Both the position numbers and the translations under genes were made by a program. Shown piece by piece: positions 1 to 64,000 of a stretch of 64,000 bases of DNA (its first letter is position 1; every line of letters starts with the position of its first letter). Location of the stretch: NCBI RefSeq assembly GCF_006265115.1, contig NZ_SMDR01000002.1, positions 185,743 through 249,742 on the forward strand, written 5' to 3'. Under the pieces are notes generated by a model. The model did no database searches, was not told where the DNA came from, and worked only from the letters and a program-made list of their open reading frames with translations. This DNA comes from Arenimonas terrae (lineage in GTDB: Bacteria; Pseudomonadota; Gammaproteobacteria; Xanthomonadales; Xanthomonadaceae).

Positions 1-621
1 CAGGTCAGTGCGCATCGGGCCCGGCTCCAGGCCGGACACCCGCACCGGCGTGCTGTCGGTTTCGGCGCTCAACTGCCGGACCAGGGCGGCCAGGCCCTGC
101 TTGGCAAGGCCATAGGCGCCCCAATAGGCCTTGCCGACCCGGGCCGGGTCGTCGGTGACGAAGACCACGGCGCTGTCGCCGGCCCTGCGCAGGTAGGGCA
201 GGCAGGCCTGGGTCAGCAGCCAGGGTGCGGTGAAGTTCACATGCAGGTTGCGCACGAAGGCTTCCGGAGCGGTCGCCTCCAGCGGCGCCAGGCCGGTGAA
301 CTCGGCGGCGCAATGCAGCAGCCCGTGGATACCACCCAGCTCGCCCGCGACCTTGGCGGCCAGGTCGGCGTAGTCGGCCGGGTCGGCGCCGGCGAGGTCG
401 ATCGGATACAGGGCCGGCTCGGGTCCCAGCGCCTTCACCACGTCATAGACACGGTTGAGCTTGGGCACGCGCCGCCCGAGCAGCACCACGGTCGCACCCG
501 CCCGCGCGCAGGCCTTGGCCGCTTCCGCGCCGAAGCCGCCGTGCGCGCCGGTGACCAGCACCGTGCGCCCGGCCAGGGCATCGCCGGCGACGTCCGGCAG
601 GGCGGCCGCAGCGATCGTCAT
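1..621 (-). CDS. YciK-like short-chain dehydrogenase (3' end cut by window edge)
   Basis: The reading frame starts at 621 and runs off the window after 207 codons. It has a Rossmann cofactor motif TGAHGGFG (residues 24-31) and the Tyr-X3-Lys pair Y170/K174 in the context WGAYGLAK, which resembles the YciK branch of short-chain dehydrogenases. The catalytic serine expected 13 residues before the tyrosine is Asp157 (VTDDP), so the classical Ser-Tyr-Lys triad is incomplete. The start overlaps the grxD stop as ATGA, so the two are probably cotranscribed. The substrate cannot be told. Family is fairly sure; function is unknown. Confidence 0.85.
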   Translation of the reverse strand, partial: MTIAAAALPDVAGDALAGRTVLVTGAHGGFGAEAAKACARAGATVVLLGRRVPKLNRVYDVVKALGPEPALYPIDLAGADPADYADLAAKVAGELGGIHGLLHCAAEFTGLAPLEATAPEAFVRNLHVNFTAPWLLTQACLPYLRRAGDSAVVFVTDDPARVGKAYWGAYGLAKQGLAALVRQLSAETDSTPVRVSGLEPGPMRTDL

Positions 622-941
622 GCCGCCTTCTGCGCCTCGGACACCATGCGCGCCAGTTCTCCGCTGTCGAAGAGTTCGACGGTGATGTCGCAGCCGCCGA
701 TCAGCTCGCCATTGATGAAGAGCTGCGGAAAGGTCGGCCAGTCGGAGTAGCGCGGCAGGCTTGCGCGCACTTCCGGATCCTCCAGCACGTTGACGCTGTG
801 GAAGCCGGAAGCGCCGGCGTTCTTGAGCGCCTGCACGGCGCGGCTGGAAAAGCCGCACATCGGGAACTGCGGCGTACCCTTCATGAAGAGCACGATCGGA
901 TGGCCCTCGACCTCGGCCTTGATGCGGTCCATGACGTTCAT
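618..941 (-). CDS. grxD: Monothiol glutaredoxin Grx4/GrxD
   Basis: The protein has 107 residues, the normal length for a single-domain monothiol glutaredoxin. It carries the CGFS active site at residues 29-32, the upstream lysine (MKGTP), and the cis-proline/glutathione region WPTFPQLF followed by GGCDI. Proteins of this family bind a glutathione-coordinated [2Fe-2S] cluster, often with BolA, and pass Fe-S clusters to cytosolic targets. The gene lies immediately upstream of the YciK-like dehydrogenase (ATGA overlap) and divergent from sodB. A perfect TATAAT lies 54 bp upstream of the start on this strand. Confidence 0.95.
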
Positions 942-994
942 GGAAAACTCCGTTCGGTGGGCGACCCCGGGACGGGGGCGCGATAAGGGCTAGA

Positions 995-1000
995 ATTATA
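995..1000 (-). promoter_or_regulatory. Putative -10 element upstream of grxD
   Basis: On the minus strand this hexamer reads TATAAT and lies 54 bp upstream of the grxD start. No TTGACA-like -35 was found at 16-18 bp, so the assignment is tentative. The intergenic region is shared with the divergent sodB gene. Confidence 0.35.
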
Positions 1001-1051
1001 CGGCCAAGGCCCGGCCCGCCGGTGCCCAGCCCCCTCAGAACGGAGATTCCC

Positions 1052-1630
1052 ATGGCCATCGAACTGCCCGCCCTGCCCTACGACCGCGCCGCCCTCGAGC
1101 CGCACATCTCGGCGGAAACCATCGATTTCCACTACGGCAAGCACCACCAGACCTACGTCACCAACCTCAACAACCAGATCAAGGGCACCGAATTCGAGAA
1201 CCTCGAGCTCGAGGCCATCATCCGCAAGGCCCAGGGCGGCATGTTCAACAACGCCGCGCAGGTCTGGAACCATACTTTCTACTGGAACTGCCTCAAGCCC
1301 AACGGCGGCGGCGAACCGACCGGCAAGCTGGCCGACGCCATCACCAAGGCTTTCGGTTCGTTCGCGGCGTTCAAGGAGCAGTTCACCGCGACCGCGATCG
1401 GCACCTTCGGCTCCGGCTGGGCCTGGCTGGTGCAGCGTCCGGACGGTTCGCTGGCCCTGGTCAGCACCCCGAACGCCGCCACCCCGCTCACCGGCACCGA
1501 CACCGCGCTGCTGACCTGCGACGTCTGGGAACACGCCTACTACATCGACTACCGCAACGCCCGCGCCAAGTACGTCGAGGCGTTCTGGAACCTGGTGAAC
1601 TGGGACTTCGTGGCCGACCGACTGGCCTGA
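1052..1630 (+). CDS. sodB: Iron superoxide dismutase
   Basis: The protein has 192 residues and is nearly colinear with E. coli SodB. Metal ligands are visible as H27 (FHYGKHH), the histidine in QVWNHTFYW, and the Asp/His pair in [13 protein letters not shown]. The glutamine in FNNAAQVW is the iron-type second-sphere residue, favouring Fe over Mn. It dismutates superoxide in the cytoplasm; there is no signal peptide. The ATG at 1052 fits the family N-terminus ([10 protein letters not shown]); a GTG at 1022 would add ten unrelated residues. The stop overlaps the start of the following ABC ATPase gene (TGATG), suggesting translational coupling. Confidence 0.97.
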
Positions 1631-2682
1631 TGAGCGGCCCGGGCCTCCTGCTCGACATCGACCGGCTGTCCTGCGCCTACGCAGGGCAGCCGGCGGTGCG
1701 CGAGCTGGGGCTGACGCTGCGGCCCGGCGAGCTCGGCTGCCTGCTGGGCCCCAGCGGCTGCGGCAAGACCACGCTGCTGCGGGCGATCGCCGGCTTCCAC
1801 GCGCCCAGCTCCGGAACGCTCCGGCTGCGTGGCGCGGATGCGCTGGCCCTGCCACCCGAGAAGCGCGGCCTGGGTTTCGTCTTCCAGGACCTCGCGCTGT
1901 TCCCCCACCTCACCGTCGCCGACAACGTCGCCTTCGGCCTGCATCGCCTCGATTCCGGCGCCCGCCGCTCGCGCGGCCTGGAGACGCTTGCCCTGCTCGG
2001 CTTGCAGGACCTGGCAGGGCGCTACCCGCACGAACTCTCCGGCGGCCAGCAGCAACGTGTGGCGCTCGCCCGTTCGCTGGCGCCACGCCCCGACCTGCTG
2101 CTGCTCGACGAACCCTTCTCCAGCCTCGACGCCGACCTGCGCGGCCGCCTGCGCGACGAACTGCGCGCCCTGCTAAAACGTCTGGGCATCGCCGCCCTGC
2201 TGGTCACGCACGACCAGGAGGAAGCTTTCGCCTTCGCCGATACCGTCGGCGTGATGAACGCCGGTCGCCTGCTGCAGTGGGCGCCGGGTTTCGAGCTCTA
2301 CCACCGCCCGGCCACGCCCTTCGTGGCGTCCTTCGTCGGCGAAGGGCGCTTCCTGGCGGCACGCGTGATCGACCGGCGCCGCGTCAGCACGGCATTGGGC
2401 GAACTCACCGTCGGCAGCGACCTGCCCTTCACTGTCGGCAGCGCCGTACGTGTGCTGCTGCGCCCCGACGACCTGATGCCCAGCGACGACGGCGGCATCG
2501 AAGCCGAAGTCAGCGCCGTCGCCTTCCGCGGCGCCGAGACGCTGCATACCCTGAAACTTCCGGACGGTACGGCGCTGACGGCGCTGTTCCCCAGCCACCA
2601 GCAGCGGGAACCGGGCGCCCGGGTGCGCGTGCGGCCGGACCTGGCCCATGTCGTGGTGTTCGCCGACGAAGACGTGGGCTGA
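1630..2682 (+). CDS. ABC transporter ATP-binding protein, ferric-iron (FbpC/AfuC) type
   Basis: The 350-residue protein has Walker A GPSGCGKTT (about residues 40-48), the signature LSGGQQQR near 135-142, Walker B LLLLDEPFSSLD near 155-166, an H-loop (VTHDQEEAF), and a C-terminal TOBE-like region. This architecture is that of the spermidine/iron/sulfate importer ATPases and is closest to the ferric iron type. No permease or binding protein lies nearby, so the ATPase is an orphan here. It overlaps sodB by one base (TGATG). Iron as substrate is inferred from family resemblance and the iron-SOD partner and is not certain. Confidence 0.8.
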   Translation: MSGPGLLLDIDRLSCAYAGQPAVRELGLTLRPGELGCLLGPSGCGKTTLLRAIAGFHAPSSGTLRLRGADALALPPEKRGLGFVFQDLALFPHLTVADNVAFGLHRLDSGARRSRGLETLALLGLQDLAGRYPHELSGGQQQRVALARSLAPRPDLLLLDEPFSSLDADLRGRLRDELRALLKRLGIAALLVTHDQEEAFAFADTVGVMNAGRLLQWAPGFELYHRPATPFVASFVGEGRFLAARVIDRRRVSTALGELTVGSDLPFTVGSAVRVLLRPDDLMPSDDGGIEAEVSAVAFRGAETLHTLKLPDGTALTALFPSHQQREPGARVRVRPDLAHVVVFADEDVG

Positions 2683-2717
2683 AGGCCCGAACGCCTGCCG
2701 CATGCAGGCGCGATGGC

Positions 2718-3869
2718 TCAGCCGCTGCTTTCCGCGAGCCGCCCCAGCACCGGCGCCACCTGCGCACTGCGGTCCAGCATCCGGCCGGCGCGGTCCAGCG
2801 CCGCTGCCAGTTCGCCACGGCTGTCGGCCCGGAAGGTGGCATGCCCGACCTTGCGGCCTTCACGCGGCGATTTTCCGTAGTCGTGCCAGTGGCCGCAGGC
2901 CTCGGCCAGCACCGGCGCCGCCGCGGGCAGCGTGCCGATCCAGTTGAGCATGCAGCTGTGGCCGACGGCGCGCGTGTCGCCCAGCGGCAGCCCGAGCACC
3001 GCCCGCAGGTGGTTCTGGAACTGCGAGGTTTCCGCGCCCTCGATCGTCCAGTGGCCGGAGTTGTGCACGCGCGGCGCCATCTCGTTGGCCAGAAGCACGC
3101 CGTCCTTGAGGAACAGCTCGAGCGCGAACACGCCGACGTAGTCCAGCGCCTCGGCGATCTTGCGCGCGGCGCCCAGCGCCTGCGCCTGCAGGGCCGGATC
3201 CACACGTGCCGGCGCCAGGCTGGCGGAAAGGATGCCGGACTCGTGCCAGTTCTCGGTCAGCGGCCAGGCGCGCAGTTCGCCATCGCGTCCGCGCACGGCC
3301 ACCACCGACAGCTCGCGCTGGAAGGCGACGAAACCTTCGAGGATCAGGCCGACGGTGCCCGCCTGCGCACCCAGCGCGTCCCAGGCGGCATCGGCGTCGG
3401 CAGGCGATTTCAGGCGGAACTGGCCCTTCCCGTCGTAACCGAGGCGGCGGGTCTTGAGGATGCAGGGCGTGCCGATCTTCGCCAGCGCGGCGTCGAGGCC
3501 GGCGCGCGAATCGATCGCGGCGAACTCCGGCACCGGGATGCCGAGCTCGCGGAACAGGGATTTTTCCGCCAGCCGGTCCTGCGCCACCGCCAGCGCGCGC
3601 GGGCTCGGGAACACCGGCACGCGGTCGGCCAGCCACTGCGCGCTTTCGGCCGGCACGTTCTCGAAATCGAAGGTGGCCACGTCCACGCGCGAGGCGAATT
3701 CCGCCAGCCCGGCCTGGTCGCGGTAGTCGGCCTGCAGCAGCGGCGCGAACTGCGCGGCGCAGGCGTCCGGCGTCGAGTCGAGCACCAGGAAGCGCAGGCC
3801 CAGGGGCGCGCCGGAAAGCGCGAGCATGCGGGCCAGCTGCCCGCCACCGAGGATGCCGACCGTGGTCAC
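2718..3869 (-). CDS. purK: N5-carboxyaminoimidazole ribonucleotide synthase
   Basis: The 383-residue ATP-grasp enzyme uses ATP and bicarbonate to convert AIR to N5-CAIR in purine synthesis. The N-terminus [16 protein letters not shown] is the family hallmark. The central part holds ATP-grasp features ([46 protein letters not shown] split over the fold) and the [10 protein letters not shown] segment. It overlaps the purE stop by four bases, so purE-purK form the usual operon on the minus strand, ending convergently with the ABC ATPase gene. Confidence 0.97.
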
Positions 3870-4372
3870 GGCTGCCGCGGGTCCGGCTTGTCCAGCACGT
3901 CGCTGGTCTGCTTCGCGCGGAAGTTTTCCAGCGCACCGCGCACCGCCGCATGCTCCGGTGCCAGCAACGCCGCGGCGAACAGGCCGGCGTTGGCGGCGCC
4001 GGCCGCGCCGATCGCGAAGGTCGCGACCGGGATGCCGGCCGGCATCTGCACGATCGACAGCAGCGAGTCGAGGCCGTTGAGCGCCTTGCTCTGCACCGGC
4101 ACGCCCAGTACCGGCACCGGCGTCATCGCCGCGATCATGCCCGGCAGATGGGCGGCGCCACCGGCGCCGGCGATGATCGCACGCAGTCCGCGCGAAGCCG
4201 CCGACTTCGCGTACTCCACCAGCAGGTCGGGCGTGCGGTGCGCCGAAACGACGCGCACTTCGTGCGGCACGCCCATCTGTTCAAGCCGGGCGACGGCGTG
4301 CTGCATCGTCTCCCAGTCCGATCGGGAACCCATGACGACCCCGACCAGCGGGGCAACGACGGCTTGGTTCAT
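3866..4372 (-). CDS. purE: N5-CAIR mutase (class I PurE)
   Basis: The protein has 168 residues and converts N5-CAIR to CAIR, the step after PurK. It shows the substrate motif GSRSDWETM, the catalytic-histidine segment SAHRTP, and the GGAAHLPGM loop. The ATG at 4372 (MNQAVVAPL) is preferred; an in-frame TTG at 4390 would add six residues with no support. It lies divergent from the Trm112-like gene with about 66 bp between starts, which must hold both promoters; TATTCT at 4396-4401 is a possible -10 for the plus-strand gene. Confidence 0.96.
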
Positions 4373-4438
4373 GGCGGGTGGCTTCGGCAAAAGGCTATTC
4401 TAGACCCCAAGCCCCCAGTCCGGACACCGCTCCCGCCC

Positions 4439-4705
4439 ATGGACCGCAAGCTCCTCGACATCCTCTGCTGCCCGACCAGCAAACAGCCGCTGGCCCTGCT
4501 CAACGGGCCCGACCTGGCCGCCATCAACCAGGCGGTCGCGGCCGGCAAGCTGGCGCGGGCCGACGGCAGCGCGCAGGCCGAACCGCTGTCCGAAGGCCTG
4601 ATCACGCGCGACCGCCGCACCGTGTACCGGATCGAGGACGGCATCCCGGTCCTTCTGGCCGACGAAGCCCTGGCCACCACCCAGATCCCCGACTTCCCGC
4701 GCTGA
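4439..4705 (+). CDS. Trm112/YcaR-like small protein
   Basis: The 88-residue protein begins MDRKLLDILCCPTSKQPL and ends with RIEDGIPVLLADEA, both typical of the Trm112 (UPF0434) family that in other organisms activates methyltransferases. The CPxC zinc half-site is altered to CCPTSK, and the second cysteine pair is absent, so zinc binding is probably lost. About 30 extra residues lie between the two conserved ends compared with E. coli YcaR. The gene overlaps nadC by one base (TGATG). Its partner is unknown. Confidence 0.85.
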   Translation: MDRKLLDILCCPTSKQPLALLNGPDLAAINQAVAAGKLARADGSAQAEPLSEGLITRDRRTVYRIEDGIPVLLADEALATTQIPDFPR

Positions 4706-5562
4706 TGGCGACCCTGCTGCCGCCACCGGCCGATATCGTTGCCGATGACGTCGCGCGCGCGCTCGCCGAAGACCTGGGCCCGGGCGACGCCACCGCCGAG
4801 CTGCTGCCCGACGGTCCGCAATCGGCCTACGTGGTCGCCAAGGAAGCCGGGGTGATCGCCGGCCGGCCGTGGTTCGACGCCTGCTTCCGCGCACTCGATC
4901 CCGCCGTGCTCATCCAGTGGCGCGTGCGCGAAGGCGAGCCGGTCGCGGCCGGCACCGTGCTGGTCACGCTGCAGGGCCGCGCCCGCGCCCTGGTCAGCGC
5001 CGAACGGCCGGCGCTGAACTTCCTGCAGACCCTGTCGGCGACCGCGAGCCGCACGGCGGAACACGTCGCCGCGGTGGCCGGCACCCGCACGCGTATCCTC
5101 GACACCCGCAAGACCCTGCCCGGCCTGCGCCAGGCGCAAAAATACGCCGTGCGCGCCGGCGGCGGCGACAACCACCGCATGGGCCTGTACGACGCGGTGA
5201 TGCTCAAGGAGAACCACATCCACGCCGCCGGCTCGATCGCCGCGGCGGCGGCGGCGGCGCGCGCGAGGCACCCGGCGCTTCCGCTGATCATCGAAGTGGA
5301 AACCCTCGACGAACTCGACCAGGCGCTGGCCACCGGCTGCGACCGCATCCTGGTGGACGAATTCAGCGCCGACGATCTGCGCGAAGCGGTGCGCCGCGCC
5401 GCCGGCCGCATTCCGCTGGAAGTGTCGGGCGGCGTCAGCCTGGAGCGCCTGCCGGTGATCGCCGCCACGGGCGTGGACTGCGTGTCCATCGGTGCGCTGA
5501 CCAAACACGTGCAGGCGCTGGACCTGTCGCTGCGCCTGGGGCATCCGCCCGGCGAGTCCTGA
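4705..5562 (+). CDS. nadC: Quinolinate phosphoribosyltransferase (carboxylating)
   Basis: The 285-residue enzyme makes nicotinate mononucleotide from quinolinate and PRPP. Signature segments are RKTLPGLRQAQKYAV followed by GGGDNHRMGLYD, the lysine in VMLKENH, and the barrel end EVSGGVSLERL with SIGALTKH. It is separated by about 29 kb from nadA and nadB, which sit in the FNR-box-associated island. This gene is therefore available to any quinolinate source, either aspartate or kynurenine derived. It is coupled to the preceding Trm112-like gene (TGATG) and converges with the FHA gene. Confidence 0.97.
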   Translation: MATLLPPPADIVADDVARALAEDLGPGDATAELLPDGPQSAYVVAKEAGVIAGRPWFDACFRALDPAVLIQWRVREGEPVAAGTVLVTLQGRARALVSAERPALNFLQTLSATASRTAEHVAAVAGTRTRILDTRKTLPGLRQAQKYAVRAGGGDNHRMGLYDAVMLKENHIHAAGSIAAAAAAARARHPALPLIIEVETLDELDQALATGCDRILVDEFSADDLREAVRRAAGRIPLEVSGGVSLERLPVIAATGVDCVSIGALTKHVQALDLSLRLGHPPGES

Positions 5563-5607
5563 TCCGTCCGCGGCAAAGCGGGGCGCCGGTGCACCCCGGG
5601 GCCGGGA

Positions 5608-6408
5608 TCAGCCGCGACTGAGGTAGAGCGCGACCATCACCAGGATCGCCGCCGCGGTCAGCATGATCGGCACCCACTTGCTCATCGTCGGTGCCGCCGC
5701 GGGCGCGGCCTCGTTCGCCGGCGTCGCCAGGCGGTTGGTCTGCTGCGCCATGTCCATGCCCGGCGCCACGACGATGAAGCGCACCGCGTCCAGGCGCAGT
5801 TCGTCGCCGGGGTTCAGGAATCCCTGCTGCACGCGGCGGCCATTGATGTAGGTGCCGTTGGAAGACCCCAGGTCCTCGACCGACAGGCCGTCCTGGTTCG
5901 GCTTGACCAGGGCGTGGCGGCGCGAAATCTCCTCCGCCTGCACCGAGATGTCGCATTCCGGCGCGCGCCCGATCGCCACCGGGCCGGTCACCGGGAACAC
6001 CTTGCCGAACACCGCACCGGACACGCCGCGCAGCAGGAACTTGGGCACCGCCATGCGCACGCGCGTGGCGCCGCTGTCTTCGTCCGAACCGGGGGTCACG
6101 CCCGGTGCCGGCGCGCTGCGCGCGGCCTCCACCACGGTGAACTTCGCCAGGATCGGCCCGATGCCGATCTGGTCGCCGGCGCGCAGCGCCATGATGTCGG
6201 CGACCGGCTTGCCGTTCACCGACACGGGGCCGCCGCCGTCGGGAACCTGCAGATTCGCGCCAGTGCTGGTGACATGGATTTCGCAATGCCGCGGCAGGAT
6301 CTCGGGGTCGTCGAGCACGACCGCGCCCTCGACCGAGGAACCGATCCGGTTCACGCCCGCGTTGAGCAGGACCTGCGCATGCTCGCCATTGGGAAACACC
6401 AGTTTCAT
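5608..6408 (-). CDS. Double FHA-domain, tail-anchored membrane protein
   Basis: The 266-residue protein has two forkhead-associated (phosphothreonine-binding) domains. The first spans about residues 1-95 (NRIGSS, LPRHCEIHV) and is degenerate; the second spans about 140-215 with the full signature IGRAPECDI, ISRRHALV and SSNGTYING. After a Pro/Ala-rich linker there is one C-terminal membrane helix (about 245-263, KWVPIMLTAAAILVMVALYL), with only four residues after it, so the bulk should face the cytoplasm. No kinase or secretion genes lie next to it. The role is unknown; scaffolding a membrane signalling complex is a guess. Confidence 0.88.
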   Translation of the reverse strand: MKLVFPNGEHAQVLLNAGVNRIGSSVEGAVVLDDPEILPRHCEIHVTSTGANLQVPDGGGPVSVNGKPVADIMALRAGDQIGIGPILAKFTVVEAARSAPAPGVTPGSDEDSGATRVRMAVPKFLLRGVSGAVFGKVFPVTGPVAIGRAPECDISVQAEEISRRHALVKPNQDGLSVEDLGSSNGTYINGRRVQQGFLNPGDELRLDAVRFIVVAPGMDMAQQTNRLATPANEAAPAAAPTMSKWVPIMLTAAAILVMVALYLSRG

Positions 6409-6534
6409 CTTCGCTCTCCTGCGAATCGGCGATGGCCCCGCGGGCCGGCATCCGGGCCTATCTTAGCCATGCGCGCGCAAACTCGTCAGGGGGTCCGCCT
6501 TGCGGCGATGCCGGGCCGTCCCCACACTGCGGTC

Positions 6535-6855
6535 ATGCTCTCGACCCTGATATTCCTGCTTCTTGCGATAGCGCTGCTGGCCTTCTGGTTCGCCGGGCGC
6601 GCGGCGGCCGAAACGGCCACCTGGCTGGGCCAGCAGGCCTGCGCCCGTGCCCGCGTGCAGTGGCTCGACCACAGCGTGCACCTGATGGGGATGCGGCTGT
6701 CCCGCGGCCCGGCGGGCTGGCTGGGCCTCGAGCGCCAGTACCGTTTCGAATACTCCACCGGCGGCGAAGACCGGCATGCCGGCCGGATCGTGCTGCACGG
6801 ACGCAGGCTGCTGTCCCTGATCGGGCCGATGCCGGCGGAAGACACGCTGCACTGA
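6535..6855 (+). CDS. Small membrane-anchored protein, DUF3301-like
   Basis: The 106-residue protein has one N-terminal hydrophobic helix (residues about 2-22, MLSTLIFLLLAIALLAFWFA) and a basic soluble part with the pattern QWLDHSVHLMGMRLSR and RYRFEYSTGG. This layout matches DUF3301 proteins of gammaproteobacteria. The ATG at 6535 puts the helix at the very N-terminus; an ATG at 6508 would add nine residues. It lies divergent from the FHA gene and converges with sspB. Function is unknown. Confidence 0.8.
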   Translation: MLSTLIFLLLAIALLAFWFAGRAAAETATWLGQQACARARVQWLDHSVHLMGMRLSRGPAGWLGLERQYRFEYSTGGEDRHAGRIVLHGRRLLSLIGPMPAEDTLH

Positions 6856-6864
6856 GCGGCCGCC

Positions 6865-7287
6865 CTATTTCACGACCCGCAGATGGCTGCGGCGCGGCGT
6901 GTCGCCGCCCTCGGGCGACGGCGTCGGGTCGTCCGGACCCTCGTCCGGCATCGCCGCGCCGTCTTCCGGCAACATCATGCCCTGCCCTGTTTCCTGGGCG
7001 TAGATCGCCAGCACCGCCGTCACCGGCACCACCACCGACTGGCTGACGCCGCCGAAGCGCGCCTTGAAGCGCACCTCGCGGTTGTCGATGACCAGCTGCG
7101 CCACCGCGCGCGGCGCGATGTTGAGCACGACGCGTCCGTCCTTTACCGACGACTGCGGCACCTGCACGCCATCCCTGCCCGCATCGACCAGCAGGTAGGG
7201 CGTCATGTTGTTGTCGTTGATCCACTCGTTCAGCGCCCGCAGCAGGTAGGGGCGGTTGGAACCCATCACCGGAACCGCGTCGGTCAC
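6865..7287 (-). CDS. sspB: Stringent starvation protein B, ClpXP adaptor
   Basis: The protein tethers ssrA-tagged substrates to ClpXP. It has the folded core RPYLLRALNEWI through VLNIAPRAVAQL and RFGGVSQSVVVPVTAVLAIYA, a flexible acidic/proline linker, and the ClpX-binding tail LRVVK at the C-terminus. The GTG at 7287 overlaps the sspA stop as GTGA and gives 140 residues; an ATG at 7266 would give 133 and starts closer to the conserved core. The start is uncertain, the identity is not. Confidence 0.95.
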   Translation of the reverse strand: MTDAVPVMGSNRPYLLRALNEWINDNNMTPYLLVDAGRDGVQVPQSSVKDGRVVLNIAPRAVAQLVIDNREVRFKARFGGVSQSVVVPVTAVLAIYAQETGQGMMLPEDGAAMPDEGPDDPTPSPEGGDTPRRSHLRVVK

Positions 7288-7919
7288 TGAGGCAGCTCGC
7301 GCAGCGCCTTCTCTTCCGGCGTCAGGCTGCGCAGGTAGGCGGGGTTGCGGAAGATCCGCATGCCGTAGTCCTCGATCGGCTTGGCTTCCTTGGGCAGCTG
7401 CACGCCCAGGGCCGGCAGCCGCCAGATGATCGGCGCGATCGCGCAGTCGGCCAGGCTCATTTCCGGGTTGAGGAAGAACTTGGAGGCCTTGAACAGCGGC
7501 AGCGCGGCCAGCAGCAGCTCCTTGAGGCGCTTGCGGCCGGCGTCGGCCTGGGCCTTGTTGCCGTGCTGGATGGCCTGCACGTGCGGGACCCAGTCGTGCT
7601 CCAGGCGCAGCATGGCCAGGCGCAGGCGCGCGCGCGACAGCGGGTCGACCGGCATCAGCGGCGGGTGCGGGTAACGCTCGTCCAGGTATTCGGACACCAC
7701 CGACGCGGCGTAGAGGACCAGGTCGCGGTCCACCAGGGTCGGCACGGAATGGTAGGGATTGAGGTCGACCAGGTCCTCGGGCGGATTGCCCGGGTCCACC
7801 GGCACCAGTTCGTAGGTGACGCCCTTGGCGGCCAGGACCAGGCGGACCCGGTGGCAGACGACGCAGTCGCGGGAGGAGAACAGGGTCAGGGCGTTGCGGA
7901 TGCGTGGACTGGCAGCCAT
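7284..7919 (-). CDS. sspA: Stringent starvation protein A
   Basis: The 211-residue protein is a glutathione-S-transferase-fold RNA polymerase-associated factor. The N-terminal thioredoxin-like domain (about 1-85) includes LFSSRDCVVCHRVRLVL and NPYHSVPTLVDRDL; the helical C-terminal domain ends near the stop. It keeps the PHP motif region as YPHPPLMP. It lies upstream of sspB (GTGA overlap), the standard sspAB operon. It follows the petABC genes on the same strand but is separated from them by a strong hairpin. Confidence 0.95.
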   Translation of the reverse strand: MAASPRIRNALTLFSSRDCVVCHRVRLVLAAKGVTYELVPVDPGNPPEDLVDLNPYHSVPTLVDRDLVLYAASVVSEYLDERYPHPPLMPVDPLSRARLRLAMLRLEHDWVPHVQAIQHGNKAQADAGRKRLKELLLAALPLFKASKFFLNPEMSLADCAIAPIIWRLPALGVQLPKEAKPIEDYGMRIFRNPAYLRSLTPEEKALRELPQ

Positions 7920-8064
7920 CAGGGGTCCCCCAAAACGCCGCCAGCCCCTGCCGGCGGTCGTCGGAAGCCCTAACCCTGCCCGAAACGGCCGGTCCGCCGC
8001 AAGCCGGGGTGCCGGAACCGTGATCCGTGGCCCGGAACGGTGCGTTTGCCGGCTCCAGGACGGC

Positions 8065-8090
8065 AAAAGGCCGCCCGGAGGCGGCCTTTT
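8065..8090 (-). terminator. Intrinsic terminator downstream of petC (bidirectional)
   Basis: A perfect 11-bp inverted repeat, AAAAGGCCGCC and its complement, encloses the loop CGGA. A-tract and T-tract are part of the stem ends, so it can act on either strand. It lies 20 bp after the petC stop and separates petABC from sspAB on the minus strand. Confidence 0.85.
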
Positions 8091-8110
8091 GGCGGCCTGA
8101 TCCCGGAGGA

Positions 8111-8845
8111 TCAGTGCACGTCGCGCCAGTACTCGGTCTTGAGCAGGTAGGCGATGAAGGTGAAGAAGGCCAGGAACAGCACCACCCACACGCCCACCGA
8201 CTCGCGCTTGAGCGCGGCCGGCTCGGCCACGTACTGCAGGAAGCCGCTGATGTCGCGGGCGACCTGGTTGAACTGGGCGGCGTCGAGGCGGCCCGGCGAG
8301 GCCAGCTCGAGCTTGGCGACATGCTGCATGCCGTCGTGCCCTTCCTCGTAGACCGGGCGCTGGATGCCCTGCAGCTCCCAGAGCACGTTCGGCATCGAGG
8401 CGCCCGGGAACACGGTGTTGTTCCAGCCCAGCGGACGGCTTTCGTCGACGTAGAAGCCCTTGAGGTAGCTGTAGATCCAGTCCGGGCCGCCGAGCTTGGC
8501 GCGGGCGGTCAGGCTCAGGTCCGGCGCGGCCTTGCCGAACCAGGCGTTGCCGTCGCCGGCGGCGATGCCGGTGTTGATGTTCTCGCCGAACTTGGCGTCA
8601 CCCTGGATCAGGTGCTGTTCGACCAGCTCCTGGCTCAGGCCCAGGTCCGAGGCGATCCGCGAGTAGCGGTGCAGGGACAGGGAATGGCAGCCGGAGCAGT
8701 AGTTCATGAACAGGCCGGCGCCGCGCTGCAGCGACGCCCGGTCGCTCAGGTCGGTGCCCGAGGATTCCAGCGGACCGCTGCTGGCCGCGAGGCCGAGGGC
8801 CGGCACGAAGGCCAGCAGGAGGGCGAAGAGGCGCAGCTTAGTCAT
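8111..8845 (-). CDS. petC: Cytochrome c1 of the bc1 complex
   Basis: The 244-residue subunit carries electrons from the Rieske protein to soluble cytochrome c. It has an N-terminal signal peptide (about 1-20), the heme c site CSGCHS, the conserved SRIASDLGLS and PDLSLTARA segments, an axial-methionine region (NTVFPGASMPNVLW), and one C-terminal membrane helix (about 212-235). Its start overlaps the petB stop by eight bases. It is the last gene of petABC and is followed by a strong terminator. Confidence 0.97.
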   Translation of the reverse strand: MTKLRLFALLLAFVPALGLAASSGPLESSGTDLSDRASLQRGAGLFMNYCSGCHSLSLHRYSRIASDLGLSQELVEQHLIQGDAKFGENINTGIAAGDGNAWFGKAAPDLSLTARAKLGGPDWIYSYLKGFYVDESRPLGWNNTVFPGASMPNVLWELQGIQRPVYEEGHDGMQHVAKLELASPGRLDAAQFNQVARDISGFLQYVAEPAALKRESVGVWVVLFLAFFTFIAYLLKTEYWRDVH

Positions 8846-10085
8846 GCGAGGGCACCCGCTCGGGAACGGCCTTGGTCTGGCCCATCGCGGACCAGAAGGG
8901 CATGAAGATGAAGAAGGCGAAGTAGTAGACGGTCAGGATCTGGGCCACCAGCTTCTGGGTGTCCGAGCCCGACTGCGCACCCAGCCAGCCCAGGATCACG
9001 AAGCTCACCGCGAAGATGGCGATCAGGATCTTGTGCAGCATCGGCCGGTAGCGGATGGACTTGACCTTGCAGCGGTCCAGCCACGGCAGCGCGAACAGGA
9101 TCAGGGTGGCGCCGCCCATCACGATCACGCCGAACAGCTTGTCGGGGATCGCGCGCAGCATCGCGTAGAAGGGCGTGAAGTACCACACCGGCTTGATGTG
9201 CGCCGGGGTCACCAGCGGATCGGCGGCGATGAAGTTGTCCCACTCCAGGAACCAGCCGCCCATCGCCGGCGCGAAGAACACGATGAAGGCGAACAGGATC
9301 AGGAAGAAGCCGGCGCCGAACAGGTCCTTCACCGTGTAGTACGGGTGGAAGGGGATGCCGTCCTTGGGCTTGCCGGTCTCGTAGTCCTTGACCTTCTTGA
9401 TGTCCACGCCTTCCGGGTTGTTCGAACCCACCTCGTGCAGCGCGCCCAGGTGCAGCACGACCAGCAGCAGCAGCACCAGCGGCAGCGCGATCACGTGCAG
9501 GGCGAAGAAGCGGTTGAGGGTGGCGTCGGCGACCAGGTAGTCACCGCGGATCCACTCGGTCAGGTCCGGGCCGATGAAGGGAATGGCGCCGAACAGGTTG
9601 ATGATCACCTGCGCGCCCCAGTACGACATCTGGCCCCAGGGCAGCACGTAGCCCATGAAGGCTTCGGCCATCAGCACCAGGAAGATCATCATGCCCAGCA
9701 CCCAGACCAGCTCGCGCGGCTTCTGGTACGAGCCGTAGATCAGGCCCCGGAACATGTGCAGGTAGACGACGATGAAGAACAGCGAAGCGCCGGTGCTGTG
9801 CATGTAGCGGATCAGCCAGCCCCACTCCACGTCGCGCATGATGTACTCGACCGAGGCGAAGGCCTCGGCGGCGGACGGCTTGTAGTGCATCGTCAGGAAG
9901 ATGCCCGTGACGATCTGGTTGACCAGCACCAGCAGGGCCAGCGAACCGAAGTAGTACCAGAGGTTGAAGTTCTTCGGAGCGTAGTACTCCGACATGTGCT
10001 TCTTGTAGAACGGCACGAAGCCCGGGGCGCGGTCGTTGAACCAGCCGGTGACGTTCTCGACCGTGCGGTTGATCAGGTTGGCCAT
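8838..10085 (-). CDS. petB: Cytochrome b of the bc1 complex
   Basis: The 415-residue integral membrane subunit holds the two b hemes and both quinone sites. It has four histidine ligands in the GSLALLV and HVIALPLVLLLLV helices and their partners, the quinol-site motif PEWY-like segment KPVWYFTPFYAMLR (PVWY here), and the QMSYWGAQVI segment. Eight membrane helices are expected. It overlaps petA by one base (TAATG) and petC by eight bases, indicating a tightly coupled operon. The bc1 complex feeds the cbb3 oxidase and periplasmic c-type carriers for nirK. Confidence 0.97.
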   Translation of the reverse strand: MANLINRTVENVTGWFNDRAPGFVPFYKKHMSEYYAPKNFNLWYYFGSLALLVLVNQIVTGIFLTMHYKPSAAEAFASVEYIMRDVEWGWLIRYMHSTGASLFFIVVYLHMFRGLIYGSYQKPRELVWVLGMMIFLVLMAEAFMGYVLPWGQMSYWGAQVIINLFGAIPFIGPDLTEWIRGDYLVADATLNRFFALHVIALPLVLLLLVVLHLGALHEVGSNNPEGVDIKKVKDYETGKPKDGIPFHPYYTVKDLFGAGFFLILFAFIVFFAPAMGGWFLEWDNFIAADPLVTPAHIKPVWYFTPFYAMLRAIPDKLFGVIVMGGATLILFALPWLDRCKVKSIRYRPMLHKILIAIFAVSFVILGWLGAQSGSDTQKLVAQILTVYYFAFFIFMPFWSAMGQTKAVPERVPSHD

Positions 10086-10690
10086 TACGCGGCTCCTTCA
10101 GGGGCGACGCCCACGATGAGGTGGTTGTCGTCGACGAAGTGGTACGGCGGCACCTCGAGGTTCGACGGCGCGGGCACGCCCTGGAATACGCGGCCGGCCA
10201 GGTCGAAGCGCGAGTTGTGGCAGGGGCAGTAGAAGCCGCCCGCCCACTCGGAATCAAAGGCCTGCGGCTGCAGCTCCGGCACGTAGCTGGGCGAGCAGCC
10301 CAGGTGGGTGCAGATGCCGACGATCACGGCCAGCTCGGGCTTGAGCGAGCGGGTTTCGTTCTTGGCGAAGGCCGGGGTCTGGTCGACGTTGTCGGATGCC
10401 GGGTCGCGCAGGCGGTCGTTGAGGCCCGGCAGGGCCGCCAGCTGTTCCGGCGTGCGGCGGAAGATCCAGACCGGCTTGCCGCGCCACTGGACGATCATGC
10501 GCATGCCCGGCTCGAGGTCGATCTTGCTGATGTCGACCTCGACCGGCGCGCCGGCGACCTGGGCCCGTGCACTGGGTTTCCAGGAACTGATGAACGGCAC
10601 CGCCGCGGCCGCGACACCGACCGCGCCGACCACGGCGGTGGTGGCGGTCAGGAAGCGGCGACGGCCTGAGTTGACCCCTTCGTTAGCCAT
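10085..10690 (-). CDS. petA: Rieske iron-sulfur subunit of the bc1 complex
   Basis: The 201-residue protein begins with a Tat-type signal anchor (SGRRRFLTATTAVVGAVG). The [2Fe-2S] site is formed by CTHLGC and CPCHNS, with the proline loop near GVPAPSNLEVPPY. ATG 10690 was chosen because it gives the twin-arginine anchor at the N-terminus. It is the first gene of petABC. The 143 bp upstream region (10691-10833) should hold the operon promoter; no clear hexamers stood out. Confidence 0.97.
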   Translation of the reverse strand: MANEGVNSGRRRFLTATTAVVGAVGVAAAAVPFISSWKPSARAQVAGAPVEVDISKIDLEPGMRMIVQWRGKPVWIFRRTPEQLAALPGLNDRLRDPASDNVDQTPAFAKNETRSLKPELAVIVGICTHLGCSPSYVPELQPQAFDSEWAGGFYCPCHNSRFDLAGRVFQGVPAPSNLEVPPYHFVDDNHLIVGVAPEGAA

Positions 10691-10833
10691 CCGGCTCTCC
10701 GAAAATCTTGCTAAGTGGCTGAAAACAGAGCTGCGGAGCCCGAGGGGGCCCGCAAAGACGCGCAATTGTAGCGGAGGGAGCGCGGCGGTCACAACGGCGG
10801 GCTGGGCCGCCGGCCGACCGGCCGTGAAGGCGC

Positions 10834-11727
10834 TCAGTTCGAGGCCAGGGCCCCGCGGTAGCGTTCGGCCAGCTGGCCGACGCGCTGGACGTAGCGCTGG
10901 GTCTCGGCATAGGGCGGCACGCCGCCGTGGCGGTCGACCGCGCCCTCGCCGGCGTTGTAGCCGGCCGCCGCCAGGGTCAGGTCGTTGTCGAAGCGCTTGA
11001 GCAGCCAGGCCAGGTACTGCACGCCGCCGCGGATGTTCTGGTTCGGATCGAACACGTCCGAAACCCCGAACCGGCTGGCCGTGGCCGGGATCAACTGCAT
11101 CAGGCCCTGGGCGCCGGCGTGCGAGACCGCATTGGGGCGGAAGGCCGATTCGGCGTGGATGATCGCGCGCACCACGGCTTCGTCGACGCCGTATTCCAGG
11201 GCCGCGGCCCGGACTTCGGCGGCGTAGCTGTCGAGGTTGAGGCGCACGGTGCCGAAATCCACGCCGGGCAGAACGCCGCAGGCGTAGCAGGTCTCGACGT
11301 AGCTGAAGAGCATCTGCGCCGCGGTGGCGCCCGCCGGGCGCACATTGGTGTAGTGCACCACGCCGTCGCGCTCGTACTTGTAGACCGCGCCGCGGGTCAC
11401 GCGCGCGCCGCTGGGCCGCGGTGCGGCCGCCAGGGCCTGGCCGGCGCCGGCGGTACGGAAATCGACCCGGGCGGCCGGCGTGGCGCGCGGCGTCCCGCCG
11501 GAGCCGGCACCGCCGGAACTGGCCACCGCCGGCGCCGGGGCGGGCCCGCGCGGCCGCGAGTCGGCGGCGGTATAGGTCGAGACCACTTCGCAGTGGGAAC
11601 CGGCCACGCGCTTGCCGGAATAGTTGGGAATGCCGTCGGCGCCGGTGCAGCGGTACAGCGTGCCGGCCCCGGCCGGGGCGGCGGCGAGGATCAGGCTGGC
11701 CAGCGTCAGCAGGCGGCAGGGGCTCAT
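10834..11727 (-). CDS. Secreted lytic transglycosylase with N-terminal DUF4124-like region
   Basis: The 297-residue protein has a signal peptide (residues 1-19, cleavage after AGA), a short N-terminal region resembling DUF4124 ([14 protein letters not shown]), a central [11 protein letters not shown] segment of the same flavour, and a C-terminal SLT domain. The catalytic glutamate lies in [11 protein letters not shown], followed by [13 protein letters not shown] and [11 protein letters not shown]. It cleaves peptidoglycan to 1,6-anhydro products in the periplasm. The ATG at 11727 is chosen because it starts the signal peptide. It is divergent from miaB with a 150 bp gap. Confidence 0.92.
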
Positions 11728-11877
11728 CGGCGCGAGGTTTACTCCATGCCCGGCCGGTTGCCAAGGGTCTGGACGGGAAAACGACGCGGCCGGCCCGGTC
11801 CGGACAGCCGGCACGGGCCGCCCGCCCTGCCCCGCGGGCTACACTATCGCCCCCCACGGAACGGAATAACCGCCGCC

Positions 11878-13239
11878 ATGCCCGTGAACTCGCCCGCCCG
11901 GGGCAAGCTCTACATCAAGACCCACGGTTGCCAGATGAACGAGTACGACTCGGCCAAGATGGCCGACGTGCTCGCCGCCGAACACGGCCTGGAACTGACC
12001 ACCGACGAGGCCGAGGCCGACGTCATCCTGGTCAACACCTGCTCGATCCGCGAAAAGGCGCAGGAGAAGGTGTTCTCCCAGCTCGGCAAGTGGAAGCACC
12101 TGAAGAAGGACAAGCCGGTGCTGATCGGCGTCGGCGGCTGCGTCGCCAGCCAGGAGGGCGAGGCCATCCTCAAGCGCGCGCCCTACGTCGACCTGGTGTT
12201 CGGCCCGCAGACCCTGCACCGCCTGCCGCAGATGATCGAGGCGCGCCGCGACAGCGGCCGGCCGCAGGTGGACATCAGCTTCCCCGAGGTCGAGAAGTTC
12301 GACCGCCTGCCCGAGCCGCGCGCCGAGGGCCCGACCGCCTTCGTCTCGATCATCGAGGGCTGCAGCAAGTACTGCTCGTTCTGCGTGGTGCCCTACACCC
12401 GCGGCGAGGAAGTGTCGCGGCCCTTCGACGACGTGCTGCTCGAATGCGCCCAGCTCGCCGCCCAGGGCGTGCGCGAGATCCACCTGCTGGGCCAGAACGT
12501 CAACGCCTACCGCGGACCCATCGGGGACGGCGGCGGCATCGCCGACCTCGCCACCCTGATCCGCGCCATCGCCACCCTCGACGGCGTCGGCCGCATCCGC
12601 TACACCACCTCGCACCCGGTCGAATTCTCGGACGCCCTGATCGAAGCGCACCGCGACGTGCCGCAGCTGGCCAGCTACCTGCACCTGCCGGTGCAGTCGG
12701 GCAGCGACCGCATCCTGGCGGCGATGAAGCGCAACCACACCACGCTCGAATACAAGGCCAAGATCCGCCGTCTGCGCGAGGCCAAGCCAGGCATCGTGAT
12801 CAGCTCCGACTTCATCGTCGGTTTCCCCGGCGAGACCGAGCGCGACTTCGAGGCGACGCTCAAGCTGGTCGAGGACATCGGCTTCGACCAGAGCTTCTCG
12901 TTCGCCTATTCCCGCCGCCCCGGCACGCCGGCCGCCAACCTGCACGACGAGGTGCCGGCCGAGGTCGCCAATGCGCGCCTTCAGCGCCTGCAGGCGGCGA
13001 TCAACGCCAACGCGCGGAAGATTTCCGAAGCCATGGTCGGCACCGTCGAACGCATCCTGGTCGAGGGGCCCAGCGCCAAGGACCCGGACGAGCTCACCGG
13101 CAAGACCGAGAACATGCGCAACGTGAACTTCGCCGGTGGCAAGCGCCTGATCGGCCGCTTCGTGGACGTGCGCATCACCGAGGCGCGCACCAACTCGCTG
13201 CGCGGCGAGGTGCTGATCACCGAGGACGCCACCGCATGA
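11878..13239 (+). CDS. miaB: tRNA-2-methylthio-N6-dimethylallyladenosine synthase
   Basis: The 453-residue radical SAM methylthiotransferase modifies A37 of tRNAs reading UNN codons. The N-terminal UPF0004 domain has cysteines in [20 protein letters not shown] and GGCVASQ. The radical SAM core has [15 protein letters not shown], and a C-terminal TRAM domain ends in [15 protein letters not shown] at 11840-11845 is a plausible -10. The stop overlaps the phoH-family start (ATGA), beginning the conserved miaB-ybeZ-ybeY-ybeX cluster. Confidence 0.98.
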
Positions 13240-14213
13240 ACAAACCCGCGCACCGCGATTTCGTGCTCGAACCCGAAGACAGCGAACGCCTGGCCAACCT
13301 CGCCGGACCCTTCGACGAGCACCTGCGCCAGCTCGAGCTGCGCCTGGGCGTCGAGATCGCCAACCGCGGCCACGTCTTCCGCGTCACCGGCGACGCCAAG
13401 GCCGCCGACGCCGCGGAGAAACTGCTGCGCGCGCTCTACGCCGAAGCCGAGCGCGAGACCCTGGACCCGCACAAGATCCACTCGCGGCTGGGCAGCGCCA
13501 ACCTCGAGCGGCTGACCTCGGGCGGCGGCTTCGACCCGCAGGAGGTCGCGATCAAGGTCAAGCGCGGCACCGTGCGCGGCCGCGGCGCCAACCAGGCCAG
13601 GTACCTGCACGCCATCGCCACCCACGACATCAACTTCGGCATCGGCCCGGCCGGCACCGGCAAGACCTTCCTGGCCGTGGCGATGGCGGTCGAGGCGCTC
13701 AACGAGAGCCGCGTGCAGCGCCTGCTGCTGGTGCGCCCGGCGGTCGAAGCCGGCGAGAAGCTCGGTTTCCTGCCCGGCGACCTGAGCCAGAAGGTGGACC
13801 CCTACCTGCGCCCGCTCTACGACGCGCTGTACGAAATGCTCGGCGTCGAGAAGGTCGCCAAGCTGCTCGAACGCAACGTCATCGAGATCGCGCCGCTCGC
13901 CTACATGCGCGGCCGCACCCTCAACGACGCCTTCGTGATCCTCGACGAGGCCCAGAACACCAGCATCGAGCAGATGAAGATGTTCCTGACCCGCATCGGC
14001 TTCGGCAGCACCGCGGTGATCACCGGCGACCTGAGCCAGATCGACCTGCCCAAGCACCAGAAGTCCGGCCTGCGCGACGCCATCGACGTGCTGCGCGGCA
14101 CCGAAGGCATCAGCTTCACCTTCTTCACCGCCCACGACGTGGTGCGGCATCCGCTGGTGGCGCGCATCGTCCGGGCCTACGATGCCCGGGACGGCAAGGA
14201 GTCGCAGGAATGA
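13236..14213 (+). CDS. ybeZ: PhoH-family ATPase YbeZ
   Basis: The 325-residue P-loop protein is the PhoH-like partner of the YbeY endoribonuclease. It has an N-terminal KH-like region (about 20-70), Walker [34 protein letters not shown] in two parts, and Walker [12 protein letters not shown], plus [15 protein letters not shown]. It is coupled to both neighbours by ATGA overlaps. Its role in RNA metabolism or ribosome quality control follows from conserved association with ybeY. Confidence 0.96.
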
Positions 14214-14671
14214 CCAAGGGTCCCGTGCAGCTTGATGTCAGCGTCAGCTACGGCCTGCCCCGCAAGGGCCTGCCCAGCGCTGCCAGCTTCCGCAAATGGG
14301 CCGCCGCGGCCGCCCAGGGCCGGATCCGCCGCGCCGACCTGGCGATCCGCCTGGTCGACACCAAGGAAGGCCGGGCCCTGAACCGCCACTACCGGGGCAA
14401 GGACTACGCCACGAACGTGCTGAGCTTCCCGGCCGAACTGCCCGAGGGCGTGACCCTGCCCCTGCTGGGCGACCTGGTGATCTGCGCCCCGGTCGTGGCC
14501 AAGGAGGCCGCCGAGCAGGGCAAGCCCCTGCTGGCCCACTACGCCCACCTGACCGTGCACGGCGTCCTGCACCTGCTGGGCCTGGACCACGAAGACGAAC
14601 GCGAGGCCGAGGCCATGGAGCAGATGGAGCGGGACATCCTGGCCGGCCTGGGCCTGCCCGACCCCTATTGA
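14210..14671 (+). CDS. ybeY: Endoribonuclease YbeY, rRNA maturation factor
   Basis: The 153-residue zinc-dependent RNase acts in 16S rRNA 3' end maturation and 70S quality control. The metal site is the H-X3-H-X5-H motif in [11 protein letters not shown], preceded by [10 protein letters not shown] and the conserved arginine region [11 protein letters not shown]. The length is normal for the family. It overlaps the ybeZ stop by four bases. The following gene corC begins 86 bp later with a possible -10 TACACT at 14715-14720. Confidence 0.97.
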
Positions 14672-14757
14672 CGGGCCCCGGCCCGGGAAAAATGAACCGG
14701 AAACGGTTCCCGGGTACACTCCAGCGTCCCGCCCCCGCGGCGCCTGCCCCACCCGAG

Positions 14758-15609
14758 ATGTCCGAGGATTCCCCTAGTACCGCGCCGGAACGCCGCTCCT
14801 GGCTCGAACGCCTGAGCCTGGCCTTTTCCGGCGAACCCCAGACCCGCGCCGACCTCGTGGAGATCCTCCGCGACGCCCAGGCCAATGGCCTGCTCGGCCC
14901 CGACACGCTGAAGATGCTCGAGGGCGCCCTGTCGGTGTCCGAACAGCAGGTCGGCGACATCATGGTGCCGCGCTCGCAGATGGTGTCCCTGCCCATCGAC
15001 GCCAAGTTCCTGGACCTGATGAAGCTGGTGGTCGAGTCCGGCCACTCGCGCTTCCCCGTGCACGGCGAAGACCGCGACGAGATCCTGGGCATCCTGCTGG
15101 CCAAGGACCTGCTGCGCGGCATGGTCGCCGACGGCGGCCCCGGCAGCGTGCGCGAGCTGCTGCGCCCGGCCGTGCTGATCCCGGAATCCAAGCGCCTGAA
15201 CGTGCTGCTGAAGGAATTCCGCCTCTCGCGCAACCACATGGCCATCGTGGTGGACGAACACGGCGGCGTCGCCGGCCTGGTCACCATCGAGGACGTGCTC
15301 GAGGAGATCGTCGGCGAGATCGACGACGAGCACGACGACGCCGACGAGGCCAACCTGATCGCCGCCCAGGCCGACGGCCAGTTCATGGTCGACGCGCTGA
15401 CGCCGATCTCCGACTTCAACGACCAGTTCGGCGCCGATTTCCCGGACGACGAATACGACACCATCGGCGGCCTGGTCACCGCCGCCATCGGCCATCTGCC
15501 CGAGGCCGGTGAGGAGCTGGCCCTGGGCCGCTTCCACTTCCGGGTCGGCCGCGCCGACCGGCGCCGGGTGCACACCTTCGTGGTCAGCGTGCATGCCCCT
15601 GCGGAATAG
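14758..15609 (+). CDS. corC: CorC/YbeX CBS-domain protein
   Basis: The 283-residue protein has two CBS domains (about 65-190; IMVPRSQMVSL, HSRFPVHGEDRDEILGILLAKDLL in parts, HMAIVVDEHGGVAGLVTIED) and a C-terminal CorC/HlyC transporter-associated domain (YDTIGGLVTAAIGHLPEAGE). It belongs to the cluster with miaB-ybeZ-ybeY. The family is linked to divalent cation homeostasis and ribosome maturation. Its end overlaps the next gene by 17 bp; that gene is not lnt as in E. coli but an Lnb-type protein. Confidence 0.95.
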   Translation: MSEDSPSTAPERRSWLERLSLAFSGEPQTRADLVEILRDAQANGLLGPDTLKMLEGALSVSEQQVGDIMVPRSQMVSLPIDAKFLDLMKLVVESGHSRFPVHGEDRDEILGILLAKDLLRGMVADGGPGSVRELLRPAVLIPESKRLNVLLKEFRLSRNHMAIVVDEHGGVAGLVTIEDVLEEIVGEIDDEHDDADEANLIAAQADGQFMVDALTPISDFNDQFGADFPDDEYDTIGGLVTAAIGHLPEAGEELALGRFHFRVGRADRRRVHTFVVSVHAPAE

Positions 15610-16834
15610 GCTGCGCGCACTGCTGGCGGGCTGCCTGCTGCTGGTGGCGAGCGCCGCCAGCGCCGACCCCGCCGTGCCCGGCGCGCCCCTGCCCGCCGTG
15701 CCGGCCACGACGCCGGCACCGGTGGCCGCTCCGGCCGCGCGCATCGGCGTGGTGACGATGGAGCCGGGCGAGATCTTCTTCGAACGCTTCGGCCACAACG
15801 CCATCGTCGTGGACCCGCGCGACGGCCGCGAGCCGGTCGCCTACAACTTCGGCTACTTCGACCTGGACGAGCCGAACTTCGTCGGCAACTTCGTGCACGG
15901 CAACATGCGCTACTGGCTGGTGGCCCTGCCGCTGCGCCAGGACCTGGCGCGCTACGCCCGGCTCGGCCGCGGCGCCGCCGTGCAGTGGCTGGACCTCACG
16001 CCAGGCCAGGTCGTCGCGCTCGCCGCCGCGCTGGAAGCCAACGCCACCGGCGACAACGCCCGCTACCGCTACGACTACTACACCAGCAACTGCTCGACCA
16101 AGGTGCGTGACGCGATAGATGGCGCGCTCGATGGCCTGCTGAAGTCCCAGCTCAGCGGCCGCTCGCAGGGCAATACCTACCGCAGCGAATCGGTGCGCCT
16201 GGCCGCCCCCGCGCCCTGGATGGCGATCGGTTTCCACGTCGGCCTGTCCGACTACGCCGACCGGCCGCTGTCGCGCTGGGACGAGTCCTTCATCCCGATG
16301 CGCCTGCGCGACGCGCTGCGCGAGGTGAAGCTGGCCGATGGCCGTCCGCTGGTGCTGGCCGAAGAAACCCTGCTGCCGCACCGCATCGGCCAGCCGCCGG
16401 CGGAAGCGCCGCAGCTGCGCGGCGCGGCCTTCGCCGCCGGCCTGGTGCTGGCTGGTGGCGCGCTGTGGCTGGGCCGGCGCCGCCCGCGCCTGCTCGCCGC
16501 GCTGGCCCTTCCGGTCTGGACCGTGGCCGGGCTGGCGGGCCTGACCATGCTCTTCATCTGGTTCGGCAGTGCCCATGTCGCCGGCTGGGGCAACGAAAAC
16601 CTGCTGCTGCTCAGCCCGCTCTGCCTGGGCCTGCTGCCCGGCGGCTGGGCCGTCGCCCGCGGCCGCGAAGCCTCGAAGTTCTTCCGCGCGTTGCTGGTCG
16701 CGGTGGCCGCCTGCGCCGCGCTGGCCGGCTTCCTGAAGTTCCTGCCGTTCCGGCCGCAGCAGAACGTCGAATGGGTCCTGCTGCTGCTGCCCCTGCACTG
16801 GGCCCTGCTGCGCGCGTTCGCGCCCCGGCGCTGA
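15593..16834 (+). CDS. Lnb-type (DUF4105) membrane protein, candidate lipoprotein N-acyltransferase
   Basis: The 413-residue protein has a signal peptide (about 1-24), an Ala/Pro linker, a periplasmic Lnb_N/DUF4105 domain (about 45-270) and four or five C-terminal membrane helices (about 275-410). The domain holds FERFGHNAIVV and YYTSNCSTKVRDAI, a His/Cys pair typical of NlpC/P60-like transacylases. Lnb of Bacteroides adds the third acyl chain to lipoproteins and replaces Lnt. Here the gene directly follows ybeY-corC, the position of lnt in many gammaproteobacteria. This supports, but does not prove, the same role. The ATG at 15593 gives the signal peptide. Confidence 0.8.
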   Translation: MPLRNRLRALLAGCLLLVASAASADPAVPGAPLPAVPATTPAPVAAPAARIGVVTMEPGEIFFERFGHNAIVVDPRDGREPVAYNFGYFDLDEPNFVGNFVHGNMRYWLVALPLRQDLARYARLGRGAAVQWLDLTPGQVVALAAALEANATGDNARYRYDYYTSNCSTKVRDAIDGALDGLLKSQLSGRSQGNTYRSESVRLAAPAPWMAIGFHVGLSDYADRPLSRWDESFIPMRLRDALREVKLADGRPLVLAEETLLPHRIGQPPAEAPQLRGAAFAAGLVLAGGALWLGRRRPRLLAALALPVWTVAGLAGLTMLFIWFGSAHVAGWGNENLLLLSPLCLGLLPGGWAVARGREASKFFRALLVAVAACAALAGFLKFLPFRPQQNVEWVLLLLPLHWALLRAFAPRR

Positions 16835-16874
16835 ACGCTTGCCGGCACCGGCCGCGCGGCCGATGATGCCGGCC

Positions 16875-17885
16875 ATGAACGACCTCTCCGCTCCCGCCGC
16901 GCCGACCACCCCCGCCTGCGTCGTCAACTGCGTGGCCTACAGCCGCGACGGCACCCGCCGCGACCTCAGCCTCGACCAGATCAGCGACGTGCTGGCCGTG
17001 GACGACGGCAGCTTCGTCTGGGTCGGACTGTTCAATCCCGAAGATGCGCTGCTCGACAAGCTGCAGGAGGAGTTCTGCCTGCACGACCTCGCGGTCGAGG
17101 ACGCCCGCAACGCGCACCAGCGGCCCAAGATCGAGGCCTACGGCGATTCGCTTTTCATCGTCGCCCACACCGCCCAGCTGGTGGACGAGAAGATCGCCTT
17201 CGGCGAGACCCACATCTTCATGGGCCCGCGCTACCTGGTGACCCTGCGCCACGGCGCCTCGCTGTCCTACGCGCCGGTGCGCGCCCGCGCCGAGCGCGAG
17301 AAGGAGCTGCTGGCGATCGGGCCCAGCTACGGCCTGTACGCGGTGCTCGACTACATCGTCGACAACTACCTGCCGATCGTCGACGAGTTCCGCGACCAGC
17401 TCAACGAGCTCGAGCAGGACATCTTCGCCGAGACCTTCCGCCGCGACACCGTGGTGCGCCTGTACGAACTCAAGCGCGAGCTCACCCGCATGCGCCTGGC
17501 CGTGGCGCCGCTGCAGGACATCACCGGCCAGCTCACCCGCGTACACACGCAGCTGGTTGGCGAGGAGATGCGGCTGTACTTCCGCGACGTGTTCGACCAC
17601 ACGCTGCGCGTCAACGACGCGGTGGACACGCTGCGCGAGATGCTGACCGCGGCGATGTCGGTGAACCTCGCCCTGGTCACCGTCGGCCAGGGCGAGGTGG
17701 TCAAGCGCCTGGCCGGCTGGGCCGGCCTGCTGGCCGCACCGACCCTGATCGCCAGCTGGTACGGCATGAACTTCACCCACATGCCGGAGCTGGGCGGGCG
17801 CTACAGCTACTGGATCCTGATCGGCGGCACGGCGGCGATCGTGGCCGGGCTGTTCGTCGTGCTGCGCCGCGCGAAATGGATCTGA
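16875..17885 (+). CDS. corA: CorA-family magnesium/cobalt channel
   Basis: The 336-residue protein has a large N-terminal cytoplasmic domain, a long coiled stalk (about 190-260), and two C-terminal membrane helices with the selectivity motif GMN between them (SWYGMNFTHMPEL). It ends LRRAKWI, a basic tail typical of CorA. The ATG at 16875 is chosen; ATGs at 16863 and 16866 and a TTG at 16839 are alternatives. The gene closes the cluster before a 150-bp gap that contains a large palindrome and the first FNR-type box. Confidence 0.95.
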   Translation: MNDLSAPAAPTTPACVVNCVAYSRDGTRRDLSLDQISDVLAVDDGSFVWVGLFNPEDALLDKLQEEFCLHDLAVEDARNAHQRPKIEAYGDSLFIVAHTAQLVDEKIAFGETHIFMGPRYLVTLRHGASLSYAPVRARAEREKELLAIGPSYGLYAVLDYIVDNYLPIVDEFRDQLNELEQDIFAETFRRDTVVRLYELKRELTRMRLAVAPLQDITGQLTRVHTQLVGEEMRLYFRDVFDHTLRVNDAVDTLREMLTAAMSVNLALVTVGQGEVVKRLAGWAGLLAAPTLIASWYGMNFTHMPELGGRYSYWILIGGTAAIVAGLFVVLRRAKWI

Positions 17886-17913
17886 CCCGCGGTACGGCGC
17901 GGGCCGCGGCAAA

Positions 17914-17964
17914 GAACGGGGTCAGGTTCACTTCCCGCGCCAGGAAGTGAACCTGACCCCGTTC
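17914..17964. repeat. REP-like perfect palindrome (22-bp arms)
   Basis: The arms 17914-17935 and 17943-17964 are perfect reverse complements (GAACGGGGTCAGGTTCACTT plus CC) around a 7-base loop. From memory, GGTCAGGTTCACTT-type palindromes recur in many Xanthomonadales and other gammaproteobacterial genomes, often linked to REP-associated tyrosine transposases; none is present here. It sits 29 bp after corA and may also terminate corA transcripts. This is the only copy seen in the window. Confidence 0.8.
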
Positions 17965-17987
17965 GAAATTCCTCCTGCGGGGGTGGC

Positions 17988-18001
17988 TTGACGCGGATCA
18001 A
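17988..18001 (+). promoter_or_regulatory. FNR-type box upstream of hemN
   Basis: The sequence TTGACGCGGATCAA matches the FNR/Anr consensus (TTGAT-N4-ATCAA) at nine of ten fixed positions. The centre is 42.5 bp from the hemN ATG. A -10-like TACCCT starts 29.5 bp from the centre (18024-18029). With class II geometry, transcription would begin at about the start codon, implying a leaderless mRNA; no Shine-Dalgarno is seen. Confidence 0.85.
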
Positions 18002-18036
18002 GGCGGGTGGGCCGGGCCCGGCCTACCCTGCCTGCC

Positions 18037-19431
18037 ATGACCGCGATCCCGCCCTTCGACGCCGACCTGCTCCGCCGCTACGACCGGCCGGGGCCGCGCT
18101 ACACGTCCTACCCGACCGCGCCGCAGTTCCACGGCGGCTTCGGCGCCGCCGAGATGGCCCGCGCCGCGCGCCAGAGCAACGACGACCCGATCCCGCGCCG
18201 CCTGTCGCTGTACGCGCACGTGCCGTTCTGCTTCAGCCCCTGCTTCTACTGCGGCTGCAACCGCATCATCACCCGCGACCATTCGCGCGCCGAGGCCTAC
18301 CTCTCGCGCCTGGTGCGCGAGGCGGCGATGCTGGGCCCGCTGTTCGACCGCGACCGCGAGGTTATCCAGATCCACCTGGGCGGCGGCACCCCGAACTTCA
18401 TGACGCCCGGCCAGATCGGCGAACTGCTGGAAAGCCTGGACACGCACTTCCGCTTCAGCCGCTCGCCCGAGCGCGATTTCTCGATCGAGCTCGACCCGCG
18501 TTTCGTCAACCCCGGCGACATCGAGGCCCTGGCCTTCATGGGCTTCAACCGCGCCAGCCTCGGCGTGCAGGACTTCGACCCGGCGGTGCAGAAGGCGGTC
18601 AACCGCATCCAGTCGGTCGAAGAAACCCGCGCCGTCATCGACGCCTGCCGCAAACACGGCTTCCGCTCGGTGAACGTGGACCTGATCTACGGCCTGCCGC
18701 TGCAGAGCCGCGAGGGTTTCGGCCGCACGCTCGACACCGTGATCGAAGCCCGCCCGGACCGCCTCGCGGTGTACAGCTACGCGCACATGCCGCAGCTGTT
18801 CAAGCCGCAGAAGCAGCTCGACGCCAGCCTGCTGCCCGACCCCGAGACCAAGCTGGGTCTGCTGCAGCTGGCGATCGAAAAACTGTCGGTGGCCGGTTAC
18901 CGCTACGTCGGCATGGACCACTTCGCCCTGCCCGAGGACGACCTGTCGCTGGCGCAGGAGCGCGGCGGCCTGCACCGCAACTTCATGGGCTACACCACCC
19001 ACGCCGACAGCGACCTGGTGGGCATGGGCGTGAGCGCGATCAGCCACATCGGCGACACCTACAGCCAGAACCCGCGCGACCTGCCCAGCTGGGAGATCGC
19101 CGTCGACGCCGGCCGCCTGCCCACCTGGCGCGGCATGACCCTGGACGCCGACGACGTGCTGCGCGCCGACCTCATCCAGCAGCTGATGTGCCAGGGCGAG
19201 ATCGACATCGCCGCCCTCGAGGAGCGACACGACGTGGACTTCGACATCTATTTCGCCGCCGACCTGGAGCGGCTGCAGGCGCTGGAGGCCGACGGCCTGG
19301 TCGAACGGCCCGCCGGCCGGATCCGGGCGACCTCGCGCGGACGCCTGCTGCTGCGTATCATCGCTGCATGTTTCGACCGCTACCTGCACCAGCCCAGCGA
19401 GCAGCCCGTGCGCTACTCGAAGTCCATCTGA
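18037..19431 (+). CDS. hemN: Oxygen-independent coproporphyrinogen III oxidase
   Basis: The 464-residue radical SAM enzyme makes protoporphyrinogen IX without O2, replacing HemF under anoxia. It has the N-terminal RYTSYPTAPQF, the cluster motif C65-X3-C69-X2-C72 (FCFSPCFYCGC), GGGTPNFMTP, and the VPQLFK-like segment MPQLFKPQK. The ATG at 18037 matches the family start. It is followed after 19 bp by an FNR-family regulator gene, an arrangement like hemN-anr in pseudomonads. An FNR-type box lies directly upstream. Confidence 0.97.
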   Translation: MTAIPPFDADLLRRYDRPGPRYTSYPTAPQFHGGFGAAEMARAARQSNDDPIPRRLSLYAHVPFCFSPCFYCGCNRIITRDHSRAEAYLSRLVREAAMLGPLFDRDREVIQIHLGGGTPNFMTPGQIGELLESLDTHFRFSRSPERDFSIELDPRFVNPGDIEALAFMGFNRASLGVQDFDPAVQKAVNRIQSVEETRAVIDACRKHGFRSVNVDLIYGLPLQSREGFGRTLDTVIEARPDRLAVYSYAHMPQLFKPQKQLDASLLPDPETKLGLLQLAIEKLSVAGYRYVGMDHFALPEDDLSLAQERGGLHRNFMGYTTHADSDLVGMGVSAISHIGDTYSQNPRDLPSWEIAVDAGRLPTWRGMTLDADDVLRADLIQQLMCQGEIDIAALEERHDVDFDIYFAADLERLQALEADGLVERPAGRIRATSRGRLLLRIIAACFDRYLHQPSEQPVRYSKSI

Positions 19432-19450
19432 CTATCTCCGGGGCGTTCCG

Positions 19451-20200
19451 GTGAGCACTCCGTCGCGCCGGCCCCGGCCCAATCCGATCGCCGACGACGG
19501 CAACGAACTGCGCTTCTGCAGCACCTGCGCCTTCTCCGACGCCTGCCTGTCGCAGGGCTACGACAAGGCGGCGCTGATGGACCTGCATGTGCTGGTCGAG
19601 CACATCGGCCCCTTCCACGAAGGCGAGCACATCTTCCGCGAGGGCGACGAGTTCAACGCCATCGCCGCCGTGCGCGCCGGCACCGTCAAGACCTACGTGC
19701 TCGACGCCAGCGGCCAGGAACAGGTGCTGGGATTCCACCTGCCCGGCGAGATCATCGGCCTCAACGCCATCAGCGAGGCGCGTTATCCCTGCAACGCGGT
19801 GGCGCTGGACACGGTGATGCTGTGCCGGTTCTCGTTCCCGAAGATGGCCCTGCTGGCCACGCGCATGCCGGGCCTGCAGGCGCAACTGTTCCGCCTGCTC
19901 AGCCAGGACATCGGCAAGGCCGCGCTGCTGGCCGGCGACTACAGCGCCGACCAGCGCATGGCGGCCTTCCTGGTGGCGCTGTCGCGGCGGTTCGCCCAGC
20001 GCGGTTTTTCCGCCACGCGCCTGCACCTGACCATGACCCGCACCGACATCGCCAACTACCTGCGCCTGGCGCCGGAAACGGTGAGCCGCGTGCTCAAGCG
20101 GCTACAGGAAGACGGCCTGATCCGGGTCGACCGCCGCGAGCTCGAGATGCTCGACCCCGCCCGCCTGGAAGAGCTGGCCCGGCCGGTCCTGCGTCACTGA
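19451..20200 (+). CDS. FNR/Anr-family oxygen-sensing regulator (copy 1)
   Basis: The 249-residue Crp/FNR protein has all four cysteines expected for an O2-labile [4Fe-4S] cluster: C23, C26, C32 (CSTCAFSDAC) and C125 (MLCRF). The cyclic-nucleotide-like domain includes HEGEHIFREGDEF and GFHLPGEIIGL. The helix-turn-helix has the E-X2-S-R recognition pattern (APETVSRVLKRLQ) that reads TTGA half-sites. The start is a GTG at 19451, 19 bp after hemN, so it is probably cotranscribed with hemN and autoregulated. It is a prime candidate to act on the boxes in 18-42.5 kb. Confidence 0.93.
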   Translation: MSTPSRRPRPNPIADDGNELRFCSTCAFSDACLSQGYDKAALMDLHVLVEHIGPFHEGEHIFREGDEFNAIAAVRAGTVKTYVLDASGQEQVLGFHLPGEIIGLNAISEARYPCNAVALDTVMLCRFSFPKMALLATRMPGLQAQLFRLLSQDIGKAALLAGDYSADQRMAAFLVALSRRFAQRGFSATRLHLTMTRTDIANYLRLAPETVSRVLKRLQEDGLIRVDRRELEMLDPARLEELARPVLRH

Positions 20201-20223
20201 GGCCCCGTCCACCCTGCCCCGAC

Positions 20224-20237
20224 TTGACCTGAATCAG
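20224..20237 (+). promoter_or_regulatory. FNR-type box upstream of norB
   Basis: The sequence is TTGACCTGAATCAG. Its centre lies 61.5 bp before the norB ATG. GAGCAT begins 29.5 bp from the centre (20260-20265), the class II -10 position, giving a leader of about 20 nt that contains an AGGAG ribosome site. Confidence 0.85.
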
Positions 20238-20291
20238 GGTCCGCCGGCGGCGAAGGGCAGAGCATGGCGCCATCCTGACAGGAGAGCCGTC

Positions 20292-22571
20292 ATGAGCAGT
20301 ACCCGCAAACTATGGGCCGGCCTGGCCGCCCTTCTGATCGTCTCGTTCTCCGCCCTGCTATGGGTGGGCAGCGAGATCCACCGCGTCATGCCGCCGATTC
20401 CCGACCAGGTGGTCACCACCTCGGGCGAGGTGGTGTTCACCAAGGACGACATCCAGACCGGTCGCCAGGTCTGGCAGTCGATCGGCGGCCAGCAATTGGG
20501 CTCGATCTGGGGCCACGGCGGCTATGTCGCGCCGGACTGGACCGCCGACTGGCTGCACCGCGAGGCGGTGGACATCCTGGACCGCTGGGCCCGCGAAGAC
20601 TATGCCGTGGCCAACCATGCCGCGCTGGGCAAGCCCGAGCAGGCGCTGCTGGAAGCCCGGCTGCAGGAGCGGCTGCGCACGAACACCTTCGACGCCGAGA
20701 ATGGCGTGATCGTGATCGACGCCGACCGCCTGGCCGCCATCAACAACGTCTCGGCGCACTACCAGAGCCTGTTCAGCAACGACCCGGCCACGCGCGAGCT
20801 GCGCGAGGCCTACGCGATGAAGGAAGCGACGGTGCCCGACGCCGAACACCGGCGCCAGATGACCGCCTTCTACTGGTGGACGGCCTGGACGGCGGTCACC
20901 GAGCGCCCGGGCAAGGACATCACCTACACCAACAACTGGCCGCATGAGCCCCTCGTGGGCAACACGCCGCCGCCGAACCTGCTGGTGTGGACGGTGTTCA
21001 GCGTGCTGTTCCTGATCGCCGGCGTCGCCCTGCTGGGCTGGCATTACGCGGTCAGCCACGACAAGGAGGAGCACCCGGTGCTGCCGGCCAGCGACCCGCT
21101 GGCGAAGATCGTGGTCACCCCGTCCATGAAGGCCACCGCCAAGTACTTCTGGGTGGTGATCGCGCTGTTCCTGACCCAGATCCTGCTCGGCGCGATCACC
21201 GCGCACTATCAGGTCGAAGGCCAGGAGGCCTACGGCTTCGCGCTGTCGGAAATCCTGCCCTATTCGCTCACGCGCACCTGGCACACGCAGCTGGCGGTGC
21301 TGTGGATCGCCACGGCCTGGCTGGGCATGGGCCTGTACATCGGCCCGGCGATCTCCGGGCATGAGCCGAAATACCAGGCCCTGGGCGTCAACGTGCTGTG
21401 GGTCTGCCTGATCATCATCGTGGTCGGTTCCTTCGCGGGCCAGTGGTTCGCGGTGATGCAGAAGCTCGGGCTCGAGCACAACTTCTGGTGGGGCCACCAG
21501 GGCTGGGAATACGTGGACCTGGGCCGGTTCTGGCAGTGGTTCCTGTTCCTGGGCCTGGGCATCTGGCTGACCCTGGTGGGCCGCTGCCTGGTGCCGGCGA
21601 TCAAGGCCGGCGGCGAGTCGAAGTCCATCACCACCCTGCTCTTCCTCTCCACCGTGGCGATCGGCCTGTTCTACGGCGCCGGCCTGCTGTGGGGCGAACA
21701 CACGCACCTGTCGATGGTCGAATACTGGCGCTGGTGGGTGGTGCACCTGTGGGTGGAAGGCTTCTTCGAGGTTTTCGCCACGGCGGTCATCGCCTTCCTG
21801 TTCACCAGGCTGGGCCTGATCAAGATCCGCACCGGCACCCTGGCCACGCTGTTCGCGACCATCGTGTTCATGGCGGGCGGCGTGCTGGGCACCCTGCACC
21901 ACCTGTACTTCACCGGCACGCCGACTGCGGTGATCGCGCTCGGCGCCAGCTTCAGCGCCCTGGAAGTGGTGCCGCTGGCCTATGTCGGCTTCGAGGCCTG
22001 GCACACCTTCAAGCTGGGCAAGGCGACGCCGTGGATGCAGCGCTACAAGTGGCCGATCCTGTTCTTCACCGCGGTTGCGTTCTGGAACCTGGTGGGCGCC
22101 GGCCTGTTCGGCTTCCTGATCAACCCGCCGCTGCCGCTGTACTACATGCAGGGCCTGAACCTGACCCCGCTGCACGGCCACACCGCCCTGTTCGGCGTGT
22201 ACGGCATGCTGGGCATCGGCCTGATGCTGTTCTGCCTGCGGGGCATGAAGCCGCAGGCAATCTGGCCGGAGGCGCCGCTGCGCACCGCCTTCTGGGCGCT
22301 GAACATCGGCCTGGTCGGCATGGCGCTGTTCACCCTGCTGCCGATCGGCATCCTGCAGCTCAACGCCGCCATCGGCGAGGGCTACTGGTACGCCCGCTCG
22401 GCCGAGTTCATGCAGCAGCCGATCATCGACATGCTGGTGTGGATGCGCGTACCCGGCGACACCATCTTCAGCGTCGGCGCCGTGGCCCTGGCCTGGTTCG
22501 TGGCGCGGCTGTGGATCAAGCCGCGCACCGCGCCGGTGAAGGTGGAGGGCGTGACCGAAACCGCCCGCTGA
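20292..22571 (+). CDS. norB: Quinol-dependent nitric oxide reductase (qNor)
   Basis: The 759-residue single-subunit enzyme reduces NO to N2O using quinol. The long N-terminal extension with a periplasmic domain (about 35-215; GRQVWQSIGGQQLGSIWGHG) identifies qNor rather than cNor. The catalytic core shows HLWVEGFFE, TLHHLYFTG and the heme-ligand helix HGHTALFGVYG. About 14 membrane helices are expected. There is no norC. A strong terminator follows. Electrons come from the quinone pool, so it does not need the bc1 complex. Confidence 0.96.
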   Translation: MSSTRKLWAGLAALLIVSFSALLWVGSEIHRVMPPIPDQVVTTSGEVVFTKDDIQTGRQVWQSIGGQQLGSIWGHGGYVAPDWTADWLHREAVDILDRWAREDYAVANHAALGKPEQALLEARLQERLRTNTFDAENGVIVIDADRLAAINNVSAHYQSLFSNDPATRELREAYAMKEATVPDAEHRRQMTAFYWWTAWTAVTERPGKDITYTNNWPHEPLVGNTPPPNLLVWTVFSVLFLIAGVALLGWHYAVSHDKEEHPVLPASDPLAKIVVTPSMKATAKYFWVVIALFLTQILLGAITAHYQVEGQEAYGFALSEILPYSLTRTWHTQLAVLWIATAWLGMGLYIGPAISGHEPKYQALGVNVLWVCLIIIVVGSFAGQWFAVMQKLGLEHNFWWGHQGWEYVDLGRFWQWFLFLGLGIWLTLVGRCLVPAIKAGGESKSITTLLFLSTVAIGLFYGAGLLWGEHTHLSMVEYWRWWVVHLWVEGFFEVFATAVIAFLFTRLGLIKIRTGTLATLFATIVFMAGGVLGTLHHLYFTGTPTAVIALGASFSALEVVPLAYVGFEAWHTFKLGKATPWMQRYKWPILFFTAVAFWNLVGAGLFGFLINPPLPLYYMQGLNLTPLHGHTALFGVYGMLGIGLMLFCLRGMKPQAIWPEAPLRTAFWALNIGLVGMALFTLLPIGILQLNAAIGEGYWYARSAEFMQQPIIDMLVWMRVPGDTIFSVGAVALAWFVARLWIKPRTAPVKVEGVTETAR

Positions 22572-22592
22572 GGGACACTGCGGTCGGTCTTG

Positions 22593-22622
22593 AACGGGGT
22601 CGCCTTGCGGCCCCGTTTTTTT
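22593..22622 (+). terminator. Intrinsic terminator of norB
   Basis: A stem of AACGGGG with CCCCGTT, extended inward by a T-G wobble and CGC/GCG around the loop CTT, is followed by a run of seven T. It begins 21 bp after the norB stop and isolates norB from the downstream nnrS operon. Confidence 0.9.
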
Positions 22623-22647
22623 GCGCGGGCCGCGGGAACGGCCCCGG

Positions 22648-22661
22648 ATGACCTGAATCAA
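22648..22661 (+). promoter_or_regulatory. FNR-type box upstream of nnrS
   Basis: The sequence is ATGACCTGAATCAA; the 3' half is perfect and the 5' half has one mismatch. The centre is 61.5 bp from the nnrS ATG, identical to norB, fabA and ccoN. CACCAT starts 29.5 bp from the centre (22684-22689). Confidence 0.78.
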
Positions 22662-22715
22662 GGCGCCGGCACCGCGGCCAATCCACCATGGACACCAGAA
22701 TCCGTGGAGTCCGCC

Positions 22716-23933
22716 ATGGCCACCGCCGTCCCGCTCGACCGCTCCTTCCCGCTGGCCGCCCTCGCCGCCGCACCGCACCGCCTGCTGTTTTTCATCGGCG
22801 CCGCCAACGTGCTCGCGGCGATGGCCTGGTGGACGGGCTGGCTGGGTGGCCTGCTGCCCGCACCGACGGTGCCGGCCGGCTGGATGCACGGTTTCATCAT
22901 GCAGTACCAGGTGCTGCCGACCTTCATCTTCGGCTTCCTGCTCACGGTGTTCCCGCGCTGGATGGCGCAGACCGAAGCCAGCCGCTGGCACTACCTGCCA
23001 GTGGGCCTGGGCCTGGTCGCGGGCCAGGCGCTGACCCTGGCCGGCCTGCTGTCGGGCTCGGCGGTGCTGCTGCACATCGGCGTGGTCAACACGCTGGCCG
23101 GCTGGATCGCGGCGATGGTCGTGCTGGCGGGCTGGCTGGCGCGCGACCGCAGCGGCAACTGGCATGCGGTCTCGTGTTTCGCGGGGCTGCTGATGGGCCT
23201 GGCCGGCCTGATCGCCTTCGTGATCTACCTGCATCTGCCCACCGAGCCGCGCCTGGCCTTCGCCATGCTGAAGATCGGCACCTTCGGCCTGCTGGTCCCG
23301 GTCTACAGCACGGTCGCCCACCGCATGTTCCCCTTCTTCGCCGGCAACATCGTGCCCGGCTATAAACCGTGGCGTCCGATGTGGCTGCTGGCGGCGTCGT
23401 GGCCGCTGTGGCTGGGCCATGTGGCGCTGGAGCTCGCGCATCTATACCAGTGGCTTTGGCTGGTGGACCTGCCGCTGCTCGGGCTCGGCGTGCTGACGCT
23501 GTGGCGCTGGTGGCCGCGCGGCAAGGCGCCGGCGCTGCTGCGCGTGCTGTTCATCGGCTACGCCTGGCTGCCGGTGGCGCTGGCCCTGTATGCGGCGCAG
23601 AGCCTGTGGTTCCTCGGTACCGGCGAGTTCGCGCTGGGGCGTGGGCCGGTGCACGCGGTGTCGGTCGGCTTCTTCGGCAGCCTGCTGGTGGCGATGGTGA
23701 CGCGTGTCACCCAGGGCCACTCGGGCCGGCCGCTGGTGCTGGGGCGGATCCCGGCGTTGGCCTTCATCGGCATGCAGGTCGTCGCCGTCGTGCGCGTGTT
23801 CTCCGAGCTGTCGCCGAACCCGGCGCCGTGGTTCCTCGCCGCCGGTCTGGCCTGGGTGGCGGTGTTCCTGCCCTGGGTGCTGCGCTCGCTGTGGATCTAC
23901 GCCACGCCGCGCGCCGACGGCCGGCCGGGCTGA
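22716..23933 (+). CDS. nnrS: NnrS-family heme-copper membrane protein
   Basis: The 405-residue polytopic protein (about 12 helices) belongs to the NnrS family, which relieves nitrosative stress and accompanies NO-producing denitrification. Typical segments are HRLLFFIGAANVL, GFIMQYQVLPTFIFGFLL, ARMFPFF-like AHRMFPFFAGNIV, and HAVSVGFFGSLLVAMVTRVTQGH in parts. A GGAG ribosome site precedes ATG 22716. It starts an apparent five-gene operon that ends with ubiD; the next gene follows after 12 bp. Confidence 0.92.
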   Translation: MATAVPLDRSFPLAALAAAPHRLLFFIGAANVLAAMAWWTGWLGGLLPAPTVPAGWMHGFIMQYQVLPTFIFGFLLTVFPRWMAQTEASRWHYLPVGLGLVAGQALTLAGLLSGSAVLLHIGVVNTLAGWIAAMVVLAGWLARDRSGNWHAVSCFAGLLMGLAGLIAFVIYLHLPTEPRLAFAMLKIGTFGLLVPVYSTVAHRMFPFFAGNIVPGYKPWRPMWLLAASWPLWLGHVALELAHLYQWLWLVDLPLLGLGVLTLWRWWPRGKAPALLRVLFIGYAWLPVALALYAAQSLWFLGTGEFALGRGPVHAVSVGFFGSLLVAMVTRVTQGHSGRPLVLGRIPALAFIGMQVVAVVRVFSELSPNPAPWFLAAGLAWVAVFLPWVLRSLWIYATPRADGRPG

Positions 23934-23945
23934 GCGGAGAGCGCG

Positions 23946-24347
23946 ATGATCGTCTTCTACCTGCAGATCAAGGCCGTGCACATCGCCGCCGTGCTGGCCA
24001 GCGGCGGCCTGTTCGCGCTGCGCGGCGCCGCCGTGCTGGCCGGCCAGCGCTGGGCGATGGCCGCGCCGCTGCGCTACCTCAGCTACAGCATCGACACGGT
24101 GCTGCTCACCGCGGCGCTGATGCTGCTGACCGCACTCAAGCTCAATCCCTTCGCCGTACCCTGGCTGTCGGTGAAACTGAGCCTGCTGCTGTGCTACGTG
24201 GTGCTGGGCACCCTGGCGCTCAAGCGCGCGCGCAGCCCCCGCGGCCGCGCGCTCTGCTACGCCGCGGCGCTGGGCTGCTTCGCCTTCATGTACTTCGTGG
24301 CCCGCGCGCACCATCCGCTGGGCATCCTGCAGGGGCTGGCGTCATGA
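23946..24347 (+). CDS. SirB2-family small membrane protein
   Basis: The 133-residue protein has about four membrane helices and a fit to the SirB/SirB2 family (AVHIAAVLASGGLFALRG, YLSYSIDTVLLTAALML, LALKRARS). The function of the family is not known to me with certainty. Here it is sandwiched between nnrS (12 bp gap) and the PLP decarboxylase (ATGA overlap), so its expression should follow the nnrS FNR-type box. It could be an accessory membrane protein for nitrogen-oxide stress. Confidence 0.75.
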   Translation: MIVFYLQIKAVHIAAVLASGGLFALRGAAVLAGQRWAMAAPLRYLSYSIDTVLLTAALMLLTALKLNPFAVPWLSVKLSLLLCYVVLGTLALKRARSPRGRALCYAAALGCFAFMYFVARAHHPLGILQGLAS

Positions 24348-26266
24348 CCTCGCCCTCCCTGCATCCCTGCTTCCTCGGCCCCTACGGCGAGAACGACACG
24401 CTGCTGGAAAAACTGGTCGTCGAGTTCCTGCGCGACCACGTGTACTGGCGCCGCAACTTCCATCCCGAGGACCCGCCGGCGATTCCGACCGCCGCGGCGG
24501 GCGAACCGGCCTTCCGCGACTTCGAGGCGCGCATGCGCCGCGAACTGCACACGCTTTCGGCGGCGCTGAAGCGCTCCGTTCCCTTCCACAGCCCGCGCTA
24601 CATCGGGCACATGGTGTCCGACCTGCTGCTGCCGGGACTGGCGGCGCAGTTCCTCACCCTGCCCTACAACCCGAACAACGTCAGCCTCGACGCCGCGCCG
24701 GTGACGATCGACCTGGAGATCAAGGCCGGCCTGCAGTTGGCGCGCATGTTCGGCTATGTCGACGACCCGACGCGGCCGGACTGCGCCTTCGGCCACCTGA
24801 CCTCGGGCGGCACGCTCGCCAACTTCCAGGCACTGCGGCTGGCGCTGGCGCTCAAGGCGTTCCCGGTGGCGCTGCGCACCGCGGCGCCGCCCGGGCTGGC
24901 GCTGCCGGAAGACGACCGCGCCGCCTTCAACACGACGCCGGCGGACGCCATCGCCCTTCTGACGGCCTGGGAAACGTGGCTGGCCACGCAGTCGCCTGCC
25001 GACCGCCGGCAATGGCGCGCGCGGCTGACGGCGCAGCGGCTGGAAACCCTGGGCCTGGCCGAGTTCCTGGGCCGGCATCCCGCGCTGGGCTCGCCGCGGG
25101 TGTTCGCGCCGGTCACGGCGCACTACTCGTGGTCCAAGGGCATGAAGCTGATGGGCCTGGGCCGCGCCCAGCTGGAGCTGGTGCCGGAGACGGGCATGCG
25201 CCTGGATGCCGGCGCGCTCGACGAACGCCTGCACGACTGCCTGCGCAATCACCAGCCGGTGCTCGCCGTGGTCGGCGTCATGGGCAGCACCGAGTTCGGC
25301 ACGGTCGACCCGGTGCACGAACTGGTGGCCGCACGCGAGCGCTGGGCGCCGCTCGGCCTGGGCTTCGCCGTGCACGTGGACGCGGCCTGGGGCGGCTACC
25401 TCGCCACCCTGTTCCGCGAACCCGACGGCCGCCTGCGCCCGCTGGCGGACATGCGCGAGGAGTTCCGCGACTTCCCCGCGCCGGAAGTGCACGCCGCCGT
25501 CGGCGCCCTGCACCGCGCCGATTCGATCACCGTGGACCCGCACAAGCTCGGCTACCTGCCCTACGGCGCCGGTGCTTTCCTCTGCCGCGACCAGCGCGCG
25601 ATGGCCCTGTTGGCCGAAGACGCCGACTACGTCTTCAGCGCCGACACCGGCGGAGACTATTTCCAGCGCTTCCGGCAGCTGGGGCGCTACATCCCCGAGG
25701 GCTCGAAGTCCGGCGCGGCGGCGGCGGCGGTCTACGTCACCCATCGCGTGCTGCCGCTGGACCACGAGAACTTCGGCGCGCTGCCGCGGGAAAGCATCCT
25801 GGCCACCGAAGCCTTCCGCACCGCGGCGGCGCGATTCGCCGCGCGGCTCGAAGGCCGCCTGCACTGTCGCATCCCCTTCGAACCCGACAGCAACCTGATC
25901 TGCCTTGCCCTCAATCCCGCCGGCAACCGCGACGTGGGCCGCATGAACCGCTTCGTGCGCGCCCTGCACGAAGGCCTGAGCTACGACCCGCACCAGCCGC
26001 TGCAGGCCCGCGAGTTCTTCGGCTCGATGACGACCCTGCGCCCGGAGATCCTGGGAGACGCCGACACCGCCCGTGTGCTGGCCTCGCTGGCCCTGGACCC
26101 GGCCACGCTCGACGCCGGCGGCGACGACGACGATCGCCTGGTGATCCTGCGTCACACCCTGATGAATCCCTTCCTGCTCGACAGCGGCAACGGCATCAGC
26201 TACCTGGAGCTGTACTTCGACTATCTGGAACGGCGCGCGACCGCCCTGATGGCGGTGCCGGCATGA
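24344..26266 (+). CDS. Group II PLP-dependent decarboxylase, tyrosine-decarboxylase-like
   Basis: The 640-residue protein has the group II decarboxylase layout: an N-terminal part with PRYIGHMVSDLLLP and YNPNNVSLDAAPVT, the cofactor region GHLTSGGTLANFQAL, HVDAAWGGYLATLF with the PLP-stacking Asp, and the Schiff-base lysine in SITVDPHKLGYLPYG. The later segment IPEGSKSGAAAAAVY resembles bacterial tyrosine decarboxylases. The substrate cannot be assigned. It overlaps the SirB2 gene and the following PLP enzyme gene by ATGA, so the three are probably translated together, under the nnrS FNR-type box. Confidence 0.82.
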   Translation: MTSPSLHPCFLGPYGENDTLLEKLVVEFLRDHVYWRRNFHPEDPPAIPTAAAGEPAFRDFEARMRRELHTLSAALKRSVPFHSPRYIGHMVSDLLLPGLAAQFLTLPYNPNNVSLDAAPVTIDLEIKAGLQLARMFGYVDDPTRPDCAFGHLTSGGTLANFQALRLALALKAFPVALRTAAPPGLALPEDDRAAFNTTPADAIALLTAWETWLATQSPADRRQWRARLTAQRLETLGLAEFLGRHPALGSPRVFAPVTAHYSWSKGMKLMGLGRAQLELVPETGMRLDAGALDERLHDCLRNHQPVLAVVGVMGSTEFGTVDPVHELVAARERWAPLGLGFAVHVDAAWGGYLATLFREPDGRLRPLADMREEFRDFPAPEVHAAVGALHRADSITVDPHKLGYLPYGAGAFLCRDQRAMALLAEDADYVFSADTGGDYFQRFRQLGRYIPEGSKSGAAAAAVYVTHRVLPLDHENFGALPRESILATEAFRTAAARFAARLEGRLHCRIPFEPDSNLICLALNPAGNRDVGRMNRFVRALHEGLSYDPHQPLQAREFFGSMTTLRPEILGDADTARVLASLALDPATLDAGGDDDDRLVILRHTLMNPFLLDSGNGISYLELYFDYLERRATALMAVPA

Positions 26267-27345
26267 ATGCCGTCGCGGAAACCGCCGCCGACCGCCGCTG
26301 GCTGCACGGCGCCCTGGCAACGCTGGAACAGGAAGCCGCGCGTTCGGCCGACACCCACCTGCTGCGCGTCGACCTGCCGGCGTTCCCGGGCATCCGCTTC
26401 TACTTCAAGGACGAGGCCTCGCATCCCACGGGCAGCCTCAAGCACCGGCTGGCGCGTTCGCTGTTCCTCTACGCGCTGTGCAATGGCCGCCTGCACGAGG
26501 GCCAGATCGTCATCGATGCGTCCTCGGGCAGTACGGCGATCTCCGAAGCCTGGTTCGCGCGCCTGCTCGGGCTGCGCTTCAAGGCGGTGATGCCGGACTG
26601 CACCGCGCCCGGCAAGATCCGCGCGATCCGCGCGCTCGGCGCCGAATGCGTGCTGGTGCCCTCGGCCATGGACGCCAGCGCGATGGCGCGCGAGCTCGCC
26701 ACCGCCCGCGGCCTGTGCTACCTCGACCAGTTCGGCCTGGCCGAACGCGCCACCGACTGGCGCGGCAACAACAACATCGCCGAATCGATCCTGGCACAGA
26801 TGGCGCGGGAACCGGACCCGGAGCCGGCCTGGATCGTCTGCGGCGCCGGCACCGGCGGCACCTCCGCGACGCTGGGGCGCTACCTGCGCTACCGCCGGCT
26901 CGATTCCCGCGTCTGCGTGGCCGAGCCGACCGGCGGCGCCTTCGCCACCGGCTGGCGCAGCGGCTGCCGCGATGCCGTCGCACTTGCGCCCACGCGGGTC
27001 GAAGGCATCGGCCGGCGGCGCGTGGAGCCGGGTTTCCTTTTCGACGTGGTGGACGACGTCGTCGAAGTGGACGACGCTGATTCGATCGCCGGCGCCTGGG
27101 CCCTGGAAGAGCTGCTCGGCCGGCGCTACGGCGGCAGCTCCGGCACCAACCTCGTGGCTTGCCTCGAGCTGGCCGCACGCCTGCGCGCACAGGGCCGCAC
27201 CGGCAGCATCGTCAGCCTGCTCGGCGACCGCGGCGAACGCTACGCCGAGACGCTGTTCGACCCGGACTGGCTGACGGCCCGCGGCATCTGCCTGGCGCCG
27301 TCTCTGGCGCGGCTGCGTGCGCAGCTGGGCATCGTCGCCCCGTGA
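26263..27345 (+). CDS. PLP-dependent cysteine-synthase-like enzyme
   Basis: The 360-residue fold-type II PLP protein has the lysine loop SHPTGSLKHRLARSLF, the serine/substrate loop DASSGSTAISEAWF, and the phosphate-binding loop GAGTGGTSATLGRY. The canonical TGNTG-like substrate loop of true O-acetylserine sulfhydrylases is SSGSTA here, so it may use another amino-acid substrate. It is coupled on both sides (ATGA with the decarboxylase, GTGA with ubiD). Two adjacent PLP enzymes in a denitrification/ubiquinone operon are unexplained. Confidence 0.8.
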   Translation: MNAVAETAADRRWLHGALATLEQEAARSADTHLLRVDLPAFPGIRFYFKDEASHPTGSLKHRLARSLFLYALCNGRLHEGQIVIDASSGSTAISEAWFARLLGLRFKAVMPDCTAPGKIRAIRALGAECVLVPSAMDASAMARELATARGLCYLDQFGLAERATDWRGNNNIAESILAQMAREPDPEPAWIVCGAGTGGTSATLGRYLRYRRLDSRVCVAEPTGGAFATGWRSGCRDAVALAPTRVEGIGRRRVEPGFLFDVVDDVVEVDDADSIAGAWALEELLGRRYGGSSGTNLVACLELAARLRAQGRTGSIVSLLGDRGERYAETLFDPDWLTARGICLAPSLARLRAQLGIVAP

Positions 27346-28829
27346 GTCACCACGACCTGCGGAGCTTCCTGTCAACGCTGTCGGCGCGCGGCCAGTTGCG
27401 CGAGGTCGGCACGCCGGTGGACCCGGACCTGGAAAGCACCGCGCTGTGCCGCCTGTCGCTGATGCGCGGCGGGCCGGCCCTGCTGATGACGCGCCCGGTG
27501 GGCTCGCGACAGGCCCTGCTCGGCAACCTGTTTGGCCACCGCGACCGCATCGAACTGGCGCTGGGAGGGCGACCGCTGGCCTCGCTGCGTGAGCTGGGCG
27601 AGCTGCTGGCCGCACTGAAGGAACCGCGCTGGCCGGCCAACCTGCGCCAGGCCCTGTCGAGCTGGCCGGAGCTGGCCCAGCTGGCGCACGTGGCGCCGCG
27701 GGTGGTGGCCGACGCCGCCTTCGACGACATCGTGCTCGAAGGCGAGGACATCGACCTGGGCGCCCTGCCGATCCAGCGCTGCTGGCCGGGCGACGTCGCG
27801 CGCCTGGTCACTTTCGGCCTGGTGGTGACGCGCGGCACCCGCCAGCCGCGCCAGAACGTGGCGATCTACCGCCAGCAGCTGATCGGCCGCAACCGCGTGA
27901 TCATGCGCTGGCTGCCGCACCGCGGCGGTGCCCTGGACTTCGCCGACTTCCGGGCCGCCCACCCCGGCAAACCCTTCCCCGTGCTGGTCGCGATCGGCGC
28001 GGATCCGGCGACGATGCTGGCGGCGGTCGCGCCAGTGCCCGACACGCTCTCGGAGTACGAATTCGCAGGCCTGCTGCGCGGCGCACGTACCCGCGTCTGG
28101 CGCAGTGCCCTGACCGACCTGGACGCACCGGCGGGCGCGGAGATCGTGCTGGAGGGTTTCATCCACCCGGACGACACCGCCACCGAAGGCCCGTTCGGCG
28201 ATCACACCGGCTACTACAACGCCCAGGGCGAGTTCCCCGTTTTCACGGTCCAGCGGCTGCGCATGCGCCGCGATGCGATCTATCACGGCAGCTACATGGG
28301 CCGGGCGCCGCAGGACGAGCCCTCGGTGCTGTCGGCCGCACTCAACGACGTGTTCGTGCCGATCCTGCGCAAGGTGTTCCCCGAGATCGTGGACTTCCAT
28401 CTGCCGCCGGAAGCCTGCTCCTACCGCATCGCCGTGGTCAGCATCCGCAAGCAGTACCCGGGGCATGCGCGGCGCATCATGATGGGAATCTGGTCGTACC
28501 TGCGCCAGTTCACCTACACCAAGTTCGTCATCGTCACCGACGAGGACATCGACGTGCGCGACTGGCCGCAGGTGGTCTGGGCGCTGTCCACGCGCGTGGA
28601 CCCCGCGCGTGACAGCCTGCTGGTGGAGAACACGCCGATCGACTACCTCGACTTTTCCAGCCCGGAGCCCAACCTCGGTTCCAAGCTCGGCCTGGACGCG
28701 ACGCACAAGTGGCCGGGCGAAACGCGCCGGCCCTGGAGCGCACCGATCGTGCCCGACCCGGCGGCGGAACGTCAGGCCGAGTCGATCTGGTCGACGCTGC
28801 TGGCGTCGTCGACGAACAGCTCGCCATAA
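27342..28829 (+). CDS. ubiD: UbiD-family decarboxylase (3-octaprenyl-4-hydroxybenzoate carboxy-lyase)
   Basis: The 495-residue protein matches E. coli UbiD along its full length: DLRSFLSTL, RQNVAIYRQQLIGRN, IMRWLPHRGGALDF, PVPDTLSEYEFAGLLRG, EIVLEGFI, the catalytic-glutamate segment EGPFGDHTGYYN, and VENTPIDYLDF. It uses prenylated FMN (from UbiX, not seen here) to decarboxylate the ubiquinone precursor. The start is a GTG overlapping the previous stop. It ends the nnrS operon; its last 58 bp overlap the convergent lipoprotein gene. It may be a second UbiD used under anoxia. Confidence 0.93.
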   Translation: MSHHDLRSFLSTLSARGQLREVGTPVDPDLESTALCRLSLMRGGPALLMTRPVGSRQALLGNLFGHRDRIELALGGRPLASLRELGELLAALKEPRWPANLRQALSSWPELAQLAHVAPRVVADAAFDDIVLEGEDIDLGALPIQRCWPGDVARLVTFGLVVTRGTRQPRQNVAIYRQQLIGRNRVIMRWLPHRGGALDFADFRAAHPGKPFPVLVAIGADPATMLAAVAPVPDTLSEYEFAGLLRGARTRVWRSALTDLDAPAGAEIVLEGFIHPDDTATEGPFGDHTGYYNAQGEFPVFTVQRLRMRRDAIYHGSYMGRAPQDEPSVLSAALNDVFVPILRKVFPEIVDFHLPPEACSYRIAVVSIRKQYPGHARRIMMGIWSYLRQFTYTKFVIVTDEDIDVRDWPQVVWALSTRVDPARDSLLVENTPIDYLDFSSPEPNLGSKLGLDATHKWPGETRRPWSAPIVPDPAAERQAESIWSTLLASSTNSSP

Positions 28830-29395
28830 CGCGCCAGCACCGCGCGCAGCTCGGCCAGGGCACCGGCGTCGAACTGGCCGTCGGACAGGGCCTCGCTCGC
28901 GCCGAGCACGCGCGCCAGCAGCGGATGCAGGGCCGCGTCCGGCGCCGGGTCGAGCCGGCATTCGAGGAACATCGTCTCGACCGCCGACTTGAGTTCGGCG
29001 GAAAGCGCCTGGATTCCGGCGGCATCGAGGTGGCCGTGGGAGGCGTGCACCAGCGAGTCGGCCGCGGCGCGCACCCGACCCATGCCGCGGCTCAGCGCCG
29101 CATCGGCCGGCCAGCGCGCGTCCGGCGCGTCGATGGGCGCTTCCCCCGCGGCATGCCCGGCGGGGTTCGCATGCCTTGCATGGGACGCATGACCCGAGTG
29201 ACCCGAGTGACCCGAGTGACCCGAGTGGCCCGAGTGGCCCGAGTGGTCTTCAGTATCCCCGGGGCCCGCAGCATCGGCATGGGGTCCGGCGTGCTGCGGC
29301 GCCGCTTCGCCGCGACCGGGATGGTGCGCGCAGCCCGCGGCCAGGACGGGCAGCGCCAGTGCCACCACGAGGCAGCGCATGGAAGGACGGATCAT
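28772..29395 (-). CDS. His-rich putative lipoprotein with HSG repeats
   Basis: The 207-residue protein has a lipoprotein signal peptide with lipobox LAAGC (cysteine near residue 22). A strongly His-rich segment (about 23-85) follows, with six tandem His-Ser-Gly triplets and further GHA/HA units. The helical C-terminal half (about 100-207) has the pattern MFLECRLDPAPDAALHPLL. The histidines suggest Cu, Ni or Zn binding in the periplasm; copper supply to NirK or the cbb3 oxidase is a guess. The FNR-type box it shares with ubiU lies 76.5 bp upstream with a CAGCAT -10. Family is not recognised with confidence; I vaguely associate the C-terminal pattern with DnrO-type proteins. Confidence 0.72.
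   Translation of the reverse strand: MIRPSMRCLVVALALPVLAAGCAHHPGRGEAAPQHAGPHADAAGPGDTEDHSGHSGHSGHSGHSGHSGHASHARHANPAGHAAGEAPIDAPDARWPADAALSRGMGRVRAAADSLVHASHGHLDAAGIQALSAELKSAVETMFLECRLDPAPDAALHPLLARVLGASEALSDGQFDAGALAELRAVLARYGELFVDDASSVDQIDSA
29191..29244. repeat. Six tandem 9-bp repeats inside the His-rich lipoprotein gene
   Basis: Units of GACCCGAGT (four copies) and GGCCCGAGT (two copies) run head to tail in frame and encode the His-Ser-Gly triplets on the minus strand. In-frame 9-bp units can expand or contract by slippage without breaking the reading frame, changing the number of metal-binding histidines. Confidence 0.9.
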
Positions 29396-29464
29396 CGGGG
29401 TCTCCTCGACCGGTCCCGGCGGGACCGAATGTCGCCATGCTGGACCCGGCGACGGCGACGGGAA

Positions 29465-29478
29465 CTGATCCAGGTCAA
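29465..29478. promoter_or_regulatory. Shared FNR-type box between His-rich lipoprotein and ubiUV
   Basis: The sequence CTGATCCAGGTCAA (TTGACCTGGATCAG on the minus strand) is centred at 29471.5. CAGCAT occurs 29.5 bp away on both sides: 29501-29506 on the plus strand and 29442-29437 on the minus strand. One dimer site could therefore serve two divergent class II promoters. The centre is 63.5 bp from the ubiU ATG and 76.5 bp from the lipoprotein ATG. Confidence 0.85.
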
Positions 29479-29534
29479 TGTCCGCCCGCTTCGTCGCGTA
29501 CAGCATGGCCACCGGCCCCGACGAGGAGTTCCCG

Positions 29535-30533
29535 ATGCAACTGGTCTGTCCCGCCGGCAATCTGCCGGCCCTGCGCGCGGCCGTGGACGCCGGCGCCGAC
29601 GCCGTCTACGCCGGTTTCCGCGACCAGACCAACGCCCGCGCCTTTCCCGGCCTGAACTTCGACGAAGCCGAACTGCGCGCCGGCATCGCCTACGCCCACG
29701 CGCGCGGCCGCAAGGTCTACCTGGCGCTCAATACCTATCCGGAAACCTCGCGCCTGCGCGCCTGGCAGGCCGCGGTCGACCATGCGGCGGAGCTGGGCTG
29801 CGACGCCATCATCGCCGCCGAGATGGCGGTGCTCGAGCATGCGGCGCGCGAATATCCGGGCATGGCAAGGCATCTGTCGGTGCAGGGTTCGGCCACCACG
29901 GCGCCGGCGCTGCGCTACATGCACGAACGCTTCGGCATCAGCCGGGCGGTTCTGCCGCGGGTACTGTCGCTGCAGCAGGTCGAACGGCTGTGCGAAACCT
30001 CGCCGGTGCCGCTGGAGGTATTCGGCTTCGGCAGCCTGTGCATCATGGTCGAGGGCCGCTGCCAGCTGTCGAGCTACGTCACCGGCGCCTCGCCCAACCG
30101 CCACGGCGTCTGTTCGCCGGCGCGATTCGTGCGCTGGGAGGAACACGGCGACGGCAGCCGCGGCGTGCGTCTGAACGGCCTGCTGATGGACCGCTATTCG
30201 CCCGGCGAACCGGCGGCGTATCCGACCGTGTGCAAGGGGCGCTTCACGGTCGGCGGCGAAACCTTCCATGCGCTCGAGGAGCCCACCAGCCTCAACACCC
30301 TGGAGCTGCTGCCGCGCCTGGCCCGCGCCGGCGTGGCCGCGCTCAAGATCGAAGGGCGGCAGCGCGGCGTCGCCTACGTCACCGCGGTCACCCGGACCTG
30401 GCGCGAAGCGATCGACCGGCATGCCGCCGCGCCCGACGCCTGGGCGCCGCGCGGGGAGTGGCAGGCCGCGTTGTCCGCCCACGCCGAGGGCCACCAGACC
30501 ACCCTCGGCCCCTATCACCGCGCCTGGCACTGA
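29535..30533 (+). CDS. ubiU: UbiU, O2-independent ubiquinone hydroxylation protein
   Basis: The 332-residue protein of the peptidase U32 family forms a heterodimer with UbiV that hydroxylates ubiquinone precursors without O2. The [4Fe-4S] cysteines known from E. coli UbiU are all present at nearly identical positions: C169, C176, C193 and C233. The N-terminus MQLVCPAGNLPALRAAVDAG fits the family, and GAGGAG-like GAGGAG precedes the ATG at 29535. It is followed by ubiV after 4 bp and preceded by an FNR-type box. Confidence 0.95.
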   Translation: MQLVCPAGNLPALRAAVDAGADAVYAGFRDQTNARAFPGLNFDEAELRAGIAYAHARGRKVYLALNTYPETSRLRAWQAAVDHAAELGCDAIIAAEMAVLEHAAREYPGMARHLSVQGSATTAPALRYMHERFGISRAVLPRVLSLQQVERLCETSPVPLEVFGFGSLCIMVEGRCQLSSYVTGASPNRHGVCSPARFVRWEEHGDGSRGVRLNGLLMDRYSPGEPAAYPTVCKGRFTVGGETFHALEEPTSLNTLELLPRLARAGVAALKIEGRQRGVAYVTAVTRTWREAIDRHAAAPDAWAPRGEWQAALSAHAEGHQTTLGPYHRAWH

Positions 30534-30537
30534 CCGA

Positions 30538-31416
30538 ATGAAACTCAGCCTCGGACCCCCGCAATACTTCTGGCCCCGCGAACGCACGCTCGCCTTCTAC
30601 CGCGAGGCTGCCGACTGGCCGGTGGACAGCGTCTACCTGGGCGAAACCGTCTGCAGCAAACGCCGCGAACTCGGCACGCGCGACTGGATTTCGCTGGCCT
30701 TCGAACTCGCGTCCACCGGCAAGGAGATCGTGCTCTCGAGCCTGGCCCTGGTCGAGGCCGAATCCGAACTCAACGCGCTCAACCGCATGCTCGACCACGG
30801 CGGCTTCCTGATCGAGGCCAACGACCTGACCGCGGTGCAGCTGTGCCGGGAACGGCGCCTGCCCTTCGTCGCAGGGCCGAGCCTGAACCTCTACAACCAC
30901 CGTGCCCTGGCCATGCTGATGGACGACGGCCTGCGCCGCTGGGTTCCGGGCGTCGAGCAGGGACAGGCGCTGATCGCCGAGCTGCTCGACGCGCGGCGCG
31001 CCGAAGGCGGCGCGATACCCGAGCTCGAGGTGATCGCCTGGGGCCGCCTGCCGCTGGCCTACTCGGCGCGCTGCTTCACCGCCCGCGCACTCGACGTCGC
31101 CAAGGACGCCTGCGGCTTCCGCTGCATCGAACATCCGGACGGCCTGCCGCTGGCGACGCGTGAGGGCGAGCCCTTCCTGCGCATCAACGGCATCCAGGTC
31201 CAGGGCGAGGAAGTGACCGACCTGGGACCGGAACTGCCGGCGCTGCGCGCGCTGGGCGTCGACCTGCTGCGCCTGTATCCGCAGGCCGAGGGCATGCGCG
31301 AGGTCGTCGAGCATTTCGACCTCGCCCGCCGCTCGCCCCAGCCGCCACCGCGCCGCGGTGCCGTGAACGGCTACTGGCACGGCCAGCCGGGAAAGCCGGG
31401 ACTGCCGCCCGGCTGA
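30538..31416 (+). CDS. ubiV: UbiV, O2-independent ubiquinone hydroxylation protein
   Basis: The 292-residue U32-family protein is the partner of UbiU. It has the cluster cysteines C39 (GETVCSKRRE), C179, C192 and C196 (RCFTARALDVAKDACGFRC region), which match E. coli C39, C180, C193 and C197. The start is 4 bp after the ubiU stop, so the two form one operon. It converges on fabB with 4 bp between stops. UbiT, the third member of the pathway, is encoded about 5 kb away on the other strand. Confidence 0.95.
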   Translation: MKLSLGPPQYFWPRERTLAFYREAADWPVDSVYLGETVCSKRRELGTRDWISLAFELASTGKEIVLSSLALVEAESELNALNRMLDHGGFLIEANDLTAVQLCRERRLPFVAGPSLNLYNHRALAMLMDDGLRRWVPGVEQGQALIAELLDARRAEGGAIPELEVIAWGRLPLAYSARCFTARALDVAKDACGFRCIEHPDGLPLATREGEPFLRINGIQVQGEEVTDLGPELPALRALGVDLLRLYPQAEGMREVVEHFDLARRSPQPPPRRGAVNGYWHGQPGKPGLPPG

Positions 31417-31420
31417 TCGC

Positions 31421-32632
31421 TCACCTATTCCGCTGGAACACCAGCGTCGCGTTGGTGCCGCCGAAGCCGAAGCTGTTGGACATCACGGTGTCGAGTTTCG
31501 CCGCGCGGCTTTCGCGCACGATCGGGAAGCCCTCGGCCTGCGGATCGAGCGTTTCGATATTGGCCGAGCCGGCGATGAAACCGTCGCGCATCATCAGCAG
31601 GCAGTAGATCGCCTCGTGCACGCTGGCAGCGCCCAGCGAATGACCCGACAGCGCCTTGGTCGAGGACAGCGGCGGCACCGCGTCGCCGAAGGCCTCGCGG
31701 ATCGCGCGCAGTTCGACCAGGTCGCCCAGCGGCGTCGAGGTGCCGTGGGTGTTGAGGTAATCCACCGGCGCATCCACGCCTTCGAGCGCCATGCGCATGC
31801 AGCGCACCGCGCCTTCGCCCGACGGCGCGACCATGTCGGCGCCGTCCGAGCTGATGCCGTAACCGGCCAGCAGGGCGTGGATGCGCGCGCCGCGCGCGAT
31901 CGCGTGATCGTAATCCTCGAGCACCAGCATGCCGGCGCCGCCGGCGATGACGAAACCATCGCGATTCGCGTCGTAGGGACGCGAGGCGCGCGCGGGGTGA
32001 TCGTTGTGGCGGGTGGACAGCGCACCCATCGCGTCGAACTGCAGGCTCAGGGTCCAGTGCAGCTCCTCGCCGCCGCCGGCGAAGACGATGTCCTGGCGGC
32101 CGGCCAGGATCATGTCGGCGGCGGCGCCGATGCAGTGCGCCGAGCTGGCGCAGGCCGCGCCGATCGAATACGTCGCGCCCTGCACGCCGAAGGCGGTGGC
32201 CAGGTTGGCCGACACCGTCGAACACATCGTACGCGGCACCATGTAAGGGCCCACCTTGCGCACGCCGCGCTCGCGCAACAGGTCGGCGGCCTCCACCTGC
32301 CACTGCGCCGAACCGCCGCCGGAGCCGGCGATCAGGCCGGTGCGCGGGCTGCGCACCGCGGTTTCGTCCAGGCCCGCGTCGGCGATCGCCGACTGCATGG
32401 CGATGTGGGCATAGGCCGCGGCCTCGCCCATGAAGCGCAGCTGCTTGCGGTCGATGCGCGCGGCCAGGTCGATCTCCGGCGCGCCGCCGACCGTGCTGCG
32501 CAGGCCGCGTTCGGCGGCCTCGGGCAGCTGGCGGATGCCGGCCCGGCCTTCGCGCAGCGCCGAAGAAACCACATCGAGTTCATTGCCCAGGCACGAGACG
32601 ATGCCCATGCCGGTGATCGCGACACGCCGCAT
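31421..32632 (-). CDS. fabB: 3-oxoacyl-ACP synthase I (FabB)
   Basis: The 403-residue condensing enzyme elongates cis-unsaturated acyl-ACPs in the O2-independent pathway. The catalytic triad is visible: cysteine in [14 protein letters not shown], histidine in [11 protein letters not shown], and histidine in [13 protein letters not shown]. It begins [13 protein letters not shown], matching FabB; a GTG at 32638 overlapping the fabA stop is an alternative start. Its gene follows fabA by 2 bp, forming a fabAB operon downstream of an FNR-type box. Confidence 0.94.
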
Positions 32633-32634
32633 CG

Positions 32635-33156
32635 TCACAGGTCCTTGGTGGAAGTGAACAGGCCGACGCGCAGCTCGTCGGCGGTGTAGATCTCGCGGCC
32701 GTCCACGAGCGTGCGGCCGTCGGCGATCACCATCTTCAGGCGACCGCGCACGACGCGGCGGATGTCGATCTCGTAGGTGACGAGCTTGGCCGTCGGCAGC
32801 ACCTGGCCGGTGAACTTCACCGCGCCCACGCCGAGCGCGCGGCCGCGGCCGGGCTCGCCCAGCCAGGGCAGGAAGAAGCCGGCGAGCTGCCACATCGCGT
32901 CGAGGCCCAGGCAGCCGGGCATCACCGGGTCGTCGGTGAAGTGGCACTGGAAGAACCAGAGCTCCGGGCGGATGTCGAGTTCGGCGCGGATGAAACCTTT
33001 GCCGTGCCGGCCCCCGTCCTCGCGGATCTCGGTGATGCGGTCGAACATCAGCATCGGGTCCGACGGCAGGCGTGCGCCGTCGGCGCCGAACATCGCACCG
33101 CTGGCGCATTCGAGCAGCTGACTTCGATCGAAGGAATGGGGAAGCGGAAGGTTCAT
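32635..33156 (-). CDS. fabA: 3-hydroxydecanoyl-ACP dehydratase/isomerase (FabA)
   Basis: The 173-residue hot-dog enzyme makes trans-2 and cis-3 decenoyl-ACP, introducing the double bond without O2. The active-site histidine and aspartate lie in [17 protein letters not shown]. Length and C-terminus ([10 protein letters not shown]) are typical. A strong GAAGGAG ribosome site precedes ATG 33156. The FNR-type box is 61.5 bp upstream, the same distance as for norB, nnrS and ccoN, which suggests that unsaturated fatty acid synthesis is raised under low O2. Confidence 0.95.
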
Positions 33157-33210
33157 GGCGCGCTCCTTCAAGGGAAAGCGCGATTCTTTCATCCCCACGC
33201 ACCCTCGTGG

Positions 33211-33224
33211 CTGACTCGCGTCAA
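33211..33224 (-). promoter_or_regulatory. FNR-type box upstream of fabAB
   Basis: On the minus strand the sequence is TTGACGCGAGTCAG. It overlaps the nadB stop codon (the TGA lies inside it). The centre is 61.5 bp from the fabA ATG, and AAGAAT starts 29.5 bp from the centre (33188-33183), fitting a class II promoter. It is one of the weaker matches because the second half is GTCAG. Confidence 0.75.
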
Positions 33225-34708
33225 TTATTTTCGCCGTACGCAGGCGTAGCGATTCGCTGGTGTATGGAAGAATCCGGCGACACGTCAACGCGATGGTGGG
33301 CACCGAGGCTTTCGCGCCGTGCGATCGCAGACAGGAGGAGCTGGCGCGCCAGTCCGGCCTGCCAGCTCTCGCTGAGTCCGGCGTGGGCGTCGATGCGCGC
33401 GAGCGCGTGACGCATCGTCGCTTCATCCCGGACCGGGCCCAGCCCTTGCCACAGCCATTCACGCAGCTGCAGCAGTGCGGGCTCGGCAGCCGCAGGCGCC
33501 AGGACGACCGATTGCGCAGCGACGTTTGTGCGCGGCGATACGCCGGGTTTCCGAAGCCATTCGCCGAGCCGGCGCCCGAACACCACGCCCTCGAGCAGCG
33601 AATTGCTCGCCAGCCGGTTGGCGCCGTGCACGCCGCTGCAGGACACCTCGCCGACGGCATGCAGCCCCGGCAGGCGGCTGCGTCCGCGCGCATCCACCGC
33701 GATGCCGCCCATGTGGAAATGCGCCGCCGGTGTCACCGGGATCGGCTGCACGCGCGGGTCGATACCGTGCGCGAGGCAGAGCGAACGCACGGTCGGAAAC
33801 TGCCGCCATGCCGACGCGTCCAGCGCCGTGGCGTCGAGCCAGGCCTCGCCGCCGGAGCGCAGCTCGCTCCAGATGCGGCGCGCAACCCGGTCGCGCGGCG
33901 CCAGGTCGGCCAGCGGATGCACCCCGGCCATCAGCGCCCGGCCCTGCGCGTCCCGAAGCACCGCGCCGGCGCCGCGCAGCGCCTCGGTCACCAGCGGCAG
34001 CGGACGCAGGCCGGGCACCGCCAGAGCCGTCGGGTGGAACTGGACGAACTCCAGATCGCGCGCCGCCGCACCGGCGGCCAGGGCGATCGCGAGGCCGGCG
34101 CCGTCCGCGCCCGGTGGATTGGTAGTGGCGGCGAAGAGCGCACCGATGCCGCCGGTGGCCAGCACCACGTCGGGCGTTTCGATCTGCACTTCGCCGCGGC
34201 CTGTCGTCCGTGCCAGGCCGACGCCGGCGATGCGTCCGTCCTGCAGCCGCAGCGATCGCAGGGTCCAGCCTTCGCGCCGCTCGATGTGGGGTGCCGTCGC
34301 GACCGCGCCGGACAGCGCCGCCAGCAGCTCGCGGCCGCTGGCGTCACCACCCGCATGCACGATGCGGGCCCGCTGGTGCCCGCCCTCGCGGCCCAGCTGC
34401 CAGCCGGACCCCTCTCGGTCGAAAGGCACGCCGCGGGCGGCCAGCCAGCGGATCGCCTCCGGCGCACCGTTGACCAGCCGGGACACGAGCGCTGCATCGT
34501 TGTGCGCGGCGCCCGCGGCCAGCGTGTCGGCGGCGTGTTGATCCGGATCGTCGTCCGGCGCCAGCGCGGCGGCGATGCCGCCCTGCGCCAGCGCCGTCGC
34601 GCCGTCGCCCGCCGCGCGGCTGAACAGCAGGACGCGCCGCGGCGCCGCCGCCAGCGCGACACTCAGTCCGGCGACACCGGCACCGACCACCACCAGCGGC
34701 GCCGGCAC
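33221..34708 (-). CDS. nadB: L-aspartate oxidase
   Basis: The 495-residue flavoprotein oxidises aspartate to iminoaspartate, the substrate of NadA; the family can use fumarate instead of O2. It has the FAD motif [12 protein letters not shown], the [12 protein letters not shown] segment, [10 protein letters not shown], and [14 protein letters not shown] with [19 protein letters not shown]. The GTG at 34708 ([11 protein letters not shown]) is chosen, 5 bp after the nadA stop. It is the last gene of the ubiT-nadA-nadB group. Confidence 0.94.
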
Positions 34709-34713
34709 CTCGC

Positions 34714-35727
34714 TCAGACCCGCTCGCCGCGGCCCACCGCGAGCATGCGCTCGAGTGCACGCCGCGCCCGCGCCGCCACGTCCAACGGCACAAGCACCTC
34801 CGGACCCATGCCGAGCAGGCAGGCGTGGATGTTCTGGAGGGTGATGCGCTTCATGTGCGGACAGAGGTTGCAGGGCTTGATGAACTCGGTCTGCGGGAAG
34901 CTCAGGCGCAGGTTGTCGGCCATCGAACATTCGGTGATCAGGGCGACCCGCTCGGGCCTCTCGCGCTCGAGCCAGCGCGCCATCGCGCTGGTGGAGCCGA
35001 TGAAGTCGGCCTCGGCCAGGACCTCCGGCGGGCATTCGGGATGTGCGACCAGGCGTGCGTCGAAACGCTCGCGGGCATGCCGCGCCTGGGCGGCGGTGAA
35101 GGTCTCGTGCACTTCGCAGCGGCCGTCCCACAGCACGAGCTCGACCGCGGTCTGGCTGGCGACATGGGCACCCAGGTACCTGTCGGGCAGGAAGATGACC
35201 TTGTCCGCACCCATCGCCTCGACCACCTGCACGGCATTGGCCGATGTGCAGCAGGCGTCCGACTCGGCTTTCACTTCGGCCGTGGTGTTGACGTAGCTCA
35301 CCACCGGCACGCCCGGATGCCGCGCGCGCAGGGCGCGCACATCCGCGGCGGTGATCGAATCGGCCAGCGAACAGCCCGCGGCCGGGTCCGGGATCAGCAC
35401 TTTCACGTGCGGCGCGAGGATCTTCGCCGTCTCGGCCATGAAGTGCACGCCGCACAGCACGACCACCTCGGCCTGGCAGCGCGCCGCCGCCTGCGCCAGC
35501 GCCAGCGAGTCGCCGGTGATGTCGGCGACGCCGTGGAAGATCTCCGGCGACTGGTAGCTGTGCGCCATCACCACCGCGCCGCGTTCGCGCTTGAGTTCGC
35601 GGATCGCGTCGATCCACGGCAGGTGCATCGGCACTTCCAGGCAGGGCAACAGCTGCTCGAGCCGCTCCGCCAGGCCGGCGTACTGCTGCTCGAGCTCGGG
35701 GCGCCAGCGCGGCGCGGTCGTGCTCAT
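34714..35727 (-). CDS. nadA: Quinolinate synthase
   Basis: The 337-residue [4Fe-4S] enzyme condenses iminoaspartate with dihydroxyacetone phosphate. The three cluster cysteines correspond to C119 (AAGCSLAD), the cysteine in LWDGRCEVHE, and the one in CNLCPHMKRIT. MAHSYQSPEI and GSTSAMARWL are further hallmarks. The start overlaps the UbiT stop as ATGA, so it is translated with UbiT. The cluster is oxygen sensitive, which fits an anaerobic setting. Confidence 0.96.
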   Translation of the reverse strand: MSTTAPRWRPELEQQYAGLAERLEQLLPCLEVPMHLPWIDAIRELKRERGAVVMAHSYQSPEIFHGVADITGDSLALAQAAARCQAEVVVLCGVHFMAETAKILAPHVKVLIPDPAAGCSLADSITAADVRALRARHPGVPVVSYVNTTAEVKAESDACCTSANAVQVVEAMGADKVIFLPDRYLGAHVASQTAVELVLWDGRCEVHETFTAAQARHARERFDARLVAHPECPPEVLAEADFIGSTSAMARWLERERPERVALITECSMADNLRLSFPQTEFIKPCNLCPHMKRITLQNIHACLLGMGPEVLVPLDVAARARRALERMLAVGRGERV

Positions 35728-36245
35728 GCTTCGCCCCGGTGCGCGCGGCGGGCGGCGCGGGCGGCGCGGGCGCCGCGGTTGAGCAGGATGCGGACGGCCA
35801 GCGGGACCTCTTCCCAGGGCAGGCGGTCGAGCAGGTTGCGCGCGGTCAGGCCCAGTTCGGTGTCGCCGGTCAGTTCGAGGCGACGCTGGAAGAACAGGGT
35901 GTCGGCGTCCTCAAGCCGGCTGGCCAGCAGCAGCAGATCGGTGGCACTGCCGCGCACTGTCGCCTCCGCCGGCGCGTCGGTGGCGCGCAGGCGGCTTCCG
36001 TCCAGCACCAGCACCCAGCACAGGCCCAGGTCCGGCACCTCGATGCCGAGCCGCCGGCCCTGCATGAAATCCAGCTGTCCCGCGCCCAGCGGCTGCGCCA
36101 GCAGCCGGGCAACCGCGGCTTCAAGCACGCGCGCCTGCCATGACGGCGGCAGTCGCCGCAGCAGCGCCGCCCAGCGGGCCGGCGGCGGGAATCCGCGCAG
36201 CAGTCGGCGCGTCAGCAAGGAATGGTCGGAAGCGGAAGGCGTCAT
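35724..36245 (-). CDS. ubiT: UbiT from internal start (alternative product)
   Basis: An in-frame ATG at 36245 would give a free UbiT of 173 residues, the normal length of E. coli UbiT (YhbT). The FNR-type box at 36285-36298 is centred 46.5 bp upstream, so a class II transcript would begin about 5 nt before this ATG and be almost leaderless; no Shine-Dalgarno is visible. The product is the SCP2-fold accessory factor of UbiU/UbiV. This is an alternative reading of the same DNA as the fusion entry. Confidence 0.65.
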   Translation of the reverse strand: MTPSASDHSLLTRRLLRGFPPPARWAALLRRLPPSWQARVLEAAVARLLAQPLGAGQLDFMQGRRLGIEVPDLGLCWVLVLDGSRLRATDAPAEATVRGSATDLLLLASRLEDADTLFFQRRLELTGDTELGLTARNLLDRLPWEEVPLAVRILLNRGARAARAARRAHRGEA

Positions 36246-36593
36246 GGCGGGCGACAGACTGCCCGGGGCGACGGGGGGGGCGCCTTGACCCGGATCAGGT
36301 GCGAGCCCCTGCTGGCGGCAGGCATCGTCGATCACCAGTGCGAGCTGCCTTCGAGCCAACTCCGACGGCAGCCCGAGCCGCCGGGCCAGGCCCTTGCCGC
36401 GCGCGAAGATGCGCGCTTCGCGGCCGGCATCGCGCACCGGCAGCCCTTGCCGCTGCTTTACGGCGGCGGCGGCGGCCACGAGCTGGCGTCGCCCGGCCAG
36501 GAGCAGCAGCAGGGCGTCGTCGAGTCCGTCGATACCGCGGCGCAACGGTGCCAGCATCAGGAAAGCAGGAAGCAGCGGGGCGGTACGGACCAT
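35724..36593 (-). CDS. Chorismate mutase (AroQ) - UbiT (SCP2) fusion
   Basis: One open frame of 289 residues joins two domains. Residues about 14-97 are an AroQ chorismate mutase with all E. coli active-site equivalents: R18, R35, K46, D55, R58, E59 and a terminal Gln (RQQG). Residues about 117-289 are an SCP2-like UbiT (LDFMQGRRLGIEV, DADTLFFQRRLELTGDTELGL), the lipid carrier needed for O2-independent ubiquinone synthesis. The linker between them (about 98-116) contains an FNR-type box in its DNA. GGAG precedes ATG 36593. It lies 24 bp after the preceding membrane-protein gene. Whether the fusion or separate UbiT is made, or both, is open. Confidence 0.8.
   Translation of the reverse strand: MVRTAPLLPAFLMLAPLRRGIDGLDDALLLLLAGRRQLVAAAAAVKQRQGLPVRDAGREARIFARGKGLARRLGLPSELARRQLALVIDDACRQQGLAPDPGQGAPPVAPGSLSPAMTPSASDHSLLTRRLLRGFPPPARWAALLRRLPPSWQARVLEAAVARLLAQPLGAGQLDFMQGRRLGIEVPDLGLCWVLVLDGSRLRATDAPAEATVRGSATDLLLLASRLEDADTLFFQRRLELTGDTELGLTARNLLDRLPWEEVPLAVRILLNRGARAARAARRAHRGEA
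36285..36298 (-). promoter_or_regulatory. Intragenic FNR-type box before ubiT
   Basis: The plus-strand text is TTGACCCGGATCAG (CTGATCCGGGTCAA on the coding minus strand). It lies inside the chorismate mutase-UbiT open frame. Centre to internal ATG is 46.5 bp. The hexamer at the expected position (36262-36257) is GCAGTC, or CAGTCT one base on; this is a weak -10, so the promoter is less certain than the others. Confidence 0.7.
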
Positions 36594-36603
36594 GGGTATC
36601 TCC

Positions 36604-36623
36604 AAAAAAACCGCTGGTCAGCG
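36604..36623 (-). terminator. Weak terminator-like hairpin before chorismate mutase-UbiT
   Basis: On the minus strand a short CGCT-GACC-AGCG hairpin overlaps the stop of the membrane-protein gene and is followed by G and seven T. The stem has only four base pairs, so it would be leaky at best. If active it would separate the upstream genes from ubiT-nadA-nadB and give purpose to the internal FNR-type box. Confidence 0.3.
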
Positions 36624-37868
36624 TGCGGGATGCGCGGCGGTGAATTCGCGCACACCGCGCCCGACGCCCGCCAGCGCCCAGGCCAGCGACAGGTTTGCCG
36701 CCAACAGCAGGGCTCCGGCCAGTCGGGCGAATGCGGGCGGCCAGAGCGCGGCGGCGACCAGGGCGAGGCCGGCCAACGCGAAGCAGCGCCGCACGATCCG
36801 GCGACGCGACGCCGGCAGCAGCACCTGCACACCCGGCAACTGCAGGCCGCGACCACAGCGCCGGTGCAGCGCGATCCAGCCCAGGAAGGCGGCGATTTCC
36901 AGCAACATGCCCAGCACCAGCATCGGCAACCCGACGCCGAGCCCCAGCACGCCGACCAGCAGGCTGTGTTCGCCCGGGACCAGCAACAGGGCGCCAGCCG
37001 CGGCCAGCGCCAGGAAACCGAAGCGCCAGAACCGCGCCAATTCGCCCGGCGCGGACTTTCGCGACCGCGACTGCAGCCACAGCCCGCCGCCAGCCAGCGA
37101 GAGCGCCGCGGCCGAGGCAAGCACGCGCAGCGGCAGATCGACGCCAGTGCCGGCGGCGAGCACACCGGCCACCGTCAGCCCAAGCGCCAGCGCCGCAAGC
37201 CAGCCGGCCTGGAGCCGCGCCGGCACCTCGGGTGCGCCCTGGAACATCGGCATCACCACGCGCCCGACCGCGGCGACAAGGCCGAGCACCCAGCCCAGCA
37301 CGCCAACCGCGGCATGCAGATTGGTCCAGCGCGGAATCGAAAGCGCGACCCTGCCGGCGATCGCCGCGACGAGCAGGCAGCCCAGCGCAACCGTCGCCAG
37401 CGCCGCGAGCAGGGACAACACGATGCCCGCATGCAGCAGGCTGCACCGCGCGCGCGCCAGCAGCTCCGGCAGGCTTGCCGCGGCCAGGACCAGGAACGTC
37501 GCCCCCAGCAACACGGCGCCCGCCGTTCGTCCCGTCGCGCTGGGCAGCTGGAATCCCGCCACGAGAGCCACGGTGCCGGCATTGAGAAGGGCGTGCAGCA
37601 CCCAAGGCAGCCGGGGGCCGCCGCGCAGGCGTACGCCGGCCGCGGCGGGCAGGAACTGCAGCAGGCTGCCGACCATCGCATTGCCCAGCACGCCCAAGGT
37701 GAACACGTGCACCAGGGCCACCGTCGCCGGCGACCAGCGCGACAGCAGCAGCGTCGGTCCCTGCGCCATCAGCATCAGTCCCGCCAGCGCACCCCAGGCG
37801 GGCACGCTTCGCAGGAATCGACCGGGACCCTCCGGCAGCGGCGCCTGGTCAAGCGCCAGGCGGACCAT
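36618..37868 (-). CDS. Polytopic membrane protein of denitrification clusters (NnrS/heme-copper-like)
   Basis: The 416-residue protein is very hydrophobic, with about 12 predicted membrane helices. The N-terminal third contains LVHVFTLGVLGNAMVGSLLQ (H54, Q71) and further histidines in helices (HALLNAGT, LLHAGIVLSL, NLHAAVGVLGW), a spread reminiscent of NnrS and heme-copper proteins. I do not recognise a named family. It overlaps DUF2249 by 20 bp and precedes chorismate mutase-UbiT by 24 bp, so it lies in an FNR-box operon. A role in nitrogen-oxide stress or electron transport is inferred from context only. Confidence 0.72.
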   Translation of the reverse strand: MVRLALDQAPLPEGPGRFLRSVPAWGALAGLMLMAQGPTLLLSRWSPATVALVHVFTLGVLGNAMVGSLLQFLPAAAGVRLRGGPRLPWVLHALLNAGTVALVAGFQLPSATGRTAGAVLLGATFLVLAAASLPELLARARCSLLHAGIVLSLLAALATVALGCLLVAAIAGRVALSIPRWTNLHAAVGVLGWVLGLVAAVGRVVMPMFQGAPEVPARLQAGWLAALALGLTVAGVLAAGTGVDLPLRVLASAAALSLAGGGLWLQSRSRKSAPGELARFWRFGFLALAAAGALLLVPGEHSLLVGVLGLGVGLPMLVLGMLLEIAAFLGWIALHRRCGRGLQLPGVQVLLPASRRRIVRRCFALAGLALVAAALWPPAFARLAGALLLAANLSLAWALAGVGRGVREFTAAHPAR

Positions 37869-38091
37869 CTTCTGTCCACACCGTCACCGCGCAACCGCCA
37901 CCGTCGCAGGCGGTGGTCGAGTAGCCGACACGGCGCGACCGCAGCACGTCCAGCAGCGGCTGCGGGAACATCGGCGTCAGCACGCGCAGCGCGCCGCCGG
38001 GCGCGAGTGCCTCGACGGCGAGCAGGGCCCGCACCAGCGGCTCCGGGGCGGGAAGGTCACGCAGGTCCAGCAGGGGCAGGTCGTCGTCCAT
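37849..38091 (-). CDS. DUF2249 small protein
   Basis: The 80-residue protein matches DUF2249: LLDLRDLPAPEPLVRALLAVEAL, followed by LRVLTPMFPQPLLDVL and a C-terminal GGGCAVTVW, a sulfurtransferase-like (TusA/SirA-like) fold by family knowledge. Proteins of this type recur near denitrification and cbb3 genes. ATG 38091 is 41.5 bp from the FNR box centre, so the transcript may be leaderless. The upstream alternative (first codon at 38139) would run through the box and is rejected. Confidence 0.82.
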   Translation of the reverse strand: MDDDLPLLDLRDLPAPEPLVRALLAVEALAPGGALRVLTPMFPQPLLDVLRSRRVGYSTTACDGGGCAVTVWTEDGPPGA

Positions 38092-38125
38092 GTGTCCATT
38101 CCAGCGCGGCGGGCGCCGCGCCGCC

Positions 38126-38139
38126 CTGATCAGGATCAA
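38126..38139 (-). promoter_or_regulatory. FNR-type box upstream of DUF2249 operon
   Basis: On the minus strand it reads TTGATCCTGATCAG, with a perfect TTGAT first half-site. The centre is 41.5 bp from the DUF2249 ATG. TGGAAT begins 29.5 bp from the centre (38103-38098). Under class II geometry the start point coincides with the start codon. Confidence 0.85.
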
Positions 38140-38163
38140 TCCGGGCCGCGCCGGTCCACAGGT

Positions 38164-39342
38164 TCAGTGGTTCCATTCCAGCTGCAGCCACAGCTTGCGG
38201 GTGTCGCGCGCGTAGCCGTCGCTGCGGTAGTCGGCGAACTTCACCAACCCCGAGAGTCCATGCGGCAGCGGGAAGGCCAGCGACGCGTCCCACTCGCGGC
38301 CATAGTCGGCGCCGCCACGGTCGGCGTCGAAGTCGTGCCAGGCCACGGTCCAGGCCAGCTTGTCCTGCAGGCGACCGCGGCCGAGCTTGCCCGACACCGC
38401 GGCGTAGCGGTCGTCCAGCCCGTCCGCCGGTGTCACCGAGAACTTGTCGGCCCAACCATTGAAGGCGTGCAGCGACGCCAGCGGCGTCTGGAAGGCGGTG
38501 AGCCCGCTGCCGCCCAGTTGCTCCCAGCCCAGCTTCCAGGTCAGGCCGCGCGCGGTGAGCGCGGGTTCGACCAGGAAATAGTTCTCGTCGGTGTCGCGCG
38601 GGTTGCCCGCATGGTCGGCCTGGTTCGCGGCCTCGAGCGACCAGGCGACGCTGGCGGCGCCCAGCGGCCGCTGCCCGGTCCAGCGCAGGCCCAGGGTGCG
38701 GGTGGAAGCGGTCGCGACGTCGCGATCGTCGAGCCAGTAGCCGTAACCGACCAGGGTGCCGGCCGCGCCCGTCCACGCCGCGTTGGCGAGGTGCGCGTCG
38801 AGCCGGCGTTCGCGCGCCAGCGGATCGCGGGCGTTGTCGCCGGCAACGCGATGCACGCGGCCCAACCACGCGTAGCGCAGCACCACGCCCTCGTGTGCGG
38901 CGAAGTCCAAGGCCACGGCGTCGAAGGTCTGTTCGTTCTGGCGCCAGCCGGAATTGCCGATGAAGCGCTGGTTGTCGAACAGCAGCCGCTGTCTGCCCAG
39001 CACCGCGCCGCCTTTGTCGCCGCGCCACCGCAGCCAGGCCTGGTTGAGTTCGAACGCGCGCGCGTCGGGCACGGACGGATAGGCGCTGCGGCCGTTGGCG
39101 CCGGAGTTGTAGCGGTCGCCTAGCCCGGCGACCGCGTCGAGTTCGGCGCCGGCGCTCAGGCCGTGGGCGAAGGCATGGCTCCAGCCCAGCCGCAGCCGCA
39201 GGGTGTCCGCCTCGGCGTCGCGGGCGAACGCGGCGTCGTCGACGCGTTCGTGCCGGTAGCGCAGGTTGGCGGTCCAGTCGCCGGCCAGCGCCGGCAGGGC
39301 GGCGCAGGCCAGCGCCAGGGTGAGCAAGCGTGCGGGAATCAT
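38164..39342 (-). CDS. Outer membrane beta-barrel protein, alginate-export (AlgE)-like
   Basis: The 392-residue protein has a signal peptide (about 1-20, cleavage after ALA) and alternating hydrophobic strands to the terminal LWLQLEWNH. The segment AVLGRQRLLFDNQRFIGNSGWRQNEQTFD, seen here in two halves, is typical of the alginate_export family; no alginate genes lie nearby. A family-level match therefore says barrel, not substrate. An FNR-type box lies 74.5 bp upstream, and the divergent neighbour is nirK, so a role as channel for nitrite or another anion under low O2 is possible but inferred. Confidence 0.8.
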   Translation of the reverse strand: MIPARLLTLALACAALPALAGDWTANLRYRHERVDDAAFARDAEADTLRLRLGWSHAFAHGLSAGAELDAVAGLGDRYNSGANGRSAYPSVPDARAFELNQAWLRWRGDKGGAVLGRQRLLFDNQRFIGNSGWRQNEQTFDAVALDFAAHEGVVLRYAWLGRVHRVAGDNARDPLARERRLDAHLANAAWTGAAGTLVGYGYWLDDRDVATASTRTLGLRWTGQRPLGAASVAWSLEAANQADHAGNPRDTDENYFLVEPALTARGLTWKLGWEQLGGSGLTAFQTPLASLHAFNGWADKFSVTPADGLDDRYAAVSGKLGRGRLQDKLAWTVAWHDFDADRGGADYGREWDASLAFPLPHGLSGLVKFADYRSDGYARDTRKLWLQLEWNH

Positions 39343-39409
39343 CGGGGCATTCCGTAACAGGGCCCGTAGCGGGTCGGGCAAATGCTGGCAGCGCCGACGG
39401 CATCCGCCC

Positions 39410-39423
39410 CTGAGCCAGGTCAA
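39410..39423 (-). promoter_or_regulatory. FNR-type box upstream of AlgE-like barrel
   Basis: On the minus strand it reads TTGACCTGGCTCAG. CAGCAT starts exactly 29.5 bp from the centre (39387-39382), the same -10 seen at the His-rich lipoprotein and ubiU promoters. The second half-site (CTCAG) is weak. Confidence 0.7.
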
Positions 39424-39506
39424 GCCGCGGCGATTCCGCGCGGCCCGCCTCCGGGGTTTCCCTTGCCTCCAAAGCGGGGCAGACTGTGGGCGCCCCCCTC
39501 GGCGAC

Positions 39507-39520
39507 TTGACTCAAGTCAG
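39507..39520 (+). promoter_or_regulatory. FNR-type box upstream of nirK
   Basis: The sequence is TTGACTCAAGTCAG, centred 77.5 bp before the nirK ATG. The expected -10 position (39543-39548) holds GAAGCT, a weak hexamer. The predicted leader is about 36 nt. Confidence 0.75.
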
Positions 39521-39590
39521 GGTGCGGGCGCCGTGTTCGCGGGAAGCTGCCGCCATGGTTGGTAATCAACCCTTGACCGGAGAAGCACTG

Positions 39591-41114
39591 ATGAAACGCC
39601 ACCTGCTCGCGCTTTCCATCGCCGCCCTGCTCGCCCTGCCCGGCTGCCGCGACAACCCCAACGCCGACCTCGACGCCCGCGGCCAGGCCACCGCCGCGGC
39701 CGATGCCACCGACACCGGCGGATCGCGCAAGGGCGATTTCGGGCCGCCGCAGGGCGAGATGATCAATGCCGTGCTCACCAGCCCGCCGAACGTGCCGCCG
39801 GCCACCGGCCGCGACTACCCGGCCAAGGTCAAGGTCGAACTCGAGGTGCGCGAGGTGGACCTGGAGATATCGGAAGGCGTCACCTACACCTTCTGGACCT
39901 TCGGCGGCACCGTGCCCGGCAGCTTCATCCGCGTGCGCCAGGGCGACACGGTCGAGTTCCACCTCAACAACCACCCCGATTCGAAGATGCCGCACAACAT
40001 CGACCTGCACGGCGTCACCGGTCCCGGTGGCGGCGCGGCGTCGAGCTTCACCGCGCCGGGCCACGGCTCGCAGTTCACCTTCAAGGCGCTCAACGCCGGC
40101 CTGTACGTCTACCACTGCGCGACCGCGCCGGTGGGCATGCACGTGGCCAACGGCATGTACGGCCTGATCCTGGTCGAGCCGCCGGAAGGCCTGCCGGCGG
40201 TGGACAAGGAGTTCTACGTGATGCAGGGCGACTTCTACACCACCACCAAATACCGCGAGAAGGGCTTCGCGCCCTTCGACATGCAGCGCGCGATCGACGA
40301 GAACCCGACCTACGTGCTGTTCAACGGCGCCGAAAACGCGCTCACCGGCGACAAGGCGCTCAAGGCCGAAGTCGGCGAGACGGTGCGCATGTACGTCGGC
40401 AATGGCGGCCCGAACCTGATCTCGAGCTTCCACGTCATCGGCGAGATCTTCGACAAGGTCTGGTTCGAGGGCGGCACCCGCTACCAGGAAAACGTGCAGA
40501 CCACCCTGATCCCGGCCGGCGGCGCCGCCATCGCCGAGTTCTATACCGAGGTTCCGGGCAGCTATGTGCTGGTCGACCACTCGCTGTTCCGCGCCTTCAA
40601 CAAGGGCGCGCTGGCGATCATGAAGGTCGAGGGCCCGGAGAACACCGCGATCTACAGCGGCAAGGAAGTCGACCACACCTACCTGGGCGACAAGGCCGCG
40701 AGCATGGCGCCCGTCGCCGAGGCCGCCGCTGCCGCGCAGGCCGGCACGCTCAGCCAGGAAGACCAGGTCAAGGCGGGCGGCGCGCTGTTCGCCGGCACCT
40801 GCTCGACCTGCCACCAGCCCGACGGCAAGGGCCTGGCCGGCGTGTTCCCGCCGCTCGCCGGTTCGGACTACCTGGCCAAGGGCAATACCGAGCTGATCAA
40901 GGTCGTGCTCAATGGCCTCACCGGCCCGGTCACCGTCAATGGCCAGGACTACAACTCGGTGATGCCGCCGATGAGCCAGCTGACCGACGACGAGGTCGCC
41001 AACATCCTGACCTACACGCTCAACAGCTGGGGCAACCCGGGTGGCCGCGTGAGCAAGGAAGAAGTGGCCAAGGTGCGCGCCGGGACCGCGCGCTCGGAAG
41101 GCGCGGCGCACTGA
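39591..41114 (+). CDS. nirK: Copper nitrite reductase with C-terminal cytochrome c domain
   Basis: The 507-residue protein reduces nitrite to NO. It has a lipoprotein signal (LLALPGC, cysteine 19), two cupredoxin domains (about 55-375), and a fused cytochrome c domain with heme site CSTCH at 404-408. Copper ligands are seen in MPHNIDLHG (type 2, with the catalytic Asp) and [11 protein letters not shown] (type 1), with the catalytic His in [11 protein letters not shown]. The core is closest to the AniA type. The cytochrome domain should accept electrons directly from periplasmic carriers. ATG 39591 begins the lipobox signal. Confidence 0.97.
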
Positions 41115-41115
41115 G

Positions 41116-41895
41116 ATGCGCACCGCGCTGCTGGTGCTCGCCCTGATGCCGGCGGCCGCGAACGCGGCCACCGGCGACTGGGCCCGGCTGCCGGGCGGCG
41201 AGTTCCGCTCGGCGCTGCGTTACGAAGACACCGGCGGCACCGTCCGGGTGGCGCCGTTCGAGATGCAGCGCCAGCCGGTCAGCAATGCCGAGTTCGCCGC
41301 CTTCGTGCGCGCGAACCCGGAATGGCGGCGCGGCCAGGCGCCGGAAGTGTTCGCCGAGGCGCGTTACCTGCAGAACTGGCAGTCCGCCACCGAACCCGGC
41401 GCCAAGGCCCTGCCCGACCGTCCAGTGGTCCAGGTCAGCTGGTTCGCCGCGCAGGCCTACTGCGAATCCATCGGCGGGCGCCTGCCGACCTGGTCGGAAT
41501 GGGAGTTCGCCGCCGCGGCCGATGAAACCCGCACCGACGCCCGCGCCGATCCGGCCTGGCGCGAACGCATCCTGGCCTGGTACTCGGTGCCCTCCAACCG
41601 CCCGCTGCACCGCGTCGGCCTGAGCCCGGCGAACGCCTATGGCCTGCGCGACCTGCACGGCCTGGTCTGGGAATGGGTCGAGGACCACAGCGCCATGCTG
41701 GTCTCGTCCGACAGCCGCGAACAGGGCGACCCCGACAGCATGCGCTTCTGCGGCGCCGGCGCGCTGTCGATGGAGGACCGCGAGAACTACGCCATCCTGA
41801 TGCGCGTCGCGATGCTGTCCTCGCTCGAGGCGCACGACACCACCGGCAACATGGGCTTCCGCTGCGCCCGCAACTCCCAGGGAGCCACGCGATGA
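41116..41895 (+). CDS. nirV: NirV, SUMF1/formylglycine-type domain protein
   Basis: The 259-residue secreted protein has a signal peptide (about 1-18, ending ANA) and an FGE-sulfatase (SUMF1) domain: PLPGGEFRS-like RLPGGEFRSAL, PVVQVSWFAAQAYCESIGGRLPT in parts, WEFAAAADE and TGNMGFRCARN. NirV proteins occur next to nirK in several denitrifiers; their function is not settled. The gene follows nirK after one base and overlaps sco by ATGA, so it belongs to a nirK-nirV-sco operon. Confidence 0.88.
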   Translation: MRTALLVLALMPAAANAATGDWARLPGGEFRSALRYEDTGGTVRVAPFEMQRQPVSNAEFAAFVRANPEWRRGQAPEVFAEARYLQNWQSATEPGAKALPDRPVVQVSWFAAQAYCESIGGRLPTWSEWEFAAAADETRTDARADPAWRERILAWYSVPSNRPLHRVGLSPANAYGLRDLHGLVWEWVEDHSAMLVSSDSREQGDPDSMRFCGAGALSMEDRENYAILMRVAMLSSLEAHDTTGNMGFRCARNSQGATR

Positions 41896-42467
41896 TCCGC
41901 GGCCTGATGCTGTTCGCCGCCCTGCTGCTGTCCGCGCCCGCGCTGGCGGAGCCGGCCCTGCCCGGCGATTCCGTCTACCGCCTCACCGACACCTTCGTCG
42001 ACCAGGACGGCCGCGCCTTCCGGCTCGCCGACGGCCGCGGCAAGGTCCGCCTGGCGACCATGTTCTACACCTCCTGCCCCTACATCTGCCCGCTGATCAT
42101 CGACAGCGCCAAGGGCGTCGAACACGCGCTGACCCCGGCCGAACGCGACCGCCTGGCAATCCTGCTGGTCAGCCTCGACCCTGCCCGCGACGATCCCGCG
42201 GCGCTCAAGCGCATCGCCACCAAGCGCCGGCTCGACCCGGCCCGCTGGACCCTGGCCCGCACTGAGGCCGCCGGCGTGCGCCGCACCGCCGCCGTGCTCG
42301 GCATCCGCTACCGCGCCCTGGCCGACGGCGAGTTCAACCACAGCAGCGCCCTGGTGCTGCTCGACGGCGAAGGCCGGGTGCTGGCGCGCACGGAAACGCT
42401 GGGCGCGCAGCCCGATCCGGCCTTCCTGGCCGCGGTCCGGGCCGCTCTGGCCGTTCCCAAGCGCTGA
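41892..42467 (+). CDS. SCO1/SenC copper chaperone
   Basis: The 191-residue secreted thioredoxin-fold protein has a signal peptide (about 1-19) and the copper motif CPYIC with the distal histidine in EFNHSSALVLLD. SCO proteins load copper into oxidases or related enzymes. Here it follows nirK-nirV and precedes ccoN, so both NirK and the cbb3 oxidase are possible clients. It is transcribed with nirK by overlap and ends 91 bp before ccoN. Confidence 0.92.
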   Translation: MIRGLMLFAALLLSAPALAEPALPGDSVYRLTDTFVDQDGRAFRLADGRGKVRLATMFYTSCPYICPLIIDSAKGVEHALTPAERDRLAILLVSLDPARDDPAALKRIATKRRLDPARWTLARTEAAGVRRTAAVLGIRYRALADGEFNHSSALVLLDGEGRVLARTETLGAQPDPAFLAAVRAALAVPKR

Positions 42468-42490
42468 AACCCCGGGCCCCGGGCGCCGAA

Positions 42491-42504
42491 TTGACCTGGG
42501 TCAA
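42491..42504 (+). promoter_or_regulatory. FNR-type box upstream of ccoN
   Basis: The sequence is TTGACCTGGGTCAA, a near-perfect palindrome. Its centre is 61.5 bp from the ccoN ATG. GATAAT lies at exactly 29.5 bp from the centre (42527-42532), making this the best-looking class II promoter in the window. Confidence 0.9.
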
Positions 42505-42558
42505 GCCGGCCCCGCCGGGCCGACCGGATAATTCGCGGCAAGCAACGAGGGGCAGGCG

Positions 42559-44004
42559 ATGACGCTGGACAACAAGGCAGAAACCTACAACGACAAGGTC
42601 GTGCTGCAGTTCGCGGTGATGACCGTGGTCTGGGGCGTGGTCGGCATGCTGGTGGGGGTGCTGATCGCCGCCCAGCTGTACTGGCCGGCCCTGAACTTCG
42701 ACACCGCCTGGCTGAGCTTCGGCCGGCTGCGGCCGCTGCACACCAATGCGGTGATCTTCGCCTTCGGCGGCTGCGCGCTGTTCTCGACCAGCCTGTACGT
42801 GGTCCAGCGCACCTGCCATGTGCGGCTGATCTCGGACCGGCTCGCGGCCTTCGTGTTCTGGGGCTGGCAGGCGGTGATCGTGGCCGCGGCCGTCACCCTG
42901 CCGCTGGGTTACACGCAGGGCAAGGAATACGCCGAGCTGGCCTGGCCGATCGACGTGCTGATCACCCTGGTCTGGGTGGCCTACCTGTGGCTGTTCGTCG
43001 GCACCATCATGAAGCGGCGCGTGAAGCACATCTTCGTCGCCAACTGGTTCTACGGCGCCTTCATCATCGCGGTCGCCCTGCTGCACGTGGTGAACTCGCT
43101 GGCGATCCCGGCCGGCCCGATGCACAGCTACCCGGTCTACTCGGGCGCGGTGGATGCGATGGTGCAGTGGTGGTACGGGCACAACGCGGTCGGCTTCTTC
43201 CTGACCGCGGGTTTCCTGGGAATGATGTATTACTTCGTGCCGCGCCGGGTCGAGCGGCCGATCTACAGCTACCGCCTGTCGATCGTGCACTTCTGGGCCC
43301 TGATCGCCATCTACATGTGGGCCGGCCCGCACCACCTGCACTACACCGCCCTGCCCGACTGGGTGCAGAGCGTGGGCATGGTGTTCTCGCTGATCCTGCT
43401 GGCTCCCAGCTGGGGCGGCGCGATCAACGGCGTGATGACGCTTTCGGGCGCCTGGCACAAGCTGCGTACCGACCCGATCCTGAAGTTCCTGATCGTCGCC
43501 ATCTCGTTCTACATGATGAGCACCTTCGAGGGGCCGATGATGTCGATCAAGACCGTCAACGCCCTGAGCCACTACACCGACTGGACCATCGGCCACGTGC
43601 ACTCCGGCGCGCTGGGCTGGGTGGCGATGATCTCGATCGGCTCGATCTACATGGTCATCCCGCGCTGCCTGGGCCTGAAGGAAATGGCCTCGCTGAAGAT
43701 GATCGACCAGCACTTCTGGGTGCACACGATCGGCGTGGTGCTCTACACCGTCTCCATGTGGATCGCCGGCATCGGCCAGGGCCTGATGGCCCGCGCCAGC
43801 AACCCGGACGGCACGCTGACCTATGCCTTCGTCGAGATCGTCAAGTTCAACTATCCCTACTACCTGATCCGCTTCCTGGGCGGCGCCCTGGTGGTGGCCG
43901 GCATGCTGATCATGGTGGCGAACGTGGTGCGCACCTTCAAGCAGGCGCGCGGCCTGGTGGAAACGCCGGTCCTGAAACCGGCGGCTGAAGCCGGCCACGC
44001 CTGA
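42559..44004 (+). CDS. ccoN: cbb3-type cytochrome c oxidase subunit I
   Basis: The 481-residue catalytic subunit reduces O2 with high affinity. About 12 membrane helices carry the histidine ligands ([54 protein letters not shown]). The length and segment order match CcoN. A GAGG ribosome site precedes ATG 42559. It is the first gene of a ten-gene operon running to 51.3 kb with overlaps throughout. Confidence 0.98.
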
Positions 44005-44014
44005 GGACCCCGAC

Positions 44015-44620
44015 ATGAGCCACGAAAAAATCGAGACAAACATCGGCTGGATGGCGATCCTGATCGCCGTCGTCATCTCCTTCGGCGGCCTGGCCGAGAT
44101 CGTGCCGCTGATGTACCAGGCCGAGGCGATCAAGCCCCTGCCCGGCGTCAAGCCCTACGACGCCCTGGCCCTGGCCGGCCGCGACATCTACGTGCGCGAG
44201 GGCTGCTACAACTGCCACTCGCAGATGGTGCGCACGCTGCGCCACGAGACCGAGCGCTACGGCCACTATTCGCTGGCCGGCGAATCGGTGTACGACCGGC
44301 CGTTCCAGTGGGGCAGCAAGCGCACCGGCCCGGACCTGGCGCGTATCGGCGGGCGTTATTCCGACGACTGGCACCGCGTGCACCTGATGAATCCGCGCGA
44401 CCTGGTGCCGGTGTCGAACATGCCGGCCTATCCCTGGCTGGCCGAGGCGCCGGTAAGCGCCAAGGTCGTCCAGCGCAACATGCGCGCGCTGCAGCGCATC
44501 GGCGACCCCTACACCGACGAAGAGATCGAAGGCGCCGCCGCCGCGGTCGCCGGCAAGTCCGAACTCGACGCCCTCGTCCACTACCTGCAGGGCCTGGGCA
44601 AACAGGCTCCCAAAGGCTGA
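44015..44620 (+). CDS. ccoO: cbb3 oxidase monoheme subunit II
   Basis: The 201-residue membrane-anchored monoheme cytochrome c has one N-terminal helix (about 12-32) and the heme site CYNCH at residues 64-68, with the family context [16 protein letters not shown]. The methionine ligand region is NMPAYPWL. Size is standard. It follows ccoN after 10 bp. Confidence 0.97.
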
Positions 44621-44623
44621 CCC

Positions 44624-44764
44624 ATGATCGCCGGAATCGTCACCGTCATCCTGCTGCTCGCCTTCCTCGGCGGCACCGCCTGGGCCTTCAGCGCCAAGCG
44701 CAAGCCCGAGTTCGACGCCGCCGCCCGCCTTCCCCTCGAAGACCAGAACGAGAACCTCCCATGA
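44624..44764 (+). CDS. ccoQ: cbb3 oxidase small subunit CcoQ
   Basis: The 46-residue protein begins MIAGIVTVILLLAFLGGTAW, a single membrane helix, followed by the typical SAKRKPEFDAAARLPL tail. CcoQ stabilises the cbb3 complex. It starts 3 bp after the ccoO stop and overlaps the ccoP start as ATGA. It is short but fits position and motif. Confidence 0.92.
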   Translation: MIAGIVTVILLLAFLGGTAWAFSAKRKPEFDAAARLPLEDQNENLP

Positions 44765-45678
44765 GCCGCGGCTGGTCCATCTATGTCATCGCCCTGGTCG
44801 TCCTGAACATCGTCGCCACGGTGTGGCTGCTGTGGTGGACGTCGCGCCGCCCGAAGGGTGGCCCGGATCCTTCGTCCACCACCGGCCACGTCTGGGACGG
44901 CGACCTGACCGAGTACAACAAGCCGCTGCCCAAGTGGTGGATCAACCTGTTCTACATCACCATCGTCTTCTCGATCGGCTACCTGGCCTGGTACCCGGGC
45001 ATGGGCAACCTGGCGGGCTGGTCGGGCTGGACCTCGGCCGGCGAGCATGACCAGGACAAGGCCGCGGCCGACGCGAAGCTGGCCGAAGCCTTCCGCGCCT
45101 ACGAGGGCCAGCCGATCGACCGGATCGCGCAGGATCCGAAGGCGGTCGCCTTCGGCGCGGCGATCTTCGCCAACAACTGCGCGATGTGCCACGGCTCGGA
45201 CGCGCGCGGCGCCAAGGGGTATCCCAACCTCACCGACGCCGACTGGCTGTGGGGCGGCACGCCCGACCAGATCCTGACCACCGTGCTGCAGGGCCGGCAG
45301 GCGGCGATGCCGCCGCTGGCGGCGGCGATCGGCGGCGATGTCGGCGTGACCGAAGTGGCGGCCTACGTGCAGAGCCTGTCCGGCATCAAGGCCGACCCGG
45401 CGCTAGCGGCCGCGGGCAAGACGCGCTTCGGCGGCGTCTGCGCGGCCTGCCACGGCGTGGACGGCAAGGGCAATCCGGCGCTCGGCGCGCCCAACCTCAC
45501 CGACCGGACGTGGCTGTACGGCAGCGATTTCGCCACGATCCGCGAAGCGGTGACGCTCGGCCGCGCCGGCATGATGCCGGCGCACGAACCGATCATCGGC
45601 GAGACCCGTTCGCGCCTGGCCGCGGCCTATGTCTGGTCGCTGTCGCACCCGGCCGCCGGCCAGGACGATTCGCCATGA
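44761..45678 (+). CDS. ccoP: cbb3 oxidase diheme subunit III
   Basis: The 305-residue diheme cytochrome c has two N-terminal helices (about 7-27 and 58-78), the conserved linker WDGDLTEYNKPLPKWW, and heme sites CAMCH (140-144) and CAACH (227-231). It accepts electrons from soluble cytochrome c. Starts in an ATGA overlap with ccoQ. Confidence 0.97.
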   Translation: MSRGWSIYVIALVVLNIVATVWLLWWTSRRPKGGPDPSSTTGHVWDGDLTEYNKPLPKWWINLFYITIVFSIGYLAWYPGMGNLAGWSGWTSAGEHDQDKAAADAKLAEAFRAYEGQPIDRIAQDPKAVAFGAAIFANNCAMCHGSDARGAKGYPNLTDADWLWGGTPDQILTTVLQGRQAAMPPLAAAIGGDVGVTEVAAYVQSLSGIKADPALAAAGKTRFGGVCAACHGVDGKGNPALGAPNLTDRTWLYGSDFATIREAVTLGRAGMMPAHEPIIGETRSRLAAAYVWSLSHPAAGQDDSP

Positions 45679-45971
45679 CCGAACGCGCCAGCGCGGCGTT
45701 CGACCACCCGCCCCGACCGCTCGCGCAGCGGCTCGGGGCGATCCTTTGGCCGAGCTTCTTCGCGGCCGGCGTCGCGACCATGGTGTTCTTCGCCTTCGTC
45801 GACCCGGTCGACCTGGCGGCGATGACCTTCCCGCAGTTCGAGATCACCCGCGGCGTCGGCTACACGATCGGCTTCTTCATGTTCTGGGCCTGCACCGCCA
45901 GCGCCAGCCTGTTCACCTGGATCCTGCTGCGCCCGGCGAGCCGGTTCAACCGCCCGCTGCCGGAGGACTGA
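45675..45971 (+). CDS. Small two-helix membrane protein of the cco operon
   Basis: The 98-residue protein has two hydrophobic helices (about 22-45 and 62-87, VGYTIGFFMFWACTASASLF). It overlaps the ccoP stop by ATGA and precedes ccoG by 4 bp. I do not recognise a named family. Position and coupling suggest an accessory factor of the cbb3 oxidase. Confidence 0.8.
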   Translation: MTERASAAFDHPPRPLAQRLGAILWPSFFAAGVATMVFFAFVDPVDLAAMTFPQFEITRGVGYTIGFFMFWACTASASLFTWILLRPASRFNRPLPED

Positions 45972-45975
45972 GCCG

Positions 45976-47526
45976 ATGGCCGGAAAAATCCCGCTGCAGG
46001 TCGTGGACGAGGTCTCGCTCTACGTTTCCGAGAAGAAGGTCTACCCGCGCGAGCAGGACGGCCGTTTCCAGCGGCTGCGCAAGGCTGCGGTGATCTGGCT
46101 GCTGGGCATGTACTACGGCTTCGCGTGGCTGCAGTGGGACGACCGCCAGGCGGTGCTGTGGGACCTGCCGGCGCGCAAGTTCTACGTGTTCGGCCTGGTG
46201 TTCTGGCCGCAGGACTTCTTCTACCTGGCCCTGCTGCTGATCATGGCGGGCCTGTCGCTGTTCTTCTTCACCGCGATTGCCGGGCGACTGTGGTGCGGCT
46301 ACGCCTGTCCGCAGACGGTGTGGACCGAAGTTTTCCTGTGGATGGAGCGCTGGGCGGAAGGCGACCGCAACAGGCAGATGAAGCTCGACGCCGGCCCCTG
46401 GACCCGCAACAAATGGCTGCGCAAGAGCGCCAAGCACACGATGTGGCTGGTGTTCGCGCTGTGGACCGGCTTCACCTTCGTCGGCTACTTCACCCCCATC
46501 CGCGACCTGGCCGAACGCGCCTGGCCCTTCGCCTGGGGCGGCTGGGAAACCTTCTGGGTGCTGTTCTACGCGCTGGCGACCTGGGGCAATGCCGGTTTCC
46601 TGCGCGAGCAGGTCTGCAAGTACATGTGCCCCTATGCGCGCTTCCAGAGCGCGATGTTCGACCGCAACACGCTGATCGTGGCCTACGACCTGCGCCGCGG
46701 CGAATCGCGCGGCGCCCGCCGCAAGGGCAGCCTGGCCAGCGTGCTCGAGCGCGCCCGCGGGCTGCTGCCGGTGGACGTCGCCACCAGCGCGGTGGTCGCC
46801 GCCGCCCAGCACCGCAGCGCTGCCGACCTGCAGGCCGGCGCGCGCGCCACCACCGGCCTGGTGGTGGACGCGCCCAGCGGCCTGGTGGCTGCGCCGGTGG
46901 TGGCTTCACCGGAAGACCTCGGCGACTGCATCGACTGCACCCTGTGCGTGCAGGTCTGCCCCACCGGCATCGACATCCGCAATGGCCTGCAGTACGAGTG
47001 CATCGCCTGCGGCGCCTGCGTGGACGCCTGCGATTCGATCATGGACAAGATGGGCTATCCGCGTGGGCTGATCCGCAACACCACCCAGAACGCGCTGGAA
47101 GGCAAACGCTCGCGGGTGATCCGGCCGCGCGTGCTGATCTACGGCGCGCTACTGCTGGCGGTGTTCGCCGGCTTCGTGTTCGGCATCCTCAACCGCACGC
47201 CGCTGATCCTGGACGTGATGCGCGACCGCAACGCGCTCTACCGCACCGCCGCCGACGGCAGCATCGAAAACGGCTACACGCTGCGCATCGTCAACAAGGA
47301 CGTCGCGCCGCGCGTGTTCACCGTTCGTATCGAAGGCCCGGACGGCATCGTGCTGGTCGAGGCCGGCGCCACCCATCCCGCCGCGGCCGAAGAAGTGCTG
47401 ACGGTGCCGGTGACCCTGCGCGCGCCGGCAGGCGTCGCGAAGGGTCGCATCGACCTGCGCGTGATCGTGGAATCGGACGCCGGCGTGAAGGCGGTCGAGG
47501 AAACCCGCTTCTTCGGGCCGTTCTGA
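45976..47526 (+). CDS. ccoG: CcoG, ferredoxin-domain cbb3 assembly protein
   Basis: The 516-residue membrane protein has four to five helices, two [4Fe-4S] motifs (CIDCTLCVQVCPTG and CIACGACVDACDS) and a C-terminal Ig-like periplasmic domain. CcoG is a copper-reducing factor needed for cbb3 maturation. It is longer than usual: roughly 55-60 extra, Ala-rich residues lie between RRGESRGARRKG (about 237-248) and GDCIDC (about 316), where most members have a short loop. Overlaps ccoH by TGATG. Confidence 0.94.
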   Translation: MAGKIPLQVVDEVSLYVSEKKVYPREQDGRFQRLRKAAVIWLLGMYYGFAWLQWDDRQAVLWDLPARKFYVFGLVFWPQDFFYLALLLIMAGLSLFFFTAIAGRLWCGYACPQTVWTEVFLWMERWAEGDRNRQMKLDAGPWTRNKWLRKSAKHTMWLVFALWTGFTFVGYFTPIRDLAERAWPFAWGGWETFWVLFYALATWGNAGFLREQVCKYMCPYARFQSAMFDRNTLIVAYDLRRGESRGARRKGSLASVLERARGLLPVDVATSAVVAAAQHRSAADLQAGARATTGLVVDAPSGLVAAPVVASPEDLGDCIDCTLCVQVCPTGIDIRNGLQYECIACGACVDACDSIMDKMGYPRGLIRNTTQNALEGKRSRVIRPRVLIYGALLLAVFAGFVFGILNRTPLILDVMRDRNALYRTAADGSIENGYTLRIVNKDVAPRVFTVRIEGPDGIVLVEAGATHPAAAEEVLTVPVTLRAPAGVAKGRIDLRVIVESDAGVKAVEETRFFGPF

Positions 47527-48020
47527 TGCCGGACCCGCGAACCGAACGCAGGTTCAACCCGGTCGTCTGGCTGGTGGTCGGCATTCCGGTCGCCACCGTC
47601 GTCGCCGGCATCTGGACCCTGATGCTGGCCGCTGGCGACAGCGCCACCGACGCCCATCCCGACGCCGTGCGGCGCATGGCCCAGGTGCAGCAGGCGTCCA
47701 CCGACGCCGACGAGACCGCGGCCCGCGAAGGCCTGACCGCCCGGGTCCGGATCGGCCGTGACCAGGTGCTGGTCAGCGTGCTGCCCACCGCCGGCACCCG
47801 CGCGCCGGTCTTGATGCTGCGCCATCCGATCGAATCCAGCCTCGACCGCGCGCTGGCGCTGTCGCCGAATCCCGGCGGCTGGCGTTCCGGCGAAAGCCTG
47901 GCCGCGGCGCACGGCTGGCAGCTGCAGCTGGTGGCGGCCGACGGCCGCTGGCGCCTGGTCGGGCGCTATCGCCCGGGCGATACCGAGCTGGTGCTGCGCC
48001 CGGCGCTGGCGCCGCCATGA
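47526..48020 (+). CDS. ccoH: CcoH/FixH-family cbb3 assembly protein
   Basis: The 164-residue protein has one N-terminal membrane helix (about 12-36, VVWLVVGIPVATVVAGIWT) and a periplasmic domain with the FixH-like ending LRHPIESSLDRAL through GDTELVLRP. It works with CcoI in assembly of the oxidase. It overlaps ccoG (TGATG) and ccoI (ATGA). Confidence 0.88.
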   Translation: MPDPRTERRFNPVVWLVVGIPVATVVAGIWTLMLAAGDSATDAHPDAVRRMAQVQQASTDADETAAREGLTARVRIGRDQVLVSVLPTAGTRAPVLMLRHPIESSLDRALALSPNPGGWRSGESLAAAHGWQLQLVAADGRWRLVGRYRPGDTELVLRPALAPP

Positions 48021-50392
48021 ACCGCGCGCTCGACACCGGCTGCTTCCACTGCGGCGAAGCGCTGCCGACGGCACCGGTGCGCGTGACCCTGGACGGCGCG
48101 GTGCAGTCGGTCTGCTGCGAAGGCTGCGCCGCGGCGGCCGCCTGGATCCGCGACGCCGGCCTGGGCGACTACTACCGGCTGCGCCAGACGCAGGGCCCGC
48201 GCGTGGCGGCCGATGCCGTGGACTTCGCCGCCTGGGACCGCGAGGACGTGCTGGCCGGCCATGCCGTCACCCTGCCCGAGGGCCGCGAGATCACCGTCGT
48301 GGTCGAAGGCCTGCGCTGCGCCGCCTGCGCCTGGCTGGTGGACCGCGCGCTCAGCCGCGAGCCCGGCGTGCGCTCGGTGGTGGCCAATGCCGTCACCGGT
48401 CGTGTGCGCATCGGCTGGGACCCGACGCGGACCCTTCTCTCTACGGTGCTTTCGCGCCTGTCCGCCCTGGGCTACCGCCCGCACCTGGCCCGCGGCGACG
48501 CCGCCGAGCGCGAGCGCCGGCGCGAACGCAACCGCTTGATCGCCCGCCTGGGCGTGGCCGCGCTCGGCGCGACGCAGGCGATGATGTTCGCCGAAGCGCT
48601 GTACCTGGACACCGCCGGCGAGATGTCGCTGGCCACGCGCGACTTCTTCCGCTGGATCACCTTCCTGGTCGCGACGCCGGTGGTGTTCTATTCGGGCTGG
48701 CCCTTCCTGGCGGGCATGTGGGTGGAGCTGAAGCACCGCCGCCCCGGCATGGATACGCTGGTGGGCAGTTCGGTGCTGTTGGCCTACGTCGCCAGCCTGG
48801 TCGAGACGCTGCGCGGGGGCGCCCAGGTCTGGTTCGACGCGGCGGTGATGTTCGTGCTGTTCCTGCTCGCGGCGCGCTTCCTCGAGCTGATGGCGCGGCG
48901 CCAGGCCAGCGCGCGCCTGGACACGCTGGCGCGCGCGCAGCCCGCGCTGGCCTGGCGCCTGACGGCCGCGGGACGCGAACAGGTGCCGGTCACCGCGCTG
49001 ATGCCCGGCGACCGCGTACATATCAGCGCCGGCGATGTGGTGCCGGCCGACGGCGAACTCCTGGACGCGCCGACCCAGGTGGACGAGTCGCTGCTCACCG
49101 GCGAATCGGTGCCGGTGCCGAAAGCCCCGGGCGACGCCCTTTATGCCGGCAGCCTGTGCCGCGAATGCCCGGCGACCCTGCGCGTGCAGCACACCGGCAG
49201 CCGCACCCGACTGTCGCAGCTGGCGCGCACGGTAGAACGCGCGCAGGCGCAGCGCCCGCGCGTCGCGCGGCTGGCCGATGCGGTGGCGACGCGGTTCGTG
49301 AGCGCGCTGTTCGTGGTGGCGGTCGGCGTGTTCGCCTACTGGTACGGCGCCGCACCCGAGCGCGCCTTCGAGATCGCGCTGGCAGTGCTGATCGTCAGCT
49401 GCCCCTGTGCGCTGGCGCTGGCGGTGCCGGCGGCGCTGGCCAGCGCGCACGGCGCCCTGTCGCGTCGAGGCGTGCTGGTGCTGGGCGCGGACGCGCTCGA
49501 CAGCCTGGCCGACGTGGACACCGCCCTGCTCGACAAGACCGGCACCCTGAGCCTGGGCCAGCCGCGGCTGCTGGCGGCGACCGCACTCGACGGCGGCGAC
49601 GCCGAACCCTGGCGCCGCATCGCCGCGGCGCTCGAACACGGCGCGCGGCACCCGTTCGCCGCGGCCTTCGACGTGGCCGGTGTCGCTCCCGCCGAGGGCG
49701 TGCGCACGGTGCCGGGCCAGGGCATCGAAGGCCAGATCGACGGAACCACCTGGCGGCTCGGCCAGGCCGGCTTTGCCGCCGGCCGCGACGACGACGGCGC
49801 GCTCTGGCTCGGCGACGGCCAGCGCGCCGCGGCCCGCTTCGTGCTCGCCGATCCGCTGCGCCCCGAGGCCGTCGCCGTCATCGCCACGCTGAAATCGCTC
49901 GGCATCACGCCGCGCATCGTCAGCGGCGACGGCGCCGCCGCCGTGGCGGACATCGCCGCGGCGCTGGGCGTCGACGACGCCCGCGCGCGCCAGTCGCCGG
50001 AGGACAAGCTGGCCGCGGTGCGCGCGCTGCAGGCCGCGGGCCACCGCGTCCTGGCGGTGGGCGACGGCATCAACGACGGCCCGCTGCTGGCCGGCGCCGA
50101 TGTGTCGGTGGCGATGGCTGCCGGTGCGCCGCTGGCCCAGCGCGCCGCCGACCTGGTGCTGACCGGCGCCTCGCTGGGGCGCATTCCCGAAGCCATCGTG
50201 CTGGCCCGTCGCACCCGCACGATCATCCGCCAGAACCTGGGCTGGGCCCTGGCCTACAATCTGCTCGCCCTGCCGTTCGCGGCGATGGGCGGGGTGACGC
50301 CGGGGCTGGCCGCGCTGGGCATGGCCGCGTCGTCCCTGGGGGTCACCGCCAACGCGCTGCGCCTGGGCCGGGAGCCCAAGACCGTCGAATGA
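48017..50392 (+). CDS. ccoI: CcoI/FixI copper-transporting P1B ATPase
   Basis: The 791-residue ATPase has an N-terminal cysteine-rich segment (CFHCGE, CCEGC), a metal-binding domain with GLRCAACAWLVD, the transport motif VSCPCALALAVP, the phosphorylation site DKTGTLSLG, and GDGINDGPLL. CcoI-type pumps export copper for cbb3 assembly. It overlaps both ccoH and ccoS. Confidence 0.96.
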   Translation: MNRALDTGCFHCGEALPTAPVRVTLDGAVQSVCCEGCAAAAAWIRDAGLGDYYRLRQTQGPRVAADAVDFAAWDREDVLAGHAVTLPEGREITVVVEGLRCAACAWLVDRALSREPGVRSVVANAVTGRVRIGWDPTRTLLSTVLSRLSALGYRPHLARGDAAERERRRERNRLIARLGVAALGATQAMMFAEALYLDTAGEMSLATRDFFRWITFLVATPVVFYSGWPFLAGMWVELKHRRPGMDTLVGSSVLLAYVASLVETLRGGAQVWFDAAVMFVLFLLAARFLELMARRQASARLDTLARAQPALAWRLTAAGREQVPVTALMPGDRVHISAGDVVPADGELLDAPTQVDESLLTGESVPVPKAPGDALYAGSLCRECPATLRVQHTGSRTRLSQLARTVERAQAQRPRVARLADAVATRFVSALFVVAVGVFAYWYGAAPERAFEIALAVLIVSCPCALALAVPAALASAHGALSRRGVLVLGADALDSLADVDTALLDKTGTLSLGQPRLLAATALDGGDAEPWRRIAAALEHGARHPFAAAFDVAGVAPAEGVRTVPGQGIEGQIDGTTWRLGQAGFAAGRDDDGALWLGDGQRAAARFVLADPLRPEAVAVIATLKSLGITPRIVSGDGAAAVADIAAALGVDDARARQSPEDKLAAVRALQAAGHRVLAVGDGINDGPLLAGADVSVAMAAGAPLAQRAADLVLTGASLGRIPEAIVLARRTRTIIRQNLGWALAYNLLALPFAAMGGVTPGLAALGMAASSLGVTANALRLGREPKTVE

Positions 50393-50565
50393 ACATCCTG
50401 CTCGCCCTGGTGCCGATCTCGCTGCTGCTGCTGCTCGCGGCGATCCTGGCCTTCCTGTGGGCGGTACGCCGCGGCCAGTTCGACGACCTCGACACGCCGG
50501 CGCTGGACATGCTCGGCGACGACGAACGTCCTGCGCCCGCGCCCGACGCCGAAGACCGGACCTGA
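50389..50565 (+). CDS. ccoS: CcoS cbb3 assembly protein
   Basis: The 58-residue protein has one N-terminal helix (about 4-26) followed by AVRRGQFDDLDTPALDML, the FixS/CcoS signature. It is required for heme/copper incorporation in other bacteria. Starts in an ATGA overlap with ccoI; its stop overlaps the next ATG (TGATG). Confidence 0.94.
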   Translation: MNILLALVPISLLLLLAAILAFLWAVRRGQFDDLDTPALDMLGDDERPAPAPDAEDRT

Positions 50566-51284
50566 TGCCGGTCGACCTGCTCACCCTCACGGCCGCGCTG
50601 CTGACCGGGCTGATGGGCGGCCTGCACTGCGCGGCGATGTGCGGCGGCATCGCCACCGGCCTGGCGGCGCAGCATCCGCGCGGCGGCCTGGCCACGGCGG
50701 TCGCGCTCAACGGCGGGCGCATCCTCGGCTACACGCTGGCCGGCGCCATCGTCGGCGGCTTCGGCGGCGGTCTGCTGGCGCTCGCCCGTTCCGACGGGCT
50801 GGCGGTGGCGCTGCGGGTGGCGATGGGCGCGGTGCTGCTGCTGGTCGCGGCGCGGCTGCTCTGGCCGCAGCGGCTGGGAGCACTCGGCAAGGCCGGCGCC
50901 TGGCTGTGGCGGAAACTGCAGCCGGTGCAGGCGCGGGTGCTGCCGTCGTCCGGGCCGCTGCGTCCGTGGGTGCAGGGTCTGTTCTGGGGCTGGCTGCCCT
51001 GTGGCCTGTCCACGACGGTGCTGGCGGCGGCCTGGCTGGAAGCGGACGCGCTGCACGCCGCGCTGCTGATGCTGGCCTTCGGCCTCGGCACCACCGCGAC
51101 GATGATCCCGCTCACCTGGAGCGGCGCACGCCTCGGCAGTTTGTTGGCGCGGCGCGGCTGGCGCGTGGCCGCCGCGGCGCTGGTGGCCGCGGCCGGCCTG
51201 CTGACGATGCTGGGACCCTGGCTGGCGGCGCAGCCGGCCCTGCATTCGGTGCTCGAGGCGTTGGGCTGCCGGTCCCTGCCCTGA
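50565..51284 (+). CDS. TauE/SafE-like membrane protein at the end of the cco operon
   Basis: The 239-residue protein has about six helices and the motif GGLHCAAMCGGIATGL near the start, with a second half GWLPCGLSTTVLAAAW. This is the DsbD/TauE-related membrane protein often placed after ccoS. It may help copper or sulfur chemistry in oxidase assembly; the exact role is unknown. It closes the cco operon, 15 bp before the convergent FNR gene. Confidence 0.87.
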   Translation: MPVDLLTLTAALLTGLMGGLHCAAMCGGIATGLAAQHPRGGLATAVALNGGRILGYTLAGAIVGGFGGGLLALARSDGLAVALRVAMGAVLLLVAARLLWPQRLGALGKAGAWLWRKLQPVQARVLPSSGPLRPWVQGLFWGWLPCGLSTTVLAAAWLEADALHAALLMLAFGLGTTATMIPLTWSGARLGSLLARRGWRVAAAALVAAAGLLTMLGPWLAAQPALHSVLEALGCRSLP

Positions 51285-51299
51285 AGGTCGACGCCTCGG

Positions 51300-52037
51300 T
51301 CAATCCCTGGCGGCGACCGGATGCACCAGGGCTTCGAGCCGCACCGCATCGAGGATCTTCAGCTGGCGGCCGCGCACGGCGATGATGCCGTCGTCCTGCA
51401 GCTTGGTCAGGGTGCGGCTGACGGTTTCGATCACCATGCCCAGGTAGCTGGCGATGTCCTCGCGGCTCATCGGCAGCATGAACATGTCGGCCGGGCGGCC
51501 GAGCAGCTTGTAGCGTTCCGACAGGCCGTGCAGGAACAGCGCCATGCGCTCGTTGGCGTGGCGCCGTCCCAGCATCTCCATGTGGCCCTGGTCGCGGTTG
51601 ATGCCCTGGCCGATGATGCGCAGCAGCTGGTGCTGCAGGCCGGGCACCTGCGAGCAGATGTGCTCGAGCTGGCCCAGCGGGATCTCGCAGACGGTGGCGC
51701 GGGTCAGGGCCTCGGCCTCGCAGGCGTGTTCGCCGCGGCCCAGCGCATCCAGGCCCATCAGCTCGCCCGGCAGGTGGAAACCGATGACCTGCTGATCGCC
51801 GTCCTGGTTGGTGGCGACGGTCTTAAACGCGCCTTCGCGCGCGACGTACAGCGAGGCCAGCGCCTGGCCGGCGCGGAACAGGGTTTCGCCCTGCTCCAGC
51901 GGACGCCGGTTGCGGACGATGTCGTCCAGCCGGTGCAGGTCGTCACCGCCGATGCCGGCCGGAAGGCACAGCACCTGCAGCGAACACTGCGCGCAGCTGC
52001 GGCGCAGGCCTTCGAGGTCGAGCCCGTCGGCGGCCAT
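51300..52037 (-). CDS. FNR/Anr-family oxygen-sensing regulator (copy 2)
   Basis: The 245-residue Crp/FNR protein has C15, C18, C24 (CAQCSLQVLC) and C117 (TVCEIP), the complete [4Fe-4S] set, with spacing like E. coli FNR. The sensor domain has GFHLPGELMGLDALG, and the recognition helix is VIETVSRTLTKL (E-X2-S-R). It follows the S9 peptidase gene by 8 bp on the same strand, so it may be cotranscribed with it, and converges with the cco operon. It is a second candidate regulator for the FNR-type boxes. No such box lies in front of it. Confidence 0.94.
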   Translation of the reverse strand: MAADGLDLEGLRRSCAQCSLQVLCLPAGIGGDDLHRLDDIVRNRRPLEQGETLFRAGQALASLYVAREGAFKTVATNQDGDQQVIGFHLPGELMGLDALGRGEHACEAEALTRATVCEIPLGQLEHICSQVPGLQHQLLRIIGQGINRDQGHMEMLGRRHANERMALFLHGLSERYKLLGRPADMFMLPMSREDIASYLGMVIETVSRTLTKLQDDGIIAVRGRQLKILDAVRLEALVHPVAARD

Positions 52038-52045
52038 GTCCGCGC

Positions 52046-54103
52046 CTACTCCGCCGTCCAGCGCTTGAGCCAGGCGTTGACGGTGTCGTGCCAGAGCACA
52101 CTGTTGTGCGGCTTGAGGATCCAGTGGTTCTCGTCGGGGAAATACAGCAGCTGGCTTTCGACGCCCTGGCGCTGCGCCGCCGAGAACGAGGCCAGGCCCT
52201 GCTCGACCAGCACGCGGTAGTCGAGCTGGCCGTGGATCACCAGCATCGGCGACGTCCACTTGTCGATGTGGTTGCGCGGGTTGAACTGTTCGTAGTTCTG
52301 CGGCACGTCGATGGCGCTGCCGCCGTTCTCCCACTCGCTGAACCACAGCTCTTCGGTGTTGATGCCCATGATGCGGGTGTCGAACACGCCGGCGTGGTTG
52401 ACCAGGCACTTGAAGCCGTCCGGCCAGTTGCCGGCGATCCAGGCCACCATGTAGCCGCCGTAGCTGCCGCCGAGCGCGCAGGCGCGCTGGCCGTCGAGGA
52501 AGGCGTACTTTTCCTGCGCCGCGGCGAAGCCCTTCTTCAGATCCTCCAGCGGGCGGTCGCCCCAGTGCTGCGAGATCGAGTCGGTGAAGGCCTGGCCGTA
52601 GCCGGTGGAGCCGTGGAAGTCGATCATCACCACCGCGAAGCCCTGGCCGGCATAGGTCTGCGGGTTCCAGCGGTAGTGGAAGTTGTCGCCGAAGCTGCCC
52701 TGCGGGCCGCCGTGGATCAGGAAGGCGACCGGATACTTCTTTCCTTCCTCGTAACCGACCGGCTTCACGACATAACCGTGCACGGTCTCGTCGTTCCAGC
52801 CCTTGAAGCTGAACTGCTCGTAGTCGCCGAACGCGAGGTTGGGCAGCACGTCGGCGTTCGCCCGGGTGATCTGGCGTTCGCCGCTGCCGTCGGCGCGGGC
52901 GACAAAGGCCTGGGCCGGCGACTTGAGGTTGTCGCGGGTGTAGGCCAGCGTGTCGCCGCGCAGGTCGAAGGCGCCGACCGTGCCGCCGGCGATGACCTTG
53001 TCGGCCTTGCCGCTGGCGATGTCGATACGGAACAGCGGGTGCGTGCCGATGTCGTAGGCCTGCGTGTAGATCGCCTTGCCGTCGGCAGAGAGCGCGATGC
53101 CGTCCGCGGAGCGGTCCCAGTCCGGCGCGATCTCACGGGTCTTGCCGCTGCCCAGGTCCATCGCCATCAGCGCCAGGCGGTCGGCTTCGAAACCAGGGCG
53201 CTTCATCGCGCGGTAGTAGAGCGTCTTGCCGTCGGCGCTGAACACCGGGCCGGTATCCATCGCCGGGTTGGCTTCGGTCAGGTTCTGCGGCGCGCGACGC
53301 GCGCGCACCCAGGCGCGGTAGAGGTCGAAGTTGGTGGACCAGGCTTCGGTCCTGCCGGCGATGCGCACGCTGAACACCAGCGACTGGCCGTCCGGCGCCC
53401 AGGCGTATTCGCCGGCGTCGCCGAAGGGCTTGGACGGCACGTCGCCGTCGATGCCGGTGCTGATGCGCACGGGCTCGGCGCCGGCCTTGCCGTCGGCGCC
53501 CAGGGGCGCGACGTACAGCTGGTTGCGGCGGCCGTCGGCCCAGGTATCCCAGTGCCGCACGAACAACTTGTCGTAGAGCTGGCCGCTGGCCAGCGGCTTG
53601 CCGTCGAGCTTCTTCTTGGTGCAGGCCAGGTCGGCGCAGTCGGGGAAAACCTCGAAGCTCAGCGCCACCGAGCGGCCATCGGGCGAGAGTTTGTAGCTGC
53701 CGACGTCGAGCGGATAGTCCGTGACCTGCACGGCCTCGCCGCCGGCCACGGCCTGGCGCCAGAGCTGCTGCGAGCCGGACTTGGCGCTGAGGAAATAGAC
53801 GCTGGCGCCGTCGGGCGAAAACGCCGCGCTGTTGACGCTGAAGCCTTCGGCGGTGAAACGCACCGGCGGCGCCGCGTCGCGCGCGAACAGGTCTTCGATC
53901 CACAGTCCGGTGCTGGCCTTGTTGGCGGCGAAATCGACTTCGCGCACGGCCACCACCAGCTTGCGGCCATCGGGCGAGAGCACCGGCGCCGACACGCGGT
54001 CGAGCGTGACCAGGTCGCGCACGTCGAAGGGTTTGGCGGCCTGGGCCGGGCCGGCCAGCAGCGCGGGCACCAGCAGGGACAGCAGCAGCGGACGTCGGGA
54101 CAT
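52046..54103 (-). CDS. Secreted S9-family dipeptidyl/acyl-aminoacyl peptidase
   Basis: The 685-residue protein has a signal peptide (about 1-22, cleavage after AQA), a beta-propeller built of WD-like Asp-rich repeats (about 30-400), and an alpha/beta-hydrolase domain. The catalytic serine is in LGGSYGGYMVAW; the Asp and His lie near the C-terminus (VIHGQLDYRV, DENHWIL). Such enzymes cleave short peptides in the periplasm; Xanthomonadales carry many. The gene is 8 bp upstream of fnr copy 2. Confidence 0.93.
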   Translation of the reverse strand: MSRRPLLLSLLVPALLAGPAQAAKPFDVRDLVTLDRVSAPVLSPDGRKLVVAVREVDFAANKASTGLWIEDLFARDAAPPVRFTAEGFSVNSAAFSPDGASVYFLSAKSGSQQLWRQAVAGGEAVQVTDYPLDVGSYKLSPDGRSVALSFEVFPDCADLACTKKKLDGKPLASGQLYDKLFVRHWDTWADGRRNQLYVAPLGADGKAGAEPVRISTGIDGDVPSKPFGDAGEYAWAPDGQSLVFSVRIAGRTEAWSTNFDLYRAWVRARRAPQNLTEANPAMDTGPVFSADGKTLYYRAMKRPGFEADRLALMAMDLGSGKTREIAPDWDRSADGIALSADGKAIYTQAYDIGTHPLFRIDIASGKADKVIAGGTVGAFDLRGDTLAYTRDNLKSPAQAFVARADGSGERQITRANADVLPNLAFGDYEQFSFKGWNDETVHGYVVKPVGYEEGKKYPVAFLIHGGPQGSFGDNFHYRWNPQTYAGQGFAVVMIDFHGSTGYGQAFTDSISQHWGDRPLEDLKKGFAAAQEKYAFLDGQRACALGGSYGGYMVAWIAGNWPDGFKCLVNHAGVFDTRIMGINTEELWFSEWENGGSAIDVPQNYEQFNPRNHIDKWTSPMLVIHGQLDYRVLVEQGLASFSAAQRQGVESQLLYFPDENHWILKPHNSVLWHDTVNAWLKRWTAE

Positions 54104-54205
54104 CGTTCGGTCTCCGGAAACGGTCCGCCATGGTAGGCAGGCCGTCGGGGCAACGCAAAGCCATCCGCCGGGAAAATGGTCGAATGGCGCGGCACCGCAC
54201 GGAAA

Positions 54206-54227
54206 AACGGCGCCTCGCGGCGCCGTT
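54206..54227 (-). terminator. Intrinsic terminator of the second S9 peptidase gene
   Basis: A 9-bp perfect stem AACGGCGCC/GGCGCCGTT with the loop TCGC is followed on the minus strand by T residues (five A on the plus strand at 54203-54207). It lies 22 bp after the stop at 54249. Confidence 0.88.
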
Positions 54228-54248
54228 CTTCTGCATTCCCTGAACGGA

Positions 54249-56231
54249 TCAGGGCGCGGCCGGTGCAGCCTTGGCGCCGATGTGCCGGTCCAGGAAGCCC
54301 AGCAGGCGGGCGTAGAAGTCCATGCGGTTCTCCGGCTCGTAATAGCCGTGGCCTTCGCCCTTGTAGAACGTCGCTTCCACCGGCCGTCCGGCCGCCTCCA
54401 GAGCGTCGCGCATTCGCCGGGTGTGGATGGGCGGCGCGGTCTCGTCCTTCTCGCCCGCGGCCAGCATCACCGGGATGCGGATCCGGTCGGCCAGCAGGTT
54501 GGGCGACACCGCCTCCAGTCCTTCGCGGCCCATGGTCATCTCCAGCAGGCCCTGGGTGATGTTGTGATCCAGGGAGTCCTGCTTGTAGCGCTGCGCCAGG
54601 TCGTACACGCCGACGTTGCCGACGGCGCACCGGTAAAGGTCCGGTTCGCGCACGGCGCCCATCAGCGCCGCGTATCCGCCGTAGCTGGCGCCGTAGATGC
54701 AGATGCGGCGCGGGTCGGCGATACCCTGCTCGATCGCCCAGCGCGTCGAGTCGGTCAGGTCGTCCTGCATGGCCTTGCCCCACTCATGGTAACCCGCCAC
54801 CACGAAGTCGCGGCCGTGGTTGCCCGAGCCGCGGTAGTTCACCTGCAGCGTGGCGTAGCCGCGCGAGGCCAGCAGCTGCGCGTCGGCGTCGAACAGCCAG
54901 GTGTCGTAGATGCCCATCGGCCCGCCATGGGGGAGGACCACCAGCGGCAGGTTCTTGGCGTCGACATTGTTGGGCACCGTGAGGTAGCCCTGCAGCGGCG
55001 TGCCGTCGCGCGCCTTGAGCGAGACCGGCTTGCGCGCGGCCATCTGCGTCGGATCGATGTCGACGTTGTAGGCCATCAGGAAATCGGCGCGCTTGGCCTT
55101 GTAGTCGAACAGGTAGACGTCACCGGGAATGCGGTCGCCGCGCACGATGAACAGGCCCTTGCTGCCGTCGTCGGTGGCGCGGCCCAGGGTGACCAGAAGC
55201 CCCGGGAAGCTGGCCTGCAGGCTGCGGTGCAGCTTGGCCGGCGCACTGGTGGGATCGAAGTACTGCGTTCGCGGCAGGCCGTCCATGTAGACCACGCCGA
55301 ACGGCGTCTCGTCGAAGGGCGAATACAGGATCATCCACGGATCGCTGTTGTCGTCTTCCGCCACCAGGGCCCGCTGGCCCGTGGCGGTGTCATAGCTGTA
55401 GATCGCATCCGGCTTGTCGTCGCGCTCGGACTGCAGGTAGGCGATCTTGTCGCCCGGCGCGAAACCGATCGGACGCACGTTGAGGCTGGTCTTGGCCTGG
55501 TCGTTGACGAGCTTCCATTCCGCCTCGGCGCCATCGCGGTAGTAGAGCTTGGCGTCGCCGTTGGCGTCCATGCCCAGCGCGAAGCGGGCCTCGTCCTTGC
55601 TGTCGAGGTAGAAGTCGGCCTGCGACACCGGCGCCTTCGCGACGACGCGGCGGTAGCCGTCCATGACGTTCAGCCGCTCGAGCTTGGTCTCGGGAAGCGT
55701 CTTGCGTCCGGAGGCATCGTCGTACAGGTAGGGCGAGGTCTGGATCAGCACTTCCTTCGGCGACGACTCGAAGCGGTCGACCACGCGGGCGAACACCAGG
55801 CCCGCCTGGCGCTTTCCGGCGCGGGTCGCCTGGGCACCGAGCTGGCTCAGCAACACCTCCGAATGGGATCCGTCGGCGTTCATCGCGAAGACTTCGCCCC
55901 GGCTGCGTGGCTCGCTGAGCGCGCCCACCTGCTTGGCCACCGAGTAGGTGATGCGCTCGTCGTTCGCCCAGGTCAGGGACGTGATGACAGTGTCCCTGCC
56001 GTGGTTGATGCCGCCGGCCGGGGTGCGATCGGACAGGCGCACGACGATCAGGGCCGTGCGGTCCTTGTTGCGCCGGGTGAAGGCCAGGTACTCGCCGGTG
56101 GGCGAAAGTTCGATCTCGGTGATCGGATCGTGCTTGACGAACTGCTCGATCGGGGGCGGATTGGCGGCGGTGGCGGCCACCGGAACAGCGCCGGCCGCCA
56201 GGGCCAGCAGGATCATCATCGAAGCACGCAT
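54249..56231 (-). CDS. Secreted S9-family prolyl oligopeptidase-like enzyme
   Basis: The 660-residue protein has a signal peptide (about 1-22), a propeller region and a C-terminal hydrolase domain with the catalytic serine in IYGASYGGYAALM, the Asp in LAAGEKDETAPP, and the His in GEGHGYYEPENR. It is a distant paralogue of the upstream neighbour rather than a recent duplication, judged by low motif similarity. The substrate is unknown. It ends in a strong terminator. Confidence 0.92.
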   Translation of the reverse strand: MRASMMILLALAAGAVPVAATAANPPPIEQFVKHDPITEIELSPTGEYLAFTRRNKDRTALIVVRLSDRTPAGGINHGRDTVITSLTWANDERITYSVAKQVGALSEPRSRGEVFAMNADGSHSEVLLSQLGAQATRAGKRQAGLVFARVVDRFESSPKEVLIQTSPYLYDDASGRKTLPETKLERLNVMDGYRRVVAKAPVSQADFYLDSKDEARFALGMDANGDAKLYYRDGAEAEWKLVNDQAKTSLNVRPIGFAPGDKIAYLQSERDDKPDAIYSYDTATGQRALVAEDDNSDPWMILYSPFDETPFGVVYMDGLPRTQYFDPTSAPAKLHRSLQASFPGLLVTLGRATDDGSKGLFIVRGDRIPGDVYLFDYKAKRADFLMAYNVDIDPTQMAARKPVSLKARDGTPLQGYLTVPNNVDAKNLPLVVLPHGGPMGIYDTWLFDADAQLLASRGYATLQVNYRGSGNHGRDFVVAGYHEWGKAMQDDLTDSTRWAIEQGIADPRRICIYGASYGGYAALMGAVREPDLYRCAVGNVGVYDLAQRYKQDSLDHNITQGLLEMTMGREGLEAVSPNLLADRIRIPVMLAAGEKDETAPPIHTRRMRDALEAAGRPVEATFYKGEGHGYYEPENRMDFYARLLGFLDRHIGAKAAPAAP

Positions 56232-56267
56232 GCTCGGTTTTCCGGCGAACCGCAGGGACGCGGCCGC

Positions 56268-57167
56268 TCAATTCTGCCGCAGAACTTCCAGGGTTTGTGT
56301 GACCCCGGTCCGCCAATCCGGCAGTTTCAGGCCAAAGTCGGCGGCCAGCGCCGAGGTGTCGAGCACCGACCAGGCGGGGCGCCGGGCCCGGGTCGGGAAC
56401 TCTGCCGTGGTGATGGCCTCGACCCGCGGCGCCCGGGCGATGACGCCCATCGCCGCGGCCCGGGCGACGATCTCGCTGGCGAAGTCGAACCACGAGGCCT
56501 GGCCGCCGGCGGCGAGATGCCAGGTGCCGGTGGCGTCGGGGCGCGCGCGCAGCGCCTGCGCCGTCGCGTCGGCGATCCAGGCGGCGGGCGTCGGCGTGCC
56601 GTGCTGGTCGGCGACCACGCGCAGCAGTTCGCGCTCGCGCGCCAGGCGCAGCATCGTCAGCAGGAAGTTGCCGCCGCGCGGGCCGTAGACCCAGCACAGG
56701 CGGAAGATCTTGTGCGCGGCGCCGCTCTCGCGGACCGCCTGTTCGCCCGCCCATTTGCTGGCGCCGTACACGCCCAGCGGCGCGGTGGCGTCGTCTTCGC
56801 GATAGGGGCGGCGGGCGCGGCCATCGAACACGTAGTCGGTGGAGAAATGCACGATCGGCAGGCTGGCCTGCGCGCAGGCGCGGGCCAGGGCGGCGGGCGC
56901 CTGCGCGTTCACGCGCATCGCCAGCTCGGGTTCGTCCTCGGCGCGGTCGACCGCGGTGTAGGCGCCGGCGTTGACCACCAGGTCGGGCGCGACCCGCGCG
57001 ACCAGGGCCGGCAGGGTCGCCGGGTCGGCCAGGTCCGCGGCCTCGCAGGCGTCGCCGTCTGGCAGCTGCCCGCTGCGCGTGGTCGGAACCACCTCGCCCA
57101 GCGGCGCCAGGCTGCGCCGCAGTTCGGAACCGACCTGGCCGTTGCCGCCGACCAGCAGGATCTTCAC
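56268..57167 (-). CDS. rfbD: dTDP-4-dehydrorhamnose reductase
   Basis: The 299-residue SDR-superfamily enzyme performs the last step of dTDP-L-rhamnose synthesis. Visible motifs are LLVGGNGQVGSELR, FSTDYVFDGR, and the Tyr-X3-Lys pair in YGASKWAGEQ. The GTG at 57167 overlaps the rfbC stop as GTGA. It is the last gene of the rfbBACD operon. Confidence 0.96.
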   Translation of the reverse strand: MKILLVGGNGQVGSELRRSLAPLGEVVPTTRSGQLPDGDACEAADLADPATLPALVARVAPDLVVNAGAYTAVDRAEDEPELAMRVNAQAPAALARACAQASLPIVHFSTDYVFDGRARRPYREDDATAPLGVYGASKWAGEQAVRESGAAHKIFRLCWVYGPRGGNFLLTMLRLARERELLRVVADQHGTPTPAAWIADATAQALRARPDATGTWHLAAGGQASWFDFASEIVARAAAMGVIARAPRVEAITTAEFPTRARRPAWSVLDTSALAADFGLKLPDWRTGVTQTLEVLRQN

Positions 57168-57721
57168 GGGGTGTAGACCGGCAGCCGTTCTTCGGCGATT
57201 TCGGCCAGGAAGGGCGCGACGGCGTCCTTCTCCGACAGCAGCGGGTCGCTCACCGGCCAATCAATGCCCAGGCTCGCGTCGTTCCAGCGGATGGTGGCGT
57301 CGGCCGTGCGGTCGTAGTGCGCGGTGACCAGGTAGCTGAACAGGGCGCGCTCGGACAGCACCGCGAAACCGTGAGCGAAGCCTTCGGGGATCCAGAGATG
57401 GCGCCGGTTGTCGGCCGACAGCAGGACGGCGGTGGACTGCCCGAACGTCGGCGAGCCGCGGCGGATGTCCACGGCGACGTCGTAGACCTCGCCTTCGAGC
57501 ACGCTGACGTACTTGCCCTGCGGATTGGGCCACTGGTAATGCAGGCCGCGCAGCACGCCGCGCGTGGACGAGGAGACGTTGCTCTGGACGAACTGCGGCG
57601 CCAGGCCGTTCTGCAGGAACCGCGCCTGGTTCCAGCTTTCGTAGAAATAACCGCGTGCATCGCCGAACACCGCCGGCTCGATCACCAGGCAGCCCGGCAG
57701 CCCGGTCTCGATCACTTTCAC
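57164..57721 (-). CDS. rfbC: dTDP-4-dehydrorhamnose 3,5-epimerase
   Basis: The 185-residue cupin-fold enzyme has the catalytic histidine in [11 protein letters not shown] and the Tyr/His-rich segment [12 protein letters not shown]. The conserved [14 protein letters not shown] and [13 protein letters not shown] are present. The GTG at 57721 overlaps the rfbA stop (GTGA). Confidence 0.96.
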
Positions 57722-58602
57722 TTGACCACTCCGCGCTGCACCAGCGACTGCAGGTACTGGCCGTAGCTGTTCTTGGCCAGCGGTTCGGCCAGCGCCAGCA
57801 GCTGCGCGTTGTCGATCCAGCCGTTGCCCCAGGCGATTTCCTCGGGGCAGCAGACCCGCAGGCCCTGGCGCGCCTCGATCGTCTCGATGAAGTTCGAGGC
57901 CTCGAGCAGCGACTGGTGGGTGCCGGTGTCGAGCCAGGCATACCCGCGGCCGAGCTGCTCCAGGTGCAGGGCGCCTTCGTCGAGGTAGCAGCGGTTGAGG
58001 TCGGTGATCTCGAGTTCGCCGCGCTGCGAGGGCTTGAGCCCGGCGGCGAAGTCGCTGGCGCGGCCATCGTAGAAGTACAGGCCGGTCACCGCGTAGCTGG
58101 ACTTGGGCCTGGCGGGCTTTTCTTCCAGGCCCACGACCCGTCCGCCGGCGTCGAACTCGGCCACGCCGTAACGCTCCGGATCGCGCACCCAGTAGCCGAA
58201 CACCGTCGCGCCGTGGTCGCGCGCGTCGGCGCGGGCGAGCAGGTCGGTCAGGCCGGTGCCATGGAAGATGTTGTCGCCCAGCACCAGGCAGCTGGGCTGG
58301 CCGGCCAGGAAGTCGCGGCCGATCAGGAATGCCTGCGCCAGGCCGTCGGGGCTCGGCTGCACGGCGTACTGGATGTCCATGCCCCATTGCGAACCGTCGC
58401 CCAGCAGGCGCTTGAAGAGTTCCTGCTCGTGCGGCGTGTTGATGATCAGCACTTCGCGGATGCCCGCCAGCATCAGCACGCTGAGCGGGTAGTAGATCAT
58501 CGGCTTGTCGTACACCGGCAGCAGCTGCTTGCTGATGGCCTGCGTGATCGGATACAGCCGGGTGCCGGAGCCGCCGGCCAGGATGATTCCCTTGCGCGCC
58601 AT
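57718..58602 (-). CDS. rfbA: Glucose-1-phosphate thymidylyltransferase
   Basis: The 294-residue nucleotidyltransferase starts [18 protein letters not shown] and carries the [24 protein letters not shown] and EEKPARPKS segments. It makes dTDP-glucose, the first step toward dTDP-rhamnose used for O-antigen or exopolysaccharide. It follows rfbB by 1 bp. Confidence 0.97.
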
Positions 58603-58603
58603 G

Positions 58604-59659
58604 TCAGGCCTCCGTGCCGATGCGTTCGAGGCGGTAGCTGCCGTCCAGCACCCGCTTCACCCAGTCGCCGTTCGCCAGGTACCAGTCCACCGTCGCGGCG
58701 ATGCCCTGTTCGAAGCTCACCGCCGGCTTCCAGCCCAGTTCGCCCTGGATCTTGCCGGCGTCGATGGCGTAGCGGCGGTCGTGGCCGGGGCGGTCCTTGA
58801 CGTAGGTGATCTGCGACTCGCGCGGGCGGCCGTCGGCGCGCGGGCGGCGCTCGTCGAGCAGGGCGCAGAGCGTCTTCACCACGTGGATGTTCTCGCGCTC
58901 GGCATCGCCGCCGACGTTGTAGGTCTCGCCGACGCGGCCGGCCTCGAGCACGCGCCGGATCGCCGCGCAGTGGTCCTGCACGAACAGCCAGTCGCGCACG
59001 TTGCGGCCATCGCCGTAGACCGGCAGCGGCTCGCCGGCCAGCGCCTTCTGGATGACCAGCGGGATGAGTTTTTCCGGGAACTGGAACGGCCCGTAGTTGT
59101 TCGAGCAGTTCGTGGTCAGCACCGGCAGGCCGTAGGTGTGGTGGAAGGCGCGCACCAGATGGTCGGACGCGGCCTTCGACGCCGAGTACGGCGAGTTCGG
59201 GGCGTAGGGCGTGGTTTCGGTGAACTTTCCGGTGTCGCCCAGCGAACCGTAGACCTCGTCGGTGGAGACGTGCAGGAAGCGGAAGCCCTGCCTGGCCTCG
59301 CCCTCGAGCGACTTCCAGTAGTCGCGCGCGGCTTCGAGCAGGGCCAGGGTGCCGACCACATTGGTCTGCACGAAGGCGGCGGGGCCGTCGATCGAGCGGT
59401 CCACGTGGCTTTCGGCCGCGAAATTGACCAGGGCCGAAGGCCGGAACTCGGCAAGCAGGCGCGCCACCAGGGCGCGGTCGCCGATGTCGCCCTGCACGAA
59501 GTGGTGTTGCGGGTTGCCTTCGAGCGAGGACAAGGTGTCGAGGTTGCCGGCGTAGGTCAGGGCGTCGAGGTTGACCACGCGCACGCCCGAGGCCACCGCC
59601 TCGAGCACGAAGTTGCCGCCGATGAAACCGGCGCCGCCGGTCACAAGCCAAGTCTGCAT
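58604..59659 (-). CDS. rfbB: dTDP-glucose 4,6-dehydratase
   Basis: The 351-residue SDR enzyme has the NAD motif [12 protein letters not shown], the [12 protein letters not shown] segment, and the catalytic [11 protein letters not shown] motif. It makes dTDP-4-keto-6-deoxyglucose. The operon order rfbB-rfbA-rfbC-rfbD is as in many gammaproteobacteria. ATG 59659 ([12 protein letters not shown]) is chosen as start. Confidence 0.97.
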
Positions 59660-59688
59660 TTCCACTCCGGACGGGTGCTGCGGGGGAA

Positions 59689-59711
59689 GGGGCGCGCCGG
59701 GTGCGCGCCCC
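59689..59711 (-). terminator. Hairpin downstream of ssb, no T tract
   Basis: A 9-bp perfect stem GGGGCGCGC/GCGCGCCCC encloses the loop CGGGT. It lies 7 bp after the ssb stop on the minus strand and 30 bp before rfbB. The flanking minus-strand sequence is C-rich instead of T-rich, so it would need Rho or act as an RNA-stability element. Confidence 0.45.
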
Positions 59712-59717
59712 GCCGGA

Positions 59718-60263
59718 TCAGAACGGGATGTCGTCGTCCGGGAACGGGTCGTCGTTGCGCGACGCCGGCGCCGAGCCGCCGCCCGAACGCGAGCCGTAGT
59801 CGCCGCCGGAGCGGCCGCCGCCGTAGTCGCCGCCACCGCCGCGCGGGCCGCCGCGGTCAGCGCCGCCGGCCGCACGGGCCGGGCGTTCGGCGCGTTCGCC
59901 GCCGCCGCGCTGGCCGCCGCCCTCGCCCGGCATGCCGCCGAGCATCTGCATCTCGTTGGCGACGATGTCGGTGGCGTATTTCTCGACGCCGGACTTGTCG
60001 GTGTACTTCTCGGTGCGCAGGGAGCCTTCGATGTAGACCTGGCGGCCCTTCTTCAGGTACTCGCCGGCGATCTCGGCCAGGCGGCCGAAGAACTTCACCC
60101 GGTGCCACTCGGTGCGCTCCTGCTGCTCGCCGTTCTTGTCCTTCCACGCCTCGGTGGTGGCGACGGAGATGGTGGTGATGGCGCTGCCGGACTGGCTGTA
60201 GCGGACCTCGGGATCGTTGCCGAGGTTGCCGACCAGGATGACTTTGTTGATGCCGCGGGCCAT
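59718..60263 (-). CDS. ssb: Single-stranded DNA-binding protein
   Basis: The 181-residue protein has the OB-fold N-terminal domain (about 1-112; [32 protein letters not shown]), a Gly/Arg-rich linker, and the acidic tail DDDIPF that recruits partner proteins. It is divergent from the Rrf2 gene with a 205-bp gap. Confidence 0.97.
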
Positions 60264-60468
60264 GGGGCTTCCTTGAGAGGGGTGGGGCGGTTCCAGCCCC
60301 GGATTATAGCCGGCCCACCCTGCCCCGGCCCGGCCGCCCCGGGCCATCGGGAAAGGCCTGGGCCCCGGGTCGGAGACCGGCTCATTCCGATGGGGCATCA
60401 CCTGATTGCAAGGCTTCAGTAGTGCCCGGCCGGCAATCCCCATAGGTTCGCTCTGAATTATGCTCTCC

Positions 60469-60942
60469 ATGAAAGCCAAATATGCCCTCCGGGCCCTCGC
60501 CACCCTGGCCCTCCACGGGCCCGGCCAGCTGCAGGCGCGCCGGATCGCCCAGGACGCCGGCGTGCCCGGCAAGTTCCTCGAGGCCATCCTGGTGGACCTG
60601 CGCAACGCCGGCCTGGTCGAGAGCCGGCGCGGCACCCAGGGCGGGCACCGCCTGGCCCGCGACCCCGAGTCCATCACCCTGGGCGAGGTGGTCCGGGTCG
60701 TGGACGGCCCGATCGCGCCCATCCGCTGCGCCAGCATCACCGCCTACCGCCCCTGCGAAGACTGCCCCGACCCGGGCCGCTGCGCCGTCCGCCTGCTGAT
60801 GGGCGAGGTGCGCACCGCCATGTCCGCCGTGGTCGACCACCGCAGCCTGGCCCAGTTCGCGCGCGACAGCGCCCGCCTGGCCGCTCCCCTTTCCCCCGCC
60901 GGACCCGCCGAGGAGGCCCCATGGATCCCCGCAAGCCCGTGA
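60469..60942 (+). CDS. Rrf2-family transcriptional regulator
   Basis: The 157-residue protein has a winged helix ([31 protein letters not shown]) and four cysteines (C87, C96, C99, C105) placed as in Rrf2 proteins that bind Fe-S clusters or sense sulfur status. It starts a run of sulfate-uptake genes, so control of sulfur assimilation is likely. ATG 60469 is preferred over the ATG at 60460. Its end overlaps the small YezD-like gene by 22 bp. Confidence 0.9.
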
Positions 60943-61109
60943 CCGCCGCGCCATCGATCAGCCCGCAGGAGCTGGCCGTGCTCGAAACACTGCGCGCCAC
61001 GCCCTACGGCAGCGTCGAAGTGGTGCTGCACCAGTCGCGCATCGTCCAGGTCGTAAAGACCGAAAAAGTGAAGCTCGATTCCGACACCGCGCCGGTCGCG
61101 CCGCCCTGA
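60921..61109 (+). CDS. YezD-family (DUF2292) small protein
   Basis: The 62-residue protein has the DUF2292 pattern: ETLRATPYGSVEVVLHQSRIVQV followed by EKVKL (the motif is quoted in two parts). YezD-like proteins are commonly found next to sulfate transport and cysteine genes; their function is unknown. A GAGG site precedes ATG 60921 inside the end of the Rrf2 gene. Confidence 0.85.
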   Translation: MDPRKPVTAAPSISPQELAVLETLRATPYGSVEVVLHQSRIVQVVKTEKVKLDSDTAPVAPP

Positions 61110-61183
61110 GCGACGCACCGGATCCGTTTCCGCCGACCAGACCGCTGGAGGCCGCCATGAACACGCATCCCTCTGGAGGCCCC

Positions 61184-62593
61184 ATGCCACGCCACACCCT
61201 GCTTTCCCTCGCCCTGCTCGCCGCCATTGCCGCACCGGCCCAGGCCGCCGAACCCCTCACCGTCGAAGACCTGGCCGAACGCCTGCGCCTGCTCGAACAG
61301 CGCCTGGGCACCGCAACCCCGGCCGAGACCGGCGCCGACCCGGTCGCGGCGCTCGACCAGCGCCTGCGCATCCTCGAACGCCAGCTCGAGATCCAGCAGG
61401 AGGAAGCCGCGGTGCGCGCCACCACCGCGCCCGTGGTCGCCGTCGGCGACAAGGGCCTGTCGGTGAAGACGCCCAAGGGCGACTACGAGATCCGCCTGCG
61501 CGGCCTGGTCCAGGCCGACCATCGCGCCTTCCTCGGCAACGAGTCGCCGGCCTTCAACGACGGCTTCCTGTTCCGGCGCATCCGCCCGACCCTCGAGGGC
61601 AACCTCGGCCCGCTGATCGCTTTCCGTCTGACGCCGGAACTCGCCGGCGACAGCGCCACCCTCGTCGACGCCTACGTGGACGTGAAGTTCGACCCGCGCT
61701 ACACGCTGCGCGTCGGCAAGCTCAAGGGCCCGGTCGGCCTGGAGCGGCTGCAGTCGGGCGGCGCCACCGCGCTGATCGAGCGCGGCTTCCCGACCGAGCT
61801 CGCGCCCAACCGCGACCTGGGCGTGCAGCTGCAGGGCGAGCTGGCGCGCGGCACCGTCACCTACGCCGCCGGCGTCTTCAACGGCGCGCCCGATGGCCGC
61901 GACGCGCCCACCACCGACCCCGACGGCGAGCTGGAATTCGCCGGCCGGCTGTTCTTCGAACCCTGGAAGAACGAAGCGAACGCACTGTCGGGCCTGGGCT
62001 TCGGCCTGGCCGGCAGCGTCGGCGACAAGGACGGCGGCGGCAACAGCTTCCTGCCGCGTTATCGCACGCCCGGCCAGAACGTGTTCTTCAACTACCGCGC
62101 CGCCGTGCTGGCCGACGGCCGGCATACGCGGATCTCGCCGCAGGCCTGGTTTTACCGCAATGCCTTCGGCCTGCAGGCCGAGGCGATCCGTTCGGAACAG
62201 GAAGTCAGCATCGGCGGTGTGCGCAGCGACCTGGCGCACGATGCCTGGCAGCTCACCACCAGCTGGGTGTTGACCGGCGAGGACGCGGGTTACCGCGGCG
62301 TGGTCAAGCCCAACCGCCCGTTCACCGGCGGCGGTGAAGGCTGGGGCGCGTTCGAGCTGGTCGCACGTTACGGCGAGCTCGACGTCGACGACGACGCCTT
62401 CGGCCTTTATGCCGACCCGAACCTTTCCGCGAGCCGTTCACGCGCCTGGGGCCTGGGCCTGAACTGGTACCTCACCAGCAACCTGAAACTGGTCCTCAAC
62501 CACACCCGTGCGGGTTTCGACGGCGGCGCCACCGGCGGCCGCGACCGCGAGGACGAAAGCACCGTGTTCTCGCGCCTGCAGCTCGCGTTCTGA
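61184..62593 (+). CDS. OprP/OprO-type outer membrane porin
   Basis: The 469-residue protein has a signal peptide (ends AQA), a periplasmic coiled-coil (about 25-75; EDLAERLRLLEQRLG, RLRILERQLEIQQ), and a beta-barrel ending in FSRLQLAF with the terminal Phe. GLVQADHRAFLG and RRIRPTLEGNLG are typical of phosphate-selective porins. Placed before sbp, it may instead admit sulfate. An upstream ATG at 61157 has its own GGAGG site and would add nine residues; the start is uncertain. Confidence 0.87.
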   Translation: MPRHTLLSLALLAAIAAPAQAAEPLTVEDLAERLRLLEQRLGTATPAETGADPVAALDQRLRILERQLEIQQEEAAVRATTAPVVAVGDKGLSVKTPKGDYEIRLRGLVQADHRAFLGNESPAFNDGFLFRRIRPTLEGNLGPLIAFRLTPELAGDSATLVDAYVDVKFDPRYTLRVGKLKGPVGLERLQSGGATALIERGFPTELAPNRDLGVQLQGELARGTVTYAAGVFNGAPDGRDAPTTDPDGELEFAGRLFFEPWKNEANALSGLGFGLAGSVGDKDGGGNSFLPRYRTPGQNVFFNYRAAVLADGRHTRISPQAWFYRNAFGLQAEAIRSEQEVSIGGVRSDLAHDAWQLTTSWVLTGEDAGYRGVVKPNRPFTGGGEGWGAFELVARYGELDVDDDAFGLYADPNLSASRSRAWGLGLNWYLTSNLKLVLNHTRAGFDGGATGGRDREDESTVFSRLQLAF

Positions 62594-62617
62594 CCCCCAC
62601 CTTCCGGAGCACCGACC

Positions 62618-63625
62618 ATGAACCGTTTCGCGAAAACCCTGCTCTTCGCCGCCTTCGCCCTCGGCACCGGCCTCGCCAGCGCCAAGGACATCACCCTGCT
62701 GAACGTCTCCTACGACCCGACCCGCGAGTTCTATTCCGAAGTGAACGCCGAGTTCGCCGCCGCCTGGCAGGCGAAAACCGGTGACACCCTCACCGTGCAG
62801 GCCTCGCACGGCGGCTCGGGCAAGCAGGCGCGGTCGGTGATCGACGGCCTGGAAGCCGACGTCGTCACGCTGGCCCTGGCCTTCGACATCGACGCCATCG
62901 CCGACAAGGCCAGGCTGCTGCCGCCCGACTGGCAGACGCGGCTGCCGCACAACAGCGCGCCCTACACCTCGACCATCGTGTTCCTGGTGCGCAAGGGCAA
63001 TCCCAAGGGCATCCGCGACTGGGGCGACCTCGCCAGGCCCGGCGTCGCGGTGATCACACCGAATCCGAAAACCTCGGGCGGCGCGCGCTGGAACTACCTG
63101 GCCGCCTGGGCCTGGGCCAGCAAGGAATACCGCGACGGCGCCAGGGTGCTCGACTACCTCGGCAAGCTCTTCGCCAACGTGCCGGTGCTCGACACCGGCG
63201 CGCGCGGCTCCACCACCACCTTCGTCAACCGCGGCATCGGCGACGTGCTGCTGGCCTGGGAGAACGAGGCGCACCTGTCGCTGAAGGAAGCCGGCGGCGA
63301 CGGCTTCGAGATCGTGGTGCCGAGCCTCAGCATCCTGGCCGAGCCGCCGGTGGCGATCGTCGACAAGGTGGTCGACCGCCGCGGCACGCGCGGCGTGGCG
63401 CAGGCCTACCTCGACTTCCTGTTCACCGACCGCGGCCAGCAGCTCGCGGCCAAGCACTTCTACCGCCCGGCCCTGCCGGACAAGGTGGATCCGACCGCGC
63501 TGGCGGTGTTCCCCCGGGTCCCGCTGGTGACCATCGACAGCGCCTTCGGCGGCTGGAAGAAGGCGCAAGCCACGCACTTCGACGATGGCGGCACCTTCGA
63601 CCAGATCTACCGCCGCGGACGCTGA
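62618..63625 (+). CDS. sbp: Periplasmic sulfate-binding protein
   Basis: The 335-residue protein has a signal peptide (cleavage after ASA) and Sbp motifs: [32 protein letters not shown] in parts, [18 protein letters not shown] in parts, and [19 protein letters not shown] in parts. It binds sulfate for the CysTWA importer. It is followed by cysT after 3 bp. Confidence 0.96.
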
Positions 63626-63628
63626 TCG

Positions 63629-64000
63629 ATGGCGAAAACGATCTCCACCGCCCTGCGCCAGTCCGGACCCCTGCCGGGGTTCGGACTGACGCTGGGCCTT
63701 AGCCTGGCCTGGCTGGGCCTGATCGTGCTGCTGCCGCTGGCGGCCCTGGTCTGGCGCGCCGCCGGCCTGGGTCTGGACGGCTGGTGGCTGGTGCTGTCTG
63801 ACGAACGCGTGCTGCTGGCGCTGAAACTGAGCTTCGGCACGGCGCTGGCGGCGGCGCTGTTCAACAGCTTCGCCGGCACGCTGATCGCCTGGGTGCTGGT
63901 GCGCTACCGCTTCCCGGGGCGCGGCATCGCCGACGCGGTGGTGGACCTGCCCTTCGCGCTGCCGACCGCCGTCGCGGGTATCGCGCTCACCGCGCTGTAC
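63629..64000 (+). CDS. cysT: Sulfate ABC transporter permease CysT (3' end cut by window edge)
   Basis: The open frame starts at 63629 and continues past the window end after 124 codons. It has the first membrane helices, the LKLSFGTALAAALFN segment and the DLPFALPTAVAGIALTALY motif of sulfate permeases. CysT is the inner-membrane partner of Sbp; cysW and cysA are expected downstream. Confidence 0.93.
   Translation, partial: MAKTISTALRQSGPLPGFGLTLGLSLAWLGLIVLLPLAALVWRAAGLGLDGWWLVLSDERVLLALKLSFGTALAAALFNSFAGTLIAWVLVRYRFPGRGIADAVVDLPFALPTAVAGIALTALY

Follow-up and report, generated by a model that had tools for sequence, protein, structure and literature searches.

Among the closest described systems is the UbiUVT pathway of Escherichia coli and Pseudomonas aeruginosa. 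Prephenate has been reported as the oxygen donor in O2-independent ubiquinone synthesis (PNAS 2024, as cited by PMC11574389), and passages of the 2024 review that cites this work state that catalysis of the prephenate-donor reaction by U32 enzymes has still to be demonstrated directly (PMC11574389). TrhP, another U32 protein, requires prephenate, according to a section of PMC6599085. A 2024 survey describes, in one passage, the role of UbiT as not fully understood (PMC11707229). A fusion of UbiT to UbiU in Zymomonas mobilis, mentioned in part of PMC6747719, joins UbiT to a partner from the same route.

The 64-kb stretch of Arenimonas terrae DNA analysed here (the window) resembles the UbiUVT pathway in that UbiU, UbiV and UbiT all score over curated cut-offs and lie in one locus with FNR-type boxes (29465, 36285 and 38126). 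The locus is predicted to make ubiquinone without O2. It differs in that its UbiT has an N-terminal chorismate mutase (CM) and that nadAB and fabAB come after ubiT in the same orientation. The features are as follows.

18037..19431, + strand: hemN (TIGR00538, 551 bits; start assumed)
19451..20200, + strand: FNR-family regulator (Fnr model 203 bits, under the cut-off of 228; N-terminal cysteines 23, 26 and 32)
20292..22571, + strand: norB (profile match)
22716..23933, + strand: nnrS (profile match; start assumed)
27345..28829, + strand: ubiD (TIGR00148, 463 bits; sole genome copy; start approximate)
29465..29478, no strand: FNR-type box before ubiU (motif scan)
29535..30533, + strand: ubiU, U32 family (NF047963, 524 bits, cut-off 440; start assumed)
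30538..31416, + strand: ubiV, U32 family (NF047965, 349 bits, cut-off 275; start assumed)
31421..32632, − strand: fabB (profile match; start approximate)
32635..33144, − strand: fabA (profile match; sole genome copy; start approximate)
33221..34702, − strand: nadB (profile match; start approximate)
34714..35727, − strand: nadA (profile match; sole genome copy)
35724..36593, − strand: CM-UbiT fusion, 289 aa (start codon ATG 36591-36593; the stop codon overlaps the start of nadA)
35811..36161, − strand: UbiT SCP2 domain (NF047962, 129.6 bits, cut-off 46.9)
36285..36298, no strand: FNR-type box in the coding linker of CM-ubiT, 46 bp before an in-frame ATG (36243-36245)
36303..36554, − strand: AroQ chorismate mutase domain, residues 14-97 (PF01817, CM_2, 55.2 bits, cut-off 27; 1ECM match)
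36618..37868, − strand: membrane protein upstream of CM-ubiT, "nnrS2" by look only (without profile match)
38126..38139, no strand: FNR-type box before the DUF2249-nnrS2-CM-ubiT-nadA-nadB-fabA-fabB unit (motif scan)
39591..41114, + strand: nirK (TIGR02376, 373 bits; start assumed)
42559..44620, + strand: ccoN and ccoO

The gene list of the first-pass annotation, which had described 17988..36593, holds for HemN, the FNR-family regulator, NorB, NnrS, UbiD, UbiU, UbiV, FabB, FabA, NadB, NadA and UbiT, all within 18037-36593, but nirK and ccoN/ccoO lie beyond it, as does CcoG, in the region from 42559 on. Profile searches also placed a SirB-like protein inside 17988..36593 and, between sirB and ubiD, two PLP enzymes that had been overlooked. 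The cysteines of UbiU (170, 177, 194 and 234) and UbiV (39, 179, 192 and 196) agree in position with what we take to be the cluster cysteines of the E. coli proteins. The CX6CX15CX3C pattern given in the 2024 review has no match in them.

The ubiT gene of the window carries an N-terminal AroQ chorismate mutase domain that had been missed, and the CM and UbiT domains both score above curated cut-offs within one frame. Like the AroQ fusions of PheA, TyrA and DAHP synthase, the protein joins an AroQ domain to a second domain; in contrast to those fusions, this second domain is an SCP2-type quinone-synthesis accessory factor rather than an aromatic amino acid enzyme. The AlphaFold model (mean pLDDT of 87.2) shows the three-helix AroQ fold, with helices at residues 10-49, 56-73 and 77-94, and the CM part of this predicted model superposes on 1ECM at 1.0 Å over 83 columns (Foldseek E of 0.0016-0.0023, rank 22 and 27, TMt of 0.83-0.87). 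The C-terminal part matches UbiJ-SCP2 with a Foldseek E of 7.6e-6. Only eight columns of the CM part are invariant among 43 aligned fusions, and six of them (R18, R35, K46, R58, E59 and Q95 of the fusion) are equivalent to R11, R28, K39, R51, E52 and Q88 of the E. coli mutase, numbered from the 1ECM alignment, which we take to be its catalytic residues. The catalytic residue set is thus intact in the fusions, and CM-UbiT is predicted to be an active chorismate mutase.

Since prephenate is the reported oxygen donor, the fusion most likely feeds UbiU and UbiV. The N-terminal mutase would convert chorismate to prephenate, the C-terminal SCP2 domain would work in O2-independent ubiquinone synthesis, and UbiU and UbiV would hydroxylate the ubiquinone ring without O2, taking the oxygen atom from prephenate. 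CM-UbiT would supply this donor where and when the two hydroxylases need it, without reliance on PheA. Whereas the partner of UbiT in the Z. mobilis fusion, as part of PMC6747719 describes it, is a hydroxylase subunit, the partner here is the enzyme expected to make prephenate. We consider it likely that this is a low-oxygen locus in which CM-UbiT acts as the prephenate supply for UbiU and UbiV, with both the use of prephenate by these proteins and any local delivery being what we infer from the genes.

CM and UbiT lie in a single open frame at 42 of the 48 UbiT-bearing loci in the Lysobacterales range, and five of the 48 have no CM. A frame accident as the cause of the fusion is ruled out by the retention of the frame at these 42 loci. 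In the record of Arenimonas daejeonensis L002, CM and UbiT occupy two frames that overlap, and norB, nadB, nadA and nnrS2 are broken into pieces as well. Fusions were found in two of 90 neighbourhoods sampled across the class and in one of 80 sampled across the phylum, in each case in the window's family; the class sample also contains a separate CM in five.

Separate CMs lie near UbiT, with gaps of 166-341 bp, at five of 180 other UbiT-profile loci (five of the 121 with ubiU or ubiV in the stretch), and the rest of the 2.31 Mb covered contains no other CM. Four of the five are transcribed divergently from ubiT, an FNR-type box lying in between, and the fifth is arranged as ubiT-CM-fabA-fabB. 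All five lack the Q88 equivalent while keeping the other listed catalytic positions, and four lack D48; their activity may therefore be weak or depend on a partner. That UbiT-linked CMs can lack Q88, together with the intertwined dimers that AroQ mutases form, would suit a CM domain serving as a non-catalytic dimerisation or scaffold module for UbiT. We regard this as very unlikely, given that the few invariant columns of the fusions include the catalytic positions and, with them, that of Q88.

Two trees bear on whether the UbiT-linked mutases share a single origin. Fused CMs group in a CM tree of 84 columns in which long branches meet, and the separate CMs stand apart from them. On the UbiU+UbiV tree, whose tips comprise 49 linked, 117 unlinked and 18 unknown ones, the linked state has to change nine times; A. 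daejeonensis L002, although outside the count of 42, was scored as linked in this parsimony. Because five Lysobacterales-range loci have no CM and 175 of the 180 others have no linked CM, an ordinary CM supply is enough in most lineages.

Of the 24 distinct genomes with a linked CM, five (G181, G234, G751, G756 and G757) yielded no further CM_2 gene, and in these the linked CM may also serve phenylalanine and tyrosine synthesis. The fused mutase could accordingly be read as a Phe/Tyr enzyme that escapes PheA feedback in anoxia, tied to UbiT only to ensure co-expression, with UbiU and UbiV drawing on a common prephenate pool. Prephenate is free to diffuse, and the need of TrhP for it can be covered in E. 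coli by PheA or TyrA, as reported in part of PMC6599085. We nevertheless find this reading improbable: 19 of the 24 genomes hold a second CM_2 gene, the five relatives that lack a UbiT match manage with a single CM apiece, which sits in a PheA-sized frame, and CM linkage to ubiT is seen in several families. It is likewise very unlikely that the CM feeds other anoxic users of prephenate in RNA modification (TrhP, RlhA or CmoA, whose dependence on prephenate in E. coli is described in a section of PMC6599085) or drains chorismate, the UbiC substrate according to a passage of PMC10470549, as a flux valve, since it is UbiT to which the CM is fused or linked.

Under the definition TTGATNNNNATCAA with up to two mismatches, the window contains 16 FNR-type boxes, compared with a mean of 3.35 (maximum of 10) over 100 shuffles. 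Some of the 16 fall within genes. The earlier claim of a box before each operon stands for the main units: boxes precede hemN (17988), norB (20224), nnrS (22648), ubiU, ccoN (42491) and the single unit running from DUF2249 to fabB. It does not extend to nirK, where the best box (39556) has a poor form, or to a tyrosine-decarboxylase-like gene, before which the motif scan of the window found none. In the 260 bp that precede the CM domain, a box occurs at 19 of 48 linked CMs (15 of 43 fused, four of five separate), where 1.5 would be expected in all. The window's own CM has none within that distance (the best has five mismatches), and its nearest upstream box is that at 38126. FNR would be expected to bind these boxes, and this low-oxygen locus, common to Lysobacterales, is probably under FNR control. 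The box in the coding linker points to possible production of UbiT free of the CM as well. A speculative extension of the supply reading, which we regard as possible but doubtful, is a UbiT-UbiU-UbiV complex that works as a channelled two-substrate device. In it, SCP2 would present the lipid intermediate and the mutase, being tethered, would release prephenate right next to the U32 hydroxylases; an FNR-type promoter in the coding linker of some lineages would also yield UbiT alone, so that cells could adjust how much of their UbiT carries the donor-making domain.

The first-pass annotation had taken the locus for a portable package, an idea we reject on synteny, composition and flank: the locus is common across Lysobacterales, with UbiU identity peaking in Arenimonas, the window's composition resembles its surroundings, and the ordinary chromosomal genes ybeY and corA lie directly upstream. 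No tRNA occurs anywhere in the window, and no mobility gene is among its identified genes. Module content varies, with nadA at no fewer than 32 and fabA at no fewer than 29 of 52 Lysobacterales UbiT loci, both lower bounds as some stretches are short.

The proposal that the genes have O2-dependent counterparts is borne out for heme and ubiquinone, since hemF and two Ubi hydroxylases over cut-off are present elsewhere in the genome. For NAD and fatty acids it holds in part at least, with tryptophan dioxygenase and 3-hydroxyanthranilate dioxygenase representing parts of the kynurenine route and four genes over cut-off assigned to the fatty acid desaturase family at family level. The second copies that had been sought do not exist for ubiD and fabA, and nadA is single as well, so these three genes may work in the presence of O2 too. 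UbiD as an anaerobic duplicate is therefore ruled out; the E. coli ubiD serves both ubiquinone routes, as stated in part of PMC6747719. A narrow literature search for ubiT, nadA and fabA together found no paper describing the full gene combination.

The CM-UbiT fusion is not mentioned in the titles, abstract openings and some passages of the literature searched, a scope outside which the PNAS 2024 donor paper falls. The fusion, together with the linkage in other families, provides independent genomic support for prephenate-donor chemistry. CM-UbiT is also a ready-made construct with which to reconstitute the reaction and gives a clue to what UbiT does, and the fusion points to a dedicated prephenate supply for air-free ubiquinone synthesis.

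We found that the 289-residue UbiT protein encoded at 35724-36593 on the minus strand carries a chorismate mutase (CM) domain (PF01817; 55 bits, cut-off 27) N-terminal to its UbiT domain (129.6 bits, cut-off 46.9), a feature overlooked in the first-pass annotation. A ggag precedes the ATG of this CM-UbiT gene, whose stop codon overlaps the nadA start. The predicted model, built from 43 fusions, has a mean pLDDT of 87.2 and shows three mutase helices, a low-confidence linker and an SCP2 fold. Its mutase part superposes on 1ECM, the chorismate mutase of E. coli, to within 1.0 Å over 83 columns, with modest Foldseek E-values of 0.0016-0.0023, and its C-terminal part matches UbiJ-SCP2 (Foldseek E 7.6e-6). 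By sequence, 1ECM is likewise the best-matching solved structure for the N-terminal 112 residues (E 2.2e-6).

The fusion is widely conserved in a Lysobacterales range (L002-L066 and L069), set by name, identity and tree among the 80 of 151 UbiU relatives kept as loci; it includes several poorly named metagenome assemblies. CM and UbiT share one open frame in 42 of the 48 range loci having a UbiT match, both are present in two frames in L002, and CM is absent from L038, L048, L058, L061 and L062. We aligned 43 fusions (the window, 40 loci from the UbiU search, L103 and L219), setting aside L037 for its frameshift, L083 as the window's own copy, and any identical copies. Across them, R18, D22, D25, R35, K46, R58, E59 and Q95 are invariant in the CM part. 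These columns include the equivalents of R11, R28, K39, R51, E52 and Q88 in 1ECM, which we take to be its catalytic set. In L002 (Arenimonas daejeonensis), norB, nadB, nadA, nnrS2 and CM-ubiT are all fragmented, which looks like sequencing error. The locus occurs twice, with identical gene layout (L042, L043), in one Dyella jiangningensis SBZ 3-12 chromosome, as either a real duplication or an assembly artefact. L054, a metagenome assembly labelled Ideonella, has a Lysobacterales-type locus including the fusion, reflecting either transfer or mis-binning.

Within the coding linker, an FNR-type box occurs in 16 of the 43 fusions, compared with 0.64 in codon shuffles, and lies at the same offset in 12 of those 16; in the window it is 46 bp ahead of an in-frame ATG. 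Among the range loci lacking CM, such a box lies 101-131 bp ahead of the UbiT domain in L058 and in the closely similar pair L061 and L062 and, with three mismatches, 91 bp ahead in L048; L038 has none ahead of the domain. From these sequences we infer that the linker may be a former ubiT promoter, an upstream CM gene having run into ubiT. FNR-type boxes also occur within 260 bp upstream of CM in 15 of 43 fusions and in four of five separate CM genes (1.5 expected over all 48). The window CM has none within that distance, its upstream box lying at 38126.

Of the 24 distinct genomes that have a linked CM (the survey set minus duplicate row G758, plus the window's own genome), 19 carry an additional CM_2 gene, in most cases within a frame of PheA size. 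The other five (G181, G234, G751, G756, G757) have no CM_2 gene beyond the linked one, with assembly gaps or other mutase types being possible. One CM each was found in five relatives that gave no UbiT match in the phylum-sample scan (G274, G651, G742, G563, G746), in four genomes with UbiT and no linked CM (G007, G202, G090, G116) and in G747, which holds L048. G748 and G749, which hold L061 and L062, have three each, as does G367, one of them in a 531-residue frame.

Outside Lysobacterales, we assembled 180 UbiT-profile loci (2.31 Mb) from a class sample (369 genomes; profile match in 225, above cut-off in 99; the 90 strongest places taken, the window's own excluded), a phylum sample (398 genomes; 158 matching at 1e-18; 80 places taken) and 13 named UbiU-relative loci. 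Since ubiU or ubiV lies within just 121 of these stretches (named 13/13, class 69/88, phylum 39/79), part of the remainder may have dispersed genes or may not represent true UbiT. CM is present in five of the 180, with no further CM in any of these stretches, at gaps from the UbiT domain of 341 bp (L109), 166 bp (L135), 274 bp (L146), 217 bp (L172) and 262 bp (L187). The chance of all five falling within 1 kb of UbiT is about 2e-4 under random position, and about equal with the 121 loci, kinship being ignored. CM and ubiT are divergent with an FNR-type box in between in L135, L146, L172 and L187; in L172 (3799-6495), norB follows CM on the same strand. In a midpoint-rooted UbiU+UbiV tree, L135, L109 and L172 are placed apart, L146 and L187 form a possible but poorly supported neighbour pair, and L172 joins L178 and Lysobacterales (support 0.999). 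All five separate CMs retain R11, R28, K39, R51 and E52; Q88 is missing in all five and D48 in four, which counts against full activity.

L109 has ubiT, CM, fabA and fabB in one run, and fabA lies close to UbiT in five of the 180 loci, three of them CM-linked. At L109 4787-14489, in a genome of another family, this run stands beside an fnr-like gene and ubiU, ubiV, ubiD, nadA and nadB, almost the set of the window locus but outside Lysobacterales. In two distant lineages, fabA-fabB adjoin ubiT without a mutase (L143 4518-6224; L175 5039-6749).

Profile searches of the window bear out the gene set of the O2-independent biosynthesis island that had been proposed there. The plus strand holds hemN, an FNR-family gene, norB, nnrS, a SirB-like gene, two PLP enzymes, ubiD, ubiU and ubiV; the minus strand holds fabB, fabA, nadB, nadA and ubiT. 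Further along lie:
From 39591: nirK
From 42559: ccoN, ccoO
The nearest UbiU relatives among the matches listed are mostly Arenimonas (91-93% identity). The FNR consensus matches 16 sites in the window (at most two mismatches), compared with a shuffle mean of 3.35 (sd 1.82, largest 10). Sites are centred 61.5 bp ahead of the assumed start codons of norB, nnrS and ccoN, and 63.5 bp ahead of that of ubiU. Between sirB and ubiD (24359-27345), one PLP enzyme is tyrosine-decarboxylase-like and the other resembles the cysteine desulfhydrase Cds1; both recur in many Lysobacterales loci, and a part in O2-independent biosynthesis is not obvious for either. In the ubiD-ubiU gap, a minus-strand frame (about 28772-29397) with a series of near-identical 9-base repeats has no NCBIfam match.

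E. coli UbiD is common to both ubiquinone routes, according to PMC6747719. The proposed O2-using counterparts were sought in the window's own genome, where hemF (387 bits) and two Ubi hydroxylases above cut-off, adjacent on C1, were recovered. Four genes above cut-off belong to the fatty-acid desaturase family. For the kynurenine pathway towards quinolinate, the search covered the first and last parts and found both tryptophan dioxygenase and 3-hydroxyanthranilate dioxygenase. No second copy of fabA, nadA or ubiD emerged above cut-off; a weak extra fabA match (36 bits) is perhaps FabZ. Thus O2-using routes or parts of them are present, yet fabA, nadA and ubiD are the only copies.

Our literature searches found no paper on ubiT with nadA and fabA, on UbiT and UbiU with chorismate mutase, or on a chorismate mutase-SCP2 fusion, which papers beyond those searched, the PNAS 2024 paper reporting prephenate as oxygen donor among them, may mention. 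UbiU and UbiV are members of the U32 family. According to PMC6599085, another U32 protein, TrhP, depends on prephenate, and its product is regained with a CM-only PheA. Prephenate as the UbiUV donor was under study in 2023, as PMC10470549 indicates. The term 'chorismate mutase' does not occur in the main text of PMC6747719, PMC11707229 or PMC13386864. We infer that the mutase would be active, that UbiUV would use prephenate and that channelling would occur; a UbiT-fused or UbiT-linked CM fits prephenate-donor chemistry directly.
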